Assembly (NCBI RefSeq): GCF_023702065.1
Contig: NZ_QFDM01000002.1
Coordinates: forward strand, 248,001 to 312,000
Reading direction: 5' to 3'
DNA length: 64,000 nucleotides
From: Methanoculleus oceani
Lineage (GTDB): Archaea > Halobacteriota > Methanomicrobia > Methanomicrobiales > Methanoculleaceae
A program made the translations under genes and the position numbers. Below, piece after piece: positions 1 to 64,000 of this stretch (within the stretch, counting starts at the first letter, position 1; every line of letters begins with the position of its first letter). The notes under the pieces were generated by a model. That model was not told the origin of the DNA and searched no databases. It worked only from the letters and a program-made list of their open reading frames with translations.

Positions 1-930
1 CGGGGGGAAGAGGTTGCCGTCGCCGTCATCTGCGGCAACCACATGAACCTGCTCGAGGGGGATCGACGGGTGGCGTCCGGTCTCGATGCGATCCTCTCCG
101 CGACGGGCTCTACATCCTGCATCGTGGTGACGGACGGCGCGGAGGACGAGTACGTCCTGCCGATCATCCAGTCCCGGGTGCCGGTCAGCAGCGTGCGGAG
201 GGTCGTGGTCAACCAGATGCCGAACCTCGAGGGAACGTACTACATCTTAAGACGCCTTCTCGACGATCCGAAGGTCTCGAAGATCGTGCTCGTACCGCTC
301 GGTCTCGCCATGCTCCTCTATGCGGTGGGATACCTGCTGGGATACCCGGAGGGCGCAACCATCGTCGTCGTCGGTGTCGTCGGCACCTATCTGCTCTTCA
401 AGGGCGTCGGGATCGACGAGGTCTTCGGGTACCTGATCAACTCGCTACGGGCGTCGCTGCACGGCGGCAGGTTCACGTTCGTCTCCTACATCGCCGCAAT
501 ACTGCTGGGTATCGTCGGGGTCATCCTCGGGCTCATAAGCCTCCTCGAATACTATTCCTCGTTCGGCATCTTCTTCCAGATACTCGCGTTCATCTACGGT
601 GCCATCGCCTGGTTCACTGCCGCCGGCCTGGTTGCATCGGTAGGAAAGATCATCGATGTCTTCTTAAACGAGCGGGAGACGATCCAGCGGGTGGTCGCCC
701 TGCCGTTCTTCGTGCTGGCGATAGGAGCCATCGCGTACGGTGCAAGCATCTACATCCTCTCGATCAGCGACGTCGCCGGGTTCCCCATAACGAGTGCAGA
801 CGGCGTGAAGTACATCATCTTCGCCACAATCGGGGGCCTCATCTGCGCCTTCTTCGGCGTCTACCTCCAGTCGTTCCTCGGCCGGTGGGTGGACGAGCGT
901 GAGCCGGTCCCGCTGAAGAGAGAGGCGTGA
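1..930 (+). CDS. DUF373 family membrane protein (5' end outside window)
   Basis: The frame is open from base 1 and the codons before the ATG at 43 read as protein (GEEVAVAVICGN), so the gene starts upstream of the window and that ATG is internal. The first 80 or so residues are soluble and contain the acidic stretch VVTDGAEDEYVLP. The rest is strongly hydrophobic with about five or six likely membrane segments (for example VLVPLGLAMLLYAVGYLLG). This layout matches the archaeal DUF373 family, integral membrane proteins of unknown function. It ends 13 bases before the convergent glycosyltransferase gene. Confidence 0.8.
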   Translation, partial: RGEEVAVAVICGNHMNLLEGDRRVASGLDAILSATGSTSCIVVTDGAEDEYVLPIIQSRVPVSSVRRVVVNQMPNLEGTYYILRRLLDDPKVSKIVLVPLGLAMLLYAVGYLLGYPEGATIVVVGVVGTYLLFKGVGIDEVFGYLINSLRASLHGGRFTFVSYIAAILLGIVGVILGLISLLEYYSSFGIFFQILAFIYGAIAWFTAAGLVASVGKIIDVFLNERETIQRVVALPFFVLAIGAIAYGASIYILSISDVAGFPITSADGVKYIIFATIGGLICAFFGVYLQSFLGRWVDEREPVPLKREA

Positions 931-943
931 GCACAGGCAGCCC

Positions 944-1636
<693 letters not shown>

Positions 1637-1671
1637 GGTGAAAAGCCCCCCTCCATCGTATCTCCGTCACC

Positions 1672-1680
1672 CACTTATAT
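1672..1680 (+). promoter_or_regulatory. TATA box for the radical SAM operon
   Basis: ACTTATATG lies about 26 bases before the GTG at 1702. This is the spacing expected if transcription starts at or next to the start codon, so the mRNA is probably leaderless. No Shine-Dalgarno sequence is visible before the GTG. Confidence 0.5.
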
Positions 1681-1701
1681 GATGATGCTCATGGTAGGGG
1701 T

Positions 1702-2805
1702 GTGTTCGGCGAGGCTGCTGCCAGGGACGCGGGAGAATGGGATCTCGATACGCTCGATACGGCCATCACCCGGGGCTGCCTTCATCCCGCTACGGGAGAG
1801 GCGGTGCGGTACTTCGAGGAAGAGCGGGTCTATTCCCTGCAGATCGAGTCGACCCTCGCCTGCCCGCAGGGATGCCGCTACTGTTACGCTCCGGCCGATG
1901 CCGCCACGGTCAGAGAGCTCGCTCCCGGCGATATCGCTGCCGTCCTCGCCTCGGCGGCGGCGATGGACATCAAAGCCGTCGACTGGCTGGGTGGCGACCC
2001 GCTGGTCCGCGAGGACTGGTACGATCTCGCACTCCACGCCCGGGACCTCGGTTTTGTCAACAACATCTGGTCGAGCGGCATCCCGTTCGCCGACCGGAAA
2101 GTCGCGGAGCAGGCCGTCGCCGTGACAGAAGGGGGTTTCATCTCCGTGCACCTGGACACCCTCGACCCGGTCGTCTATGCCCGGCTTCACGACGGGGATG
2201 CAGGGGAAAAGATCCGGGCTATCCGTCACGGCATCGAGAACCTCCTCGCCTGCGGCAAACCCGCGGGCGAGCTCGTCAACTGCATCACGTTCACGCGGCC
2301 GCTTGCCGGGGGCGACCTCGCGAGGACGATGCGGTATTTCTGCAAGGATGTCGGGATGACGATCTGCCTGACGCAGATCTGCATGGTCGGCAGGGCATGC
2401 CGCCACCCGGAATGGGTGCCGACGCCCGGGGAGATCCGGGATGCCTGCCGGGAACGGGACGCGATCTGTTATCCGGGTTCGTCGCAGTCGTTTTGGACGA
2501 TGGACGTCAACAAATTCTACTGCGGCACCGTGGTCTGCGTGACGGTGGACGGCAACGTTACGCCCTGTTCGGTCATCCGGAAGGGATTTGGAAACATCCG
2601 GGATCGGCCGCTGCATACGATCATAAACGATCACAGGCGCGAGCTGCTCTTTTCCGGGATGCGGCAGCCGGGTCCGAACGCTTCCTCCTGCGCCCGGTGC
2701 GAGCAGAGCGCCGTCTGCTGGGGATGCCGGGCGATGGCGTACTACGAGACCGGAGACCTCTGTGGGTCCGACCCGAAATGCTGGCGGGCAGCGTCCGGGA
2801 GGTGA
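1702..2805 (+). CDS. Radical SAM protein with SPASM-type C-terminus
   Basis: The 367-residue protein carries the radical SAM signature CPQGCRYCYA (C-x3-C-x2-C) near residue 53, which ligates the SAM-cleaving 4Fe-4S cluster. WLGGDPLVRED follows in the place of the usual GGEP motif. The C-terminal third is cysteine-rich (FYCGTVVCVTVDGNVTPCS, then CARCEQSAVCWGCRA), as in SPASM domains that bind auxiliary clusters. The start is a GTG, chosen from the TATA box 26 bases upstream. The methyltransferase begins 2 bases after the stop, so they are co-transcribed. It does not look like ArsS (TIGR04167), so its reaction in this cluster is unknown. Confidence 0.85.
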   Translation: MFGEAAARDAGEWDLDTLDTAITRGCLHPATGEAVRYFEEERVYSLQIESTLACPQGCRYCYAPADAATVRELAPGDIAAVLASAAAMDIKAVDWLGGDPLVREDWYDLALHARDLGFVNNIWSSGIPFADRKVAEQAVAVTEGGFISVHLDTLDPVVYARLHDGDAGEKIRAIRHGIENLLACGKPAGELVNCITFTRPLAGGDLARTMRYFCKDVGMTICLTQICMVGRACRHPEWVPTPGEIRDACRERDAICYPGSSQSFWTMDVNKFYCGTVVCVTVDGNVTPCSVIRKGFGNIRDRPLHTIINDHRRELLFSGMRQPGPNASSCARCEQSAVCWGCRAMAYYETGDLCGSDPKCWRAASGR

Positions 2806-2807
2806 AG

Positions 2808-3593
2808 ATGCTCGATATCAACATCGGCGACGTCACGGCCGCCTACGAGGGGGCCGTCGGCATCATCTGGGAGATGCTGATGGGCGAGCAGATCCATGTC
2901 GGCGGCAAAGAGGAGACCGATACTCTCGCGGAGATAGCGGGCGTGAACCCGGGCACGCGGGTGCTGGACGTACTCTGTGGCCTCGGGGGGCCTGCCCGGC
3001 ACCTGGCACGCACCTGCGGCGCGACGGTGGTCGGCCTCGATGCAACGGGGCGGATGGTGAGCGAGGCGGTTGCACGCACCGCGGACGAAAGTCTCGGCGA
3101 TCGCGTCGCCTTCCGGCTCGGAAATGCCCTCAATATGCCCTTTAAGTCGGGGACCTTCGATATCGTCTGGGGGCAGGACTCCTGGTGCTATGTGACCGAC
3201 AAGGACCGGCTGATACGCGAGTGCCGCCGCGTGGCGGTACCCGGCGGCACGATCGCCTTCACCGACTGGATACAGACCGGACCCATGAGCGATGAAGAGT
3301 TGCACGACCTCAATGCCTTCATGCTCTTCCCGTACATGGAGACCCTTGACGGGTACGAGAACCTGCTCCGGCGGCACGGGTTTGCCGTGAGGGAGTGCGA
3401 GGACCTCAGCGAGGATTTCGCGTCGCAGATGCACCGCTACCGGGATGCCCTCACCGGAGACCTGAAGGATCGGATCGTCGAACTCTTCGGGACAGAAATC
3501 TTTCTGGATATGGAGCGCGGCATCGGCCTCTGGGCGAGAGCCGCCGACGAGGGGAAGGTCGGAAGGGGCCGGTTCATAGGCAGGAAACAGTGA
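2808..3593 (+). CDS. Class I SAM-dependent methyltransferase
   Basis: A 261-residue Rossmann methyltransferase. Motif I is VLDVLCGLGGPARHLA near residue 50, the acidic end of strand 2 is VVGLDAT, and FDIVWGQDSWCYV supplies motif IV. The region before motif I (GEQIHVGG) resembles sarcosine/dimethylglycine-type methyltransferases. The ATG at 2808 follows GGTGA and the preceding stop by 2 bases; the longer open frame upstream is a shadow of the radical SAM gene. Its stop overlaps the next ATG (TGATG). Being between a radical SAM gene and arsenosugar-type glycosyltransferases suggests it methylates the cluster's substrate; arsenic as acceptor is only inference. Confidence 0.8.
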   Translation: MLDINIGDVTAAYEGAVGIIWEMLMGEQIHVGGKEETDTLAEIAGVNPGTRVLDVLCGLGGPARHLARTCGATVVGLDATGRMVSEAVARTADESLGDRVAFRLGNALNMPFKSGTFDIVWGQDSWCYVTDKDRLIRECRRVAVPGGTIAFTDWIQTGPMSDEELHDLNAFMLFPYMETLDGYENLLRRHGFAVRECEDLSEDFASQMHRYRDALTGDLKDRIVELFGTEIFLDMERGIGLWARAADEGKVGRGRFIGRKQ

Positions 3594-4306
3594 TGCGGGC
3601 GGCTGCCGTTATGGCCCGGATGCCGGTTCCCGGGCAGGTGAAGACGCGGCTCGTCCCGCCGCTCACGCCTCTTGCGGCGGCACGGCTGTACACCGGGTTT
3701 CTGCGGGACACGGTCGACCGGCTCGCCCGCATCAACGGCATCCGTCCGTTCGTGGCCTACACCCCTCCTGCTGCGGACGGCTTTTTTTCCGGGATCGTTC
3801 CCCCGGGTTTCTCCACCCTCCCCCAGGCCAGCGGAGACCTGGGCGAACGCCTGGCCGCCGTTTCAGGAGCACTCTTCTCCCGGGGGGCAACGGCGGTCGT
3901 GCTCTGCGACAGCGACAGCCCGACCCTTCCCGGCCGGTGTATAAGGGAAGCGTTCCGGAGACTCGATGAGAGCGATCTCGTCATCGGGCCGTGCGACGAC
4001 GGCGGGTACTACCTGATCGGGATACGGAGATGCACCCCCCGCCTCTTCTCCGATATCCCCTGGAGTTCGCCGTACGTGACACAGCGGACGGTCGAAGCCG
4101 CCGAACGCCTGGACCTCTCGGTCTTCCTGCTCGAACCCTGGTACGACGTCGACACGGCGGCCGACCTGGACCGCCTCTGCCGTGAGGTTGCAGGATCACC
4201 GGAAGACGATACCTTCGCCCGCCACACCCGCCGTGCCCTGGCGGAGCTCGGGCTGCTGACGCAGGCACGAGCTGGCGGCAACGCTCCTCAGGACACCTGC
4301 AGGTAG
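3593..4306 (+). CDS. TIGR04282-type glycosyltransferase (DUF2064)
   Basis: The N-terminus RAAAVMARMPVPGQVKTRL is the TIGR04282/DUF2064 signature, a GT-A fold related to nucleotidyltransferases. LCDSDSPTLP holds the DxD-like metal site, followed by GPCDDGGYYLIG and the C-terminal WYDVDTAADL. At 237 residues it has normal family length. The ATG at 3593 overlaps the methyltransferase stop, so translation is likely coupled. TIGR04282 and TIGR04283 proteins occur together next to arsenosugar genes, and both are present here. Confidence 0.85.
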   Translation: MRAAAVMARMPVPGQVKTRLVPPLTPLAAARLYTGFLRDTVDRLARINGIRPFVAYTPPAADGFFSGIVPPGFSTLPQASGDLGERLAAVSGALFSRGATAVVLCDSDSPTLPGRCIREAFRRLDESDLVIGPCDDGGYYLIGIRRCTPRLFSDIPWSSPYVTQRTVEAAERLDLSVFLLEPWYDVDTAADLDRLCREVAGSPEDDTFARHTRRALAELGLLTQARAGGNAPQDTCR

Positions 4307-4324
4307 CGGCGAACTATCCGGCCG

Positions 4325-4768
4325 TTATGCAAAATAGCCGAGTCCGTCAGGGAATTCACTGACATTCTCGTAATGTTTGACGTCCTGCGGGCTGATGACG
4401 GTGAGCGAGGGCACGACCACGCCGAACCTGTGCGCGGGGAACCAGTACGAGCCCTGCCCGTAATCGTCCGATGCGTTGTTCACGTGCACCTCGATGCGAT
4501 CGAGGTCGAGGTGCTGAACGCTGGTGTCGTTGAAGTTCAGGATATCGAGTGCCTTCTGTTTCAGGTCGGATTTCCCCAGGAGGAGAACGAGAAATCCAAT
4601 GCCGTCGTCTATCGTATAGTTCATGGTGACGACGGCATCGGATTTCTCCAGCCGGACGGTGACGTCTTTGACCGTGATGTAACCGTACCGCTCCTCACCC
4701 GCCGCCAGTGCGGGAAGAACGAGAGCAGATACCAGCATCAGCACCAGGCCGACCGTCACCCACTTCAT
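4325..4768 (-). CDS. Secreted or membrane-anchored protein of unknown function
   Basis: A 147-residue protein with a clear signal peptide (MKWVTVGLVLMLVSALVLPALA). The mature part contains YGYITVKDVTVRLEKSDAVVTMNY and looks like an extracytoplasmic beta-rich domain. No catalytic motif or known domain is recognised. It stands alone, 19 bases from the end of the convergent glycosyltransferase gene, with an A/T-rich promoter-like stretch (CACTATAAAC) just upstream of the start. Confidence 0.65.
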   Translation of the reverse strand: MKWVTVGLVLMLVSALVLPALAAGEERYGYITVKDVTVRLEKSDAVVTMNYTIDDGIGFLVLLLGKSDLKQKALDILNFNDTSVQHLDLDRIEVHVNNASDDYGQGSYWFPAHRFGVVVPSLTVISPQDVKHYENVSEFPDGLGYFA

Positions 4769-5007
4769 TATAGAGTGTTTATAGTGTGCATCATAAAGCC
4801 TTTATGGTCGATCGGCGGGTAGAACGACTGTACAGCGGACTATCGGCCGGATGCTCCCGTAAGACCCGGTTTTTCGATGTTCCGGCGATCTGCAATGCAA
4901 CCTGCATGAGCACCGGTACAACGAAGGCTCCCCGAACAGGACGGTTGCGTCATGCTCCCCGCCCGCTGCGCTCCTCAGCGGAATGTCAAAAAAAGTGCTT
5001 CGGGATC

Positions 5008-5283
5008 TCACTTCGCATGAGTAAGGACGATCTCGATGCTTGACACGTTGGTCTTCCCCGTATCCGTGTCGATCATCTCGGTCGACGTGAAGATCTCTTT
5101 CTTGTTCACGTTCGCCAGGAACCGGTTGAGCGCGATCTCCGCCGTATCGACTGCACGCGAAATGGCCTTCCCCCGGGCTTTAATCGCAACTTCCTCTGCT
5201 CCGTTGTTGAACTGGGTGACCACCGCGAGTACGTAATTCATGACCGGTTTGTTTCCGACGAATACTGTGTTGTCCTTTATCAT
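5008..5283 (-). CDS. albA: DNA/RNA-binding chromatin protein Alba
   Basis: The 91-residue sequence begins with the Alba core ([19 protein letters not shown]), followed by [18 protein letters not shown], where the basic residues of the nucleic-acid-binding face lie, and ends with SSIEIVLTH. Alba dimers coat DNA and bind RNA in archaea; acetylation of a lysine near residue 16 in the crenarchaeal protein modulates binding. A purine-rich GAGGTG lies before the ATG. It is 13 bases downstream of asd and may be the last gene of that transcript. Confidence 0.9.
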
Positions 5284-5296
5284 TAGCCCACCTCGT

Positions 5297-6313
5297 CTAA
5301 AGGTACTTCCTCGAGTATATCAGTTCTGCGTTGAGGACGGATGCGCCTGCAGCCCCACGGATGGTGTTGTGGCCGAGCGCAACGAACCGTAATCCTTCCC
5401 GGATTCTCCCGACGGAGACCGTCATACCCCGCCCCCGGTTACGGTCGAGCCGTGGCTGCGGACGGTCGGACTGCTCGAGGAGCTCAACTGCCTTTGCCGG
5501 CTGTAAAGGTAGATTGCTGAAGGGGGACTTAAATGTTGCGTAAGCTTTTTTCACTTCGGCAACCGATTCTTTCACGTCGATCCAGACCGCAATGGTGTGT
5601 CCGTCGATGACGGGGACCCTGTTGCAGCTTGCGCTCACGCTGAACGGGGCCGGGATCACCTCGGAGCCGTTGAACGTCCCCATGATCTTCAACGTCTCGG
5701 TCTCGATCTTCTCCTCCTCAGAGCCGATGTAAGGGATGACGTTGTCATAGATGTCCATGGCGGAGACGCCGGCAAATCCGCCTCCCGAGATTGCCTGCAT
5801 GGTCGCCGCACGCACGTCGTGGAACTCGAACGACCGCAGGGGTGCAAGGGCCAGCGTAAGGACGATCGTCGAGCAGTTCGGGTTGGTCACGATGAACCCC
5901 CCGCTTCCGCGGTCCCGCTGGACGTCGATCAGGCCCAGGTGATCCGGATTGACCTCCGGGATCACCAGCGGGACGTCGGGGTCCATGCGGTGCGACCGGG
6001 CGTTGCTGCAGACGGCGATGCCCGCACCGGCGATCTCCGTCTCAAGGGACGTCGCCACTTCGGCGGGCAGCGCCGAGAAGACGAGGTCGCAGTCCTTCAG
6101 GCTCTCGACGGTTGTGGGAGTGACGACGATATCGCTGACGTTGTCCGGGTACGGCGCATCAAGACGCCAGTTGACCACCTTACCATACGGTTTTCCTGCA
6201 CTCCGTTCTGAAGCGGTGAGTGTCTGGAGATTAAACCAGGGATGATCCGCTAATAGCTGAACGAAGCGCTGTCCCACCGCTCCTGTGGCACCAAGCACTC
6301 CTACATTTATCAT
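5297..6313 (-). CDS. asd: Aspartate-semialdehyde dehydrogenase
   Basis: Reduces aspartyl phosphate to aspartate semialdehyde with NADPH, the branch-point step to lysine, threonine and methionine. The start at 6313 gives the family N-terminus [17 protein letters not shown] (NADP-binding GxxGxxG). The catalytic cysteine is in [15 protein letters not shown], and [10 protein letters not shown] and the C-terminal [16 protein letters not shown] are typical of the archaeal/fungal-type enzyme. At 338 residues it is full length. The open frame extends upstream, but a TATA-like CTTTTAATACC about 26 bases before this ATG argues for a nearly leaderless message starting here. Confidence 0.92.
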
Positions 6314-6360
6314 AGACAAAAATATCTGTAGTGTAGGTGGTATTAAAAGAGTATGTTTCT

Positions 6361-6534
6361 TTATTCCATCGATATTGCCTCGGACGGGCACTCGTCGACG
6401 CAGGTCTCGCAATCAACGCAGAGATCGACGTCGACTTTTGCTTTGCCGTCTTCCATGCTGATGGCTGAAGCCGGGCAGACATCCACGCAGGTCTCACAGG
6501 CGGTACACTTCTCAATATCAACAACTGCTGGCAC
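6361..6534 (-). CDS. Small 2[4Fe-4S] ferredoxin
   Basis: A 57-residue ferredoxin between asd and dapB. It contains two classic cluster motifs, CTACETCVDVCP and CVDCETCVDECP (C-x2-C-x2-C-x3-CP), which bind two 4Fe-4S clusters for low-potential electron transfer. It starts with GTG, preceded by GGAGG at a suitable distance. Because the other strand also has an open frame here, the gene is easily missed. Similar ferredoxins lie in dap clusters of other methanogens; whether it serves lysine synthesis is unknown. Confidence 0.9.
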   Translation of the reverse strand: MPAVVDIEKCTACETCVDVCPASAISMEDGKAKVDVDLCVDCETCVDECPSEAISME

Positions 6535-6614
6535 TTTTGTTCCTCCGAACGTACATAGTTTATGAGTGTATCAAAATTAAATTTCGCTTCCTCCGGATGG
6601 ATCGGAAGCGTCTT

Positions 6615-7373
6615 TCATAGCCCGAGGACTTCCTGCATGGTATAGATGCGCGGTTCCCTGCCGGAGACCCACCGTGCGGCCCGGACGGCGCCCTGCGCGA
6701 AGACCGCCCGGTCGTAGGCGCGGTGGGAGATCTCGATGCACTCGAAGTTCCCCGCGAAGAGGACGGAGTGATCGCCGACGATATCGCCGCCGCGGATGGC
6801 GTGAACGCCTATCTCGCCTTTCCGTTCCGTCTCACCGACGCGGCCGTAAACCTTCTCGCGGCCCCCGAGTTCCTGGTCGAGGATCTCGAGGATGGTCTTT
6901 GCCGTGCCGCTCGGGGCGTCCTTCTTGTAGCGGTGGTGGGCTTCCGTGACCTCGATATCGTAGTCGCCGAGCTCGCGGGCCGCTTCCCGCACGAGTTTCC
7001 AGAAGATGTTGACACCGACCGAGAAGTTGCTCGATATCACCGCGGGGACATGCCCCTCGACGGCGCCCCGGATCGTTTCCCTCTGCTCGGGGGAGAACCC
7101 GGTCGTCCCGACGACGAGCGCCACGTTGTTTCTGGCTGCCGCCCTGATGTTCTCGACCGCGGCGGCTGCAACGGTGAAGTCGATCAGGACGTCGGGCTTC
7201 TTTTCTTTCAGGAACGCATCGATCCTCGCCGCAGGGACGACCTCGGTCCCGAAGAGCGTTCCCTCCCGCACGTCGACGCCCCCGACCAGTTCCAGATCGG
7301 GAGCCTCGTCGACGATCCGGCCGATCATGGTGCCCATACGCCCCAGGGCCCCGGATACGACTACCTTAACCAT
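6615..7373 (-). CDS. dapB: 4-hydroxy-tetrahydrodipicolinate reductase
   Basis: Second committed step of the diaminopimelate/lysine pathway. The N-terminal NAD(P)-binding motif is VVVSGALGRMGTMI. The active-site signature EAHHRYKKDAPSGTA (catalytic His-His and Lys, substrate-binding SGT) is intact near residue 145, and GTTGFSPEQ and SSNFSVGVNIF are also present. At 252 residues it is full length. Its start lies inside the end of dapA (8-base overlap), so the two are co-transcribed and probably translationally coupled. Confidence 0.95.
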   Translation of the reverse strand: MVKVVVSGALGRMGTMIGRIVDEAPDLELVGGVDVREGTLFGTEVVPAARIDAFLKEKKPDVLIDFTVAAAAVENIRAAARNNVALVVGTTGFSPEQRETIRGAVEGHVPAVISSNFSVGVNIFWKLVREAARELGDYDIEVTEAHHRYKKDAPSGTAKTILEILDQELGGREKVYGRVGETERKGEIGVHAIRGGDIVGDHSVLFAGNFECIEISHRAYDRAVFAQGAVRAARWVSGREPRIYTMQEVLGL

Positions 7374-8241
7374 GGTTCACCAGCACCTTCCTCAGCTGTT
7401 CCGTCTTCGCTTCGTCCAGTTCGTCGAGCGGCAGCCGGACCGGTCCCGCGGCCATCCCGATGAGCCCCACCGCCTTCTTCACGGGGATGGGGTTCGTGTC
7501 GATAAACATCGCCCGCATGAGCGGAGCAAGCTCGAAGTGCAGGTCCCGTGCGCGGGCAAGGTCGCCGGCACGGAAGGCTTCGTACATCCGCACCATCCGG
7601 CCGGGATCGACGTTTGCCGCCACCGATATCACGCCCGCGCCTCCCAGGGCGAGGACGGGAAGGGTCATCGCATCGTCCCCGGAGAGCACGACGAAGTCCT
7701 CGTCCCGCGTCCCCTCGATGATACGGGAGATCTGGGTGATGTCACCGCTTGCCTCCTTGACGGCGACGATGTTCGGGTGCCGGGCCAGTTCGATCACCAG
7801 GTCGGGCTGGAGGTTCTGCCCCGTCCGGCCGGGGACGTTGTAGAGGACGATCGGGAGATCGAGATCGGCAAGCTTCGTGAAATGCTTGACGAGCCCGGAG
7901 CGGTTCGGCTTGTTGTAGTACGGGCTGATGATAAGCGCCCCGTCCGCACCCGCATCCTGTGCCGACCGGGTCAGGCGAACAGCCTCTTCGGTGTTGTTCG
8001 ATCCCGTCCCTGCGAGCACCGGCACCCGCCCGTTGACGACCTCGACGGTCCTGCCGATCACCTGATCGTGCTCCTCGAACGTGAGTGTCGCGGACTCACC
8101 GGTCGACCCGCAGGGCACGATACCGTGGATCCCGCGTTGGAGCAGTGATTCTATGTTGGACCGTAATCCTTCAATATCGAGACTCGCCCCGGAGTCCCGG
8201 TGAAAAGGGGTAATGATTGCCGGAAGGATTCCCTCAAACAT
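7366..8241 (-). CDS. dapA: 4-hydroxy-tetrahydrodipicolinate synthase
   Basis: Condenses aspartate semialdehyde with pyruvate. It is a 291-residue TIM-barrel aldolase starting FEGILPAIITPFHRD. The pyruvate-binding GSTGESATLT, the YNKPNRSGL loop, the tyrosine of LYNVPGRTGQN and the Schiff-base lysine of VAVKEASGDI are all present. It starts 10 bases after rps17e and overlaps dapB, placing it in the S17e-dapA-dapB-ferredoxin-asd series. Confidence 0.95.
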   Translation of the reverse strand: MFEGILPAIITPFHRDSGASLDIEGLRSNIESLLQRGIHGIVPCGSTGESATLTFEEHDQVIGRTVEVVNGRVPVLAGTGSNNTEEAVRLTRSAQDAGADGALIISPYYNKPNRSGLVKHFTKLADLDLPIVLYNVPGRTGQNLQPDLVIELARHPNIVAVKEASGDITQISRIIEGTRDEDFVVLSGDDAMTLPVLALGGAGVISVAANVDPGRMVRMYEAFRAGDLARARDLHFELAPLMRAMFIDTNPIPVKKAVGLIGMAAGPVRLPLDELDEAKTEQLRKVLVNHG

Positions 8242-8251
8242 ATAGTGAGGT

Positions 8252-8440
8252 TTACCGCTTCCTTGTATTTATCTTTCTTGAGATGTACCCGGCAACCCTG
8301 TTCCGGACACCCTTACTGTCGATCACGGCAACTTCGCTGACGGCATGCTTGTTTTCATCAAAGTCTCCGCTGAATCTGTCGCGATGCTTGACGAGGAGTT
8401 CTTCGCCGAGGTTCTTGATATATGATGGCTTTATTCCCAT
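8252..8440 (-). CDS. rps17e: 30S ribosomal protein S17e
   Basis: A 62-residue protein with the archaeal S17e pattern: GIKPSYIKNLGEELLVKH at the N-terminus and FDENKHAVSEVAVIDSKGVRNRVAGYI in the second half. Archaeal S17e is about 60-70 residues, so it is complete. It sits directly upstream of dapA (10 bases) and downstream of the ThiN-like gene (12 bases), inside one minus-strand run. Confidence 0.93.
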   Translation of the reverse strand: MGIKPSYIKNLGEELLVKHRDRFSGDFDENKHAVSEVAVIDSKGVRNRVAGYISRKINTRKR

Positions 8441-8452
8441 GTGGACCTTCCC

Positions 8453-9004
8453 TTACAATTGTGCATACGTAATGCGATTCGACAGTTTAAGAATATTTTG
8501 TGCGACCATGACCGGATCCTCCGCGAGAACCCGGATCATCGGCTCTTTCCCCACGGCCCCCCGGTCGTAGATGATGTCGGGCACGCCCTCCCTGCAGCAG
8601 GAGGCGACGCCCCAGTCCATCGTCTGCACCCCCGGCGGTTCTCTTGCCCGGTCGAACGAGCAGACCTCGAAGAGGAGGTTCTCGAGCTCCGGAAGGATCG
8701 CTTCCGAAAAGCGGATGTTCGCCGCGCTCCGGATCTGCGGGTCGAAGTGCATGGCGGTGAGGACGATCCGGGCTACGTGGTCGCTTGCCCCAAATGCGAT
8801 CTCCCCGACGGGGTGGACCTTCTTGCCGAGCCCGACGATCCGGCCGAGGACTCCCGCAACGTCGTCCCTGCTTCGCGCGTCGGGCAGGGCGTAGACGACG
8901 TTCATCCCGACCTCCGGGATGAGCCTCTCGTCCATCCGCTCGACGAGCAGCGTTACGGCCTCTTCCAGGCGGCCGATCACCTTCCCGCGGTCTTCCGATG
9001 TCAT
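8453..9004 (-). CDS. Stand-alone ThiN-domain protein (thiamine-phosphate synthase family)
   Basis: The C-terminal half has the ThiN hallmark TMDWGVASCCREGVPDIIYD followed by RGAVGKEPMIRVLAEDP. ThiN domains make thiamine phosphate when fused to ThiD, or sense thiamine phosphate when fused to a DNA-binding domain. Here no ThiD or helix-turn-helix domain is attached, so either role is open. I start it at the ATG at 9004, preceded by GAGGG, giving 183 residues. The longer open frame runs back into the HD gene in another frame and is not real. Confidence 0.75.
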   Translation of the reverse strand: MTSEDRGKVIGRLEEAVTLLVERMDERLIPEVGMNVVYALPDARSRDDVAGVLGRIVGLGKKVHPVGEIAFGASDHVARIVLTAMHFDPQIRSAANIRFSEAILPELENLLFEVCSFDRAREPPGVQTMDWGVASCCREGVPDIIYDRGAVGKEPMIRVLAEDPVMVAQNILKLSNRITYAQL

Positions 9005-9042
9005 GTTGTATCCCTCGCCCCGGGTGCCATATATGTGTTTGC

Positions 9043-9591
9043 TCAGGCAAGGCCAATATCGCCGCGGACTTCCGTGAGTCCCTCGATCGCGAGACGGTAG
9101 AACGTCTCGAGATCCATGAGGGGCTCGATCATCCGGATCCTCTCGCGTTCGCAGCCGGCGGCAAACGACTTTTCCTTGAACTTCTTCTTCACCGTCCGCG
9201 GCGTGACCTCGCCGATCGCCCCGCCCTTCACCAGGGCGCAGGCGATGATCAGGCCTGATACGCTGTCTGCCGCCTGGAGCGCAACCTCGACCGGGCGCTC
9301 GTAGCCGGACGTGAGCAGGTGGTTGTGGCGCCTGACGATATCCGCAATCTCCTCTGAGACACCGTTCTCGATGAGGATCCGGCAGCCCTCGACGCCGTGC
9401 CGCTCCATATCCCCTCCGACGAGGTCGTAGTCGATGTCGTGCAGAAGGCCGATGACCTCCCACGTTCCTGCATCCTCGTCGAGGTGTTCCGCGACCTTCT
9501 TCATGATGGCCGCCGTGGCGTGGCTGTGTATGATATGGGACGGCGACGTCACGTAGCGCCGGAGCAGGGCCAGTGCCTCGTCTCTCTCCAT
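9043..9591 (-). CDS. HD (HDIG) domain phosphohydrolase-like protein
   Basis: A 182-residue protein with the HD-superfamily metal ligands: the first His in IIHSHATAAIM, HD in GLLHDIDYDL, and later histidines in DMERHGVEGC and VRRHNHLL. The D in AADSVSGLI completes the set. Such archaeal HDIG proteins are presumed phosphohydrolases; the substrate is unknown. It is the first gene of the minus-strand run leading to dapA and asd, 38 bases before the ThiN gene. Confidence 0.8.
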   Translation of the reverse strand: MERDEALALLRRYVTSPSHIIHSHATAAIMKKVAEHLDEDAGTWEVIGLLHDIDYDLVGGDMERHGVEGCRILIENGVSEEIADIVRRHNHLLTSGYERPVEVALQAADSVSGLIIACALVKGGAIGEVTPRTVKKKFKEKSFAAGCERERIRMIEPLMDLETFYRLAIEGLTEVRGDIGLA

Positions 9592-9680
9592 GCGGGAGGG
9601 GTTGTCAACCGCCCCTGATAAGCATGTGGGTCTCCCGCTCTATGGATAGAGATATACCTGCACCTATCCCACTTCTGTAC

Positions 9681-9863
9681 ATGAATCTACGGGTTCTTGA
9701 GGTGCTGGTCGCATTCGGGTGCCTTGCACTGTTTGTCATGCTGCTGGTGATGCTGCCCGGTCTGATGGCGGGGATGGAGGGGGTTGCATACGTCGTCGCG
9801 CTGGTCGCCTTTATCGCCGCGCTCAGTATCGCAGGCTACATGATCGATAAAAAGGTCGCTTAA
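9681..9863 (+). CDS. Small two-helix membrane protein
   Basis: Sixty residues made almost entirely of two transmembrane segments (VLVAFGCLALFVMLLVMLPG and VAYVVALVAFIAALSIAGYM), ending in the positively charged DKKVA. The open frame extends upstream, but the N-terminal part is not protein-like. A TATA-like ATAGAGATATAC about 25-30 bases before the ATG at 9681 and the lack of a ribosome site suggest a leaderless message. The function is unknown. Its stop overlaps the end of the convergent priL gene by 4 bases. Confidence 0.55.
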   Translation: MNLRVLEVLVAFGCLALFVMLLVMLPGLMAGMEGVAYVVALVAFIAALSIAGYMIDKKVA

Positions 9864-10867
9864 CCCCGCTTTTTCTTTATGTTTTTCCTGAGCCGGTAGT
9901 AACTCAGGGGATGGTTGACCCGTTCGCAGTCCTTATCCCGGTTGGCACAGAGCCCGAAGGTGCGCATGGTGGCGCACGACGGCGGGGTATACTCGGTGCC
10001 GCCCCGGCCGGAGATGTGCTCCACCTGGTACATCGTCATGTCCGGGTCGAAGTCGGGAGCCCGGGCGAATACGTCCGCTATCTGCGCGATGTTCATCCCG
10101 ATGGTATGGAGGAAGGACGTGATGGCGAACCGGCCCATATGCGTCAGGTTCGTTCCCGCGGTGATCGCCTGGATGAGCGCGCTGATGCAGGGCGGAAACG
10201 CCTCCTCCCTGACCTCGCCGAACTGCTCGAGAACCTGCTGCTGCTGCAGCGCCGAGATCTCTTTTGTAACGGGTTCGAAGCGTTCGCAGATCCCGGTCGG
10301 AATCCGGAGCGGGAGTTGATCGACGAGGATGACCCGGATCCGCTCCCGGATGAGTTCGTCGATCTCGCCCGGCCCAAGGTTCACGCCTCCCTGCCGGACG
10401 TCCCTGTTGACGAGCCGCCAGCGTTTATCGCGCAGGTGGGGCACCAGCTCCACGTAATCGGTGACCGGCAGGGTCGCGGTCCCGGTGCTGATCCCGATGC
10501 TCCAGGCAACGAACCGGCGGATCTCCGGGTCTTCGGTCGCAAGGAAGAACGATGCGCGTTCCGCTTCGTAGCGCGCAAGGCGGTCGATGAGCGATCGGTC
10601 GTTGATGCAGGAGACCAGCATCCGGGCAAGCGCATAGCTCGCGATCTCAAACTCGGGTTTGAGGTTCTGCGTAGTCTCTTCCCCAAACTCCTTCTTGAAC
10701 GTCAGCGCAGCGATGACCCGCTCCTTTGCCCGCTCGAGCGCCGCGGCGCCCGGGCTGCTTGCGAGAAAATCTTCGAGCGACTCAACGTGCCGGCGGGCCA
10801 GCTGCTGCGATTCTTTCAAAAAGGGGTATTTGATGAGTTCTTTGCGGTCGAGTACAATATCCATCAA
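9860..10867 (-). CDS. priL: DNA primase large subunit PriL
   Basis: Non-catalytic subunit of archaeal primase that positions PriS and carries a 4Fe-4S cluster. The 335-residue protein opens with DRKELIKYPFLKESQQLA, typical of the PriL helical domain. Cysteines suited to the cluster are in FPPCISALIQA, in PPSCATMRTFGLC and in DKDCERVNHPLSYY, the expected C-terminal layout. Its start codon overlaps the pcn stop by 4 bases (ATGA), linking primase to the clamp in one operon. Confidence 0.92.
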   Translation of the reverse strand: MMDIVLDRKELIKYPFLKESQQLARRHVESLEDFLASSPGAAALERAKERVIAALTFKKEFGEETTQNLKPEFEIASYALARMLVSCINDRSLIDRLARYEAERASFFLATEDPEIRRFVAWSIGISTGTATLPVTDYVELVPHLRDKRWRLVNRDVRQGGVNLGPGEIDELIRERIRVILVDQLPLRIPTGICERFEPVTKEISALQQQQVLEQFGEVREEAFPPCISALIQAITAGTNLTHMGRFAITSFLHTIGMNIAQIADVFARAPDFDPDMTMYQVEHISGRGGTEYTPPSCATMRTFGLCANRDKDCERVNHPLSYYRLRKNIKKKRG

Positions 10868-11607
10868 TCGGCCTCGATCCGAGGGGCAAGGAGGTACTCC
10901 ACGCGGCCTTTGCCGCCCGCAATGTCAAAGGCAAACCGTACCGGGTGATCGATGCCGAGGTAGACCTCCACCTCATTCGCGCGTGCCATGACCCGGCCCA
11001 TGTCCTTCAAGTAATCGATCGAGAAGAGGGAGCGGGCCCGCACCGGGTTCAGGGCGACGAGTTCGTCTTCGCCGAGCGCGAGTTTAATGTGGTCGGTGTC
11101 TCCCTCCGCCTCCATGTAGAAGGTCATGGTATCGGGGTCGATCCCGAGCGCGATCTTATCAGAGATGACGGCAGCCGCTTTGATGGCATTGTTCAGCGCG
11201 TCGCCCGAGATGACCGCTTTGCCGGGGAGTTCGATCCCCGGGGGGTTCGGATCTTTCCGGATGGTGTTGACGTCAAGGAGCGTGATCGAGTAGCGGTACC
11301 CGCCGAAACTCAGTTCTAGTTTCCGTTCTTCGTCGAGCAGGCTCAAGGTCAGCGCGTCGCCTTTCCCCATCATCCCGATGATGTTCTTCATCTTTGCGAT
11401 ATCCAGGCCCAGTTCTCCGGTCGTCGCCGAGAAAGAGGTGAACGCCGTGCTCTGGAGTTCCAGGGAGACCATGGCTACGTTTGCGGTGTCGACGGAACGT
11501 GTCCGGATCTGGTCCTCGGCCGTGTGTAGGCGGCATTCCGTCACCAGTGCGGCGATCGCGTCGATGGATTCCCGAAATATATCTGCATCAATCGTTGCCT
11601 TTAACAT
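10864..11607 (-). CDS. pcn: DNA polymerase sliding clamp (PCNA)
   Basis: Homotrimeric clamp for archaeal DNA polymerases. The 247-residue protein starts MLKATIDADIFRESIDAI and has two repeated clamp domains with an acidic linker region. The C-terminus GKGRVEYLLAPRI is the PCNA end. I chose the ATG at 11607, which follows AAAGGGGTC; the open frame extends 17 codons upstream but through the promoter. TATA-like GATTATATAC (11637-11646, minus strand) is well placed for this start. Confidence 0.95.
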   Translation of the reverse strand: MLKATIDADIFRESIDAIAALVTECRLHTAEDQIRTRSVDTANVAMVSLELQSTAFTSFSATTGELGLDIAKMKNIIGMMGKGDALTLSLLDEERKLELSFGGYRYSITLLDVNTIRKDPNPPGIELPGKAVISGDALNNAIKAAAVISDKIALGIDPDTMTFYMEAEGDTDHIKLALGEDELVALNPVRARSLFSIDYLKDMGRVMARANEVEVYLGIDHPVRFAFDIAGGKGRVEYLLAPRIEAD

Positions 11608-11636
11608 TGTGACCCCTTTATTAAACTCTCGTTGAA

Positions 11637-11646
11637 AGTATATAAT
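11637..11646 (-). promoter_or_regulatory. TATA box for the pcn-priL operon
   Basis: GATTATATAC read on the minus strand, about 30 bases before the pcn ATG, within the 248-base divergent region between pcn and rlmE. A second TATA-like CTATACATAATC at 11779-11790 could serve rlmE on the plus strand. Confidence 0.45.
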
Positions 11647-11855
11647 CACCTTTTTCATTATAGTGCTTTACGATCAAAACCGGCAGAAGGCCCGTGACGC
11701 TGGGTCGGGGGAGCGGTCGCGGCAGACGTGATCGCCCGCAACCCGGAACCGTATCATTCATGGTTAACCGCATCAAACACTATACATAATCTCCTTGATC
11801 GTGCCGGCGGTGCAGATAGCCGTCTGTCGGCCTTCAAGTGGAGGGTAATCTCGCG

Positions 11856-12467
11856 ATGGGTTCTCAATGGACAAAAGACAGCGTCTACAGAAAGGCGATG
11901 AAGGCGGGATACCGGGCACGGGCCGCCTATAAACTGCTGGATATCCAGCAGAGGAACGAGATCATCAGGCCGAGCGACAACGTCGTCGACCTCGGGGCTG
12001 CGCCGGGGAGCTGGCTGCAGGTGCTCCGCGACCTGACCGGAGGGAAGGTCATCGGCGTGGATCTCAACCCGATTGCGCCGATGGAGGGCGTCACCACCAT
12101 CGTCGGGGATTTCACCGATCCCCTCGTCCAGGAGCGCATCCGCGAGGAGGCAGGCGGGATCGTCAACGTCGTGGTCTCCGATGCCTCGCCGAAACTCTCC
12201 GGCCAGAAGAGTTACGACCAGGCTCGTGCGATCGGTCTCGGCGAGGACGCCCTGGCGTTTGCCTGCACGATCTTGAAGCCCGGCGGCAACATGGTGATAA
12301 AGTCGTTCCAGGGCGAGCTCTTCGGGGAGCTGATGGCCGAAGCCAGGAAGCACTTCTATTCCGTCCGGGGGTACAGGACGAAGGCGTCGCGGAGAGGAAG
12401 TGCCGAGACCTACATTATAGCAAAGAGTTTCAAGGGAAGATGCGATGGTGCTGAAGGACCCCTATAA
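11856..12467 (+). CDS. rlmE: 23S rRNA (uridine-2'-O)-methyltransferase RlmE
   Basis: FtsJ/RrmJ-family methyltransferase of 203 residues. The N-terminal basic stretch KAGYRARAAYKLLDIQ binds rRNA. Motif I is VVDLGAAPGSWLQVL, and the K-D-K-E tetrad is represented by the early lysine, the D in VVVSDASPKLSG, K in MVIKSFQGE and the E in SAETYIIAKSF. The ATG at 11856 is preceded by GGAGGGTAATCTCGCG, whose GGAGG is the best ribosome site; an in-frame GTG lies 18 bases upstream. Its end overlaps moaA by 23 bases. Confidence 0.92.
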   Translation: MGSQWTKDSVYRKAMKAGYRARAAYKLLDIQQRNEIIRPSDNVVDLGAAPGSWLQVLRDLTGGKVIGVDLNPIAPMEGVTTIVGDFTDPLVQERIREEAGGIVNVVVSDASPKLSGQKSYDQARAIGLGEDALAFACTILKPGGNMVIKSFQGELFGELMAEARKHFYSVRGYRTKASRRGSAETYIIAKSFKGRCDGAEGPL

Positions 12468-13323
12468 CCGGACCGTGACCAATCTCCGGATCAGCCTGAC
12501 CTCCCGGTGCAACCTGCGGTGCATCTACTGCCACGCAGAGGGCGAGGTGAGCCCGAAGGAGCAGATGAGTGCCGAGGATATCGCCGAACTGATGCGGGTG
12601 GGCGTGCAGTTCGGCGTTAAAAGCATCAAGTTCACCGGCGGAGAGCCCCTGCTCCGCCGTGACCTCGTCGATATCGTCCGCTCGGTGCCGCCGGGCGTCG
12701 AGTCCTCCCTGACGACGAACGGGACGCTGCTTGCGGCAAAGGCTGCGGAACTCAAAGAGGCCGGGCTTGCCCGGGTGAACGTCAGCCTCGACACCCTCCG
12801 TCCCGAGCGCTATCGCCAGATCACGGGGAAGGACTGCCTCGCGGACGTTCTCGCCGGGATCGACGCGGCGATCGAGGTCGGACTGACCCCGGTCAAACTC
12901 AACATGGTGCTCCTCGACGGCATCAACGAGGACGAGCTGGACGACTTCATGGCGTTCGTCAGGAGCAAACAGGACCTCATCCTCCAGGTCATCGAGCTGA
13001 TGGAGTTCAACGAGTGCAAGTTCCACGGGGACGTGGACAGCGTCGAGCAGGAACTGGACGAGCGGGCGACCCGGGTCGTCACCCGCAGGATGCATCACCG
13101 CAAAAAGTACTGCCTCGACGGCGCCGAGGTCGAGGTGGTCCGCCCCCTCCACAACACGGAGTTCTGCGCATTCTGCAACCGCCTGCGCGTGACCTCGGAC
13201 GGCAAACTCAAGCCCTGCCTCCTTCGGAGCGACAACCTGGTCGATACCGCGGGCAAGCACGGCAAGGAACTCGAGGACGCGTTCCGCGAAGCCGTCAGCA
13301 GGCGTGAGCCGTTCTTTGTTTGA
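12445..13323 (+). CDS. moaA: GTP 3',8-cyclase MoaA
   Basis: Radical SAM enzyme starting molybdopterin/tungstopterin synthesis, needed for formylmethanofuran and formate dehydrogenases of methanogens. The N-terminal cluster motif is RCNLRCIYCHAEG, with FTGGEPLLR (SAM binding) and NVSLDTLRPERY. The second cluster, which holds GTP, uses FCAFCNRLRVTSDGKLKPCL near the C-terminus. At 292 residues it matches the short archaeal form. It overlaps the rlmE stop by 23 bases, so the pair is co-transcribed. Confidence 0.92.
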   Translation: MVLKDPYNRTVTNLRISLTSRCNLRCIYCHAEGEVSPKEQMSAEDIAELMRVGVQFGVKSIKFTGGEPLLRRDLVDIVRSVPPGVESSLTTNGTLLAAKAAELKEAGLARVNVSLDTLRPERYRQITGKDCLADVLAGIDAAIEVGLTPVKLNMVLLDGINEDELDDFMAFVRSKQDLILQVIELMEFNECKFHGDVDSVEQELDERATRVVTRRMHHRKKYCLDGAEVEVVRPLHNTEFCAFCNRLRVTSDGKLKPCLLRSDNLVDTAGKHGKELEDAFREAVSRREPFFV

Positions 13324-13324
13324 A

Positions 13325-13693
13325 GCGATGTTCAGCCCTTTGGGCTGAACGGAGCTTGAGAAAACGCGAAGCGTTTTCGAGCAGCGACGCGTGCCCTGCC
13401 AAGCAGGCGGAGCCCAACCCTCCCTCAGGCCCGGAACACCCAATCCCCTTCCTTACCGTCCTCACCGCCGCCAGCGCCCGCCATTTTGCACCTGGCAGTG
13501 CTCTTGCTCCGTTCGCACCTTGGGTGCTCGAGCTCCGGCCATTCGTCCCGTCGCATTCCGTTGGAACGTCCCACCCTTCGGCCCGTCGCAGCTCGCACCT
13601 GCGGTGCTCACGCTCTGGACGTCCCGTCCATCGCGACTCGAAAACGCTTCGCGTTTTCTCAAGCTCCGTTCGGCCCGTTGGGCCGAACATCGC
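13325..13693. repeat. Hairpin-rich element with 57-nt inverted terminal repeats
   Basis: The bases 13325-13381 and the reverse complement of 13637-13693 are the same 57-nt sequence with five differences, enclosing 255 bases. Each arm holds two hairpins. One, GAAAACGC-GAA-GCGTTTTC, is unchanged in both. The other differs but stays paired (TTCAGCCC/GGGCTGAA against TTCGGCCC/GGGCCGAA), a compensatory A-T to G-C change. The interior has two more small hairpins, GCACC-N3-GGTGC, at 13515-13527 and 13595-13607. No transposase is encoded. Open frames here on both strands follow the repeats and are not genes. It fills the gap between moaA and the next gene. Confidence 0.85.
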
Positions 13694-13741
13694 TGCATCG
13701 AAGGAATATTATTTGAACCACTCTCCCCAATAGGAGAGAGT

Positions 13742-14251
13742 ATGCTGGAAGTGAACGAGTATGCCCGCGTCATGCAGAAACTGTATGGCAAATCGCTGAT
13801 CCTGGAGAGCCCTACCGAGTTTCATCCGGTGTTGCATTTCTACTTCACCGATGCCCTCGCCCACATCGACTTCACCCTCGGCATCCTGGCCTACAACTAC
13901 ATGTCGCCCCGGAATATCATGAGCATGGAGTATATGCGGTGGCGCCTGGACGAGGAGAAGGTCGGCGACCGGGTACACTTCCCCGGGTTCGTCAACTGGC
14001 TCAAGACCGAGCACCCGGAGAAGTTCGAGGAACTCCCGATGCTCTGGTCCGGCGTCTACGACAGCGACGACCCCGCCCAGTACCGGAGTTTCCGCATCGT
14101 GCTCAACCCCGACGACAAGAAGGCGATCCCGGCCGAGTACCTCTCGACGTTCATCGACGAGTTCTTTGATGCGAAATTCGTCAAACAACTCTACAATACC
14201 TCGGCGCTCGCCCGGCTCTTCGACGAGTTCGTGAGAAGCAGGTCTGCATAA
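13742..14251 (+). CDS. Conserved-looking protein of unknown function
   Basis: A 169-residue soluble protein beginning MLEVNEYARVMQKLYG, with an acidic, aromatic-rich sequence (FHPVLHFYFTDALAHIDFTL, MSMEYMRWRLDEEKVGD). No known domain is recognised. The ATG at 13742 is preceded by AGGAGAGAG. Its stop is 11 bases before the M20 peptidase start, so the two probably form an operon whose promoter lies just after the inverted-repeat element. Confidence 0.65.
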   Translation: MLEVNEYARVMQKLYGKSLILESPTEFHPVLHFYFTDALAHIDFTLGILAYNYMSPRNIMSMEYMRWRLDEEKVGDRVHFPGFVNWLKTEHPEKFEELPMLWSGVYDSDDPAQYRSFRIVLNPDDKKAIPAEYLSTFIDEFFDAKFVKQLYNTSALARLFDEFVRSRSA

Positions 14252-14262
14252 GGAGACCACGT

Positions 14263-15429
14263 ATGGATGTCGCCCGACTCACGTCATCGCTCATCCGGAT
14301 CAGGAGCGAGAACCCGCCGGGGAGCACGGCCGACCTCGTTGCGTTCATCGGGGAGTTCCTCGACTCGCTCGGGGTGAAGAACCGCATCGTCTCGCACCCC
14401 GGGGGGAGGGACAACCTCATCACGACCGAACCCGGCTCCCGGCTCCTCCTCTGCGGCCACGTCGACGTGGTCCCCGCCATCCCCGACGACTGGACGCACG
14501 ACCCCTGCAGCGGAGAGGTTGCCGACGGCTACGTCTGGGGAAGGGGCGCCACCGATATGAAAGGGGGATGCGCCGCCCTCCTCGCCGCCTACCGCGACGT
14601 CATCGAGAGCGGGGTGGAGCCGAAGGCCCAGTTCGCCTTCGTCTGCGACGAGGAGACCGGCGGGGAGCACGGCATCCGGGCGCTGCTTGCGCAGGACTTG
14701 TTCGAACCCCGCGACTGCCTGATCGCCGAACCGACGCCGGCGATGAGCCCGGCGGTCGGCCAGAAAGGCCTCTACCGGGTCGACCTCTCCTTCCGCGGCA
14801 GGCCGGGCCACAGTTCCCTCTATCCTCTCGTCGGGAAGAGCGCCGTCATGGCGGCGTTCGATCTCATCGACTACCTGCGGGAGGTCCACGCCCGCCCGTT
14901 CCCCCCCGGCGAAGACCTGCAGCCGCTCGTCGCCCAGTCGGCCCGCATCTTCCGCGAGATATTCGGGATCGAGGGAGGGGACAGCATCCTCACCCGGGTT
15001 ATGTTCAACCCCGGGCGTATCGAGGGCGGCGAGAAGGCGAACATCGTGGCAGAGCAGTGCCGGATGGAACTCGACGTCCGGGTGCCGTGGGGGTGCTCCC
15101 TCGACGACCTCCGGAGAGGCATCGCCGAACACGCCCCGGATGCCGCGATACGCGAGACGGACGTCGCCGAACCGACCCTGACGCCCCCGGACGCCCGGAT
15201 CGTCCGGACGGTCTGCACCGAGGTGGCACGGGTCTACGGGACGGCGGTGCCGTTCCTCCAGTGGGCGGCAAGCGACGCGAAGTACCTCCGGGATAAGGGC
15301 TTCGACGTCGTGGAGTACGGGCCGGGGGAGATCCCGACGCTGCACGCGGTGGACGAGCGGGTCAGCGTGGAGCAACTCGAGAAGGCGGTGGACGTCTACC
15401 GGGGCGTCATCCGGGCGTACTCCAGGTGA
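14263..15429 (+). CDS. M20 family metallopeptidase (ArgE/DapE-like deacylase)
   Basis: A 388-residue di-zinc hydrolase. The first metal motif is LLLCGHVDVVP, the bridging aspartate is in GRGATDMKGGCAALL, and the catalytic Glu-Glu is in FVCDEETGGEHG. The dimerisation-domain histidine motif is FRGRPGHSSLYP, and the final metal His is in PTLHAVDERVSVEQL. The family includes acetylornithine deacetylases, succinyl-diaminopimelate desuccinylases and dipeptidases; the substrate cannot be assigned. Confidence 0.85.
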   Translation: MDVARLTSSLIRIRSENPPGSTADLVAFIGEFLDSLGVKNRIVSHPGGRDNLITTEPGSRLLLCGHVDVVPAIPDDWTHDPCSGEVADGYVWGRGATDMKGGCAALLAAYRDVIESGVEPKAQFAFVCDEETGGEHGIRALLAQDLFEPRDCLIAEPTPAMSPAVGQKGLYRVDLSFRGRPGHSSLYPLVGKSAVMAAFDLIDYLREVHARPFPPGEDLQPLVAQSARIFREIFGIEGGDSILTRVMFNPGRIEGGEKANIVAEQCRMELDVRVPWGCSLDDLRRGIAEHAPDAAIRETDVAEPTLTPPDARIVRTVCTEVARVYGTAVPFLQWAASDAKYLRDKGFDVVEYGPGEIPTLHAVDERVSVEQLEKAVDVYRGVIRAYSR

Positions 15430-15466
15430 GACCTCCAAACCGTTTTTCCTGAAGGAGGCCTCCGGG

Positions 15467-16576
15467 TTATGCCCCCCTCCACGTGTAGTGCCTGTTCGCG
15501 GCATAGTTCCAGGCAAACGCGATGAATATTCCTGCAAGGTTCGCGACGAGGTAGTAGACCCCGGCAACGTCGGCAAGGAGGTAGAGGAGGCTCATATTGA
15601 TGACGAGCCCGGCCATCGAGACCGCCTGGAACGACCAAAAGCGCTGGAGATTCCCCCCGAGATTTTTTGCAGATTTAAACGTCCAGACGTCGTTCCAGAC
15701 GAAGTTGTTCACGATCGAGAGTTCGATCGCGATCGCGGCGGAGACGAGGTAGTAGAGACCGGCAATCTCGGTCAGGGCGTAGAGGAGCCCCATATTGACG
15801 AGTATCCCGGAGAGCCCGACGAGCCCGAACCGGACGACCTTCTCCCACTCCCGCGAGACCCGCCCGGACCGGCGCGTTATCGAGAAGCGGACGATGCCGG
15901 CGCACTGCCGGAGGTAGTCGATCACGGTGCCGGCCCGGAGCTTGCTCGCCCCCTCCTCGCGGTCCCTGAATACGAACGGTATCTCGACGACCGAACGCCA
16001 CCGGCCCCTGCCGAGGACTTCCATCAGGATCTTGTAGCCCCGCGGCGCAAGGGGAGCGCCGGAGACGACCTCGCGGCGCACGGCAAAGAATCCGCTCACG
16101 GGGTCGGTGACCGCCGGGAAGAGGATGCGCCCGAACGCGGTGGCCGAAAGCGATATGAGCCTCCGCGCAAGCGGCCAGTCCTCGATATCCCCGCCCTCCA
16201 TGTACCTGCTCCCGACGGCGATGTCCGCACCGTCCCGTATCGCTTCATAAAAGCGGGGGATGAGCTCCGGCGGATGCGAGAAGTCTGCGTCGATGACGAG
16301 CAGGATATCCGCGCTTGCCGCCCCGAACCCCTCGACGACCGATTGGGAGAGGCCGTGGTCCTCGCTGCGCACGATCAGCCGCACGTCGTCGGTTTTGCCG
16401 GCGATCTCCCCGACGATGGGGATCGTGCGGTCGCTCGAGCCGTCGTCCACCACCAGAATCTCGCCGCGGATGCCGCTCTTTGAGAAGGCTTCGCCGATCG
16501 CCTCGATGATCGCGGCGATATTCTCCTCCTCGTTGAAGGTCGGGACGATCACCGAGAGATCGTAGGCGTCAGCCAT
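15467..16576 (-). CDS. Dolichol-phosphate mannosyltransferase-like GT2 fused to a GtrA domain
   Basis: Residues 1 to about 230 form a family 2 glycosyltransferase: YDLSVIVPTFNEEENI, GEILVVDDGSSDRT, then LLVIDADFSHPPEL (DxD) and AVGSRYMEGGDIEDWPLARR, the DPM1 signature. Residues 240-369 are a four-helix GtrA-type membrane domain (FGLVGLSGILVNMGLLYALT, NNFVWNDVWTF). Such two-domain enzymes load a lipid carrier with a sugar on the cytoplasmic face. The next gene on the same strand, 12 bases away, is a membrane glycosyltransferase that could use that lipid-linked sugar. Confidence 0.88.
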   Translation of the reverse strand: MADAYDLSVIVPTFNEEENIAAIIEAIGEAFSKSGIRGEILVVDDGSSDRTIPIVGEIAGKTDDVRLIVRSEDHGLSQSVVEGFGAASADILLVIDADFSHPPELIPRFYEAIRDGADIAVGSRYMEGGDIEDWPLARRLISLSATAFGRILFPAVTDPVSGFFAVRREVVSGAPLAPRGYKILMEVLGRGRWRSVVEIPFVFRDREEGASKLRAGTVIDYLRQCAGIVRFSITRRSGRVSREWEKVVRFGLVGLSGILVNMGLLYALTEIAGLYYLVSAAIAIELSIVNNFVWNDVWTFKSAKNLGGNLQRFWSFQAVSMAGLVINMSLLYLLADVAGVYYLVANLAGIFIAFAWNYAANRHYTWRGA

Positions 16577-16588
16577 TGTGCTCTCCGT

Positions 16589-18079
16589 CTAGGCCGATAC
16601 GAAGAGGTAGATCTCCGTATACTGCCCATAACACTGCGTGTTCTCTTCGACCCAGTCCATTGCATCCCCCGGGGGGTTCGCGGCGAAGAGATCGGGGGTC
16701 ATCACGTAGAACGCACGCCGGCCGGGGTATCGGCCGCGGATCGCCGCGAGATCGTCCCCGGTCGTTGCCCCGATCTCGAGGGTCCGGTCGGTCGCGTTGC
16801 TGTAGTAGTAGTCGAGCGGCTGCGCCACGTAGGGCGGCAGCACGACGACGAGATCCTCATCCCCGGTCATCCCGTAGAGTTCTGCGGAGAACCCCCGCCA
16901 GTCGTTCTTCTGGGGTGTCGTGTAGTAGGTCGCAAGGAAGGGGGTGCTGATGAGGGCCGCCGCCGCGACGGCGAGGTAGACCGCCCTTCTGTCCCGGACG
17001 AGCGCGTAGAGCCCGGGATACGCCGATGCGATCCCGACGAAGTAGACCGGGAGGAGGTAGATGAGGTAGCGCGGGATCATCGGCATCCGCGAGGAGAGGG
17101 CGAGGCTTGCCGCCAGCGGGAGGATCAGCATGAGAAGGAGGAGGAGCGCCCCCTCCCGGTCCTCGCGCCGGGTGTAGGCGACGCCAAGCAGGAAGAGGAG
17201 GATGAAGGGCACCAGGACGAGGTCGCTCGACCCCGATGCCTGGAAGAGGGTCTGGTAGACGATCTCGATCCCCTGCATGCCGAACGTCGGGGCGGACGAC
17301 GTCCTCGCCCGGAAGAGGCCGAACGTCACGATGAGGAGAGGAAGGCTTGCGGCGACGAACGCGACGGCCGAGAGGGCCGGGTTCCTCGCGCTCCGGATGG
17401 TGCCGGCGCGGGTGGCGAGGGCGTGGAGAATGAGGACGGCGACCGGCACGATGGCGTAGAAGTGCATCCAGAATGCGGCTGCGGAGAAGAGCCCGAAGAG
17501 AACCCAGGAGCGGACCTCATCCGACCGGCTCGCCCGCACGTAGAAGAGCAGCGCGAGGGAGAAGAAGAAGAGCATCGGGGCGTATGCCCGGGCCTCCTGG
17601 GAGTAGAAGATATGGAAGGGCGAGAACGCGAGGAGGGCGGCGGCGATGAGCCCGACGTCTCGGTCCCGGAACTCTTTTCCGATGAGATATACGACCGGGA
17701 TCGTCAGGACGCCGAAGAGCGCGGGGAGCAGCCGGAGCACGAACTCGCTCTCCCCGAAGAAGAGCATCCCGTGCTCCAGCCAGTAGAAGAGCGGCGGGTT
17801 GAACTCTCCGGTGGCGGTGCTCTCCCAGATGCCGGCAAGCGTTTGCCGGGCGAACGTGAGTGTCGCGGCCTCGTCGAGCCACAGGGAGTTATATCCAAGG
17901 TTGTAGAGCCGTAGTAAGGCTCCGATACCCATGACGACCAGGAGACACCCGGTCCGGTCCGGGGGCGTTCGGTCGTTCTCGCGCCGGGTCGTTGCGCTCT
18001 CACGAGGGGTGCTGCCGCCACCCGGAATGGGCGTGTCGGGGCCTATGGATCGCTTCTTCTCTCTCTTCGCTGCTGTCAT
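16589..18079 (-). CDS. PMT/ArnT-type (GT39/GT83) membrane glycosyltransferase
   Basis: A 496-residue protein with about ten membrane segments. The first outer loop carries NSLWLDEAATLTFARQ, where the acidic residues expected of a GT-C catalytic site lie, and NPPLFYWLEHGMLFFGESEF follows. A soluble C-terminal part starts around residue 390 (GFSAELYGMTGDEDLVVVLP). I start at the ATG at 18079, because the 40 residues upstream do not look like protein and a TATA-like CATATTTAT lies about 30 bases upstream. It probably transfers sugars from a lipid carrier made by the DPM1-like neighbour to S-layer or other surface proteins. Confidence 0.85.
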   Translation of the reverse strand: MTAAKREKKRSIGPDTPIPGGGSTPRESATTRRENDRTPPDRTGCLLVVMGIGALLRLYNLGYNSLWLDEAATLTFARQTLAGIWESTATGEFNPPLFYWLEHGMLFFGESEFVLRLLPALFGVLTIPVVYLIGKEFRDRDVGLIAAALLAFSPFHIFYSQEARAYAPMLFFFSLALLFYVRASRSDEVRSWVLFGLFSAAAFWMHFYAIVPVAVLILHALATRAGTIRSARNPALSAVAFVAASLPLLIVTFGLFRARTSSAPTFGMQGIEIVYQTLFQASGSSDLVLVPFILLFLLGVAYTRREDREGALLLLLMLILPLAASLALSSRMPMIPRYLIYLLPVYFVGIASAYPGLYALVRDRRAVYLAVAAAALISTPFLATYYTTPQKNDWRGFSAELYGMTGDEDLVVVLPPYVAQPLDYYYSNATDRTLEIGATTGDDLAAIRGRYPGRRAFYVMTPDLFAANPPGDAMDWVEENTQCYGQYTEIYLFVSA

Positions 18080-18300
18080 CGGCCGAGCGATAGAGGTACG
18101 AACGTCCGATAAATATGTTCCTGCACAGGGTTTCGCGAATGTACGACATCTCCCGGGGAGTCGCTCGTGAAGGCACTCTTTTTTGATCCGGCCGTGCACT
18201 TTCCGGGATCATGCCGTAAAACCACGCTGGCTGCCAATGATATTTCTATCGGTTAATATCTATTGCTAAAATATTTCTCCGGAAATTCGAGAGTAAAAAC

Positions 18301-18308
18301 ATAAATAT
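18301..18308 (+). promoter_or_regulatory. TATA box for the lipoprotein gene
   Basis: ATAAATAT lies 23-30 bases before the GTG start at 18331, within a very AT-rich stretch (18240-18310). There is no ribosome site before the GTG, so the message is probably leaderless. Confidence 0.5.
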
Positions 18309-18330
18309 CTCTCTGCATAATCCCTCTACG

Positions 18331-18972
18331 GTGAGCAGGGTGTATAAATCGTTCTTTGTAGCTGCAGTGATGGTCCTGATCCTTGTATCCGCCGGATGCG
18401 CGGAGTTGCCGCCCGGCGGCGAATCAGGCTGGTCCGGCGGCCTTTCGCCGGACAAACAGGGCGGATCGGGCGGAGAGGATGACGACCCGGGGTACCTGAA
18501 GCCGGCGACCCCGTACCCCACTGCAACGAGCAGTATGGCCGGCCCCACGCTCAGCAAGCCGGTGGAGACCGCGCCGACGCAGGACCCCTACGTGACGCTC
18601 TACAACCGGACGACGGAGTTCAGTCTCACTCATCCGACGGATGCCTACTCCTTTGACCTGACCGCGCCCCCGCTCATCATCGAGTTCGACGTGGAGCCGA
18701 AGATGATCACGCGGGAGAAGTATACGACAAGCGATTACGGCAGCAAAAAGGATATAGTCGTCAAGCAGTCCTACCCGAGCGAGGACTCGTGGTTTACGGT
18801 GACCGTGAGGGACCGGGAGTCCGGCGCGATCGTGGCCGAGGACGGTTTCGGGAAACGCTTCAGCACGGACACCGATAAACGGGTCTTCGTGGGCCGGCTC
18901 GGAGACTACCTGATCCAGTTCAGCGGAAACGATGTGAAGGTGCATATACTGGTGCGTGCAGGGGGCGTGTAG
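18331..18972 (+). CDS. Predicted lipoprotein of unknown function
   Basis: A 213-residue protein starting with GTG. The N-terminus is a signal peptide with a lipobox-like end (AAVMVLILVSAGCAEL), suggesting a lipid-anchored extracellular protein. It is followed by a Gly/Pro/Ser-rich linker and a folded domain from about residue 85 (YVTLYNRTTEFSL to the C-terminus VKVHILVRAGGV). No catalytic motif is recognised. A TATA box at 18301 supports this start. Confidence 0.75.
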   Translation: MSRVYKSFFVAAVMVLILVSAGCAELPPGGESGWSGGLSPDKQGGSGGEDDDPGYLKPATPYPTATSSMAGPTLSKPVETAPTQDPYVTLYNRTTEFSLTHPTDAYSFDLTAPPLIIEFDVEPKMITREKYTTSDYGSKKDIVVKQSYPSEDSWFTVTVRDRESGAIVAEDGFGKRFSTDTDKRVFVGRLGDYLIQFSGNDVKVHILVRAGGV

Positions 18973-19105
18973 GCCCCCGGATACACCGGAGACCGGGGCT
19001 TACCCCGGGACCCGGCAGTCCTCTCGACAGCGCCTCGATCATCCCGTGAGCAATCCTTTTTAACCAGAACAACGTAGTTATTAGGGGAAAGGCACTCATT
19101 CTCGT

Positions 19106-19177
19106 GTCCCGGTAGGGTAGTGGATATCCTAGAAGCCTGCGGAGCTTTTGACCCGGGTTCAAATCCCGGCCGGGGCG
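19106..19177 (+). tRNA. tRNA-Arg (anticodon GCG)
   Basis: The 72 bases fold into a tRNA cloverleaf. The acceptor stem GTCCCGG pairs with CCGGGGC with one G-U pair. The anticodon stem GAAGC/GCTTT encloses loop CTGCGGA, with GCG at 19139-19141 reading CGC arginine codons. The T arm is CCGGG-TTCAAAT-CCCGG. The discriminator base is G and CCA is not encoded. A T-rich run (TTTTGTTTTT) directly follows and probably ends transcription. No intron is seen. Confidence 0.92.
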
Positions 19178-19351
19178 TTTTGTTTTTCGATCAGGATTTT
19201 ATTCTCGAGTAACTTTCCGATAGGCCGCCGCGGGTCCGGCATTCATGCCGATCCGGTCTGACCGGCCTTCATGGGTATGCCGTGTCCGCCCGCAGGCGGG
19301 ATGGTTCCGTCCGACCATACTTTTATCAGCACCGCGGGGAGGGAGACCCGT

Positions 19352-19825
19352 ATGACCGAGCAGAGTCGCCCTCCGTTGCCGCCGTTCACGTACGAAACAG
19401 CGGTGCAGAAAGTTCGTATGGCCGAGGATGCATGGAACACCCACGATCCCGTGAAGGTGTCGCTCGCATACAGCGTCGACAGCGTCTGGCGCAACAGAGC
19501 GGAGTTCATAAACGGCCGCGAGGAGATCGTCGAGTTCCTGCGGCGGAAGTGGGCGAAGGAACTCGACTACCGCCTGATCAAGGAGGTCTGGGCGTTTCAC
19601 GAGGCGCGCATCGCCGTGCGGTTCGCGTACGAGTGGCACGACGACTCGGGGAACTGGTTCCGCTCCTACGGGAACGAGAACTGGGAGTTCGACCGGCAGG
19701 GGCTGATGCGCGTTCGCCACGCCAGCATCAACGACCTGCCGATCGCCGAGGGAGAGCGAAAGTATCGCTGGCCGCCGGGCCGACGCCCCGACGATCATCC
19801 CGGGCTCTCCGACCTGGGGCTGTAG
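19352..19825 (+). CDS. NTF2-like protein, DUF1348 family
   Basis: A 157-residue protein with the DUF1348 pattern: [78 protein letters not shown] and the C-terminal [11 protein letters not shown]. The fold is the SnoaL/NTF2-like cone, but the family's activity is not known. The ATG at 19352 follows GGGAGA. DUF1348 proteins are widespread in bacteria, and as a lone gene it may have been acquired. Confidence 0.85.
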
Positions 19826-19921
19826 TCTTCACGGAATCGTATCCGGTAGAGGCGGGAGCGGCATTACCGGCAGATCTCCTCGGACGTCCGCCTCGAAGAC
19901 GTTCGGTTTTCGACTCCCGGG

Positions 19922-20155
19922 TCATGGCCGGCCCCGCTCGACGGTGACGGCGTACTGGTGGTTTCGCGTCCTTCTGACGTTGATCACGCGGACGGCCCGG
20001 CCGTGCCGCCGGATCTCGGCGGCGACCGCCTGCGGGACGAGGAAGAGCGGTACCGGGGGCACGCTTATCTCCTCCGGTGACGGAGCGGCGGCCTGGCGGC
20101 ACTTCGGGTCCGGGCTGCCGCCGTCGGTCTCTCTATCGTCTGGTTTCTGCTGCAT
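19922..20155 (-). CDS. Small protein of unknown function
   Basis: A 77-residue frame with a good ribosome site (GGAGGT) before the ATG at 20155. The N-terminal half is polar and low-complexity (QQKPDDRETDGGSPDPKC). The C-terminal half (PLFLVPQAVAAEIRRHGRAV, then VTVERGRP) looks folded. No domain is recognised. It could be a real small gene or chance; the ribosome site and lack of any better frame in this gap favour a gene. Confidence 0.45.
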   Translation of the reverse strand: MQQKPDDRETDGGSPDPKCRQAAAPSPEEISVPPVPLFLVPQAVAAEIRRHGRAVRVINVRRTRNHQYAVTVERGRP

Positions 20156-20343
20156 TGTCGTACCTCCACGCACCGGGATGTGCCCGGCGCATGCATCATC
20201 TTCGGAGAACGAGGGTTAAAGGAGTGAGCCAATGGCTCCGAACAAAACAACAGACTCCATATAAGCGTTGCTTTACCGGGGAGGAGGGAGACCGGAGGAG
20301 ATGCCCGGAATCTTCCATCGGGGGGCGGAGCCGGGATGACGAT

Positions 20344-21489
20344 TCATCCGGATCGGTCCGGGCGGGCGCAGACGGCGGCTACCTCGTCGGGATCGTACCG
20401 GAGGACGACCTCCCGCTCCCTCCCCCGACCGGTTCCGGGCACGAGGTCGACGATCCCGGCCTCCGCGAGCCTTTTGAGGTGCTCATGGTAGGTCGTCTTC
20501 CCGACCGGGAGGTACTCCTTCGCCGCCTCGAAGACCGCCCCCGACGTCATGTCGGCCCCTTCCCGTGATCGCTCCGCGATCCGGCAGGCGAGCGCCCGTT
20601 CGCCCTCCGAGAGCCCCGCGGCCCGGGTCCTGAGCACCGGTGCGACGATCGCCCGGACCGCGCCCGTCACGTCGACGGGATCGACCCGCCGGCGTCCGTC
20701 CTCCTCCGCCCGGAGGACCGCCAGCCGGACGAGATCGATCCCGACCCGGATATCCCGCTCTTCTGCGGCGATGCCGGCGATGCGGTCGAGGAGGGGCGGC
20801 GGCATCACCCCGGGATAGAGGCCCTGCCGGATGCGCTCGGCGAGGATCTCCCGGACCTCGGCCTTCGTGTAGGGCAGGAAGTTGACCTCCGTCGGGTGGA
20901 AGACCGAGCGGACCCGTTCGTCGACCTCCGCCGCGAGGTTCAGGGTGAGGTCGCTCGAGACCGCCAGAACCCCGGCCTTCCGGACGTCCCACTTCTCGTA
21001 GAGCCGGAGGATCTGGTAGAGGAGGGTGTTGAGCCTCCCCGCCGCGGCGAGGTAGTTCGCGTCGTCCAGGCAGACGACAAGGCCTGCGTCCTCGTTTCGG
21101 AGCCGGACGGCGATCCCCCGTTTGAGGTCGTCGAGGTGCCGCCCGGTCGACGGCGGCGCGTAGCCGGAGAGCCGCTCGAAGATGCACCGGTAGACCGCGA
21201 GCGGCGTGCGGTCGTACTGGCAGTTGACGTAGACCGGGACGAGTTTCTTCGTGGCGTCCTCGATGTCGGCGAAGAGCCGGCGGACCGTGGTGGTCTTCCC
21301 GGTCCCGGGCGGACCGCGGAGGACCGCGCTCCCCGGGCCGGCGCCCCGGAGGGCCGGCCGGAGGAGGCAGGCGAGTTCCCGGACCTGGGCGTCGCGGTGG
21401 TGGAGGAGCTCGGGGACGAACGTGAACTCAAAGACCTCGGGGTCCCTAAAGAGCGTCTGGTCGTAGCGGAGAAGGTTCCCGGGCCGCAT
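20344..21489 (-). CDS. Orc1/Cdc6-type AAA+ replication initiator
   Basis: A 381-residue AAA+ ATPase of the archaeal Orc1/Cdc6 family. Walker A is GPPGTGKTTT near residue 58, Walker B is LVVCLDDANYL (D-D instead of the usual D-E), and sensor 1 is GVLAVSSDL. RDIRVGIDLVRLAVLRAE is the sensor-2 region, and the C-terminus (VGKTTYHEHLKRLAEAGIVD) is a winged helix for DNA binding. A TATA box at 21511-21520 on the minus strand fits a leaderless start. Origins often lie next to such genes, but I see no repeated ORB-like elements in the flanks. Confidence 0.85.
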   Translation of the reverse strand: MRPGNLLRYDQTLFRDPEVFEFTFVPELLHHRDAQVRELACLLRPALRGAGPGSAVLRGPPGTGKTTTVRRLFADIEDATKKLVPVYVNCQYDRTPLAVYRCIFERLSGYAPPSTGRHLDDLKRGIAVRLRNEDAGLVVCLDDANYLAAAGRLNTLLYQILRLYEKWDVRKAGVLAVSSDLTLNLAAEVDERVRSVFHPTEVNFLPYTKAEVREILAERIRQGLYPGVMPPPLLDRIAGIAAEERDIRVGIDLVRLAVLRAEEDGRRRVDPVDVTGAVRAIVAPVLRTRAAGLSEGERALACRIAERSREGADMTSGAVFEAAKEYLPVGKTTYHEHLKRLAEAGIVDLVPGTGRGREREVVLRYDPDEVAAVCARPDRSG

Positions 21490-21510
21490 GGGTACCCGAT
21501 GGGAGAAGGG

Positions 21511-21520
21511 GATATTTATA
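21511..21520 (-). promoter_or_regulatory. TATA box for the Orc1/Cdc6 gene
   Basis: TATAAATATC on the minus strand, 22-31 bases before the start at 21489. Confidence 0.5.
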
Positions 21521-21576
21521 CGGGAATCCGCGGGGGCTGAAAGTGAACGAAAAGGCAGAGGGGGAAGAGGCCCCCC

Positions 21577-22083
21577 TCAGTTCAGCGTTGCGACGGCGTC
21601 GGCCCAGGTCTCGACCGCGTCGCGGATGGCGTCGTCCTGGTAGGACGAGATCCGGACGGTCTTCCTGGTGAAGGTGACGTAGTAGTCGTCGCCCGAGGGG
21701 TCGTGGCACCTGAGCTGGGCGTAGTAGGTCTCGCCGGGGCCGTTCCGGACGGCCTCGCCGCCCATCGCGGCCGCGAGAGCCGCGTTCGCGAGGACTTCAC
21801 TGGCGTTCGCCTCGAACGCGGCGATCGTCGGGGACTGGAGCGAGACGGTCCCGACCCTCTTGCCCTCGCCGTCGAGGAAGTCCACCTTCGCGGTGTAGTG
21901 CTCGCGGTTGCGGACGACCGGAGCGACGGGCTCTCCATCGGAGCCGATATACCCGACGCACCCGAAGGGGTTGTCGGCGATGACGGTCCCGACGAGGTTG
22001 TCAAACGACGTTACATCGGCGATCGGGGCCGCGAGGTCCCGGACCGCCGTCTTGTTCACGGTCTTCTGCACGAAGTCTGCCAT
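21577..22083 (-). CDS. Soluble protein of unknown function
   Basis: A 168-residue protein (ADFVQKTVNKTAVRDLAAPI...). The central part (PFGCVGYIGSDGEPVAPVVR, REHYTAKVDFLDGEGKRVG) suggests a beta-rich fold, followed by an alanine-rich helix (ASEVLANAALAAAMGG) and a sequence ending in a helix (DDAIRDAVETWADAVATLN). No domain or catalytic motif is recognised. AGGTGTG precedes the start. It is divergent from the XhlA-like gene. Confidence 0.6.
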   Translation of the reverse strand: MADFVQKTVNKTAVRDLAAPIADVTSFDNLVGTVIADNPFGCVGYIGSDGEPVAPVVRNREHYTAKVDFLDGEGKRVGTVSLQSPTIAAFEANASEVLANAALAAAMGGEAVRNGPGETYYAQLRCHDPSGDDYYVTFTRKTVRISSYQDDAIRDAVETWADAVATLN

Positions 22084-22266
22084 GGGGTTTCACACCTGTT
22101 GCCTGCATGCTCCCGGGAATATGACAGACGAATATAGGGTGGACCCTCCGGGGACATCAGCCTGACTTTATCGGGGGACGCTGATACGGCCCCGATTCTC
22201 AAATATAACCCTTACGGTATGCCTTTTTGCGTCCCGCACCCTATCATCCCCCGGAGGGTTACCAGG

Positions 22267-22512
22267 ATGACCGACGAAAAGACCACCCGGGAGCTCGTCT
22301 ACGAGACGAACCGGGACGTAAAATGGATCTGCCGGACGCTCGCGCGAATGGAGGCGCAGGACGAAGACTTCGAGGCCCGGCTCCGGGCGCTGGAGGGCTG
22401 GCGGGCGGAGAAGGCCGGGGAGGAGCGGAGGGTTTCGACGATCAGCGCCGGGGCGGGCGGGGTCGTCGGCGGGGTGGTGGCGGTGTTGGTGAAGGTGCTC
22501 GGCGGGGGGTGA
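22267..22512 (+). CDS. Small XhlA-like protein with C-terminal membrane helix
   Basis: An 81-residue protein: a charged, probably coiled-coil N-terminal half (VYETNRDVKWICRTLARMEA, DFEARLRALEGW), then a Gly/Val-rich hydrophobic tail (GVVGGVVAVLVKVLGGG). This layout resembles XhlA/hemolysin-type phage proteins, but there is no phage gene nearby. The ATG at 22267 follows GGAGGGTTACCAGG, and a TATA-like TCAAATATAA lies further upstream. Degenerate copies of the tail occur at 23538-23630 and near 25531-25585. Confidence 0.6.
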   Translation: MTDEKTTRELVYETNRDVKWICRTLARMEAQDEDFEARLRALEGWRAEKAGEERRVSTISAGAGGVVGGVVAVLVKVLGGG

Positions 22513-22581
22513 GAGGGGCAGGGGGAGTAAGTCTGCTGGACGTAGTATCGGTGGGCACCGTCACCACTCCCGTCCGGGGTA

Positions 22582-23028
22582 TCACCTTCCTCTTTCCAGA
22601 CGTCTCCTTCCCTTTTCAGTCAGGCGGTATTTCTGTGTCGGGCTTTTGGGTGAATCCGGCTGTGTCATTTGAACAAAGCCCGCCTGAATCGCCGGCTTCA
22701 GATAATCATACAGGAATGTGGGCCGGTGACTGAGTCCCAGGCATTGCATGGCATCCCTCGCTCCCGATGGCTTCTCCTTCAAGCAGATTAGAAGGCGCTT
22801 TACTTGTTCGGTTACTTGTTCGGTTACATGTTCGGTTACTTGTTCGGTTACTTGTTCGGTTACTTGTTCGGTTACATGTTCCTCGGTCTCTTCTACGACT
22901 TCGTGCTTAATTGGTGAGATATTCTCCGCAAGAAAAACAGTAAACCTAACTTTCATCCCGATCTCTTCGAGCACAGGCTCAGGCAGGTTCTGCTTCTCTG
23001 CCTCGTCCAGAATGCGGCGAAACCCGCT
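22582..23028 (-). pseudogene. C-terminal remnant of an AlbA_2/RecG-like ATP-binding regulator
   Basis: The frame begins without a start codon, in the middle of a conserved segment (SGFRRILDEAEKQNLPEPV then LEEIGMKVRFTVFLAEN), typical of the C-terminal part of COG2865-type proteins. A run of VTEQ repeats and a winged-helix end follow (LKEKPSGARDAMQCLGLSHR, YRLTEKGRRRLERGR). The N-terminal DNA-binding and ATPase-like parts are missing. Its 5' edge is joined directly to the RelE-like toxin gene, which runs into it in another frame, indicating a deletion that fused two genes. A GTG at 22974 could still start a 130-residue peptide. Confidence 0.7.
22800..22883 (-). repeat. 12-bp tandem repeat coding for VTEQ
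   Basis: About seven head-to-tail copies of a 12-base unit (TTACTTGTTCGG on the plus strand; two units read TTACATGTTCGG-like) encode V-T-E-Q or V-T-E-H on the minus strand. The repeats lie inside the RecG-like remnant, probably as a helical linker before the winged helix, and can change length by slippage without shifting the frame. Confidence 0.85.
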
Positions 23029-23249
23029 GCGAATATCACCAGCTTGTTGTCCTCGATTGTCAGGATGCAGCGGTACCGGCCGACTTTGTGCGAGTAGAGG
23101 GGGACGGCAAACGATCCTTCGAGTTTCCTGACATGGCTGTAGGGATCCGCCTTGATGTTTTTGAGGGACGTATGGACTCTCACCGCCATGTCCCGGGGAA
23201 GTCCGGCAACGTCTTTTTGCGCACCGGGAGAGTAGATGAGGGCGTACAT
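22953..23249 (-). CDS. RelE/ParE-type toxin with altered C-terminus
   Basis: The first 73 or so residues are a normal RelE-superfamily mRNA interferase-like domain (MYALIYSPGAQKDVAGLPRD, YSHKVGRYRCILTIEDNKLV). The family usually ends soon after IF...VGHR-x-VY. Here the frame instead runs from KLVIFA into out-of-frame sequence of the neighbouring RecG-like remnant (GFAAFWTRQRSRTCLSLCSK). The C-terminal residues important in many RelE toxins are thus lost, so the product is probably inactive or weakened. Its start overlaps the stop of the antitoxin gene. Confidence 0.75.
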   Translation of the reverse strand: MYALIYSPGAQKDVAGLPRDMAVRVHTSLKNIKADPYSHVRKLEGSFAVPLYSHKVGRYRCILTIEDNKLVIFAAGFAAFWTRQRSRTCLSLCSKRSG

Positions 23250-23482
23250 TACAGGCCCAGGGTTCTATCCATCTCTTCTTCGGTCACGAATCGCCCCGCC
23301 CGGAGATCCGCCACGGCCTCTTCGATTCGCCCAAGCGTCTCTTCGGAGAGCGGCTCCGTATCGATGGCCGTCTCGGTCAGGCGCCGGATTACATCGCTGT
23401 AGGTCTCGCGGGGATGCCGTTTGAGTGTATCGAGGCGGCGCTTGATCTGCGTATCGATCTTGATGGTGGTGCTCTGGGGCAT
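23249..23482 (-). CDS. Ribbon-helix-helix type antitoxin
   Basis: A 77-residue protein with an RHH-like N-terminus (STTIKIDTQIKRRLDTLKRH, ETYSDVIRRL) that would bind DNA as a dimer, and a C-terminal toxin-binding helix ending RFVTEEEMDRTLGL. It directly precedes and overlaps the RelE-like gene, the standard order for a type II module that represses its own promoter. Confidence 0.8.
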   Translation of the reverse strand: MPQSTTIKIDTQIKRRLDTLKRHPRETYSDVIRRLTETAIDTEPLSEETLGRIEEAVADLRAGRFVTEEEMDRTLGL

Positions 23483-23537
23483 ACCAGGGTGTATGGCGGT
23501 ATACCGAGATATAGGTGATGGAAGATTGAGGGGGGTA

Positions 23538-23630
23538 GAGAAGATCGAGTTTTCGACCGTGAGCGCCAGGGCCGACGGGGTGGTAGGTGGGGTGGTGGCG
23601 GTGATCGTGCGGGTGCTGGGCGGGGGATGA
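23538..23630 (+). pseudogene. Remnant of the XhlA-like gene tail
   Basis: Thirty codons ending in a stop match the last 30 codons of the gene at 22267-22512: FSTVSARADGVVGGVVAVIV against VSTISAGAGGVVGGVVAVLV, followed by RVLGGG or KVLGGG. No credible start codon or N-terminal half remains. It marks a duplication that has been cut down. Confidence 0.7.
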
Positions 23631-23755
23631 TCCCATTACAAAATGGCAAATATTGGAGATTGTGGAGATTCGAGAATTTAAATCCGGTTAAAAATGGTTG
23701 GAACGGGCATTTTGATCCCATTATGATCCCATTCTGGGCCTACGTTGATCCCTTG

Positions 23756-24010
23756 CTACACATCCTTCTTCACGTATGTCAGTGAGTAACGCACGCCCGG
23801 CCCTGCTATTCCTTCTTTGCGGAGAATGCCGGTTTGAACCATTGCCTTAAGATCTCGCGTTGCGGTCGCCTTCTTCGCATTATTGAGTTGTTGGTACACC
23901 GGGTTTGAGATAGAACCCTCTTTCTTCAGGTAATATACGGCAGCAATCTGCCGCTCATTCAGCCCGAGCGAGTCGAGTCGCTCTCCATACGCGGAGGACG
24001 GTTCCCACAC
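23756..24010 (-). pseudogene. C-terminal winged-helix remnant of a second AlbA_2/RecG-like protein
   Basis: The 84-residue frame, starting at a GTG, is the typical end of COG2865-type regulators: LGLNERQIAAVYYLKKEGSI, then YQQLNNAKKATATRDLKAMV and GPGVRYSLTYVKKD. Complete proteins have 400 or so residues before this. Nothing matching lies upstream, so only the C-terminal DNA-binding wing survives. It differs from the fragment at 22582-23028 and is a second, independent remnant. Confidence 0.6.
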
Positions 24011-24094
24011 CCGTGGTTATAGAAATAGTTATCTTTCTCCCCGGCGACCGTAGAATCATTGAAATGAAATAGTACTCCGGTGGAGGCTACTTGA

Positions 24095-24580
24095 ATGAAT
24101 TTGCGGCTCACTGATGATGAGATCGATGCGTTACTCAGAGAGGCCAAGCCGCTGCCGGGAGATTTCTCCAGGAGATTTCGCCCTAAAGAGAAGGGCGGCC
24201 ATAAGGAGTACGAGATCGGTATAGAGGGGGCGAATCAATCCCGGTTCAGGTTAATATTTCGGCAAAGTCTATTCAATTCGCTGGACTTCTCCGTGATCCT
24301 CGGCTATATCATTCCAAACACAAACCAGGTGTTCCGGCTACGCCGATATAACGGGAAAAGTCACGAACACACGAACAGGCTTGAGCAGGAGAAGTTTTAT
24401 GATTTCCACATCCATACTGCAACAGAGCGCTACCAGACCGCGGGCTGGAACGAGGATGGGTATGCGGTTCCGACAGACCGGTACTCGGATCACCACGGCG
24501 CGCTGAAGAGCATGTTCAACGACTGCGGGTTTAAGGGTTCAGCGGTAACCACGAAGGATCTTACCGACTGGGGGATATAA
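24095..24580 (+). CDS. DUF6978-like protein, partner of DUF1828
   Basis: A 161-residue protein starting MNLRLTDDEIDALLREAKPL. A basic central segment (FRPKEKGGHKEYEIGI), then QSRFRLIFRQS, FRLRRYNG and a histidine-rich stretch (SHEHTNRLEQEKFYDFHIHT) suggest a nucleic-acid or nucleotide enzyme. It resembles the DUF6978 family, named from memory. It ends 3 bases before the DUF1828 gene, so the two are one operon. Such tight two-gene units beside toxin-antitoxin debris are often defence or toxin modules. Confidence 0.6.
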   Translation: MNLRLTDDEIDALLREAKPLPGDFSRRFRPKEKGGHKEYEIGIEGANQSRFRLIFRQSLFNSLDFSVILGYIIPNTNQVFRLRRYNGKSHEHTNRLEQEKFYDFHIHTATERYQTAGWNEDGYAVPTDRYSDHHGALKSMFNDCGFKGSAVTTKDLTDWGI

Positions 24581-24583
24581 CCA

Positions 24584-25369
24584 ATGGCAATCGAGGCAAT
24601 CGAAGAGGAGTTTCGGAGGAAGGTCTGCAGCCAGATTTATCTCCGCCCGGAGGGTATCAACCGGTACCGGGTCTTCACACCGTTTGTCTTTGACGATGGG
24701 GATAACCTCGCGATCGTCCTGAAGGATGAGGACGGCGCCTGGACGCTGACGGATGAGGGGCATACCCTCATGCACCTGACCTACTCGATCGACGCAAGGG
24801 AGTTAGAGCGGGGAACCCGCCAGAAGGTGATCGCGAGTGTGCTGTCCCGGTTCGGGCTGGAGAACAACCGGGGCGAGCTCGCTATCCGCATCACGGGCGA
24901 CCGGTTTGGGGATGCCCTCTGGAGTTTCATCCAGGCGCTGATCCGGATTTCGGATCTTACGTATCTGTCGAGATCGCGCGTTTACTCCACGTTCCTGGAG
25001 GATCTCCGTGCGCTCATCGAGGAGGCTGTCCCTGAGGGGCGCAGGGAGTTTGACTGGCACGATCCCGAGCACGATCCAGAAGGGAAATACACCGTTGACT
25101 GCAGGATCAACGGCATGCAGAGGCCGATCTACATCTTTGCGCTCGCGAACGACGACCGGGTCCGTGACGCGACGATAAACATCCTGCAGTTCGAGAAGTG
25201 GGGGCGGCCCTTCGTCTCGGTCGGCGTATTCGAGGATCAGGAGGAGGTCAACCGCAAGGCCCTCGCGAAGTTCAGCGATGTCTGCGATAAGCAGTTCTCA
25301 AACCTGCCGGGGAACAAAGACCGGATTATGCAGCACCTCCGGGATATGGCCGGGACGGCTTCCGGCTGA
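24584..25369 (+). CDS. DUF1828/DUF1829 domain protein
   Basis: The 261-residue protein shows the DUF1828 N-terminal pattern ([33 protein letters not shown]) and, from about residue 150, a DUF1829-like region ([32 protein letters not shown]). The families have no established activity. The gene follows its neighbour by 3 bases. GC content is similar to the host, unlike the AT-rich gene that follows. Confidence 0.75.
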
Positions 25370-25578
25370 GGTTGCAGCGGCGTCCCGCTCTGCCCGGGGG
25401 AGGAATCCCCCTTTCATCACGTGATAAAAACCCCTGGCGGATTCAACCGACCCGGAACGTCAGGTCGCCCCCTCCACGATTGCGATCTCCTCCTCTGTGA
25501 GCCCGTAGAGTGGGTACGCCAGTCGGTCTTGAGCGGCGGGGGGGTGGCGGTGATTCTTGGGGTGCTCGGGGGGGTGGG

Positions 25579-25815
25579 TTACTTCAGCATCCCGTCCCGC
25601 CAGAAGAAGGTCTTGCCTGGATCCCGCTCGTATTTCTCAAAGACGCTCGGGAAGATCTCCGGATATTTTGCATCTTTGAGAGGAATGCAGAACATCGTTG
25701 CCGGCTTTTTCGGACTGCCGCCGACACCGACCACCACGAAGACAGGGATGCGGTTCGACCGGGAGTAGGCGTTATATCTCTTGATCTGGTCGGGGGCTGC
25801 CCACTGATCTTTGCG
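25579..25815 (-). pseudogene. C-terminal gene fragment, possibly from a nuclease
   Basis: On the minus strand 79 codons without a start read as good protein: DQWAAPDQIKRYNAYSRSNR, IPVFVVVGVGGSPKKPATMF, CIPLKDAKYPEIFPSVFEKY, then DPGKTFFWRDGMLK and a stop. An in-frame TAG precedes the fragment. The pattern resembles the end of a PD-(D/E)xK-type or related nuclease, but I cannot name the family. The plus-strand frames across it are shadows. The whole gap 25370-25877 holds nothing else except a third XhlA-tail-like stretch at about 25531-25585. Confidence 0.6.
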
Positions 25816-25877
25816 CTACTGTAAAACCTAGAGTGGTACTTGCATTGGGCTAAGAATCTAGGCAAGATACCCGTCAA

Positions 25878-28800
25878 CTATAACTGAACTTGTATGATTC
25901 TCGCCTCAAGTTCATCCAGTTGCCACCTTTTCACGGGGTTCTGAATCTTTTCGCAGATCATGATACCCTCAGAGGGGCTATAATAGACATGGAAGATGAA
26001 ATATCTGTCACCGGATTCTTTAGCTAGATCCCACTCATTCTTAGATATCATAAACGCTTCTCGTGGTTTAATTGATGATTTCACTTCGATATAGATCTCC
26101 TTACCACTTTCAACGACCTTGATATCGTGACCATATCCTCTATCATTACCTTTACGGGTCTTGTTGTGCCAAATAACTTCAGTCGCGATATCGCCATTTT
26201 GAGAGAGGACAAAACCATCTTCGGTGTCGCTCATAGATGCACCAGGATAGCGTTTTTGCATCTCCTGTTTTAGATCCTGGTATACAACTTCCTCACCCCA
26301 GTGACCAATCTCGAGTCGCTTATCCTCTTTATACCGCTCTGATTCGGGGATCTTTTCTTCAGACTCTGGCCTTTCAGGCAATTTATTCGTCTTCAAATCA
26401 TTGGGGTTACCCTTTCTTTGGCGGGGAGAGAAGGCGACATGGACTAATCGGACTAATTCCGGGTTTTTGCTAGTTAATATATCTATATCCTCATTTTCCG
26501 GCTCAAAGGAGCGGTCTTCGACATTTCGATGTTTCGATGGCTCTTCGGGGTGCGATAGCGTTCTAGGTTGCCCCGATTGCGATCGGGAGGGGATCCCACC
26601 TAAACCACTATCATTATCTCTTGGGGGAGGTGTTGGTAGGATACTGGAACTTGGTGGAATAGGCAACGGTTCTACAGCATCTGAGTTTGAGGAGATTTCT
26701 TCAGGTAATAAGCAGTTTTTCGACGTAGTTCTGGAAATGGATGAAGTCTCAAGTTCGCTCTCCAAGGGTTTTTCTTTCGGTTTGAGCAACGTTGGGGTAT
26801 CCTGCACCTGATCTATCGCATTTAATGAAGTAAACCATTCGACCTCACTATATGGCAACTGTGGGATCTTTACGGAGTCAAGGAACTTTTCAACGCTCTC
26901 TGAATTTGGATGTGTAAACAGATGACATATAAAAATATCAAGATCTTTAATAGGACCAAAGAATTTCGCGAACTCGATAGGGACTTGGGATTGATCGATT
27001 TTGCCGACGTAGAGGGTATTTCCATCAAGTAAAACATCTCTGGTAGTTTTTACGGCCCGATTTCTAAGAATGTACTCTACATCGATGCGATCAAGCAATA
27101 CACACTGAATGTCTTTTAGATTAATCAGTTTATGACTGCTCTTTAAACGATCGTAATCCTCTGGATGTTTATTGTAAAGATATCGCAGAATATAGGGGGT
27201 TAAATCCTGTATACGCCGAGTCAATTCAGGTGCATTTTTGAGAGTCTGATGACGGCCGTCTGTAAGGACGCATTTCACTGACTCCGACAGTTTTGAGATC
27301 TTTGCGTACTTGACAAAATGTTCTAGATCCCGGAGGTCTGTAATATCTACTGCCAGGAATGCAATGTCTTCCCATTCGACAAACAGATCATAGAGCGCAG
27401 GATCATCATTAGCAAAAACGTCACCATCGTTACGCCAGAACTGCTTTTTGTTAACCCACAACAAGAACTTACCCGTGAAATCCTTCCACCATGAAACATT
27501 CGAATTTCCCGGGTATTGTTTTAAAAGTCTATTAAATTCTTTATAGATTGTGATAATCTTTCTCTCATCAACCTCCGATCGCTCCGCGTTTGCTGAAATT
27601 TGCTCAAGGGTTGTTACGAGATCCTGGGGGGCAGGCCTTTCCTTTACAACCAGACCGTCAATAAACAGGCCACGGCACTCCGAATACCAGGTTCTCAATG
27701 AGGGCAAGTGTTCTTTGAGGTTGTCAAATTGACAGTCCCAGAACACGTCATCCGCAGTGAAATACTTCTGATCAGTTTCAGGGATAAAGATCAAACGTCC
27801 TTCCCGAAATGCGTGCAGGGCTGGAAACGGACTCTGCTTCGGTGGAGGGTTTAAGTAACTTCCCGAATACGTTCGTTTAGGGATCAACTCTTGGAGAAGT
27901 GAATAGAGATATTTAAACTCTTCAACGTTCTCGGATCCAGATCGCACCTTACTATCAATCACTTCGATTATTTCGTTGATGTCTACGCTTGTCCGTATCT
28001 CTACATCGTTGATGAATTTAGTATGTTGCTTCGGATCTATATCAGAACCAATGTACTTTATGGAATTTTCAAGGATCCTCCTAATATCACTGCTATTCAA
28101 AAAAAGGCCTTTTAAGGGGGCAAAAGTTCCGTCCGTGGTAGTAACCCATGGGAACGTCTTCAGCTTAAGAAGGAAGGTTGTTTGTGTTTTATCGTACTTC
28201 CATCCATGCTCACCCAGATAACGGTAGTAATATCTGCATTCAAGGCACCCTCGATAGTCGTCCCAGTTATCCAAAAACAGCTTAAATAGCATAAAACTGA
28301 TGTCTTTCTGCTGTGCTGGAGCGGACTTACAAAAACAGCCAAAAATACGATCTAAATCTGCGCTAATGTAATCGTCCTCGATAAAATATGCTGATTCCGT
28401 GTTCTTCCATCCGCTGGAACCCCAGAGCGTGTTTTTAAAATCATACCGATAAATTCTTTTCTTTGTCACCACATTATTGGCTCTCTCTCCACCCTCATAA
28501 CGTTCTGTCTCAGGATCGAGTAAAACAAAGATGCCCTCACGAACACCAAGGGCCATTACAAATTCCTTCCAAGAGGATACAACCTCCATTTTTCTTTTTT
28601 GATAGGGCTCAACTTGTTTCTGGACCTGCGAACGCTTTTTTGTACGTTTTCCCTTCTTTGGCCTTGACTCCGCCAGAATTTGTTGAATTTCAGCGTCGAT
28701 ACTTTTCAAATCGCTCCTGATATAACAGGGATGGAGGGAATTCTCTAGGAAGAAGGTCTCTCCGGCAGCAGCCATAGTAGAAGAGAGGTGATACCTGCTT

Positions 28801-30755
28801 TCGTAGTCATCAGACAGATAGATTTGATCAGGATGTCTGTAGCCACTTTGGCCTTGTTTGCCGTTAACTTTAAGGTAAATCGTTTTTCCGATAGTTCCAA
28901 TAAGCCCCTCAACTTTCTGTAATTTCTCAAAATGATCTTTGATGAAACGGATATGCCCCTGAAGGATTTCAGAAGGTTTCGTTCCCCAGGCTCCTGTAAG
29001 ATATTGGGGCAAAATGTGCTGATTGATAATATTACTGGGATCAGGGTTAATCACATTTAACTTTTTAAGAAATTCGGTGAGATCTTTGACATCTTCCCCG
29101 GCCTTAACAGCATTTCTGATGCTAGCATCGAGTACCCTGAGTGTGCCTTCAAGATCTGATTCAAATCCATATTTCTTCCCGCTTCTTTCGAGTTCAAAAA
29201 AGACTTGACCGCTGTCTGCTGAGCAGTAATCACCATTTTCGAGTTTAATGATAGGCAATTGAATAATATTATCCAAAGTTAAGCTGTCCGGTTTTGCCTT
29301 TTTCAGTTGCTGTGCACAATACCGGTACAACTCAATAAGCCATTCATTGGGATGCTTCTTTACCCAATCAGGGTTTTCAAGGCATTCAACGAGGTGTTTA
29401 GATGTGAAATCCACGATTCCCAGCTGGGCGCGTAATTCTTTCTTTAGATAGAATGTATCAGCAACATACTCTTTTGCAAAGTTAGAACAAAGTTCATCGT
29501 TGGAAACAAGATTCTTAAGGTCATCCTCTGCATAATAGACATCGCAGGGTTTTTTCCACAAGCCTGATTCAGTAAGAATGCATTCGACATCAGCTAATGC
29601 CTCAAACGTTTGGCGTGTGAATGGGTTGAAAAACTCATCATTGATCTCTTCGGGGAGCGAAAGATATTTGAAGAAAGTCGTTTTCAGTTTTTCATCACGC
29701 TTAAACTCCTCAATGGCTTTAACCAGTACATCTAGTATGTTAGAGCGTAACCATTGATTCCACTGTGAATCCTGTAAAATGTCCTCCCGGTCTGAGGTGA
29801 GAAGAAAATCTGCCTGAATGATAAAACTAAAACCACACTTTTTGACGGGAAGAAATGCGAAAATATCAGGCTTTGGCTCATTTCGGATACTGATGGGAAG
29901 TCCGGTTTCACTTACCGGGAATGCTAGGACAATTTCGGTGTTCTTGACATCCTCTCTCCTAGGCTCCTGTTCGACTATCTCTTGTGGAACTCTGAATGTG
30001 GCACGGATTACCCGCCAGTACTGACTCTGGTCCTGGTAATCAATTGTAACAAGACCCTCACTTCCGGATTTAGTCACCGCCTTGGAGTTGCCACTGACGT
30101 TGTCGATAATTTCTATACGTTGCAATTTGCGCAGGAAGAGAATGAGTGTCGGATCAATCTCATCAAACAGGTTTAACCGTTCGCGAGCATCATCACGGAG
30201 CGGGAGGATGATATTAGTTACTTGCCTATCTGCATACTCCGGGATTGCAGGTAACCAGTATGGCACAATGTAGCCAAGGTTGCTGCCATATGACCGCCTG
30301 AACTCAAATTGGAATCCGTTTGAGATAACTTTCGGAAAATCACTAATTTTAAAAACAGATTTGAAGCCAATGCCCTTTTCGCCAATGTATCCTACATTCT
30401 TTTTTTTGGACTTTGTAGTCTGTCCAACACTGCAAATGCTTTCGACATCTTCAGGGGCGAAACCAATCTCATTATTGTAGACTATCAATGTGTCCGGCTT
30501 TATGGAAAATCTAATAAAAGGCTGAACAGTTGGATCGTAGGTGTTATCTTCAGCATTCTGAATGAGTTCCATGACAAAATGAGTCTTCTTTTTATAGAGG
30601 TCATCAGATAGTTTTTGCAGTGCACTATTTAGATCCAAGTTTTTCTTATTCCAGGCCTTCTTAGTTCTGGGGTCATTAAGGCCTTCTAATCCGTGACCCG
30701 TATTCTCGTTGTGAATTTCTTCGATAATTTTTTTAGCATCCGGAGAAGAGTACAC
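25878..30755 (-). CDS. Giant sacsin-type GHKL ATPase with C-terminal DUF3883 domain
   Basis: A 1625-residue protein. Its N-terminal Hsp90-like ATPase has the N box MELIQNAEDNTYDP (about residue 63) and the G box GYIGEKGIGFKSVFKISDFP (about 122), as in sacsin-repeat proteins. The long middle has no named domain. After a low-complexity linker (about 1370-1480) comes a DUF3883 domain: EIGHWGEEVVYQDLKQEM, GYGHDIKVVESGKEIYIEVK and SSIKPREAFMISKNEWDLA, with the D...E-x-K pattern of PD-(D/E)xK nucleases. The pairing suggests an ATP-driven sensor coupled to a nuclease. It is AT-rich (25 G/C of 60 at 28081-28140), unlike the host, and has its own TATA box. Confidence 0.85.
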   Translation of the reverse strand: MYSSPDAKKIIEEIHNENTGHGLEGLNDPRTKKAWNKKNLDLNSALQKLSDDLYKKKTHFVMELIQNAEDNTYDPTVQPFIRFSIKPDTLIVYNNEIGFAPEDVESICSVGQTTKSKKKNVGYIGEKGIGFKSVFKISDFPKVISNGFQFEFRRSYGSNLGYIVPYWLPAIPEYADRQVTNIILPLRDDARERLNLFDEIDPTLILFLRKLQRIEIIDNVSGNSKAVTKSGSEGLVTIDYQDQSQYWRVIRATFRVPQEIVEQEPRREDVKNTEIVLAFPVSETGLPISIRNEPKPDIFAFLPVKKCGFSFIIQADFLLTSDREDILQDSQWNQWLRSNILDVLVKAIEEFKRDEKLKTTFFKYLSLPEEINDEFFNPFTRQTFEALADVECILTESGLWKKPCDVYYAEDDLKNLVSNDELCSNFAKEYVADTFYLKKELRAQLGIVDFTSKHLVECLENPDWVKKHPNEWLIELYRYCAQQLKKAKPDSLTLDNIIQLPIIKLENGDYCSADSGQVFFELERSGKKYGFESDLEGTLRVLDASIRNAVKAGEDVKDLTEFLKKLNVINPDPSNIINQHILPQYLTGAWGTKPSEILQGHIRFIKDHFEKLQKVEGLIGTIGKTIYLKVNGKQGQSGYRHPDQIYLSDDYESRYHLSSTMAAAGETFFLENSLHPCYIRSDLKSIDAEIQQILAESRPKKGKRTKKRSQVQKQVEPYQKRKMEVVSSWKEFVMALGVREGIFVLLDPETERYEGGERANNVVTKKRIYRYDFKNTLWGSSGWKNTESAYFIEDDYISADLDRIFGCFCKSAPAQQKDISFMLFKLFLDNWDDYRGCLECRYYYRYLGEHGWKYDKTQTTFLLKLKTFPWVTTTDGTFAPLKGLFLNSSDIRRILENSIKYIGSDIDPKQHTKFINDVEIRTSVDINEIIEVIDSKVRSGSENVEEFKYLYSLLQELIPKRTYSGSYLNPPPKQSPFPALHAFREGRLIFIPETDQKYFTADDVFWDCQFDNLKEHLPSLRTWYSECRGLFIDGLVVKERPAPQDLVTTLEQISANAERSEVDERKIITIYKEFNRLLKQYPGNSNVSWWKDFTGKFLLWVNKKQFWRNDGDVFANDDPALYDLFVEWEDIAFLAVDITDLRDLEHFVKYAKISKLSESVKCVLTDGRHQTLKNAPELTRRIQDLTPYILRYLYNKHPEDYDRLKSSHKLINLKDIQCVLLDRIDVEYILRNRAVKTTRDVLLDGNTLYVGKIDQSQVPIEFAKFFGPIKDLDIFICHLFTHPNSESVEKFLDSVKIPQLPYSEVEWFTSLNAIDQVQDTPTLLKPKEKPLESELETSSISRTTSKNCLLPEEISSNSDAVEPLPIPPSSSILPTPPPRDNDSGLGGIPSRSQSGQPRTLSHPEEPSKHRNVEDRSFEPENEDIDILTSKNPELVRLVHVAFSPRQRKGNPNDLKTNKLPERPESEEKIPESERYKEDKRLEIGHWGEEVVYQDLKQEMQKRYPGASMSDTEDGFVLSQNGDIATEVIWHNKTRKGNDRGYGHDIKVVESGKEIYIEVKSSIKPREAFMISKNEWDLAKESGDRYFIFHVYYSPSEGIMICEKIQNPVKRWQLDELEARIIQVQL

Positions 30756-30787
30756 GTCCGATCACTGAACGAGAGTGCACCGAACAC

Positions 30788-30826
30788 CATATAAGGTTTT
30801 GCAAACCTATTCGAGTGCAATCGAAT
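30788..30826 (-). promoter_or_regulatory. Promoter of the sacsin-type gene with two small palindromes
   Basis: On the minus strand the TATA-like CTTATATGG lies about 33-40 bases before the start at 30755. Directly upstream of it are two palindromes: AGGTTT-TGC-AAACCT (30794-30808) and ATTCGA-GTGCAA-TCGAAT (30809-30826). They lie where a repressor or activator would act. Confidence 0.45.
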
Positions 30827-30926
30827 TTCAGTTGCTACTAACAACCTCGGCCCTTCACTTTCTCCAAGAATGGTATTACCGGCAATTCAGACTTCGGTAC
30901 TCTACAACAAATTCCTTGAAGCAGGG

Positions 30927-32249
30927 TTACAGATGTAATCCATCTTCGGAGAACAACTTCAGAATCTTTGCAGATGGATATGTGGATAATGAGGCAATCC
31001 CGTTGGCGAGTTCTATGGGTAGGAGCGCTCCCTCATATCGATTGCTCAGAATCGTCGGGAGTGTGGCAAAAATCCTCTCCCACCCAATGAGATCTTCTGA
31101 TCGGGGATTTTGAGTATACGATCCAAATGGAATGTTCAGAACCATCATGTGATAATTGTTCAGTTTAACAAAGACTTTCGCACCATAATTCGTATCCTTT
31201 CCATATGGGGCACCATTTTCTGGGCGGCACTGGATGTGTCTCTTGATGTAGAGATCCTGCAGGGTAAGAAAACTCATTGTTGGTGCATCTTTACCTATAA
31301 ACTGCAGGTGATCGTAGAATGTCCCTGACTTTTCCTGTCCTATAATGTGTATGGGATGACCGCTCTCCTGGGCATAGTCAAGGAATAACCTGATTGGTTC
31401 AACTAGTTTTGAATACTGGGCACGAATTGAAAGAGGGCCATCCTTCAAGAAGAGGCACTCCGACAACAATTCGCGGTGGTTCTCCCAAAACAATCTGACC
31501 GCAGTGAATAGGAGAAGTGTTTCATGCAGGATCATATAGGTGGAGGCAATTGTCGGTGAAGCTGCTTCTTCTCCCATATCGAGATGGAAGCCAAGGAAGT
31601 CGGTGATGTACACCTCCTTTCCGCACACGGGACACCTACCACTTTCAGCGTTGTAAGGGAGAGTGGTCAGATGTTTACTTCCTTCATGTCCATGCGGGCA
31701 TTCAAATTCGGGCAGACCCCTCTTAGTTTCCCCCCATTTCCTGTATGCAAGCCACTTGAGAGTCTCAAGGATTTGACCATTCATTCCAGGGGAGGCATCG
31801 CAGATGGACTTATAGATCGTTTGGCGGACCGTATCGTAGATAGTACTCCCTTCACTCCATGTGTTTCGTAGCGGGAGCAATGTTGCATGGAATATTACCG
31901 ACTCTCGCAGGATGTCACGTAAAACAAATGGATGTGGATTTTCCTTATCCACCCTTGCGAGTGCATGAGTATCAAGTTTTATCATGGCTGTTTTGATGAA
32001 TGCTATGGAGGAGTAAGGAACTGTATCATGGTCAATCCTCTGCAGAGATCCGTCCACTGCAAAGATGTACTTGAGTGGTTCTCCAGAGTTCGGCATCTCT
32101 TGCCATTCAACAGTTCGGCATTCATCAGGCACATACTGGCGTTTGAAACTCTCAAGTAACTCGTTAACCAGCGGGTAATCGAGTATATCCAGGTGGCCCA
32201 GTCGGCTGGCACGTTCCCCTGGAAGCCGCGATCCCTGCTGGTACGGCAT
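30927..32249 (-). CDS. NurA-domain nuclease, partner of HerA
   Basis: The 440-residue protein has the NurA motif YIFAVDGSLQRID (about residue 63), whose aspartate binds the catalytic metal. A zinc-ribbon-like insert is present (CPHGHEGSKH and later CPVCGKEVYITD). The C-terminal segment (GALLPIELANGIASL) has the position of the NurA end, where an Ala-His is usual but Asn is seen here. It starts right at the HerA stop (TAAATG), so the two are translated together. HerA-NurA hexamer-dimer machines resect DNA; this accessory pair is more likely used in defence than in housekeeping repair. Confidence 0.8.
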   Translation of the reverse strand: MPYQQGSRLPGERASRLGHLDILDYPLVNELLESFKRQYVPDECRTVEWQEMPNSGEPLKYIFAVDGSLQRIDHDTVPYSSIAFIKTAMIKLDTHALARVDKENPHPFVLRDILRESVIFHATLLPLRNTWSEGSTIYDTVRQTIYKSICDASPGMNGQILETLKWLAYRKWGETKRGLPEFECPHGHEGSKHLTTLPYNAESGRCPVCGKEVYITDFLGFHLDMGEEAASPTIASTYMILHETLLLFTAVRLFWENHRELLSECLFLKDGPLSIRAQYSKLVEPIRLFLDYAQESGHPIHIIGQEKSGTFYDHLQFIGKDAPTMSFLTLQDLYIKRHIQCRPENGAPYGKDTNYGAKVFVKLNNYHMMVLNIPFGSYTQNPRSEDLIGWERIFATLPTILSNRYEGALLPIELANGIASLSTYPSAKILKLFSEDGLHL

Positions 32250-34259
32250 TTATGCACCCCTGTGAAAAGAAGACTGAGGAGCAAATTTGTTTGCCTGGAC
32301 AGGGATCACAAAGCGGTGTGACCGAGTGAGCATCCGCACATATCCTTGCGTTTTTGTCTGGAGTATATCTTCGATGAGATCTTCGTATGCTACATTCAGG
32401 TTTGCGAGTTTGGTGACCTCCGGCCGCGAGGAGATATGAGTGACAAAGAAATTCTCTGTTTGTGCAAGGAGATCCCGACTGATAGTTGACGGCGATTGGG
32501 TGGAATATACCATACCAAGGTGATATTTTGCACCCTCTTTTGCTATCCTGCTGTAGATATCGACGATTCTCTGCTCGTCAGCAGGGAACAGGTTATGGGC
32601 CTCCTCGAAGTACAGTTGGATATAGTGATCATTGAGCATGTTTGACGAGAACAAATCAACCTGATAAGCAAAGATCTCCTCTGAGAGCCATCGTGAGAAG
32701 TAACTCATAACCTCAGGATGCGCGTTGCTTAAATCGAGAATGACAGTCTGTCCCTGATCAACAAGTTGGATTATCTCGGTCACAAAGTTTGCAGCGTTCG
32801 GATCATGGTAAATCCGATACCTTTGGAGTTTCCTTGGGCCGCTTGCAGATCTCGATCGCGGGGCTAAGAATCCAAGCAGCGCCTCGTCGTCAGGGTCAAA
32901 AAGGTTACCCCCAGAGGTTGACTGAAGTCTTCGGTCACCGCGATCTCGTTGCGCGAAGAGTTCCAGTTCATGTGCGAGTTCTTCAAGTGTATTTATAGAC
33001 TGGGGCATGGCTTCATTGGCTGACTGATACACATCAGTTCGTGTTTGTTGTGCAAACCTTGGATTTACACCCCCTAACTGCCGGATTGTATCCATGCTTG
33101 GGACATAGCCTGCCCTATGAAGAATAGCCCAGTACATCAAGATTTTCCTGCGAGCCCGGTTTTGATCTCCCCGCCCCTCCATCCTGTTGATCTCTTGGAA
33201 GGAAGGAATCTCTACCGAAAGGAAACTATTGGCGTAATCAGGGGGATGCCGCTCCTGCTCGCGGATGAATGTGGCGAGAATGTTATGAGAGATATCAGGA
33301 TGCGCATAGAAATCCAGTCGAAGCGGGTGTGACGGTGTATTGGCCTTGGATGTGATGGCATAAACCTGACAGTCTTCAGCATGTGCAGTTGCCAGAGATG
33401 CACTATCATCTTGAGGATTATTGTTGGCGTACTCACCGTTGATGTCGAAGATGACCTGCCCTACAGTATGCGTCCGAGAATCTTCCTCTGTGGGTATCCT
33501 TCGGGTCGTTTGGATGACGCTCTCGGCAATGATCTTTACAATATTACTTTTACCCGTGCGTGTTTTCCCAAACATGGCAGTTCTAGTGCCCTTAAAGTCA
33601 TTTGTGGATATCGCCACGGGGACTGTGTGAATTGTCTGCCCCGGCAATGGCAACCGACATTCGGTCAATCGTAATGTCCCAATATCGCACCTGTTTTCCA
33701 GTGGAACCGTGGCGTTTATGATGAGATCAAGGAGTTCATCACTGGGGGCATATACAAGGTACTTGTGAGCGCTCACGATGTTATTGAGGTCTCCGGAAAG
33801 TTCAACCGCATTCGGTCGGTCAGGGTGAGGGTAATACATCCCAAGGACTGCCGTCTTCAATGCACCCCACTGAAGCTCACTTTGCGTGAATACATCAAGT
33901 TCCGGCATGGACTTTTTGTGCAACTCGAAGTAGGTCTGCTGCTTCTCCTGTTTCAATGGTTCATCCGCTGTTTCCAGGACCCGTAGCAGAGAGAAATGAG
34001 GAGGATATTTTTCGTACTCGGCAGGGACCATGATGAGGAGCGAGTTCCGGGGGATGCCTCCAACAAGAACTTTGAATGCATCCGACGTGATGATGGTTGC
34101 CGTAGTGTAGCCGATTTCGAGTACGTATCCCACAAATCGAGAATTCTCATAATCCCCGCTCGTGACCTTTCGTTTTTCTTCCACCAGAAAGTCTGAAAGT
34201 TTCCGCAACGGATGCTCCTGCATCGCCGCATTGCTGCAGAATGCCTGCATATTCATCAT
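32250..34259 (-). CDS. HerA-type FtsK/DUF87 hexameric ATPase
   Basis: The 669-residue protein has an N-terminal HAS-barrel-like region (FVGYVLEIGYTTATIITSDA), then Walker A MFGKTRTGKSNIVK (about residue 233) and FDINGEYA. Walker B is YIQLYFEEAHNLF (about 550), and STQSPSTISRDLLAQTENFF is the HerA/TraG-like sensor region. I start at the ATG-ATG at 34259, where ATGA overlaps the Dam stop; the longer frame runs back inside the Dam gene. HerA translocates DNA for the NurA nuclease encoded next. Confidence 0.88.
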   Translation of the reverse strand: MMNMQAFCSNAAMQEHPLRKLSDFLVEEKRKVTSGDYENSRFVGYVLEIGYTTATIITSDAFKVLVGGIPRNSLLIMVPAEYEKYPPHFSLLRVLETADEPLKQEKQQTYFELHKKSMPELDVFTQSELQWGALKTAVLGMYYPHPDRPNAVELSGDLNNIVSAHKYLVYAPSDELLDLIINATVPLENRCDIGTLRLTECRLPLPGQTIHTVPVAISTNDFKGTRTAMFGKTRTGKSNIVKIIAESVIQTTRRIPTEEDSRTHTVGQVIFDINGEYANNNPQDDSASLATAHAEDCQVYAITSKANTPSHPLRLDFYAHPDISHNILATFIREQERHPPDYANSFLSVEIPSFQEINRMEGRGDQNRARRKILMYWAILHRAGYVPSMDTIRQLGGVNPRFAQQTRTDVYQSANEAMPQSINTLEELAHELELFAQRDRGDRRLQSTSGGNLFDPDDEALLGFLAPRSRSASGPRKLQRYRIYHDPNAANFVTEIIQLVDQGQTVILDLSNAHPEVMSYFSRWLSEEIFAYQVDLFSSNMLNDHYIQLYFEEAHNLFPADEQRIVDIYSRIAKEGAKYHLGMVYSTQSPSTISRDLLAQTENFFVTHISSRPEVTKLANLNVAYEDLIEDILQTKTQGYVRMLTRSHRFVIPVQANKFAPQSSFHRGA

Positions 34260-35101
34260 GAGGACACCTCGTTTACGTGGTAGATCACCATTTCCCCAGG
34301 ATCCGTTGTTATCTGTCCGGGGCTCGAACCGGTCCCTCTGTCGAGCCGGTACATAGAGTAGTCGTCGTATAGCGCAAGAATGTCCGGATGAGACGAGTTT
34401 GTCATGACCCACTGTACTCCACGCTCTGTAGCCTCACGAAGGCACGATGCAAGCCTCTTGTGGTCCTCGAAGTTGAACTCGCCGAACATGTAATGGGCAT
34501 GCAGTTGTTCACGTTCACCCGGGCGGTATGGGGGGTCAAGGTAGAGAAAATCACCTTCACGACATGAGGCAATGGTTTCCTCAAAATCGCAGCAAAGTAG
34601 AACTGCGTGCTGGAGCCACTGTGCCGCCGTGTGGAGATCATCCGGTCCTATTACCCAGCGTCGTTCCTGACCTCCGTAGCCCACGTTGAATTCGCCGTTG
34701 TTGTTGTGGCGCCACATGCCTTTGAAGCAGGTTCGATTCAGGTAGAGAGTTCGTGCGGCTCGCTCCAGAAGATGAAGATCATCACGGTTCAGGCTCCTTA
34801 TTTTGTAATATCCCGCCCTGTTTGCCGGATACCTGCTGTAGAGTTCCCAGACAATATCCGGGTTTTTCCTGATGCCCAGATACAGATCGATGAGTTCTCT
34901 GTTAATGTCAGAAAGGATCGACTTTTCGGGATTTACATGGAAAAAAACTGAACCACCCCCTAGAAAGGGTTCGACATACGTCCGGACGGATTGAGGTTCA
35001 AGAGGGAGGAGATGAGAGAAATAGCATACATACCTCCGTTTCCCCCCAGGATAGCGCAATAATGAGAGATTTTTCTCTATACTGGCAGTCTGGGACATCA
35101 T
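34256..35101 (-). CDS. D12 class DNA adenine N6-methyltransferase (Dam-like)
   Basis: A 281-residue alpha-class MTase: motif X/I RYPGGKRR and YVEPFLGGGSVFFH (SAM binding), and catalytic motif IV FLYLDPPYRPGER near residue 195. The Dam-type recognition region lies between (NRTCFKGMWRHNNNGEFNVG). It heads an overlapping Dam-HerA-NurA unit with its own TATA box (35116-35124) and an AGAGGAG ribosome site. Methylation of host DNA would protect it from the HerA-NurA nuclease, as in restriction-modification. The recognised sequence (GATC or other) cannot be read from the protein. Confidence 0.88.
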   Translation of the reverse strand: MMSQTASIEKNLSLLRYPGGKRRYVCYFSHLLPLEPQSVRTYVEPFLGGGSVFFHVNPEKSILSDINRELIDLYLGIRKNPDIVWELYSRYPANRAGYYKIRSLNRDDLHLLERAARTLYLNRTCFKGMWRHNNNGEFNVGYGGQERRWVIGPDDLHTAAQWLQHAVLLCCDFEETIASCREGDFLYLDPPYRPGEREQLHAHYMFGEFNFEDHKRLASCLREATERGVQWVMTNSSHPDILALYDDYSMYRLDRGTGSSPGQITTDPGEMVIYHVNEVSS

Positions 35102-35115
35102 AAATAAGGCTCCTC

Positions 35116-35124
35116 TTTATATAG
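35116..35124 (-). promoter_or_regulatory. TATA box for the Dam-HerA-NurA unit
   Basis: CTATATAAA on the minus strand, 15-23 bases before the ATG-ATG at 35101, with AGAGGAG between them. It is in the 144-base gap after the EVE gene, which contains no other gene. The spacing is short, so the exact start of transcription is uncertain. Confidence 0.4.
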
Positions 35125-35245
35125 CATATAGCAAATGTGCTAGGCTAATGGTGATTATGCAGAGTCGGCATAAAAAAGATTCGTAACGGCCCCGACAGAT
35201 GAATGTTTCTAGGCTGGATGTCCGTTTGCACCGTTGCCTTGCGGA

Positions 35246-35689
35246 TCAGGATTTTGCAGCATTCAGGATTGTCTGATAGTCCTCCTCCGGAATCACCCGC
35301 ATGGCCTGCCGTATATGCCCGGTCCACATCGTTTTATTGGTAATAAATTTCAGCTTCGGGATGAGCGGTTTGAACTCTACTGGAGGGTCGAAAACCTTCA
35401 CGGGCTTCAATTTTATCCGGTACGGGAAGACCTCGTCACCCATCTGCTCCGGTGCGACAAACACCTTCGTTCGCTCCTCAAAAGGCTCAGATACCACCTC
35501 GAACGCTCCGGTTACAGCCGATGGAAGCAGTGTATCATTCTCTTTCTGCTGCGACACATAAATGAGAACCGTATCTCCAGGTTTCACCCGTTCGATGATG
35601 CTTTTGTTGCGTTGAGGGACTCCCCAGATATTCTTCTTCCGGGTGATCTCCCAGTTTGTCCGGTTGGATATGGCAAGCCAACGAGTCAT
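35246..35689 (-). CDS. EVE-domain protein
   Basis: The 147-residue EVE (PUA-like) domain protein begins with the family N-terminus MTRWLAISNRTNWEI and shows KKNIWGVPQRNKSIIERVKP, GDTVLIYVSQQKENDTL and the C-terminal LKFITNKTMWTGHIRQAMRV. EVE domains bind modified bases such as 5-methylcytosine derivatives and are often fused or linked to restriction enzymes. An alternative ATG at 35740 overlaps the Res stop (ATGA) and would add 17 residues; I chose 35689 because it matches the usual family start. Either way the gene belongs to the Res-Mod unit. Confidence 0.85.
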   Translation of the reverse strand: MTRWLAISNRTNWEITRKKNIWGVPQRNKSIIERVKPGDTVLIYVSQQKENDTLLPSAVTGAFEVVSEPFEERTKVFVAPEQMGDEVFPYRIKLKPVKVFDPPVEFKPLIPKLKFITNKTMWTGHIRQAMRVIPEEDYQTILNAAKS

Positions 35690-35736
35690 GCAGAGTGATT
35701 GCGAGAAAGAGACGTAAATGTTTGGTTTGATGGTTC

Positions 35737-38700
35737 TCATGAGAGAACGAATTCAAACAACTCACCAATAAAGTCTGATTGGTAAAGGGAAAGAACGTGA
35801 TACTTTTTTCGCTGCTCCTTTGTCTTGTAAAGATACGGCTCTGCCACCGCGCCCGGCTGGCTCACGGAGATGATGAAGGAGTCGAGCGATACTCCACATT
35901 CAATGCCTTTATTCCGGTATGTTGCATTGATCTTCCGCTCGATCTCCTTGATGTCCTCTGCTAGTTGCACCTTTTCATCTTCAGGCCCGGAGCTGAACAC
36001 CATCCCATGCGGCTCAATGAAGACGATATGCTGCTTGCTGTCGTCGACCACCCACATAATGAAATCCGGGTAGAACCACGAATTTTTGTAAAACCCTACA
36101 CCGGTTTTCGGGATGTTGCGAAGCAGGTAGACCTTTTTCCCATCAAAGAGATCTGCGTGCTCATCAATGTAGTTCTTAATCCCCTGCACCAGTTTTTCTT
36201 CGCCGTCGTTGAGCCCCTCCGGGGAGATCGCGGCGATTTTACTCGAAGCCTTACTGGTTTTTGCGAGCAGAGGCTGATACAGGTGATTCCGGAAGAAGAC
36301 ATTGGTGACAAATTTTGTGTTCCCGTCCGCATAGATCCGGTCGACCTGCTGGACGAGTGCATCGATTGCCTCGATTACGTCCGTCTTGTTTTCGTGGACT
36401 TTCACGACGTACTTCTTGAACTCGAAGTTACCGTGTGACTCCGAGAGGTGCTCGATTCGGATGGTCTCCATCATCCATGCGTTCTTCTGCCGGCTGTACG
36501 CGACCTGGAGCGATTTTTTCAGGACAAGCACAATCACGTCCTGCAGTTTCTGCACATCCTCAAATGACTGCGGTCTGACAACGTGGTCGGCACAGTACAG
36601 GGTGTAGCACCCGGGGTCTTCTATGATCTCCCGTAGCAGGGTTTTGTCAAAGACCATGTTCTTCCAGCCCTTGCTGCCCTTGTGCTCAAGGAGGGTGAAA
36701 TACACCACGTCCCAGTCAACGAGAACCAGGTAGCGCGGGTCGATTGAGACGGGGTCGGGGCGGGAGTCGGCTTCCAAACCCTCGTAATACACGCTGTCCT
36801 CACTCTCCACTTTGGCAAGGAGATCGACCTTTACCGGGACGATATGATCTCTGGCCAGGACGAACCGCCGTTTCCTCTCAAATCCGGTCTTCTCCCAGTG
36901 GGGGATGAGTAGGCCTTCGCGGAGGTGATTTTCGCAGACTTTGATTGCGATCTGGCGTTCAACGGTCTTGTAATCGTCAACACCTTCGATGGTGAGGAAC
37001 TCGCGCAGGTAGCCGATGTACTTGGCGTCGACCCCGAAGATGTTGAGCGTCTCCAGAAGCGGGAGGTTCAAGGGTTGGTCGCCGGCATCGTTGGTGCTGC
37101 GTTTGAGAGAGTTGTTCCTGCCCTTGAGCCGGACCCCGCGCCCGAAGAGCTGGATGATCTCGGTCCCCTCGCTCTTCCCGATATTGATGAGCCCCATGCA
37201 GGAGACCCGGTAGCAGTCCCAGCCTTCGATGAACTTCTTCGCACCGATGAGCACGTTCACGGTGGAGTCCGGAGCGTCGATGGCGCGGAAGAGCGATGGA
37301 TGATCGATCCTCTCGATATCGATCTGCGGCTCGTGCTCTTCGACGATCTTTATGAACTTCGTTGCGTCTCCGACGTAGATCTCCCCAAAGAAGTCGTTGT
37401 CGCCGCTTTTGAGGCCGATCTCCCCGTCGGTGTTCTTCAGGAGCACGAGGGTGAGACCGGCGGCTTCGGCGCACCGGAAGATGCGGCCGAGCATGTCGCC
37501 GTAGATCTCCTCCGCGTTCAGCCCCCGCTCCCTGAGGTAACGGAGGCGCTGCTCGGGGTAGGCCGGACTGAAGAGGTCGTGTTTGGTCTTTTCGTGGAGC
37601 AGGCCGGACTTCCCCTGGAGAAATTCATCTATGGTCCGGACCAACCAGTCTCGCTCGTTGAGAACCTTCTGCAGGAACCGGACGACCGTGAGCACGTCGG
37701 ACTTGGTGCCGGAGACGTTGACCTTGCTCCCCACGAATATCCAGAGCGGGTCGGCGATGTTGTACTCGGCGGTGGCGACGTCCTTGATGTCCTCAAAGAC
37801 CAGTTTCTGCTCGTAGTAGGTGAGGAGGTTTGCGAGGAGCACCCGGTCCGTTTCATACGTGGATTTGTTGACGTTAAGGATGCGGTACTCCTTGCCGTAG
37901 CCATCGTTGTAGAAGTGCGGGTAGGAGTAGTCGAAGAGGATGGTCTTGGCAAATTCGGTTAGGTTGTCGTTATCGCCTCCGGAAGCCGCCGCCTGCCCGA
38001 AGGTGGCGCTGTACTCAAAGGTAAATCCTTCCCGGGCGACTTCGCGCCGGAACATCTTCCATTTCTCGCCGCCGCTGCCCTTGTGAGCCTCGTCTACGAA
38101 GACGAGGTTCTTCCTGCCGAAACTCTCGATGTCCACCCGCTTGAGGCCGCCGTCCTGCTTGTCCTCAGTGAACCGCGTGATCTCGATAACGTTCACGGCC
38201 TCCTCGGACTGCCGCTGGAAGTAGCCGCCGAGCCCGGTGGCGTCGAACTCGGTGCACGGGATGCCGCTCTTCTTCATCTCCCGGAGGTGCTGGGCGGTGA
38301 GGTCACGATTAGGGGTGATGAGGAGAATGCGGTCGATGTCCAGGCGGTGAGGACCCCTGTTGTAGTGCTGGAACTGGAGGTAGGCGAGGTGGATGAGGAA
38401 GGTCTTGCCCGAGCCGGTAGCCATCCAGTAGGCGCACTTGCGGAGGTCGTCCATGCCGGGCATGTACCGCTCGTAATACTCATAGGGGTCCAGGACAGAC
38501 GAAGATGTTTCTTTGATATATTCCTTCACCGATTCCTCGACCAGGGAGGCGAGTTTCCCGGGGCTCTGGAAGTAGCGATCCAGGTAGGCCTCGGTGAAAA
38601 GGGCGGCGAGCCACTGGTAGTACTTGAGGTTGATGGGAACGTCGCGATGGGCGTTGATGCGGTGCATGTGGCGCACGACGTTGTCGTCGTAGTTCCGCAA

Positions 38701-38949
38701 CTCATCGAGCGTGACGCTGGCGTCTTTCCGGAACCGGGTGTCGCTCTTCAGGACGTGGTAGTAGTGGGTGTGCCCGTCCTCGCCCTCGCCCTCCTCGACG
38801 CCGGCGAGAGTCCCCTGGAAGTCCTGGAAGGACTTCATCCCGAAGAGGCGGTACGCAAAGGCGCATTTGACCAGCCACGGCCGGAGTTTCCCCTCCTTCG
38901 AGGATTGTCCTGGCGTTTGCCCTCTTTTTCGTCCCCGCTGTGCCGCCAC
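35737..38949 (-). CDS. Type III-like restriction helicase-nuclease (Res)
   Basis: The 1070-residue protein is a superfamily 2 helicase: Walker A MATGSGKTFLIH (about residue 178), DEAH box NLVFVDEAHKG (about 285), FIEGWDCYRVS and the motif VI region IQLFGRGVRLKG. Near residue 970, GVGFYKNSWFYPDFIMWVVD then QHIVFIEPHGMVF looks like a PD-(D/E)xK nuclease, with E-P-H in place of the usual D/E-x-K. I start at the GTG at 38949, 4 bases after the Mod stop; the longer open frame overlaps Mod out of frame. It should act with Mod as an ATP-dependent restriction enzyme. Confidence 0.85.
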   Translation of the reverse strand: MAAQRGRKRGQTPGQSSKEGKLRPWLVKCAFAYRLFGMKSFQDFQGTLAGVEEGEGEDGHTHYYHVLKSDTRFRKDASVTLDELRNYDDNVVRHMHRINAHRDVPINLKYYQWLAALFTEAYLDRYFQSPGKLASLVEESVKEYIKETSSSVLDPYEYYERYMPGMDDLRKCAYWMATGSGKTFLIHLAYLQFQHYNRGPHRLDIDRILLITPNRDLTAQHLREMKKSGIPCTEFDATGLGGYFQRQSEEAVNVIEITRFTEDKQDGGLKRVDIESFGRKNLVFVDEAHKGSGGEKWKMFRREVAREGFTFEYSATFGQAAASGGDNDNLTEFAKTILFDYSYPHFYNDGYGKEYRILNVNKSTYETDRVLLANLLTYYEQKLVFEDIKDVATAEYNIADPLWIFVGSKVNVSGTKSDVLTVVRFLQKVLNERDWLVRTIDEFLQGKSGLLHEKTKHDLFSPAYPEQRLRYLRERGLNAEEIYGDMLGRIFRCAEAAGLTLVLLKNTDGEIGLKSGDNDFFGEIYVGDATKFIKIVEEHEPQIDIERIDHPSLFRAIDAPDSTVNVLIGAKKFIEGWDCYRVSCMGLINIGKSEGTEIIQLFGRGVRLKGRNNSLKRSTNDAGDQPLNLPLLETLNIFGVDAKYIGYLREFLTIEGVDDYKTVERQIAIKVCENHLREGLLIPHWEKTGFERKRRFVLARDHIVPVKVDLLAKVESEDSVYYEGLEADSRPDPVSIDPRYLVLVDWDVVYFTLLEHKGSKGWKNMVFDKTLLREIIEDPGCYTLYCADHVVRPQSFEDVQKLQDVIVLVLKKSLQVAYSRQKNAWMMETIRIEHLSESHGNFEFKKYVVKVHENKTDVIEAIDALVQQVDRIYADGNTKFVTNVFFRNHLYQPLLAKTSKASSKIAAISPEGLNDGEEKLVQGIKNYIDEHADLFDGKKVYLLRNIPKTGVGFYKNSWFYPDFIMWVVDDSKQHIVFIEPHGMVFSSGPEDEKVQLAEDIKEIERKINATYRNKGIECGVSLDSFIISVSQPGAVAEPYLYKTKEQRKKYHVLSLYQSDFIGELFEFVLS

Positions 38950-38953
38950 GCCC

Positions 38954-41900
38954 TCATGCCCCCATGCGTTTCTTGAACTCGGGCTCGAGGGGCGTTGCCC
39001 GAGGTGCGAAGCAGTGGCCGTTGACGTAGAGAACACCGGTATCGGGGAACTCTCTGAGGATCTCGTCGGTGATGAACGCCGCATCCGCTTCTAGCACTTG
39101 CTCATGACCAACGGGGTTCTTCGGGGAGTTGCGCCAGACGATGGTGACGGCCTTGCCGTCGGGGAGGACACCGTGGACGATCCGATAGATGAGGCCGCCC
39201 TGGTGTCTGACCACCCGGCGCCGGACGTGCAGCCCGAGGAGGTAGTTGAAGGTCTCGACAAGGTCCACGGTTACCTCACGGAATCCGTCCTCGTCAACCG
39301 GGACATGGTCGAACCCCACATCGCGGCGGACCCGGAGGGTGTAGGCGAACGGCGTTGCCAGCCGGTCCACGTTCAGCCGGCACGGGCTCTCCCGGGTCTC
39401 GACGTCGAGGAAGTAGCGGAGCATGTAGTCGCTCATGCCGAAGATGGTGGCCTGCACGTGGCCGTCCCGGTCCAGGAACTCGATGTTGTTGAGCGTGTCC
39501 TCGTACTGCTCCAGTTCCATGTACTTGAAGATGTGGCTCTGGCCGTCGGTGTCCTGGGGTTTGCCGTCCTTCCAGTTGGAGGAGAACATGACTTTTTCTA
39601 TTCGAGGTATGATCACCGAATCAAAATAATCTCCAATTTCGACGAGAATGTAAGGGCGATTACTATCATCTTCTTTTTGCAGGTTTAGCACCGCATGAGC
39701 TGTAGTACCCGAACCTGCAAAGTAGTCGAGGACTACTTCACCTTCTTTCGAAGATAGGGCAACACACTGCATTATTAGAGACGAAGGCTTGGGGAAACTG
39801 AACAATGTGCCTAACCCAATATTTCCAATCTCAATGGTTCCAGTTTCTGTCAAAAACTCATTTTCAGTCCAAATTGATTTTGGTTTGTACGTTGTTTTCC
39901 GATATTTTTCATAAATACCAAATTCTCCAGTTCGCTTTTGTTTTGCAACAATGTTAGAGCGAAGTGGATTTTCAGAGGTATTTCGGGATAATTTTTCTTT
40001 ACCCCATCTCCAACAACTTTCCATGCCTTCAGAATTAAGCGGTAAAACTTCCACGCAATAGTCCTTCTCTTTGCTTAAATAGACAGGGTGAAAGCCATCA
40101 TGATCGTAGATATTTGGATTCACATATACGGGATAGAATAGATTAGGACGATTATGCTTCCCGAACTTCGGGTTACGGTTTCTGAGTTCTCGGATATTAA
40201 AATTGCCTATCTCATCGGACATATTAAGATCGTCAGATACTCCGGATTTTTCCAATTCGAAAAATTCAGCCTCATCATCCTTTTTTGTGAATACGGAAAC
40301 GTATTCATGGGTTTTTGCAATGGGCTTATATGTCTGACCACGGCTATTTGCCCTAACGATAATTTCAGAAAAAAAATTCTTCTCCCCAAAAACGCCGTAT
40401 AATAAGTTTATGATCTCAAAATTTTCATTATCGTCATTGCTTATCCAAATTGTAGAACTATTATGCATCAAAGGTTTTGACAGTTGTAACCTATCCCCCA
40501 TCATACTCAACCAGCTGCTGTGCTGGTAGTTATCCCGATAGATGAACTCATCATTCCCCGTATTATACGGCGGATCGATGTAGATGCACTTCACCTGCTC
40601 CCGGTACCGCTCCTGCAGGAGATTCAGCGCCTGCCAGTTCTCGCTCTTGATCATCAGCCCGCCGATGGCCTCATCGAGGTCCTCGACCGGCGTGCCATCC
40701 GGGTGTTGCAGATGTTCGAGCAGCCGGTCCGTGAAGTCTTTGTCGAAGAACGCCGTGTCGATGACGAGGTAGGGGTGGCTCTGCAGGAATGCCTCATCGA
40801 CCCGGTCGCCTGCAAGCGTCTTCTGTCCACCCTTCGCCTCCCCGATACCATAGAGGCTCAGCCACTCGGCCAGCTGCCTCTCGTTCGCCAGGATCTCGGG
40901 GTAGAACTCCTCCGGCACGTGGTCGAGGGTCATGCAGTAGCCGGTCCGGATGACGAACTTCTTCTTCTCCCAGAGCGTCTTCTGGAAGTCCTCAAGTTGC
41001 GCTAGGAAGTCGATGATCCGGTGGGCGATGGACTTCAGCACCTTCGCCCGCTTCACGTAGCGCTCCACCGCCACCTCGTTCTCCGTCCCGAGGTCGTCCA
41101 GCCGGAAGACCTCGTTCTTGATGTAGAAGTCCAGTTCCTGCCGGAGGAACCCGCCGAGATCTTTGTGGATGAAGAAGTCGCTCGTGTTCTCCTTCGTAAA
41201 ACTCATCACGTGCTTGTAGAGCCGCGGGTTCCTGTCGGTATCCCGTTCGTTCGTTTGCAGGGCGTCGATGAGCCCCTTCGGGATGCCATGACCCTGCAGG
41301 ACCTCCGCCACCAGCCCGGCCACGATATCGTCTTGGTTCGGCTTCTGCCGTCCGGCCCCGGGCGGGAAGCGACTGAGGAGGTCGTCGTCTGAGAGGGGCA
41401 CCTGGGCGAACCTGGCGGTGAGCAGCCGTTTTTCTTCGTCGTACGTCACCGCATCATCGCCCGCGAGCACGAAGTACCGGCCCTTGCCGTTCCCGTTCGA
41501 CTGCCCTTCGACCTGCACCACCTCGAAGAGCACCCGATACGATCCGACGTCGAATCCATGGCCTTTCAGGAACCGATCGGTCTTGATGTAGTACTGGTCC
41601 TTGTTCGCCCAGTGGAGCAGCACCTCCTCGCCGTTGTAGGGCACCGCGTACTTCTCGTTCGCCGCATACCGCCTGAGCGAGAGGAAGTCACCGTCCTTGT
41701 AGTAGCGGGAGAAGAACTCCTCCAGGTGAGCAAAGATCTCTGCCTTCTGCAGATCGCTCATCGAGGCTTCTTCGGCATCGCGGCGGAGGTGCTGCCACTT
41801 TTCATGCAGTTCTTTGCCTTTTGCCGCCTTTCGATACTCCTCCTTCAGGCCATTTACATCAAGGGCATCATCCCCGTACGTGTTGCGGATGGTCTGCTCA

Positions 41901-42160
41901 AGTTCCTTGAGTTCGCTTGCGATCTGGGTGCGGCTCTCCTTGTCGTACTTCCCGAACTCAGCATCGACAGCCTCGATCAGGTCTTTGTCCATGAACCGCG
42001 TGATCTCGTCCCGCTTCTGGTTCATGATCCGGTAGACACCGAAATCAAGGTCCGGCGAGTCTATCTGGAATAGTTCGGCGAGTTTTTGCTTCAACTGCTG
42101 TTTATGTCGTTTCAACCGTTCTTCCTGGTGTTTTGCTGTCTTCGGATCCATATCAATCAT
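38954..42160 (-). CDS. Long beta-class DNA adenine methyltransferase (Mod-like)
   Basis: At 1068 residues this is far longer than ordinary type III Mod proteins (about 650). Residues 1-500 are a helical, charged region of unknown role (HQEERLKRHKQQLKQKLAEL). Motif IV CIYIDPPYNTGNDEFIYRDN is near residue 530 and motif I LDYFAGSGTTAHAVL near 817, the beta-class order with the target-recognition domain between. The last 200 residues (TPFAYTLRVRRDVGFDHVPV) form another unknown domain. The ATG at 42160 overlaps the UvrD stop (ATGA). The stretch between motifs IV and I is AT-rich compared with both flanks. Confidence 0.88.
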   Translation of the reverse strand: MIDMDPKTAKHQEERLKRHKQQLKQKLAELFQIDSPDLDFGVYRIMNQKRDEITRFMDKDLIEAVDAEFGKYDKESRTQIASELKELEQTIRNTYGDDALDVNGLKEEYRKAAKGKELHEKWQHLRRDAEEASMSDLQKAEIFAHLEEFFSRYYKDGDFLSLRRYAANEKYAVPYNGEEVLLHWANKDQYYIKTDRFLKGHGFDVGSYRVLFEVVQVEGQSNGNGKGRYFVLAGDDAVTYDEEKRLLTARFAQVPLSDDDLLSRFPPGAGRQKPNQDDIVAGLVAEVLQGHGIPKGLIDALQTNERDTDRNPRLYKHVMSFTKENTSDFFIHKDLGGFLRQELDFYIKNEVFRLDDLGTENEVAVERYVKRAKVLKSIAHRIIDFLAQLEDFQKTLWEKKKFVIRTGYCMTLDHVPEEFYPEILANERQLAEWLSLYGIGEAKGGQKTLAGDRVDEAFLQSHPYLVIDTAFFDKDFTDRLLEHLQHPDGTPVEDLDEAIGGLMIKSENWQALNLLQERYREQVKCIYIDPPYNTGNDEFIYRDNYQHSSWLSMMGDRLQLSKPLMHNSSTIWISNDDNENFEIINLLYGVFGEKNFFSEIIVRANSRGQTYKPIAKTHEYVSVFTKKDDEAEFFELEKSGVSDDLNMSDEIGNFNIRELRNRNPKFGKHNRPNLFYPVYVNPNIYDHDGFHPVYLSKEKDYCVEVLPLNSEGMESCWRWGKEKLSRNTSENPLRSNIVAKQKRTGEFGIYEKYRKTTYKPKSIWTENEFLTETGTIEIGNIGLGTLFSFPKPSSLIMQCVALSSKEGEVVLDYFAGSGTTAHAVLNLQKEDDSNRPYILVEIGDYFDSVIIPRIEKVMFSSNWKDGKPQDTDGQSHIFKYMELEQYEDTLNNIEFLDRDGHVQATIFGMSDYMLRYFLDVETRESPCRLNVDRLATPFAYTLRVRRDVGFDHVPVDEDGFREVTVDLVETFNYLLGLHVRRRVVRHQGGLIYRIVHGVLPDGKAVTIVWRNSPKNPVGHEQVLEADAAFITDEILREFPDTGVLYVNGHCFAPRATPLEPEFKKRMGA

Positions 42161-44892
42161 GCTCGCCACCTGCAAATGCCCTGATAATCGCACCGCTCAC
42201 AGACCGCTCCCGGACATGCCGTGAAGTCGCCCGAGAGAATCCGTCCGATATCCTCCTCTACACGTGCCATCGTCCCTGCAACGGCCTGCTCGGTCACATC
42301 CACAGTGTCCACAGCAGCCTCCTCGAGGAATGCCACCGAACCCCGGGAGACGGTTTCGCCGACCACGCAGAGGCCACGGGTGTAAAGCTGCACCTGGAGC
42401 GCCGAGTCCTCGGGAGTCGTCGCCGTGTCGGAGGTCTTGTAGTCGCGCACCTCCACAGCATCCCCATCATGGAGGATGACATCCACCTTCCCGGCCACAA
42501 TGGCGTTCTGCACCGGGAATTCGACCCTCGTCTCCACTTCCCGGATCCGGAGCATATCGTCGCGGTACTTCTCCGCAAATCTCATTAGATGGTTCTTTGC
42601 TGCGTGCTTAATCTTCTCCATTCGTCCCTCGGTCATGAACGGCATGTAGAAGTTCCGGTCCACTGCCGTTGCCACCGCAATCATCGGAGACAGACCCTCG
42701 TTCTTCATCAGGTCCGCAGCTTCCCGGAGGCAGAAGTGCAAGGTCTGCCCGTACCCCAGATAGTCGGTGAGACCCGGCTGGTATCCCCAGAGATGCCGAA
42801 GCCTGTAGAAGTAGCCGCACTTCCCGTAGTCCACAATCTCACCGGCAGTAAATGTACGCAGTTCGTCCACAGCGCCGCCGATCGCATAGTCATGATCCGG
42901 CAATGTGTCTCTCTGTGAGAGAGGTTCGACGTGAGGCAGATCCTTGATGTCATTTACAAAAGCGCTCTGTCCCTTTCTTCGCCCGTTCATGGACGTGAAG
43001 TAACTCACCACAGCCGCGTCCTTCGCCCGGGTCAGCCCCACGTACATGAGTTTGCGTTCGCTCTCCAGATCTCCCTCGTATTTCGCCACATCGAAGAGCT
43101 CCGGGGATATGAGCCAGGTTCTCCCTCTGCCCACCATGCTTGACGGGAACCGTTGCCGGACCATGCAAGGCACAAATACCAGCGGCCACTCCAGACCTTT
43201 GCTCTGGTGAATTGTAACTAGCTGCACAGCGTCCACGCCGCCGATGTCGTCGCCGGTCTGCTCTTCGTACTTCGAGGACGCGTAGGTGTTCAGGTACCAG
43301 CACAGCCCTTTCAGGTCGGCCTCCCAGTTCCTGCGCCGCCCCCCAAGCATAATTGCCGTTTCGTAGTCGGTCAGGAGTGTATTGAACCGGCCCAGATTCG
43401 CCATGACAACCGCATGGCGTATATCATCAGGATCGAGCTCATGATGCCTGAGCAGAATGAGCAGTTCTCCGAAGACCTGAGAGAAGTTATCGTAGGTACT
43501 GTTCAGCACTGAATCCTTCCAGCGGCGAAGGTTTACTACATCGGAAGCCCCCAGCGCCAGATCTGGAACACCCTGATTCCAGTTCTCCACCGCCTCTTCA
43601 AGCAGATCCTCACCTCGGAGAGCAGGCAACCTTGACCACTTGCCCTGCTGCCAGAACCCATCTTCCCACAGCCATGCAAACAACTGTCCTATGCCCAGGA
43701 TCTCTGGCCGGCGGAACAAGCCCACTTTTCCGCCAACGACAAAGGGTATATCACGGCGCCTGAACTCATCGATAAAGGGGGGAGCCGAGGTGCTTACACT
43801 CCGAAAGAGGAGCGCGATATCACTGTAGTTGCATTTCTCTTCTCTAACAAGCGCCTGAATCTGATCCGCAATCCAGTCTACCTCGGTTATATCGCTCTGC
43901 ATCTCTGCCAGATACGCCCCGCCCTGCTCACGGCGAACCGGATCCATGTGGTCGTAGTGCTGGTCCTCAAACGTGTCCGAGAACCCGTTAGCCGTCTCGA
44001 TCACTGCTACGGTCGAACGGCGGTTCTCGGTTATGTGGATGGTGACCGCCTCCGGGTACCGCGTAGTAAATTCCTCGAAATACAGTTCGTCGGAACCACG
44101 CCACTGGTAAATTGTTTGCCGTGGATCGCCGACAACGAAGATGCTCCCTCCCAGTCCAATCAGCCGGATGAGTTCGTCCTGTGCGCGGTTAATGTCTTGG
44201 TATTCGTCGACAATGAGGTATTTTACGTGTTCTGCCACTTCAGGACGGTGCTGCAGGTTCTCCACTGCAAGCTGCACCATGCGGTTGAAGGTAAGCCGCT
44301 TATGCTGATCCAGTGATGCCTCGTAACGGCGCAGTTTTTCAAGGAGCTCTCTATCTTTCTTTTTCCTCAAATTCCCCTCCGGAATCATCTCGCCGTAGTA
44401 GACATTCAGAGAGTTAACAAAATCCTCACAGTTGGTGGCATAATATCCGGATCGCCCGAGCCCCAGGGCCCACCCAACCCGCATAAGGTACGCCATCTCT
44501 TGCTTGTCATCAAGCACGCCCCAGTCCCCGTACCCGAAGTGCTCCTCCAGAAGACGATAGCAGTAGCCGTGAATGGTGCCAATGAACATCTCCCCGAGGC
44601 GGGCACAGATCTCATCTCCGCCAAGGTGCTTCACACGCTCGTACACACGGCTCTTCATACTCTGTGCTGCTTTTTCCGTGAACGTGAAAGCGACAATTGC
44701 AGACGGCTCCACCTGTTGTATGAGGAGGAGGTAGACAATCCGCCGGGTCAGAGTCTCTGTCTTTCCAGCCCCTGCGCCTGCAATGATACGGATGTGAGTG
44801 CGATCGCAGAGGACGGCACGCCGTTGTCGATCAGAAAGAGGCCTGGGTTCGTTGAGGATTTTTTCGGTGAGTTTGTCAGGGGAAAGGGACAT
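42157..44892 (-). CDS. UvrD/PcrA-type helicase with C-terminal RecB-like Fe-S nuclease
   Basis: The 911-residue protein starts with superfamily 1A helicase motifs: LSDRQRRAVL (Q motif), IIAGAGAGKTETLTRRI, YLIVDEYQDINRAQ, FVVGDPRQTIYQWRGSD and VQLVTIHQSKGLEWP. The C-terminus holds a RecB-family nuclease (VAGKVDVILHDGDAVEVRDY, then KTSDT) framed by cysteines at GKCGYFYRL and CPGAVCERCDYQGIC, the iron-staple arrangement of AddB and Cas4. It is first in the UvrD-Mod-Res-EVE unit, with TATA-like ATAAATAGTG at 44921-44930. Confidence 0.9.
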   Translation of the reverse strand: MSLSPDKLTEKILNEPRPLSDRQRRAVLCDRTHIRIIAGAGAGKTETLTRRIVYLLLIQQVEPSAIVAFTFTEKAAQSMKSRVYERVKHLGGDEICARLGEMFIGTIHGYCYRLLEEHFGYGDWGVLDDKQEMAYLMRVGWALGLGRSGYYATNCEDFVNSLNVYYGEMIPEGNLRKKKDRELLEKLRRYEASLDQHKRLTFNRMVQLAVENLQHRPEVAEHVKYLIVDEYQDINRAQDELIRLIGLGGSIFVVGDPRQTIYQWRGSDELYFEEFTTRYPEAVTIHITENRRSTVAVIETANGFSDTFEDQHYDHMDPVRREQGGAYLAEMQSDITEVDWIADQIQALVREEKCNYSDIALLFRSVSTSAPPFIDEFRRRDIPFVVGGKVGLFRRPEILGIGQLFAWLWEDGFWQQGKWSRLPALRGEDLLEEAVENWNQGVPDLALGASDVVNLRRWKDSVLNSTYDNFSQVFGELLILLRHHELDPDDIRHAVVMANLGRFNTLLTDYETAIMLGGRRRNWEADLKGLCWYLNTYASSKYEEQTGDDIGGVDAVQLVTIHQSKGLEWPLVFVPCMVRQRFPSSMVGRGRTWLISPELFDVAKYEGDLESERKLMYVGLTRAKDAAVVSYFTSMNGRRKGQSAFVNDIKDLPHVEPLSQRDTLPDHDYAIGGAVDELRTFTAGEIVDYGKCGYFYRLRHLWGYQPGLTDYLGYGQTLHFCLREAADLMKNEGLSPMIAVATAVDRNFYMPFMTEGRMEKIKHAAKNHLMRFAEKYRDDMLRIREVETRVEFPVQNAIVAGKVDVILHDGDAVEVRDYKTSDTATTPEDSALQVQLYTRGLCVVGETVSRGSVAFLEEAAVDTVDVTEQAVAGTMARVEEDIGRILSGDFTACPGAVCERCDYQGICRWRA

Positions 44893-44920
44893 AATACGTC
44901 GTATGAGGGATAGCCAATTA

Positions 44921-44930
44921 CACTATTTAT
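44921..44930 (-). promoter_or_regulatory. TATA box for the UvrD-Mod-Res-EVE unit
   Basis: ATAAATAGTG on the minus strand, 29-38 bases before the UvrD start at 44892. The 147-base divergent region also carries a plus-strand TATA box for the DUF365 gene. Confidence 0.45.
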
Positions 44931-45010
44931 TCGTGCTGATTTTCATTTCTGAGGCCTACTATACCTTTACTGAGCGATTCGGCGGCTATTGGTTTTCAAA
45001 AGAATATGCG

Positions 45011-45018
45011 TTATATAG
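45011..45018 (+). promoter_or_regulatory. TATA box for the DUF365 gene
   Basis: TTATATAG lies 22-29 bases before the ATG at 45040. There is no ribosome site between them, which indicates a leaderless message. Confidence 0.55.
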
Positions 45019-45039
45019 TGCGACCTCCTACACTGAATC

Positions 45040-45468
45040 ATGAGTGAGATTGTCGGCGTCACCTTCCCCGTCCCGAAACACCTCATGCCCCGGTTCTTTC
45101 AGGACGGTAAAACCGTCTTCATCAAGCCCGCCACCGTCTTCAAAGAACTCCGGAGCGGCATGAAACTCGTCTTCTACCAGTCCCATGAGGATACCGGCTA
45201 CGTCGGGGAGGCGACGATCAAGCGGATCGTTATCAACGAAGATCCGCTCGCGTTCTTCGAAACCTTCGGCGATGCGGTCTTCCTCACCCGGGAGGAGGCC
45301 AAAGCCTACGTCGAAAGCCAGGAACGGTGGCAGGGGGTTCGGGTCAGGAAGGAGGCGCCCCGGAAGCGGTCCTGGATGGCGCTCGAACTCGCGGATATCC
45401 GGGAGTACGACACGGTCAAGAAACCCGAGCGGTTCGTCCCGGTCGGGGGAAGGTATCTGCGAGAATAA
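45040..45468 (+). CDS. DUF365 family protein (PUA-like)
   Basis: The 142-residue protein matches the archaeal DUF365 pattern: IVGVTFPVPKHLMPRFFQDG, TVFIKPATVFKELRSGMKLV and FYQSHEDTGYVGEATIKRI. The fold is thought to be PUA/ASCH-like, so an RNA- or modified-base-binding role is possible. No activity is established. GC content is high as in host genes, so it may mark the host side of the island. The message appears leaderless. Confidence 0.8.
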   Translation: MSEIVGVTFPVPKHLMPRFFQDGKTVFIKPATVFKELRSGMKLVFYQSHEDTGYVGEATIKRIVINEDPLAFFETFGDAVFLTREEAKAYVESQERWQGVRVRKEAPRKRSWMALELADIREYDTVKKPERFVPVGGRYLRE

Positions 45469-45604
45469 TTACCCCAATTTTCGAGGATGAAGATCATCAA
45501 CATCGCCGCTTCCAGCGACATCCGCCAGCCAGTCCCTTTTGAGCAGCTGCCGGAACCCCCCGACACAACCTACAAATACGATCCCGAATTCCAGCCAGGA
45601 GGCC

Positions 45605-46600
45605 TCATACCGCCCGACCGATCACGGCGACCAACCGATCAACCGCACCCGTCGGCAGGGTGTTCGCTCTTGTCGTTATGTATTCGCAGAGCCTGTTAGG
45701 GGTGGTGATATCGATGTGGGGATCCAGCCTCTGGCCGGGACGGCAACCCTGCACCGAAACGATAACGTTACGGGTCTTCGGCACGTCATTTCGTGCATAG
45801 TTCTTCCGCAGGTAGTACCAGAGCGCCAGGCTTGATCGTCTCACCTGGTAGACCAGTTTGTCAGATTTCTTCTCAATGTCTGAGAACTTCCAGTTCTTCG
45901 TCTCCACGACGAAGAGACCCGTCGGCCCTACGACGATGTGATCGATCTGGCTCGACTTGATGTAGTCATTCATCTCTCTCCAGTGGATGGGAGGATGAAA
46001 ACGCAGGTTCACATCGTTGAACAGATGGTACTCATCAGGCAGCCGGGAGAGGGCGGTGATGACCGCCTCCTCCCCGATGGCACCGATATAAAACGAGAGA
46101 TTATCGGCAATAAACGCATGGTTCGCAATAATGTTGCCGCACTCTTTGTTGACAAGTTCCGCCCTCTTCAGGATCAGCATCGCTCTCTCGTTTTGAACGC
46201 CGCACAGTTCCGACTTCAGGGCATTGAAGGGGCGGGTTATATGCCTGGACCGTAGAGAGACCGCTATCCAGCACTTGACTGTATAGCCCCATCGTGCCAG
46301 GATGTTCGCCGCATTGTCGCTCTTCGTCCTGAGTTCGGCGATCTCTGTATCAACTTCTGCCGTACGCCGGGCAATGCCCTCCTGAATCCGGGTATCGAGC
46401 TGGACTTCAGTGTCGCTCAGGCCGGCTATCCTCTCGTCCAGTTGGGCATTTACCGCTGCTTCGGTCTCGGTCAGGATCCCGGTATAATTGCTGTAAAAGT
46501 GGTGGATATCTTCAAATGTCCCCAGACTTCTTCCATCGACAGGTTTCAGTCCATCCAGCAGGTACTGCGTACTCCCGGATATCCCATGAACTACGACCAT
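45605..46600 (-). CDS. NERD-domain nuclease-like protein
   Basis: Residues 1-150 contain a long charged helical region (LTETEAAVNAQLDERIAGLS, RIQEGIARRTAEVDTEIAEL). A NERD domain follows from about residue 185: YIGAIGEEAVITALSRLPDE, then QIDHIVVGPTGLFVVETKNW with the D...E-x-K nuclease pattern. NERD proteins are presumed nucleases. The ATG at 46600 is preceded by GAGGAGA. The gene is isolated in the defence-rich stretch, with a 238-base gap on its upstream side. Confidence 0.82.
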   Translation of the reverse strand: MVVVHGISGSTQYLLDGLKPVDGRSLGTFEDIHHFYSNYTGILTETEAAVNAQLDERIAGLSDTEVQLDTRIQEGIARRTAEVDTEIAELRTKSDNAANILARWGYTVKCWIAVSLRSRHITRPFNALKSELCGVQNERAMLILKRAELVNKECGNIIANHAFIADNLSFYIGAIGEEAVITALSRLPDEYHLFNDVNLRFHPPIHWREMNDYIKSSQIDHIVVGPTGLFVVETKNWKFSDIEKKSDKLVYQVRRSSLALWYYLRKNYARNDVPKTRNVIVSVQGCRPGQRLDPHIDITTPNRLCEYITTRANTLPTGAVDRLVAVIGRAV

Positions 46601-46838
46601 AATCTCCTCGTTTCACCGCCCTCAGGGTATTGCCCAAATATCACCATGGACCCGTTGTGCTCTTCTCTTCCAGATTGACAATCTCTTCTCGGTCGTCAAA
46701 TACTTTCTGCCGGTACTCAACTCCCCGTTAGGCCAGACATCTAGCATAACGGCTCCAGATCAGTTATCCGGAGCAACAGAGACATTTAAGAATCTTTTTC
46801 GACTCCTCACTGAATAGTATACCATCAGGAGCAACTTA

Positions 46839-47609
46839 ATGGCAGATTTCCTCGACGCACCGGGGGTAAGTGCAGCATTCATCGAGATCATCAAAAACGC
46901 TGAGGAGCAAATCTTCATCGCCTCTCCCTACATCAGCCTGACCCCGCACAACAAGAAATACCTCCAGAGCATTGACGACAAAAAGGTCCCCATCGACATC
47001 GTCTACCGGAGCGACACAAACCCTAAGCAGGAAGATCTGGTATTTCTCAAACAGTTGCAGAGCGCTCAACTCTACAAGTGCAACGACCTCCACGCCAAAT
47101 GCTACATCAACGAAAAGTTCGGCGTAATCACCTCGATGAACCTCTACGAGCACTCTCAGAGCAACAACTGGGAGATGGGTGTCCGATTCTTCCGGGAGAC
47201 CGATCCCGACCTCTACACTCAGACCCTCGAAGAAGTTGAAAGGATCCTGCAGGCAAGCAGCCCGGAGAGCAACGACCAAACGGCTGCAGCAGTCACCGCG
47301 AGTCAACGGACCTATGAGCCGAGAAAACCCACCAGAACCATATCACCGAAGCTGAAAGCCCCTCCGAAGAAAGGATTGTTTGAGAAGGTCGTGGATTCAG
47401 TGCTGGGAGAGACCGCGTACTGCATTCGGTGCGGGAAGACAATCGATTATAACCCGGAGAAGCCGTACTGCCCAAAGTGCTTTGCTTCCTGGGCCCGCTT
47501 CAACAACCCGGACTACAAGGAGAAGGTATGCCACAAGTGCGGGGCCAAATATGCAACGACAAAAACACGCCCGGTCTGCAATGACTGCTACAAGACCTAC
47601 TATCGGTGA
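46839..47609 (+). CDS. Phospholipase D-like protein with C-terminal zinc ribbons
   Basis: The first 140 residues form a single PLD half-domain: EIIKNAEEQIFIASPYISLT and the HKD-type motif LHAKCYINEKFGVITSMNLY (H-x-K). The last 70 residues hold two zinc-ribbon-like groups (YCIRCGKT with YCPKCFASWA, and VCHKCGAKY with VCNDCYKTYYR). A dimer would be needed for a full PLD site, which could act on DNA or RNA as in DrmC- or Nuc-type nucleases. The ATG at 46839 follows AGGAGCAACTTA. The end of the gene is repeated 69 bases downstream. Confidence 0.8.
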   Translation: MADFLDAPGVSAAFIEIIKNAEEQIFIASPYISLTPHNKKYLQSIDDKKVPIDIVYRSDTNPKQEDLVFLKQLQSAQLYKCNDLHAKCYINEKFGVITSMNLYEHSQSNNWEMGVRFFRETDPDLYTQTLEEVERILQASSPESNDQTAAAVTASQRTYEPRKPTRTISPKLKAPPKKGLFEKVVDSVLGETAYCIRCGKTIDYNPEKPYCPKCFASWARFNNPDYKEKVCHKCGAKYATTKTRPVCNDCYKTYYR

Positions 47610-47681
47610 GGGCACGGTCACGCTGTGGATTGCGCCGGCGAGGGCTGCAATGACTGCTACAAGACCTACTATCGGTGAGGG
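47576..47681 (+). repeat. 37-bp direct repeat at the end of the PLD gene
   Basis: Bases 47576-47612 are repeated exactly at 47645-47681, an offset of 69 bases (23 codons). The repeat covers the codons for CNDCYKTYYR, the stop and GGG. The second copy therefore encodes the same protein tail and stop outside the gene, just before the next start codon. Confidence 0.9.
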
Positions 47682-47687
47682 TAGACG

Positions 47688-48008
47688 ATGAGGGAGAACT
47701 CTCCGCCAGCAGGTGACTGCTGCAACGGCCTCTTCGGTGCGTTTGAGTTCACGCGGTTTCAGGATGCAGAACCGCCGAAGCGAAAAAGAGTCTATGTCAT
47801 CCGGATTCACCGGCGTGGAACTCCAGTCGAAGAAGTCCACGATAAGGCCATCGGTCTGGCCGGGTCAATCGGCCTGGGCAGTGTGGCGGGGCGGTTTCTT
47901 CGCAGCCGACTTGGCCGGCTCTCAAAGATCGGCGACTGCCCAACGATCTACATCGGGTCAGCAGGGACACCCATAACCCAGAGGAACAGCAAAAAGACGG
48001 TATACTAA
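47688..48008 (+). CDS. Cut-short GIY-YIG-like protein
   Basis: The 106-residue frame begins 7 bases after the repeat. The segment RVYVIRIHRRGTP and, after an insertion, CPTIYIGSAGTPITQRN fit the first two strands of a GIY-YIG nuclease fold. It then stops at KKTVY, where complete proteins would continue for at least another 60 residues with the catalytic Arg, Glu and Asn. It is thus probably a truncated, inactive gene, or the GIY-YIG match is partial. It ends 24 bases before the convergent DarG gene. Confidence 0.5.
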   Translation: MRENSPPAGDCCNGLFGAFEFTRFQDAEPPKRKRVYVIRIHRRGTPVEEVHDKAIGLAGSIGLGSVAGRFLRSRLGRLSKIGDCPTIYIGSAGTPITQRNSKKTVY

Positions 48009-48032
48009 CAGAACTTCAGATAAATGAGGTTA

Positions 48033-49157
48033 TTATAGTACCTCACCAACCGGCAACTCACTACTAAATTTAACCGTGATCCACTTCAACATCGCGAGAT
48101 TGCGGATTGCAGAAGCGATCTTCCTGCACTTTTGAGGGTTATTCCATCCCTTTTTCCACGAGAAGATATAGTCAAACAATTCTTGCTCAGATATCGGCCT
48201 TCCGGATCTTTTCTCCATTAGTTCTTTGTATGCATAATAGACTGTAGTTACTTCTTCAGCTTGTTCTGTATTTCTTATTCTACTGAACAGATCGACAGTC
48301 TTCTCTATCTCCGGCTCAAGCTCAGCCAATTGCTTCGTATATTTTTGCCGTATTTTTGGATATTCGGGGCCTGTTGAAACGACTATCATGCGACCGTTCT
48401 GATTCTCAACGATCAGATTGCTATTTGCAAAATGATGGATTGTCTTTTTGACATCCTCTGGTGAAAACGGCCCGAAGTAACCTTTCTGAAATTTGAACTT
48501 TGTATCCAGCCCTGTTTCAGTAATAATAAAGCAAATCTTCTGAAAAATAACCCTCCCCACCGTTGCTGTATGTGTCTGGTTTTCAAGCCGGCTCAGCACC
48601 TCGAGGATTGCAAGCTTTTCCGGCGTTAGTTCATTTCGCCTGGGATTTATATGATTATAGTCTTCGAGGAGAACCTTTTGAGAGAGGAATTCCTTACTTA
48701 ACTCAATAGGCGGTGTTCCAAATGGAGCATATATCTCAACCGGGATCTCAACCTCCGATAATTTTTGGTACATGATACGGCCGATAATACGCCAGTTCTG
48801 ACCGCCGTTCCCGCACCCTAGCGGCGGAAATGCAACAGATTGTATACCCCAGTCTTTGTAATTAGCGACGAAATAGTCTAATCCCGTAACAATATCCTCG
48901 ATGCGGGATGATGAGCGCCAGTGGTCTTTCGTTGGAAAGTTAATTATCGAATTGCCAAACACATCGCTGTAATGGTACGGGATCCCGGGTTTGACCTGGT
49001 TGTTCTTGCACCTTCTGACGTAATCACGATACATATCGGGATATCTTTGTTTGAAGAGTAGAGCAATCCCTTTCCCCATAACACCCACACAGTTCACGGT
49101 ATTTACCAGTGTCTGTGCCTTGCTCTGGAAAATGTCTCCAACCAGGATATCCACCAT
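48033..49157 (-). CDS. darG: DarG antitoxin: macro-domain DNA ADP-ribosyl glycohydrolase
   Basis: Residues 1-160 are a macro domain: VDILVGDIFQSKAQTLVNTV, NCVGVMGKGIALLFKQRYPD and FPPLGCGNGGQNW, the loops that bind ADP-ribose. The C-terminal half (LTPEKLAILEVLSRLENQTH, FQKGYFGPFSPEDVKKTIHH) matches the extension of DarG that also binds the toxin. At 374 residues the length is normal. It follows DarT by 1 base, so the pair is one operon. DarG removes ADP-ribose from thymidine bases modified by DarT and neutralises the toxin. Confidence 0.9.
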   Translation of the reverse strand: MVDILVGDIFQSKAQTLVNTVNCVGVMGKGIALLFKQRYPDMYRDYVRRCKNNQVKPGIPYHYSDVFGNSIINFPTKDHWRSSSRIEDIVTGLDYFVANYKDWGIQSVAFPPLGCGNGGQNWRIIGRIMYQKLSEVEIPVEIYAPFGTPPIELSKEFLSQKVLLEDYNHINPRRNELTPEKLAILEVLSRLENQTHTATVGRVIFQKICFIITETGLDTKFKFQKGYFGPFSPEDVKKTIHHFANSNLIVENQNGRMIVVSTGPEYPKIRQKYTKQLAELEPEIEKTVDLFSRIRNTEQAEEVTTVYYAYKELMEKRSGRPISEQELFDYIFSWKKGWNNPQKCRKIASAIRNLAMLKWITVKFSSELPVGEVL

Positions 49158-49158
49158 G

Positions 49159-49773
49159 TTATCTCTCCCTCCTTCGAATCTGCATATTAAAGAACATGTC
49201 CGGGTAGACCAGGATCTCTCGATCAAAGCCCGCTCTTAGTAAACTCTCCTTTGAGTGTTCACTTGTCACATACGCTCCCACAATATGTTTTGCAGTTACA
49301 ATATGCGGAACCAGGACTTCCGCACATATAATGCTTTTATGTTCCCATTCTTCAATCTGATCATCATGCTTCCAATATCTTGCATAGATTCTTTCCACAT
49401 CAAGCTTTCCCACGGATTCCGAAAGTGTGTAGAATGTTACATAATCGCTCGAAGCATTTCTGTCCGTCAGCACAACACCAAGATGCTCGATCACACCCCT
49501 ATCAATCCTTAAAATACAAAGATCCTCCGAGACATTTTTCATCAAACGAAATAGCATTGGATTCCTGGCATTTAAGTAGAGGTTCACATATCTGTGAAGA
49601 GGCAGACCCCCAGGGATTCTTTTTTTCGCCCTCCGCTCCTGCACCTCTCCCAATGCAACAGAAGTATGTGCTACAGTTGAAGCCATTTCATAGCACAAAA
49701 TTCCGTTCTCTAGTATCGAAGGAATATTTGTGATAGCGACTATATATTGAAGCTCCTGGATGTATTCATGCAT
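49159..49773 (-). CDS. darT: DarT toxin: ssDNA thymidine ADP-ribosyltransferase
   Basis: The 204-residue protein has the DarT (DUF4433) layout: VAITNIPSILENGILCYEMA at the N-terminus, then LHRYVNLYLNARNPMLFRL with the conserved N-x-R-N-P-M-L motif, and HKSIICAEVLVPHIVTAKHI with the catalytic glutamate. Using NAD, DarT modifies thymidines in single-stranded DNA and blocks replication, acting in antiphage abortive infection. Both key residues are present, so it should be active. Its TATA box (GGTTTAAATC, 49800-49809 on the minus strand) lies 27-36 bases upstream. Confidence 0.9.
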   Translation of the reverse strand: MHEYIQELQYIVAITNIPSILENGILCYEMASTVAHTSVALGEVQERRAKKRIPGGLPLHRYVNLYLNARNPMLFRLMKNVSEDLCILRIDRGVIEHLGVVLTDRNASSDYVTFYTLSESVGKLDVERIYARYWKHDDQIEEWEHKSIICAEVLVPHIVTAKHIVGAYVTSEHSKESLLRAGFDREILVYPDMFFNMQIRRRER

Positions 49774-49799
49774 CTATTTGCTTTCTTAGACTCTCATTA

Positions 49800-49809
49800 G
49801 ATTTAAACC
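49800..49809 (-). promoter_or_regulatory. TATA box for the darTG operon
   Basis: GGTTTAAATC on the minus strand, 27-36 bases before the darT start at 49773. Confidence 0.45.
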
Positions 49810-49974
49810 AATATCAACTGTCAGGCAGTTCTTAAAGCCGATTTAAAACATTTGGGCCTGGGCGACGATGACGGCGAGAGCAAAAAAAGGGAACATAACA
49901 GCGCCCATGCAAATTTCCTTCGAATAAAACCAACACCCATATCTCCCCGACCCCCGATCTCTCCTGCAACAACA

Positions 49975-51123
49975 ATGGACCTCGCCCAGTACCGCCGGAT
50001 CAACACCATCATCGAACGCGACAGCGCCGACGCGACCTACAAGTACGCCCTCCTCCGGGGCGTCATCGAGATCTGCCAGCAGTCCTCGCACCTGCGGGAG
50101 GAGGACGGTGATGCGGTCTCGTTCCCCCTCGGGCTGCTCGTCGAGAAGTGGCTGCTCTACTACTATCCCATCTTTGCAGCCCCGGCGTTCATCCCGCAGA
50201 AGAATGGGGAGACGCCGGACCAGGAGACCGGCAAGGCCGTCTCGTTCCGGAAGCACTTCGTGCCGGTCATCGACTACTACCGGGACCGGGGCGGGATCTC
50301 GGTCTTCTACAACGACTATGCCCGCGGGACCATGCCGGCCGAGATCCGGCCCGCATTCCGGACGCTCGTGAAAGCGATCCGGAAGACCATCACGGAGATG
50401 CCGATGAAGCACCTCGGCTACTCGCAGTCAAAGGAGCACTACTCCGTCTTCGACTACGACCGGCAGTACCGCGTCTCCCGGGAGAGCCCGGTCGACCGGA
50501 CCTCCCTGATCGAGAACTCCGGCCGGTTCTCCCTCTCCCGCGACCTCTGCACGGTATTCGAGCACTTCGGGGGCTTCATCTCCGGGGAGGAGTGCCTCTT
50601 GAAGAAGTGGGCCGAGTTCACCGCGGCCGCGGACAAGACCGGGACCGTCACCGAGGAGTGCATGCTCTCGCTGCTCACGAAGACCCCAACGACCGAGCGG
50701 GCGGTCGCGGATGCGAGGAACATCTACCAGTCAATCTTTGCGGAGGAGGGGGCGCTCGCCTGCGTCTGGTCGGGGAAGGCCATCCGCTCGCCGGAGGCGA
50801 TGCACATCGACCACGTCCTCCCGTTCTCGGTCTGGAAGAACAACGACCTCTGGAACCTCCTCCCCACCCTCGATTCCGTCAACGCCCAGAAACGCGACCG
50901 CATCCCCGACCCTTCGCTCCTCAAGTCCCGCCGGGACTGCATCATCGGCTACTGGGACCTCCTCCACGACCACGCCCCCCGCCCGTTCGAGCGGGAGATC
51001 GCAGTCTCGCTCCTCGGCCTGGAGGCACCGGGGAGCGGCTGGCAGGACCGGGCGTTTGAGCACCTCGCCGAAAAATGCGCCTACCTCATCCACGTCCGGG
51101 GGTACGCAGCATGGGCCCCCTGA
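49975..51123 (+). CDS. HNH endonuclease-type protein
   Basis: The 382-residue protein has a long N-terminal region of unknown role (DLAQYRRINTIIERDSADAT, KYALLRGVIEICQQSSHL) and a C-terminal HNH nuclease: LACVWSGKAIRSPEAMHIDH, VLPFSVWKNNDLWNLLPTL and SVNAQKRDRIPDP, where H-x-D-H, N-L-L-P and N...K-R carry the metal and catalytic residues. I start at the ATG at 49975, since upstream residues look non-coding. The 200-base gap before it is shared with darT. It overlaps the HIT gene by 13 bases. It is probably a defence nuclease, target unknown. Confidence 0.82.
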   Translation: MDLAQYRRINTIIERDSADATYKYALLRGVIEICQQSSHLREEDGDAVSFPLGLLVEKWLLYYYPIFAAPAFIPQKNGETPDQETGKAVSFRKHFVPVIDYYRDRGGISVFYNDYARGTMPAEIRPAFRTLVKAIRKTITEMPMKHLGYSQSKEHYSVFDYDRQYRVSRESPVDRTSLIENSGRFSLSRDLCTVFEHFGGFISGEECLLKKWAEFTAAADKTGTVTEECMLSLLTKTPTTERAVADARNIYQSIFAEEGALACVWSGKAIRSPEAMHIDHVLPFSVWKNNDLWNLLPTLDSVNAQKRDRIPDPSLLKSRRDCIIGYWDLLHDHAPRPFEREIAVSLLGLEAPGSGWQDRAFEHLAEKCAYLIHVRGYAAWAP

Positions 51124-51488
51124 CCTGCCCGTTCTGCAACCCTCCAAAAGAGGAGATCGTGCTTGCAAACGATCTTTGCTACGCCCGCTACGATAAATAT
51201 CCAGCAAGCCCCGGCCACCTCCTCGTCATCCCCTCCCGCCACGTCGTCGGCTTCTTCGACGCGACGGACGAGGAGCATGCCGCCCTCCTCGCCCTCATCC
51301 GGGAGGCAAAAGACCTCCTCGACGGCCGGTTCCGCCCCGACGGCTACAACGTCGGCGTGAATGTAGGGGAAGCCGCCGGCCAGACGGTGATGCACCTCCA
51401 CGTCCACGTCATCCCGCGATACGCCGGGGACGTGGAGGACCCGCGGGGCGGGGTAAGGGGGGCGATCCCGGAGAGGCGGGGATATTAA
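51111..51488 (+). CDS. HIT family nucleotide hydrolase
   Basis: A 125-residue HIT protein beginning TCPFCNPPKEEIVLANDLCY, with YPASPGHLLVIPSRHV and the catalytic histidine triad MHLHVHVIPRYAGD. HIT proteins hydrolyse AMP or ADP conjugates. The ATG at 51111 lies inside the last codons of the HNH gene (13-base overlap), so expression is linked. A HIT hydrolase behind a nuclease gene could be incidental. Confidence 0.88.
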   Translation: MGPLTCPFCNPPKEEIVLANDLCYARYDKYPASPGHLLVIPSRHVVGFFDATDEEHAALLALIREAKDLLDGRFRPDGYNVGVNVGEAAGQTVMHLHVHVIPRYAGDVEDPRGGVRGAIPERRGY

Positions 51489-51568
51489 GGAAGATCTTCT
51501 CCGGCCTCCACTCACCACCAAATTTATCGGATCTCCCTCCCATCCATTATCTATCAGGTGAAGCGGCT

Positions 51569-51829
51569 ATGACCGATGTTACCATCACTGTCCCCCAGGA
51601 TATCGTCCAGGCGCTTCGGCTCCCTCCCGACGCCGTTGCCGCCGAACTGCAGCGGGAACTCGCCGTGGCGCTCTACCAGCGGGGCATTCTCTCCTCCGGG
51701 AAGGCGGCGGCTCTTGCAGGGATGACCCGGTGGGAGTGGGAGGAACTGCTCGGGGCACGGAAGATTCCCCGGCATTATGCCGACGAGGACCTTGATAGGG
51801 ACATTGCCTATGCCACTCGCGGTCAGTAA
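51569..51829 (+). CDS. UPF0175 family antitoxin
   Basis: The 86-residue protein matches UPF0175 (COG2886): VPQDIVQALRLPPDAVAAEL, then YQRGILSSGKAAALAGMTRW and EWEELLGARKIPRHYADEDL. Such proteins are DNA-binding antitoxins that usually precede a DUF3368 PIN-domain toxin whose start overlaps their stop. Only a stub of such a toxin is left here (51810 onwards), so the antitoxin seems orphaned. Confidence 0.85.
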   Translation: MTDVTITVPQDIVQALRLPPDAVAAELQRELAVALYQRGILSSGKAAALAGMTRWEWEELLGARKIPRHYADEDLDRDIAYATRGQ

Positions 51830-51845
51830 CTCCTCACAGATCGTC
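51810..51845 (+). pseudogene. Stub of a DUF3368 PIN-domain toxin
   Basis: An ATG overlapping the UPF0175 stop opens MPLAVSNSSQIV, matching the first residues of DUF3368 toxins (VVSNSSPLI...), including the first PIN aspartate/asparagine position. After about nine codons the similarity ends and the sequence no longer looks coding, although the frame stays open to 52025. This is best read as the 5' scar of a deleted toxin gene. Confidence 0.5.
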
Positions 51846-51921
51846 CGATGTCACCACCCCCGAGCTCCCGGCCATCACCCGCTCTCCGCCGGGTGTTCTC
51901 CTGTCTCCGGAGTCCGCCGCC

Positions 51922-52368
51922 CTACTCTTCACGGACCGGGATCTCGACCCCCTGCTCGGGAACCTTCTTCAGCCGCACCGCCAGCACGCCGTTTTCGAGG
52001 GCGGCCGTCGCACCTTCTTCCGTGACGTCTGCGGGAAGGTTCACAATCCGGGTCATCTCCCCGGACAGCCTCTCCCTGACGGCGTAGCCTTCCCGCTCTT
52101 CCACCTCCCTCTTTCGGACGGTGATCCGCAGCGTTTCCGGACCGGTGAGCCGTATCGCGACATCGCTGCTCTCCAGCCCCGGGAGGTCGGCGACGAGCAC
52201 GACCTCATCCTCGATCTCCCGGACGTCGACCGGAATCCCTGCACCCCGGATCACGGGCATCATCCGCTGCACGGGCGCCGCCACCATCTCATGGAGCCGC
52301 CGGTGCATCTCGCACATCCCCGGGCCGAATGCCCTCTGAAACGGGCACGCTGATTCGTTCTCTTCCAT
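51922..52368 (-). CDS. Hsp20/alpha-crystallin family chaperone
   Basis: The 148-residue small heat-shock protein has the alpha-crystallin domain: PVDVREIEDEVVLVADLPGL, ESSDVAIRLTGPETLRITVR, SGEMTRIVNLPADVTEEGAT and ALENGVLAVRLKKVPEQG. It forms ATP-independent holdase oligomers. The ATG at 52368 is preceded by GGAGGAGTTGAGAGT. TATA-like CTTATATGGG lies at 52411-52420 on the minus strand. Confidence 0.92.
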   Translation of the reverse strand: MEENESACPFQRAFGPGMCEMHRRLHEMVAAPVQRMMPVIRGAGIPVDVREIEDEVVLVADLPGLESSDVAIRLTGPETLRITVRKREVEEREGYAVRERLSGEMTRIVNLPADVTEEGATAALENGVLAVRLKKVPEQGVEIPVREE

Positions 52369-52410
52369 ACTCTCAACTCCTCCAGGTGTCGTGCAGCCTA
52401 CACGCTCTCG

Positions 52411-52420
52411 CCCATATAAG
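52411..52420 (-). promoter_or_regulatory. TATA box for the Hsp20 gene
   Basis: CTTATATGGG on the minus strand, 43-52 bases before the start at 52368, with a GGAGGAG ribosome site in the short leader. Confidence 0.5.
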
Positions 52421-52588
52421 TTCTTCCCGGGGTCGCCCCCGGAACCATCGAGAAGGGCCCTCATCTCCAGATTCCCCGGCACGTATCCACGAGCGCCACA
52501 TGAACAACCTTTTTCCCAATCGCCCCCAACACTTCAGCATTCTGCCCGATCCGGCACCCGGAGAGCGGGCGGGGAGCTGCGAGAGCGT

Positions 52589-52978
52589 ATGGAGGAGTTC
52601 ACCGTCGAGGAAGTCATCGGCTACCAGGTCGAGATCATCCGGGCAAGCGGCGTCGAGGAAGACCGGGGTCTCGAGGGGCGGCTGCTCAACCCGGGAAACC
52701 TCGACTTCGTCATCGCCGTCGGCAACCGTATTCCCGATCCGTTCGAGAGGGCCGCGTTTATGCTCCACGGTATTGTAACAGGGCATCCGTTCGTTCAGGG
52801 AAATAAGCGGATCGCGTTTCTGCTCGCAGCTCTCATCCTGCTCAGGACCCCGGAACGGTATGTCATCGCAAGCTCCGATGCGGAGAACAATGCCTTTGTA
52901 CGGGACGTTGCCGGGGGCGACAAGACCCGAAAAGACGTTCTTGACTGGCTGCACGTGGTCGTAAAAAGAGGTCGATGA
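52589..52978 (+). CDS. Doc/Fic-type death-on-curing toxin
   Basis: The 129-residue protein has the Doc pattern: DPFERAAFMLHGIVTGHPFV followed by QGNKRIAFLLAALIL. The Fic motif is HPFVQGNKR, where Q replaces the usual acidic residue and K-R follows N as in Doc, which phosphorylates EF-Tu. The end is TRKDVLDWLHVVVKRGR. The ATG at 52589 follows GAGAGCG. Doc toxins normally follow a small antitoxin gene, but none is recognisable in the 220 bases upstream. Confidence 0.8.
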   Translation: MEEFTVEEVIGYQVEIIRASGVEEDRGLEGRLLNPGNLDFVIAVGNRIPDPFERAAFMLHGIVTGHPFVQGNKRIAFLLAALILLRTPERYVIASSDAENNAFVRDVAGGDKTRKDVLDWLHVVVKRGR

Positions 52979-53328
52979 ATTATTCCGCAAGAAAGTCAAG
53001 AGTCTTCCTGTGCCGCTCGATGAGCATCCTGAAGTCTTCCTGCTTTGAGGGGCGGGGCGACTCTTCAGGGTGTTGCGGTGCGATACCGGATGGGCCGACG
53101 GAACACGGGGCGGTCGAATCCCACGGGATGGAGAGGCTGTACGAAGACCCGGGCTCCGCGACGTTTTCCTTCCTCCCGGTTGTTCTCCGATCTCCTGGCC
53201 CCATCTTCCACTCCTCCCGTATCGATCGCTTTCCAGCGTTGTGAATTTGGCGCTCCACCGGTATTAATGTTAGGTCCTGCATGCTCACGCCGGTAGTTCA
53301 CATCGGCCCCGCAGGGCCGCATGTATAT
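52979..53328. other. Region without a recognisable gene
   Basis: Open frames exist on both strands, but none has a protein-like composition throughout. The only coding-like hint is a minus-strand end at 52980 (KQEDFRMLIERHRKTLDFLA before a stop), which could be the tail of a lost gene, perhaps an antitoxin. The rest looks like non-coding debris between a toxin gene and the palindromes. Confidence 0.4.
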
Positions 53329-53361
53329 GGACAAATTGCGAATCGTATTTACAATTTGTCC
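53329..53361. repeat. Palindrome upstream of a degenerate ATPase gene start
   Basis: GGACAAATTG and CAATTTGTCC form exact 10-nt arms around 13 bases. TATATGG overlaps and precedes it. Sequence 53324-53412 resembles the promoter, palindrome and first codons of the intact ATPase gene at 53736-53815. Confidence 0.75.
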
Positions 53362-53376
53362 AGTCCAGTACAGGGA

Positions 53377-53412
53377 GTGATCCGGCGGGAGGCGGAGGAG
53401 AAGAGGGGATGA
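53377..53412 (+). pseudogene. 5' stub of a DUF4143-type ATPase gene
   Basis: Eleven codons (VIRREAEEKRG) and a stop match the start of the intact ATPase (MIRRDAEAQIRS). The nucleotide match includes the run GTGATCCGGCGGGA, which is GATGATCCGGCGGGA in the intact gene. Together with the palindrome before it, this is the front end of a second gene copy whose body is lost. The following 53413-53735 holds no recognisable gene; it includes a small AT-rich hairpin-like stretch around 53468-53500 (CTAATCGTGATTAG). Confidence 0.65.
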
Positions 53413-53735
53413 GCACCCGGTCCCGGATCGGCAGAGAGCACGCCCGGCATCGCGGTCAAGGAACCCTAATCGTGATTAGTACTAATCTGGATTAGTACTG
53501 AAAACTTCGTGCAATCCGTATACAACCCCATACCCTGCCCGAACCGCCGCAGGAATTGCTGCTCCCCCAAAATGTCGAACGGGTCCGGTCCATAAAGATC
53601 AAGACTCGGCGACCCGAGAATCACCCAGCCGTATCGCCCGGCTCACATCCCCCTCTCGTGAAGGCATCAGCCGCCGGGTGTGCTTGACGACGGCACCCTC
53701 TACCTCATCCCGGACCATTGACGCCGGTCCACAGG

Positions 53736-53781
53736 TATATTTAAGTGGACAAATTATAAATCCCATTTATAATATGTCCAC
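53736..53781 (+). promoter_or_regulatory. TATA box and 37-base palindromic operator of the ATPase gene
   Basis: TATATTTAA (53736-53744) abuts a palindrome at 53745-53781 with 17-nt arms, GTGGACAAATTATAAAT and ATTTATAATATGTCCAC, one mismatch, and a CCC centre. The right arm contains the ATG at 53774. A protein bound here would cover the transcription start and the start codon, which is expected of tight repression, possibly autoregulation. Confidence 0.7.
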
Positions 53782-54973
53782 CGTGATGCAGGGGATGATC
53801 CGGCGGGATGCGGAGGCGCAGATCCGATCGCTCGCTCTCGGCTTTCCGGCAGTAGCCGTCATCGGCCCCCGCCAGTCAGGAAAGACGACGCTCGTCCGGT
53901 CGGTATTCCCGCAGCTGCCCTACATCTTGCTCGAGGATCCCGACACCCGCGCCTTCGCAGAGGAGGACCCCCGCAGCTTTCTCGCACAGTACGAGAAGAC
54001 CGGGGCGGTCCTCGACGAGGTGCAGAGGGTCCCGGAGCTCTTCTCGTACCTCCAGGGGGTCCTTGATACGAATCAGAGGCCAGGACAGTTCATCCTCACC
54101 GGATCCCAGAACTTCCTGATGATGGAACGGATATCCCAGTCGCTTGCCGGCCGGGTCGGGATCGTCAAACTCCTCCCCCTCTCGATGGGGGAACTCGTCC
54201 GTGCCGGGATAGGGATTGAACGCTACGAGGATCTCCTTTACGCCGGCCTCTTTCCCCGCCCCTACAGCAGCAGCATTCACCCGCGAGACTTCTATTCGTC
54301 GTATGTCCAGACCTACATCGAGCGCGATCTCCGCCTTCTCAAGCAGGTGCAGAACCTCTCGGTGTTCCAGACGTTCATGAAGATGTGCGCCTACCGGTCC
54401 GGCCAGGTGGTGAACTACTCGTCCCTCGCCCATGACTGCGGTATCACCTACAACACGGCAAAAGAGTGGCTCTCCCTCCTGGAGACGTCGATGCTGGTCG
54501 TCCAGGTCAGGCCCCATCACAAGAACTTCAACAAGCGGCTTATCAAGATGCCCAAACTCTACTTCACGGACCCCGGCCTTGCCGCGCACCTGGCCGGGAT
54601 ACAGGGTGCCGACGACCTCGTTTACCACCCCCTGAAAGGAGGGCTCTTTGAATCGCTCATCATAACAGAGTTCCTGAAGTTCCGGTTTAACCGGGGCAAA
54701 GAGCCCAACATCTACTTCTGGCGGGACAAACTCGGGCATGAAATCGACTGCATCATCGAGTATCAGGGGTGGGATCCCGTCCCGGTCGAGATCAAGTCGG
54801 GCAGAACGGCAAGTGCCGACTTCTTTGACGAGATCACGTACTGGAACGGGCTCTCCGGCAACGCCCCGGATCGCTCGTTCGTGGTCTATGGGGGCGACCG
54901 GTCCCAGCATCGGGCGGCAGGGCACCTAGTCGGGTACCGGGACCTGGAGCCGATCCTGCAGTACCTGGAGTGA
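53774..54973 (+). CDS. AAA_14/DUF4143-type ATPase
   Basis: The 399-residue protein has Walker A VAVIGPRQSGKTTLVRSVFP, Walker B-like KTGAVLDEVQRVPELFSYLQ and sensor FILTGSQNF. A winged-helix region (CGITYNTAKEWLSLLETSML) and the C-terminal DUF4143 domain follow, with FESLIITEFLKFRFNRG, EIDCIIEYQG and VPVEIKSGRTAS, a D...E-I-K nuclease-like pattern. The family is multi-copy in archaea and of unknown function. Starts at 53774, 53786 or 53795 are all possible; 53774 fits the TATA spacing, while 53795 gives the family's usual MIRRDAE. Confidence 0.85.
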   Translation: MSTVMQGMIRRDAEAQIRSLALGFPAVAVIGPRQSGKTTLVRSVFPQLPYILLEDPDTRAFAEEDPRSFLAQYEKTGAVLDEVQRVPELFSYLQGVLDTNQRPGQFILTGSQNFLMMERISQSLAGRVGIVKLLPLSMGELVRAGIGIERYEDLLYAGLFPRPYSSSIHPRDFYSSYVQTYIERDLRLLKQVQNLSVFQTFMKMCAYRSGQVVNYSSLAHDCGITYNTAKEWLSLLETSMLVVQVRPHHKNFNKRLIKMPKLYFTDPGLAAHLAGIQGADDLVYHPLKGGLFESLIITEFLKFRFNRGKEPNIYFWRDKLGHEIDCIIEYQGWDPVPVEIKSGRTASADFFDEITYWNGLSGNAPDRSFVVYGGDRSQHRAAGHLVGYRDLEPILQYLE

Positions 54974-55022
54974 TCGGCACCCTATCGGATCGCTCTTTAC
55001 CCCACGGACCCATATCCTGATC

Positions 55023-55688
55023 ATGCCCGACGACCGGGAGATCATCACGGCGGCCATCCGAAAGGCACGTGAACTCGGGGTGGACGCGGCGGGCGCCGTC
55101 CCTGCAGCGAGGCTCATCGGCTGCCCGTCGGCGGTCGCGGACGGACACCGGGGATCGCGGACCGACCGGGGGACCTACATCGTCCTCGGGCTCTCCCACG
55201 ATGCTGAGCACCCCGAACTCGACCTCTGGGAAGCGGACCGGGGAACGCCCGGGGACCGGATCCTCGGGCATATCGGCAAGGAACTCGCCCGCTGGCTGCA
55301 GGAAACGCACGGAGTCCGGGCCCGGGTCATCCCCTACCGGCTCGAGGACGGCGGGATCTACCTCAAGGACGCGGCCTCTCTGGCAGGCATCGGGCGGATG
55401 GGGAGAAGCAACCTCGTCCTCGTCCCGGGCTTCGGACCGAAGATCCGGTTCCGGGCGGTATGGGCCGACCTGGACTGCCCCGGACAGGATCTCCCGGAAC
55501 GAGACATCCCCTGTGCCGGCTGCGAGGGATACTGCACCCGTGCCTGCCCGATGGATGCCTTTTCTACCGGCAGGTACAGCCGGGAGCGGTGCCTGGCGCG
55601 GATGAACGCCGACAAAACCTCCGGGAGAGAACGGATCGACCACTGCCGTGCCTGCGAACTCGCCTGCCCTGCCGGGGACGAGGGATAG
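55023..55688 (+). CDS. QueG-like iron-sulfur protein (epoxyqueuosine reductase-related)
   Basis: The 221-residue protein ends in a ferredoxin-like double-cluster region, CAGCEGYCTRACPMDAF and CRACELACPAG. The middle (YLKDAASLAGIGRMGRSNLV, then PGFGPKIRFRAVWADLDCPG) is the cobalamin-side region of QueG-like proteins. It is shorter than true QueG and lacks the C-terminal HEAT-like domain. Archaeal members are usually annotated only as 4Fe-4S proteins; activity is uncertain. The gene stands alone. Confidence 0.8.
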   Translation: MPDDREIITAAIRKARELGVDAAGAVPAARLIGCPSAVADGHRGSRTDRGTYIVLGLSHDAEHPELDLWEADRGTPGDRILGHIGKELARWLQETHGVRARVIPYRLEDGGIYLKDAASLAGIGRMGRSNLVLVPGFGPKIRFRAVWADLDCPGQDLPERDIPCAGCEGYCTRACPMDAFSTGRYSRERCLARMNADKTSGRERIDHCRACELACPAGDEG

Positions 55689-55749
55689 GCGGCGGGCAAT
55701 GGAAAACTCACCGGGAACGGCCCTACCGCTTTGAAGCCCCCGGCCGCAT

Positions 55750-58581
55750 CTACGCCGCCTCGTGCCGCCGCAGGAACTCCCGGATCTTCCGCGACTCGAT
55801 CCAGCCCCGGTCGAGCTGTTTGACGATCGCGTTGATCCGCTCGACCTGCTCCCGGATCCTCTCCGTAGCCGTCCCTTCTTCGAGCAGTTCGGTCATGCCG
55901 AGGATCACCTGCAGCGGCTGGCGGACGTGATCCGCGAGGATCGCGAACTGCTCGATGTTCTGCTCGATCCGGTCGTATGCCTCCCGCCGGATCCTCTCGA
56001 CCTGCTTCCGTTCGGTGACATCGGCGGAGATGACCGCGAGCCGCCTGACCTGCCCGTTTGCGCCCTGGATCGGGAAGAGGATATGATCGAAGATCCTCCC
56101 CTCATACTCGTCGGTCATCCGGATGGGCTTCGCCGAGGAGAAGGCCTCATCGGCCCACTTCTTTCGGGATGCGGCAAGATCGGGCGGGAAGAGGTCGTAC
56201 ACGCATGTTCCGCGAAGGTCTTCTATACTCCCCCCGGACCGTGAGGCCATCGCCTCGTTCAGGGCAAGGATGATACCCTCCCGGTCGATGAGCACCGTGG
56301 CGTCGGGCGTCGCGTCCAGGAGCGCACGGAACTGCTCTTCACTCTCCTGCAGGGCCAGCTCGGCCCGTTTCCGCTCGGTGATATCGATCGCGACCTCGAG
56401 CCGCACGTCCCGCCCGTCGGGCCACCGGATGATCCGGTCGACGATGTCTAAGTGGATATCGAGAACCGGGTTATAGAACTCCCACCGGTACGGTTCCGGC
56501 TTCCGGGCAAGGATCACATCGTTGGTGCAGAACGGGCACGGCGTCTCGCGACCCTGGAACTCGCGGTAGCATAGCCCGCCGATAACGTCCTTCCCGAGCG
56601 CTCGTGTAAAGTAGGGGTTTGCATACAGGATCTCGTTCGTCGCGGGATCCGTGACGTACACGATCTGCTCGAGGCCGTCGAAGATCGAGAGGAGCTGGTC
56701 GCGCTCGAACTGCAGGGTCTCTTCGGCCTGTTTGCGCTCGGTGATGTCCCGGAAAACGGCCATGATGGAAGGCCGGCCCCGGTAGAGTATGGGGGTCGCC
56801 GTGATGTCGACCCGGATCGTTCGGCCGTCGAGGGTCCTGAGTTCCTGTTCGGCCAGCGGAGTGGCCGTGCCTTCCTGCTGCATCCGGCGGATCTGCCCGG
56901 CAATAGCCTCACGATATTCGGGGGAGACGAAGAGATCCAGCGGTTTGCCCACGATCTCTTCAGGACTCCCGGCGCCCGCAATCCGGACGCAGGCAGGATT
57001 CACGTAAACGATGATGCCGTCCTGGTGTACGACCACGGCATCCGGCATGAGTTCGACGAGGGAACGGTACCGCTCCTCGCTCTCCCGGAGGGCGTCCTCT
57101 GCCCGCTTGCGGTCCGTGATGTTCTCGATCATGCCGATGAGGAACTCCGGACCGCCCTCCGCGTTCCGGACCAGGGAGCCTGTCAGCATGCCCCAGAGGA
57201 TCCGGCCGTCCCTCCCTACATAGCGTTTCTCCAGCCGGTAACTCTCGATCTCTCCGGCGACGAGAGACGCCGCGAGCGCCGTATCTTCCGCCAGATCGTC
57301 GGGATGGGTAGTATCAGCAAAATGCATGCCACGAAGATCGTCCCGCTCATACCCGAGCATCTCCTGGAATGCCGGGTTGCTATCGATGATGCATCCGTCC
57401 AGCCCCACGAGAGCGATACCGATCCCGGCCCTCTCGTAGATGCCGCGGAACCACTCCTCGCTCTCCCGGAGCGCCCTCTCCGCCGCTTTCCGCTCGCGGA
57501 TATCGATGCCGATGCCTACCCGGGTATCGTCGGAGAGGCGGATGTTTGCCCAGGAACTCTCGACGAACGAGCCGTCCTTTGCCCTCAGCACAAAGTCCCG
57601 CCACCCGGGCTCGAGCGACCGCATGAACCGGCCGACCATCTCCCGGTACCCGGCGTCGGGATAGCATAACGCCATGAGGCCGCCGCCGCGTGCGTCTTCC
57701 TCCGTCCATCCCAACGTCTCGCGCAGCGCGCGGTTGAACCGGAACGTCTTCAGGTTCGGGTCGTAGATCGTGATCATCACCGGGATCGCATCGATGATCG
57801 CCTGCAGCAGTTCGCGCTCGTGCGCCATCGTCCGCTCCGCCCGCTTCCGGCCGGTGATGTCGCGGGAGACCGTCAGGACCCGCTCGACTCTTCCCGAGGG
57901 ACCGGGGATCGGGACCGAGATATACTCGCTGTACTCGACATCCTTTATTACGGCATGGCGGACCTCTCCCCGCACCTGCTTGCCGGTGGCAAAGACCTCC
58001 CTGACCTTCTCGAAGTACGGGCCCGCCCCCTCCGTCGTAAACCCGAGCTCCTCCCAGGTCTTCCCCACCATCTCGTGCGGCTCCCGGCCGAGTTTACGGG
58101 CGAACCCCCTGTCCACGTGGACATACCGGAGGTCACGGTCCAGGATGTTCACCGTCTCCGGCAGATAGGAAAGGATGGTTTCCAGCATCTCCTGCTCGCC
58201 GTCCGGCCGAAAGTCCTGCAGGCGGACGAGGTGCATGCCGTCCTCTCCGACCCTGCCGGAACACCGGATCCGCCGCTCTTCGCCGTCGGCGGTCCGGAGG
58301 GTGCAGGCAAGGGCCGGGAGATCGGCACGGTCCCGTAACGATGCCGATATCGCCCGCCTGCACTCCTCTTCGACGACCCGGGGCAGAAGAAACCGGTTCA
58401 GGAACTCCCCGGCGTCGCCGCCGAAAAGAGCGTCCCGGTCGACGCCGAGACAGTGCTGCAGCGCTCTGTTGATCCAGACGATACGGTTCTCCGGACCGAC
58501 CAGAAGCACGCCCTCGTCAAGCAGGTCGAGGATATGCGGGGCCAGCGCGGGTTCGACAGAAGCGCCAGAGAACGGTGTCAT
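55750..58581 (-). CDS. Multi-PAS sensor protein with HisKA-like end but no kinase ATPase
   Basis: The 943-residue soluble protein consists of about seven PAS/PAC units (ILDLLDEGVLLVGPENRIVW, NILDRDLRYVHVDRGFARKL, RSLVELMPDAVVVHQDGIIV and others), each followed by RDITERKQAEETLQFE-like PAC ends. The last 80 residues (FAILADHVRQPLQVILGMTE) resemble a histidine-kinase dimerisation helix with His in DHVRQPLQ. The HATPase domain that should follow is absent. Such truncated sensors occur in methanogens and may act through partners. AT-rich TAAATAATAAAG lies before the start. Confidence 0.88.
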   Translation of the reverse strand: MTPFSGASVEPALAPHILDLLDEGVLLVGPENRIVWINRALQHCLGVDRDALFGGDAGEFLNRFLLPRVVEEECRRAISASLRDRADLPALACTLRTADGEERRIRCSGRVGEDGMHLVRLQDFRPDGEQEMLETILSYLPETVNILDRDLRYVHVDRGFARKLGREPHEMVGKTWEELGFTTEGAGPYFEKVREVFATGKQVRGEVRHAVIKDVEYSEYISVPIPGPSGRVERVLTVSRDITGRKRAERTMAHERELLQAIIDAIPVMITIYDPNLKTFRFNRALRETLGWTEEDARGGGLMALCYPDAGYREMVGRFMRSLEPGWRDFVLRAKDGSFVESSWANIRLSDDTRVGIGIDIRERKAAERALRESEEWFRGIYERAGIGIALVGLDGCIIDSNPAFQEMLGYERDDLRGMHFADTTHPDDLAEDTALAASLVAGEIESYRLEKRYVGRDGRILWGMLTGSLVRNAEGGPEFLIGMIENITDRKRAEDALRESEERYRSLVELMPDAVVVHQDGIIVYVNPACVRIAGAGSPEEIVGKPLDLFVSPEYREAIAGQIRRMQQEGTATPLAEQELRTLDGRTIRVDITATPILYRGRPSIMAVFRDITERKQAEETLQFERDQLLSIFDGLEQIVYVTDPATNEILYANPYFTRALGKDVIGGLCYREFQGRETPCPFCTNDVILARKPEPYRWEFYNPVLDIHLDIVDRIIRWPDGRDVRLEVAIDITERKRAELALQESEEQFRALLDATPDATVLIDREGIILALNEAMASRSGGSIEDLRGTCVYDLFPPDLAASRKKWADEAFSSAKPIRMTDEYEGRIFDHILFPIQGANGQVRRLAVISADVTERKQVERIRREAYDRIEQNIEQFAILADHVRQPLQVILGMTELLEEGTATERIREQVERINAIVKQLDRGWIESRKIREFLRRHEAA

Positions 58582-59039
58582 CGGGGGGACTCCACTTGCA
58601 CGAAATTATCCTGTCTTTATTATTTATTTATGATTGTGGAAACCTCTTAACCCGGAAAGATCTGTCTCCCCTATTGCCTTCCGGGCAATGGCGATGCGCG
58701 ACCCGGGAGAGCACGGCGGTTTACCCTCCGCCCGTCCATGGCAATTCATACGGCTGCGGAGAGGACAATCACGATGGCTGCAGCGGTTCCGCCCTACCGG
58801 CGATAAGGATGTCGATACCGGCAGGGCGACGAAAGGGAAGAAGTATACCCGGCGGTGCTGCTGCCGGGCCCGATGCAGGCCCCGTCAGGGAAGACCTGCA
58901 CCGTCGCGGGGCCGGCATACTCCGCAGAACGGGAAGGCTTTTATCCGGCCAGAGATCTCCGGCTGTTGCATATGGCCTTACGGCAGCATGCCTGTACGGG
59001 GAATTCCGATCGTGTTGGCTGCAGAACGGAGACAGCGCA
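58582..59039. other. Intergenic region, no gene recognised
   Basis: This 458-base stretch carries the AT-rich promoter region of the PAS gene (58600-58640, minus strand) and, at 58936-58948, TATA-like CTTTTATCC for the small gene at 59040. Plus-strand open frames run through it, but their translations are basic and low-complexity, so I do not call them genes. Confidence 0.5.
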
Positions 59040-59201
59040 ATGAAGGTGCTCGTGAGGACCCCGGAGGGGGTTGAAGAGGTCAGGGAAGTCGATTCCGACT
59101 GGGTCATCCCCGGCGACGTCCTGGACGACGGCTCGGTCGTCCTCGAACTCTGGGACGAACTCTCGGACGACGACTACCTGGCGATAGGGCTGTACGACTG
59201 A
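59040..59201 (+). CDS. Small acidic protein
   Basis: Fifty-three residues (MKVLVRTPEGVEEVREVDSD to the end DDDYLAIGLYD), very acidic, without a known domain. GGAGACAGCGCA precedes the ATG, and the sequence switches from unlikely to well-formed protein at this ATG. The function is unknown. Confidence 0.6.
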   Translation: MKVLVRTPEGVEEVREVDSDWVIPGDVLDDGSVVLELWDELSDDDYLAIGLYD

Positions 59202-59310
59202 AAGGTGAGGGCGGGAGAAACGGAGGGCATACGCAGAGGTGCCGCCGTGCGCGTGATGCGGCTCGTTTCAGGCAGGTATACCCTCGCGGGTGAGGACCAT
59301 CGCCCAGCCT

Positions 59311-59654
59311 TTACTCCTCTTCTTCCCGGATCATCGTCTCTATCGCGTCCTCCAGGGGCCCAAGTTTGGTCTGGATGATATCCCAGAGAATCGTTGGTTT
59401 CACCGCATAATAGGAGTGAACACTGATATCACGGAGCCCGGCAATCTTTCGCCATTCGATCTCCGGGTGACGGGCGGTGACGCTCGTGGGAATCTGTTTT
59501 GTCGCTTCCCCGATGGTAACAAACCTGAGCACAACGGCGTCAAGGCGCATGCGATCGGCCACGAGTTCCTCAAACGTTCGGTACCTACATAAGAGCGGAT
59601 TGAGGCGATGGCGTCGCGGATGTCCTCAAGATACAGCAGGAGATCTCTAGGCAT
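59311..59654 (-). pseudogene. HEPT (DUF86) toxin gene with a frameshift
   Basis: The start (MPRDLLLYLEDIRDAIASIR, then SYVGTE) and the rest (FEELVADRMRLDAVVLRFVT, IGEATKQIP, GLRDISVHSYYAVKP) are in different frames. They join near 59585, where loss of one base would explain the shift. Restored, the protein has normal DUF86 length, and the R-x4-H motif (RDISVH) of the HEPT RNase/AMPylation-linked site is intact. It overlaps the MNT gene by 8 bases, the usual antitoxin-toxin arrangement. A sequencing error could also explain the shift. Confidence 0.75.
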
Positions 59655-59931
59655 AAACGACCTCATCAAGGACGGCATTCCGAATCCGGGGCTTTAAGGT
59701 GTCGGCGATGACGAGATCCGTCCTTCGCCCCAGGAGGTCTTCGAGGTAGAACTTGAGGTCCATAAAGTGATCGAACGTCTCCTCTCCCTCCCGGAACTCC
59801 ACCAGGATGTCGATGTCGCTTGCCGGGGTGGCTTCGTTGCGTACAACCGATCCGAAGATGCCGATACGGGCCACGCCGTAGCGTTCCCGGAGGGTGCGCA
59901 GGTTCTGCCGGATCTGGGCGAGAGGATGCAT
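59647..59931 (-). CDS. MNT nucleotidyltransferase antitoxin
   Basis: A 94-residue minimal nucleotidyltransferase: RIGIFGSVVRNEATPASDID, then ILVEF (G-S-x10-D-x-D metal and nucleotide site), and LLGRRTDLVIADTLKPRI. MNT antitoxins AMPylate and silence HEPT toxins. I start at the ATG at 59931, preceded by TATA-like AGTATAAGTGG about 40 bases upstream. The frame could extend to an ATG at 60039, adding MPSREGRKHLYDIAEKLWHE and 16 more residues, which looks like the start of another HEPT gene. Confidence 0.85.
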   Translation of the reverse strand: MHPLAQIRQNLRTLRERYGVARIGIFGSVVRNEATPASDIDILVEFREGEETFDHFMDLKFYLEDLLGRRTDLVIADTLKPRIRNAVLDEVVYA

Positions 59932-60025
59932 CGTTATTCTTGAATAATACATCCGCCCACTTATACTCTCCGGCACCCGTTCATGCCACAACTTCTCTGC
60001 AATATCGTAGAGGTGTTTCCTGCCC

Positions 60026-60337
60026 TCACGCGACGGCATAGACATCCCTGCAGGTCTCTTCCACGGACTCACGGAAGATCGGGTTTCTGATCGCCGATAG
60101 TTCAACGAGATCGATCTCGCGGCCGAAGAGTTCGGCCAGGTCCCCGGCGAGACCGAAGTACGCCTCCGCATGCTCCACAGGGGTCATCGGTTCGAACTCG
60201 ACGACAAAATCGATGTCGCTCGCCGCAGGGTCGAACCGGTCGCCCGTCGCCGAGCCGAAGACCGCGAGCCTTTTCACGCGGCGGCGTGCAGCGATGTGGG
60301 CGATCTCGGGGATTTTCTCGCGGATGATAGGATGCAT
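60026..60337 (-). CDS. Second MNT-type nucleotidyltransferase
   Basis: The 103-residue protein has RRRVKRLAVFGSATGDRFDP, then AASDIDFVVEFEPM with the G-S...D-x-D active site, and LFGREIDLVELSAIRNPIFR typical of MNT domains. The likely partner HEPT is missing: only a possible first 20 codons (59975-60039) remain after it. So there are two MNT genes and one damaged HEPT gene. Confidence 0.85.
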   Translation of the reverse strand: MHPIIREKIPEIAHIAARRRVKRLAVFGSATGDRFDPAASDIDFVVEFEPMTPVEHAEAYFGLAGDLAELFGREIDLVELSAIRNPIFRESVEETCRDVYAVA

Positions 60338-60462
60338 CGGACTCCCTATGACGATATTACCATCCGGGAAGCATTATCCCTTTCGGATTAGAGAGGACGG
60401 AGCGCCGCCCCCGCATCACTCCCGCTCCGCCCGCCCGGGGCACTCCCCCGGCACCCCCGCCA

Positions 60463-63400
60463 TCAAAAATCCCCTTCTTCAATCCCCCGGACCGCTCGTT
60501 CTATATCGGCAAAGACCCGCTCCTCGTCCACCGCGACCTCCACCCAGCGGTCGCCGTCGACGAAGTAGAGGTACGGGACGACCGGAGCCCCGAGGATCCG
60601 GGCGGCGGCGTGCCGGTAGACCGTCATCTGGAGCGCGTAGTCCCCGGCGCCCCCCGGCGTCCCGGTCTTGTAGTCGATGAGCACCCAGGCGCCGTCCGGC
60701 CGCTGCACCAGCCGGTCGATGGCTCCCCGGAACGCGAACCCGTTCACCCGCGCCAGAAACGGCACCTCACGGTGGTCCCGGACGACGCCCTGCATCAGGG
60801 GCGACGCGAGGAACCGTTCGTAGAGTTCCCGGTACTCTCCTGCCCGGCCGGGATCAACCCCGTACCGCCGCAGCACCGCGGCGGGGTCACGGCCGCGGAA
60901 GACCTCGTGGACGACGAGGCCGCGGGTCAGGGGATCCTCGCCGGCGGCGAACCCCGGCGGCCGGGACCCGGCCGGGGCCCGGAGATACCGCTCGAGTTCG
61001 CTCGCCGAATAGACACGCTCCTTCTCCCCGGCCGGGAGGATGCTCGCCGGGACTGGCACCGCGGGAACGTCGTCCGGAAGCGGGAGATAGACCGGAGCGG
61101 CCTCCTGCACGTCGACGGGGATCGCCGCGGAGTCGAGGGTGAGCGGGATGCGGAGCGTCTCGAGCACGGCCTCGCCACGGGCATAGACCTCCGGAGAGAG
61201 CCCGAGGCAGTGCGCGAGCCAGGCCATCCGGGTCTTACCGTCATGAAGGGTCTCAGGGACCTCGGCCGGCGTCTCCCCGCAGAGGACGAGGTGATCCTTC
61301 GCCCGGGTTGCCGCGACGTAGAAGAGCCGTTTGCGCTCGGCCTCCTCCTTCTGCCGGTGCTCGTCCCTGAGGATCGTCAGGACCGGCGTCCCCTCGCGCT
61401 CGTGGTCGTTTGCCGGGTTCGGGATCGAGACACCGAGCAGCAGCCCGTCCTCCACCATGATCGTGCCCCCGCCAGCCCGCGGCGTCTCCCCGAGGTCGGG
61501 GACGACGACGACCGGGAACTCGAGCCCCTTCGCGGCATGCACCGTCATGATCGAGACCGCGTCTGCCGCCGCGAAATCGAGGTGCGCATCCCCCTCCCGC
61601 TGTGCGTCGTCGATGCAACGCCCGAGTTCCCCGACGAGGTCGGCGAGCGTGGAGCAGTCGGCCTCCCTCGCGACGGCGATCAGCTTCTCGACGTTCGCGG
61701 CCGCCTGCTCGCCCCCGGCCATCCCGCCGTAGACGACGAATATCCCCGATTCGTCGACGATCCGACGGATGAGACGGGCGGGCGGGAGCCTGCGGGAGAG
61801 CAAGAGCCACCCCCGGAGGGTCGCCGACGCCGGGTCCTCCGTCGCCTGCAGCCGCTCCCAGAGGGAGGTCCCCGCCCGGGCGATGGAAAAGAGCCGGGCG
61901 TCGGAGAACCCGAAGTAAGGCGACCGCAGCAGGCCGTAGAGCGCCACGTCGTCCAGGTCGTTCGCGAGGAACCGGAGGATGTTGTAGAGGTCGTAGACCT
62001 CCTGCCGCTCGTAGAACCCGAGGCCGGCGTGGACGCGGTAGGGGACGCCGTAGCGCCCGAGCGCCCACTCGTAGTAGGCGAGGTTCGTCCGCCGCTCGAG
62101 CAGGACGGCCACGTCGCCGTAGCCCGCCGGCCGGACCTCCCCGTCCTGGTAGACCGGTTTCTCCCCCCGCTCGACGATGGCCCGGATCTTCCGGGCGACC
62201 AGCTCCGCTTCGGCACGGCGGCCGGCCGCCCGGTCCCTGGCCTTCGGACAGAGGAGGAGTTCGACCGAACCGGTGTCGCCATCCCGGTTCGCACGCAGCG
62301 GCTCGTACAGGAACTCCCAGGGCCGGGAGCCCTCCGCCATCAGGGCGCCGAAGACGGCGTTCGTGAACCCGACGACCCCGGGCGTGCTCCGGAAGTTGAC
62401 GTCGAGCGGGACCGCCTCCCCGCCGAGGTCCCGCTCGATCAGGTCGCGGATCCGCCCAAACTGCGTGACGTCGGCCTCCCGGAAGAGGTAGATGGACTGT
62501 TTGGGGTCGCCGACGACGAAGAGTTTCGCCGACTCCCGGGTCAGATCGCCGAGGATGGCGCAGAGGATGGCGATCTGGACGGGATCGGTGTCCTGGAACT
62601 CGTCGACCAGGACGAACCGGAACCGGTCCCGGAAGTGCGCCGCCACGATATCCTCGTGGGCGGAGAAGAGCCGGTGGGTGCGGTCGATCAGGTCGTCGAA
62701 GTCGAGGGCGTTCTTCCGCCTCTTCTCCGCCTCCAGCGCTCCGGTAAAGGCGCCAAAGACCGTGCCGAGGTCCCGGAGGAAGTCGAGTGTCGCCCGGGTG
62801 AAGGGATCCGCCGGGTCGACATCGAGCGAGAGAGCCCATGCATGGGCTTTGATGCAGTCGTTAAGAACCCGGTAGGCCGCCCGGAGGCGTTCGAGGTCGT
62901 CCCCCGCCCAGTTCTTCTTTTGCCCCATGTTCGCCCGGAACCGCCGGTCTTTGTGGACTTCCACGAGCGCGGCGACCGCGATCCTGCCGGCAAGGCAGGG
63001 CTCGACGGCCCGGAGGTAACTCTCGCCCGGGTCGCGCTCACCGGGGTAGCGGGCGGCAAGGTCCCGCAGCGTCTCGATCGAATCCCCGGCACGCTCGAGG
63101 AAGGCCGCGAGCGCCTCCGCCCGGCGCCGTTCCACGGCCGTCCGCCAGGCGTCGAGCACCCCCTCCTCGCTCTCTGCGAGGGCGGCAAAAAACGCCTCCG
63201 AGGCCTCGCGGCGCGAATACAGCGCCTCAAGGTAGTTCTTCAACTCGTAGTCCCCGACCGCACGGAGAGCGCAGATCACCGCCTCCCGGCACTCCGCGGG
63301 CGGATCGCCGTGGATGAGGGCATCGGCCGCCTCCTCGCGGAGCAGGATCGCCTCCCGCTCGTCGAGGACGGCGAAGGCGGGCCCGACACCGGCTTCGAGC

Positions 63401-63714
63401 GGGAACTCCCGAAGAACGGAGGCGCAGAAGGAGTGGAAGGTCGATACCTTCGCCCACAAAAACTCGTCGCGGACCGCGTCCCACCGCTCGCCCTCCTTCT
63501 CCGCGAGAGCCTGGCGGACCCGGACCTTCATCTCGCCGGCCGCCTTCTCGGTGAAGGTCAGCGCGAGGATGTTCCCGACGCCGACGCCGGTTTCGAGCAG
63601 GCTGATGTACTTCTGCACCAGGACGTGCGTCTTTCCCGTCCCCGCCCCGGCGGTGACGCACTTGCTCCTCGTGTGGTCGAGCGCGGCCTGCCTCTGGCGT
63701 TCAGTCAGTTCCAT
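60463..63714 (-). CDS. AddA/RecB-type helicase-nuclease
   Basis: A 1083-residue UvrD-family helicase fused to a RecB nuclease: LTERQRQAALDHTRSKCVTA, GAGTGKTHVLVQKY, FVLVDEFQDTDPVQIAILCA, LFVVGDPKQSIYLFREADV, VSIMTVHAAKGLEFPVVVVP and FYVAATRAKDHLVLCGE. The nuclease at about residue 1000 has GFAFRGAIDRLVQRPDGAWV, then LIDYKTGTPG (D...D-Y-K). It starts inside the last codons of an AddB-like gene (14-base overlap). An AddAB-type complex processes double-strand ends in recombination and degrades foreign DNA. The long open frame on the other strand is a GC-rich shadow. Confidence 0.92.
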   Translation of the reverse strand: MELTERQRQAALDHTRSKCVTAGAGTGKTHVLVQKYISLLETGVGVGNILALTFTEKAAGEMKVRVRQALAEKEGERWDAVRDEFLWAKVSTFHSFCASVLREFPLEAGVGPAFAVLDEREAILLREEAADALIHGDPPAECREAVICALRAVGDYELKNYLEALYSRREASEAFFAALAESEEGVLDAWRTAVERRRAEALAAFLERAGDSIETLRDLAARYPGERDPGESYLRAVEPCLAGRIAVAALVEVHKDRRFRANMGQKKNWAGDDLERLRAAYRVLNDCIKAHAWALSLDVDPADPFTRATLDFLRDLGTVFGAFTGALEAEKRRKNALDFDDLIDRTHRLFSAHEDIVAAHFRDRFRFVLVDEFQDTDPVQIAILCAILGDLTRESAKLFVVGDPKQSIYLFREADVTQFGRIRDLIERDLGGEAVPLDVNFRSTPGVVGFTNAVFGALMAEGSRPWEFLYEPLRANRDGDTGSVELLLCPKARDRAAGRRAEAELVARKIRAIVERGEKPVYQDGEVRPAGYGDVAVLLERRTNLAYYEWALGRYGVPYRVHAGLGFYERQEVYDLYNILRFLANDLDDVALYGLLRSPYFGFSDARLFSIARAGTSLWERLQATEDPASATLRGWLLLSRRLPPARLIRRIVDESGIFVVYGGMAGGEQAAANVEKLIAVAREADCSTLADLVGELGRCIDDAQREGDAHLDFAAADAVSIMTVHAAKGLEFPVVVVPDLGETPRAGGGTIMVEDGLLLGVSIPNPANDHEREGTPVLTILRDEHRQKEEAERKRLFYVAATRAKDHLVLCGETPAEVPETLHDGKTRMAWLAHCLGLSPEVYARGEAVLETLRIPLTLDSAAIPVDVQEAAPVYLPLPDDVPAVPVPASILPAGEKERVYSASELERYLRAPAGSRPPGFAAGEDPLTRGLVVHEVFRGRDPAAVLRRYGVDPGRAGEYRELYERFLASPLMQGVVRDHREVPFLARVNGFAFRGAIDRLVQRPDGAWVLIDYKTGTPGGAGDYALQMTVYRHAAARILGAPVVPYLYFVDGDRWVEVAVDEERVFADIERAVRGIEEGDF

Positions 63715-64000
63715 CGGCGTTCACCTCCGCATTAAGCAGCCGCAGGGCGTCGAACCGGCAGACCGTCTTAAACCCGCAGTAGCCCGGGCAGGGGCCGGCG
63801 TCCGACCGGGGCGGGAAGCAGCCGCCGCGTATCCCGGCGAGGTAGTGCTTCGTCCAGAAGAGAGCGGTCTCGACCAGCTCCCGGACGTCCTCGACGCCGC
63901 CCTGCCGCGACCCCGGGAAGCAGGCAAAGCAGTCCTTCAGCCCTGCGTCCCAGAAGACCGGTCTGTTCCGGACCTCCCCGCGCCTCAAGGTGTAGTAGGT
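63701..64000 (-). CDS. AddB-like PD-(D/E)xK nuclease, C-terminal end (continues beyond window)
   Basis: The frame is open to the window edge, so this is only the last 99 residues. It ends in an iron-staple-like cysteine group (GGCFPPRSDAGPCPGYCGFK, then TVCRF), as at the C-terminus of AddB and Cas4 nucleases, where the cysteines hold a 4Fe-4S cluster; the matching first cysteine would be outside the window. It overlaps the AddA start, as expected for an addB-addA operon. Confidence 0.75.
   Translation of the reverse strand, partial: TYYTLRRGEVRNRPVFWDAGLKDCFACFPGSRQGGVEDVRELVETALFWTKHYLAGIRGGCFPPRSDAGPCPGYCGFKTVCRFDALRLLNAEVNADGTD

Follow-up and report, generated by a model that had tools for sequence, protein, structure and literature searches.

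Described systems related to the locus

In TdpABC, phosphorothioation serves as the self-mark. Type III restriction by Mod and Res proteins and the degradation of DNA ends by UvrD/RecB-type helicase-nucleases are established for these families, and Tiamat, whose protein we take to be the one modelled as TmtA in PADLOC, is known as a single-gene system. Genes related to these systems lie side by side in an eight-gene block at positions 25878-44892 of the window (the whole 64-kb stretch of DNA analysed here). Three of the genes resemble TdpABC (PDB 8wet, 8wfd, 8y1k) in combining a HerA-family hexamer, a NurA-fold nuclease and a DNA-modification gene; among solved structures, the top-ranking relatives of the window's HerA and NurA proteins are TdpA and TdpB. 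They differ from it in that the third gene encodes a Dam adenine methyltransferase and the phosphorothioation enzyme TdpC is absent, in the zinc-ribbon insert of NurA, and in that the unit is sometimes joined to a UvrD-nuclease and a type III restriction-modification (R-M) system. The adjacent Mod and Res genes, with PADLOC E-values <1e-140 and a variable target-recognition region, share these traits with type III R-M, but their operon adds a UvrD-nuclease and an EVE protein, and the catalytic lysine of Res is replaced by histidine in this lineage. Like Tiamat, TmtA is a single giant gene with a GHKL-type ATPase; here, however, it is placed beside a larger block.

The other HerA-based defence systems (HerA-SIR2, HerA-DUF4297, MADS, DndH and BRC capture) share a HerA/FtsK-family translocase with the block, but their partner effectors are absent from it, the partner here being NurA together with a methyltransferase; descriptions of the HerA/FtsK capture systems (PMC10853773, PMC12839542) do not mention NurA. 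MADS (mad1-8) was rejected, as PADLOC yields only a weak generic mad8 (HerA-like) match in the block. The UvrD-family helicase has PADLOC matches to GajB of Gabija but bears its own nuclease domain, and Gabija was rejected because none of the eight proteins matches GajA (ATPase-TOPRIM) in PADLOC. A likeness to Hma, a DUF499-centred BREX-related system (PMC12839542), had also been suggested by the original prediction; it fails, since Pfam and PADLOC searches find no DUF499 ATPase (HmaC) among the eight proteins. No single model in PADLOC or NCBIfam covers the whole gene set, and neither Dam-HerA-NurA nor a type III R-M system with a UvrD-nuclease or EVE was found described in a survey of open-licence literature, whose silence is weak evidence.

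Organization of the block

The block spans 19 kb and consists of eight consecutive minus-strand open reading frames at the positions originally claimed, in the 5' to 3' order UvrD-nuclease, type III Mod, type III Res, EVE, Dam, HerA, NurA and TmtA. Open reading frames and profile searches bear out both this arrangement and the claim that housekeeping genes are lacking: Pfam, PADLOC and NCBIfam find none among the eight proteins, nor any mobility gene inside the block. The gene identities first assigned are also right, including that of NurA, although profile libraries miss this protein in the window. Three start codons were revised, to ATG at 42160 rather than 42193 for Mod, GTG at 38949 rather than 39084 for Res, and ATG at 34259 rather than 34412 for HerA. 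The G+C content of the block is 0.42-0.57, compared with about 0.59-0.69 in the outer parts of the window. Its flanks are syntenic with those of two congeners that have the same block, and the island lies beside a tRNA-Arg gene.

The genes fall into three transcription-like units: UvrD/Mod/Res/EVE, Dam/HerA/NurA, and TmtA alone. Four-base-pair overlaps (ATGA) occur at the UvrD/Mod, Res/EVE and Dam/HerA junctions, Mod and Res are spaced by 4 bp, and HerA and NurA by 0 bp. Real gaps are found between EVE and Dam (144 bp) and between NurA and TmtA (171 bp), and TATATAAA sits immediately upstream of Dam. The division into three units, proposed earlier from overlaps and TATA boxes, therefore stands.

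The UvrD-Mod-Res-EVE unit

The first gene (42157..44892, minus strand) encodes a 911-aa UvrD-family SF1 helicase with a C-terminal PD-(D/E)XK nuclease domain (RecB/AddB/Cas4-like), identified by Pfam matches to UvrD-helicase (1.3e-48), UvrD_C (6e-33), PDDEXK_1 (1.9e-18) and Cas4 (3.7e-6). Its Walker A (GAGAGKT), DEYQD and nuclease (D...DYK) motifs are intact. Mod (38954..42160, minus strand), an N6/N4 DNA methyltransferase of type III R-M, matches PADLOC MTase_III PDLC03646 (4e-173) and Pfam N6_N4_Mtase (2e-32), and Res (35737..38949, minus strand), an SF2 helicase/translocase, matches PADLOC REase_III PDLC03654 (8e-143) and Pfam ResIII (4.5e-12). The unit ends with a stand-alone EVE protein (35246..35740, minus strand; Pfam EVE 1e-25, NCBIfam PRK00809 207 bits), a PUA-like predicted reader of modified bases.

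Residues ~600-840 of Mod are only 12-38% identical to those of congeners G008 and G026, whereas the rest of Mod is mostly 82-98% identical and Res mostly 83-100%. We read this as a swap of target-recognition regions between congeners within an active R-M system. The C-terminal PD-(D/E)xK-like motif of Res reads YPDF...IEPHG, with histidine in the lysine position, and its own cleavage activity is uncertain because of this substitution. Among 14 aligned homologues, histidine is found in the window, G008, G026, G413, G021, G066 and G309, and lysine in the seven others. A loss of the Res nuclease restricted to loci in which units are joined was not established, as three non-joined loci also carry histidine.

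The genes UvrD-Mod-Res occur in the same order without HerA-NurA in G036, G135 and G378; they are also present in G021, where the contig stops after Res and the neighbourhood is incomplete. Other genomes have Mod-Res without this UvrD. An EVE gene comes after Mod-Res in G216 (Mod-Res-EVE), and one adjoins UvrD-Mod-Res in G413. UvrD-Mod-Res is a putative type III R-M variant that exists on its own.

Several further genes accompany UvrD. A DUF365 protein (7e-37; 45040-45468) is encoded divergently from it; G008 has a copy of 90% identity in the same position, and in G036 a related fragment adjoins a stand-alone UvrD. UvrD and Mod of G008 are separated by the insertion of a gene for a 981-aa NB-ARC/TPR (STAND-type) protein (L031:10214-13159). 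Next to UvrD in G413 and congener G026 lies a gene for a 303-aa DUF5655/NucS-like protein (L082:11833-12744 and L032:12952-13863), the G413 copy of which corresponds to PADLOC PDC-S18. Related genomes (L036, L037, L038) also contain a second form of UvrD-nuclease, about 1,120-1,150 aa long and 50-51% identical to that of the window, which stands alone without Mod-Res.

The Dam-HerA-NurA unit

Dam (34256..35101, minus strand; 281 aa) is a Dam-family D12 class N6-adenine DNA methyltransferase (TIGR00571: 195 bits, cut-off 114.85), with a DPPY motif that is invariant across six homologues. HerA (32250..34259, minus strand), a predicted hexameric DNA translocase, matches Pfam DUF87 (1e-9), and its best match in a PDB search is TdpA (8wet, 7.8e-23). 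A profile of the family built from 23 members retrieves TdpA with 144 bits (4.9e-41), followed by the next structure with 82 bits (2.6e-22), while the HerA entry 4d2i scores 63 bits.

The third protein (30927..32249, minus strand; 440 aa) has no match in Pfam, NCBIfam or PADLOC, and PDB sequence searches return nothing useful, zinc fingers at best. Its AlphaFold model reaches a pLDDT of 88.4 with an alignment of 19 sequences, compared with 39 when six sequences are used. In Foldseek, the model matches TdpB (8wfd_G, 5.7e-9), Deinococcus radiodurans NurA (3.2e-7) and Thermococcus kodakarensis NurA (1.4e-6), and TdpAB entries hold ranks 1 and 8. Distant plasmid homologues are annotated as NurA, and one of them exceeds the Pfam NurA cut-off. 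According to the model, the protein thus has a NurA fold and is a TdpB-like, RNase H-like nuclease with a zinc-ribbon insert.

A genome scan with the NurA alignment found the gene in a Heimdallarchaeote and in two bacteria, one of the Anaerolineaceae and one of the Blastocatellia, all three with tight Dam-HerA-NurA operons that adjoin neither Mod nor Res. Whole-genome searches add G413, G771, G154, G581 and G803, that of G154 being on a short contig with an incomplete neighbourhood; a scan of viral contigs found no NurA relatives. Stand-alone Dam-HerA-NurA operons thus occur in Asgard archaea, Euryarchaeota (other Halobacteriota), Chloroflexota and Acidobacteriota, with about 49-73% identity and gaps of -4 to +23 bp between genes. 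Within the phylum the distribution is patchy (NurA in 6/393 genomes).

The Tiamat gene

TmtA (25878..30755, minus strand) combines an N-terminal GHKL/sacsin ATPase with a C-terminal DUF3883/NOV_C region (Pfam SACS and NOV_C). PADLOC TmtA model PDLC03972 covers residues 8-957 only (8e-189, 628 bits), and the full-length protein aligns to a second PADLOC TmtA model. When 46 genomes were searched with tblastn, by which a distant TmtA could be missed, the gene was found in three congeners that have the block, at one site, and in 0/43 others. Since it accompanies the block only there, TmtA looks like a separate, stacked defence gene, and a single eight-gene system including it was rejected. Compared with congener G026 (L033:9516-14390), TmtA is 96-100% identical at the N-terminus, but identity drops to 39-78% over its C-terminal half, against mostly >90% for the genes around it; the C-terminal half may carry specificity.

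Repeated joining of the two methyltransferase units

The block probably combines two DNA-restriction machines, each licensed by methylation, which evolution has brought together repeatedly, with a Tiamat gene as neighbour. The original prediction of a composite holds for the seven genes of units 1 (UvrD-Mod-Res-EVE) and 2 (Dam-HerA-NurA), which are rejoined in G413, G653, G1041 and, in part, G539, and does not extend to TmtA. Each unit exists alone, yet the two are joined in unrelated genomes. Adjacency in this locus alone, named by the original prediction as grounds for discarding the composite, is therefore not what is seen for units 1 and 2, whereas in the tblastn search of 46 genomes it is what is seen for TmtA. 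The full block occupies one chromosomal site in three congeneric species and therefore counts as a single join. In G413, from another family of the same order, EVE, UvrD-Mod-Res and Dam-HerA-NurA are contiguous, with 38-60% identity. Three Chloroflexota provide the remaining cases: in G653, HerA-NurA-UvrD-nuclease-Mod-Res form one operon, with Dam on the other strand adjoining Res; G1041 has Dam-HerA-NurA-UvrD-nuclease-TPR-x-Mod-DUF3800-x-Res on one strand; and G539 has Dam-HerA-NurA-UvrD-nuclease without Mod-Res. In these loci (22-31% identity) UvrD and its nuclease are encoded by separate genes, and UvrD is only about 26% identical to that of the window. Mod and Res there belong to PADLOC type III families other than those of the window, which indicates that the set was assembled there from different relatives.

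Approximately unbiased (AU) tests reject a single clade of the window lineage and G413, with p 3e-58 for UvrD and p 3e-8 for Res; the HerA tree places the window with the Dam-only G771. Barring several losses, joining therefore took place on at least two occasions in archaea, and again in Chloroflexota. Mod and NurA co-occur in 4/393 genomes (p 1.5e-4) and, counted per genus, in 2/136 (p 0.08), the latter value not being significant because few genera carry Mod and NurA. The archaeal loci keep units 1 and 2 as separate transcription units, and most Dam-HerA-NurA loci lack Mod-Res. Overall, units 1 and 2 are likely coupled. Whether the coupling goes as far as one integrated system is more doubtful: we regard as possible, though less likely than not, that the UvrD-nuclease, Mod-Res and Dam-HerA-NurA cooperate as three motors with two licensing methyltransferases on one invader, within an unnamed HerA-NurA restriction family whose modification module is interchangeable (Dam, N4/N6, type III Mod or phosphorothioation).

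Defence islands cluster unrelated systems, which makes chance adjacency more frequent, and plain stacking would have type III R-M, Dam-HerA-NurA and Tiamat share insertion hot spots with no cooperation. Such an account draws on the occurrence of both units alone elsewhere and of Tiamat as a single gene, on the DarTG pair and other accessory genes that adjoin the block, and on the position of the island by tRNA-Arg between conserved flanks. For TmtA it is the best reading. For the block as a whole we consider it less likely, given that the same two units meet again in G413 and also in Chloroflexota, where they mostly share a single operon whose genes overlap by 4 bp, and that at least two separate joins are counted in archaea.

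A HerA-NurA family with changing methyltransferases

More distant HerA-NurA pairs (about 22-31% identity) have a DNA methyltransferase adjoining nearly every locus, an adjacent one being absent only from a cyanobacterial plasmid lineage of the family. The methyltransferases belong to unrelated classes: Dam, a second Dam clade, permuted N4/N6 and other N4/N6 enzymes. Permuted N4/N6 enzymes lie beside HerA-NurA in G228, G538, G586, G920, G1052 and on Halorarius and Deferribacter plasmids, other N4/N6 enzymes in G499, G615 and G1064, and Dam-like enzymes beside the distant pairs of G936, G539 and G1041. A motor-nuclease that stays constant while its modification gene varies is the pattern expected of a restriction system whose self-mark can be exchanged, and by analogy we read Dam-HerA-NurA as a methylation-guarded counterpart of TdpABC. 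One end of a prophage, Vibrio phage 10N.286.54.E5_PE002 (L148, 1-5751), carries an integrase, a split HerA, a NurA homologue and a methyltransferase, which together make a mobile HerA-NurA system.

The same comparisons bear on the view of the block as a cluster for DNA repair or genome maintenance, in which HerA-NurA would act in double-strand-break repair and the UvrD-nuclease as an AddAB-like end processor. Classical archaeal HerA-NurA is reported to resect DNA ends (PMC12977600), and the fold matches NurA of Deinococcus and Thermococcus; this view is nonetheless improbable, for the nearest solved relatives are TdpA and TdpB rather than classical HerA or NurA, presence is patchy, family members are found on plasmids and a prophage, and the partners are methyltransferases of several classes. 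Least probable is the reading of the block as a selfish element module that excludes competing elements, its methyltransferases serving mobile elements in anti-restriction or regulation, for although HerA-NurA with a methyltransferase adjoins a Vibrio prophage integrase and others reside on plasmids, the block holds no mobility gene and occupies the same chromosomal site in three species.

Proposed mode of action

Under the favoured reading of two methylation-licensed machines, unit 1 is a type III R-M system equipped with a helicase-nuclease of its own. Mod would methylate a variable target site on host DNA, Res would translocate from unmethylated sites and trigger cleavage, and the UvrD-nuclease would unwind and degrade the resulting ends. 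EVE probably senses modified bases and may guide the system towards invader DNA that carries them, a role suggested for the EVE proteins that partner other restriction systems (PMC7641849). Unit 2 would work like TdpABC, with adenine methylation replacing phosphorothioation: Dam would mark host DNA, and the HerA hexamer would pump unmarked duplex DNA into NurA for shredding, the methyl mark stopping the pumping on host DNA. Each methylation would accordingly block its nuclease partner, and the joined units would bring three ATP-driven nucleases, with two self-marks, to bear on one invader. The targets are presumably phages or plasmids, consistent with a predicted anti-phage function.

If this is right, phosphorothioation is not an obligatory partner of the TdpABC motor-nuclease, which is a member of a wide family with different self-marks, and how the HerA-NurA machine reads 'self' becomes testable. 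It would also mean that type III R-M has repeatedly recruited an end-degrading helicase-nuclease and a second methylation-guarded machine, separately in archaea and bacteria, and that systems counted apart by PADLOC-type tools may act together.

Accessory genes beside the block

The defence island stretches to about 51 kb of the window through genes at 45605-51123, which encode a NERD-domain protein, a PLD-like nuclease with a zinc-ribbon tail, and a protein of the HNH_4 family that is weakly similar to Cas9-HNH. At 48033-49773 lies a DarTG toxin-antitoxin defence pair, consisting of the macro-domain protein DarG (PADLOC 3.5e-89) and DarT (7.8e-39). On the other side of the block, a DUF1828 protein (24095-25369) corresponds to the PADLOC candidate PDC-M24B (4.7e-23) and adjoins a weak DUF6978 match. 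A 12-bp tandem repeat, TTACTTGTTCGG, occupies 22788-22895 within a small open reading frame (22582-22974) and codes for a repeated TEQV peptide.
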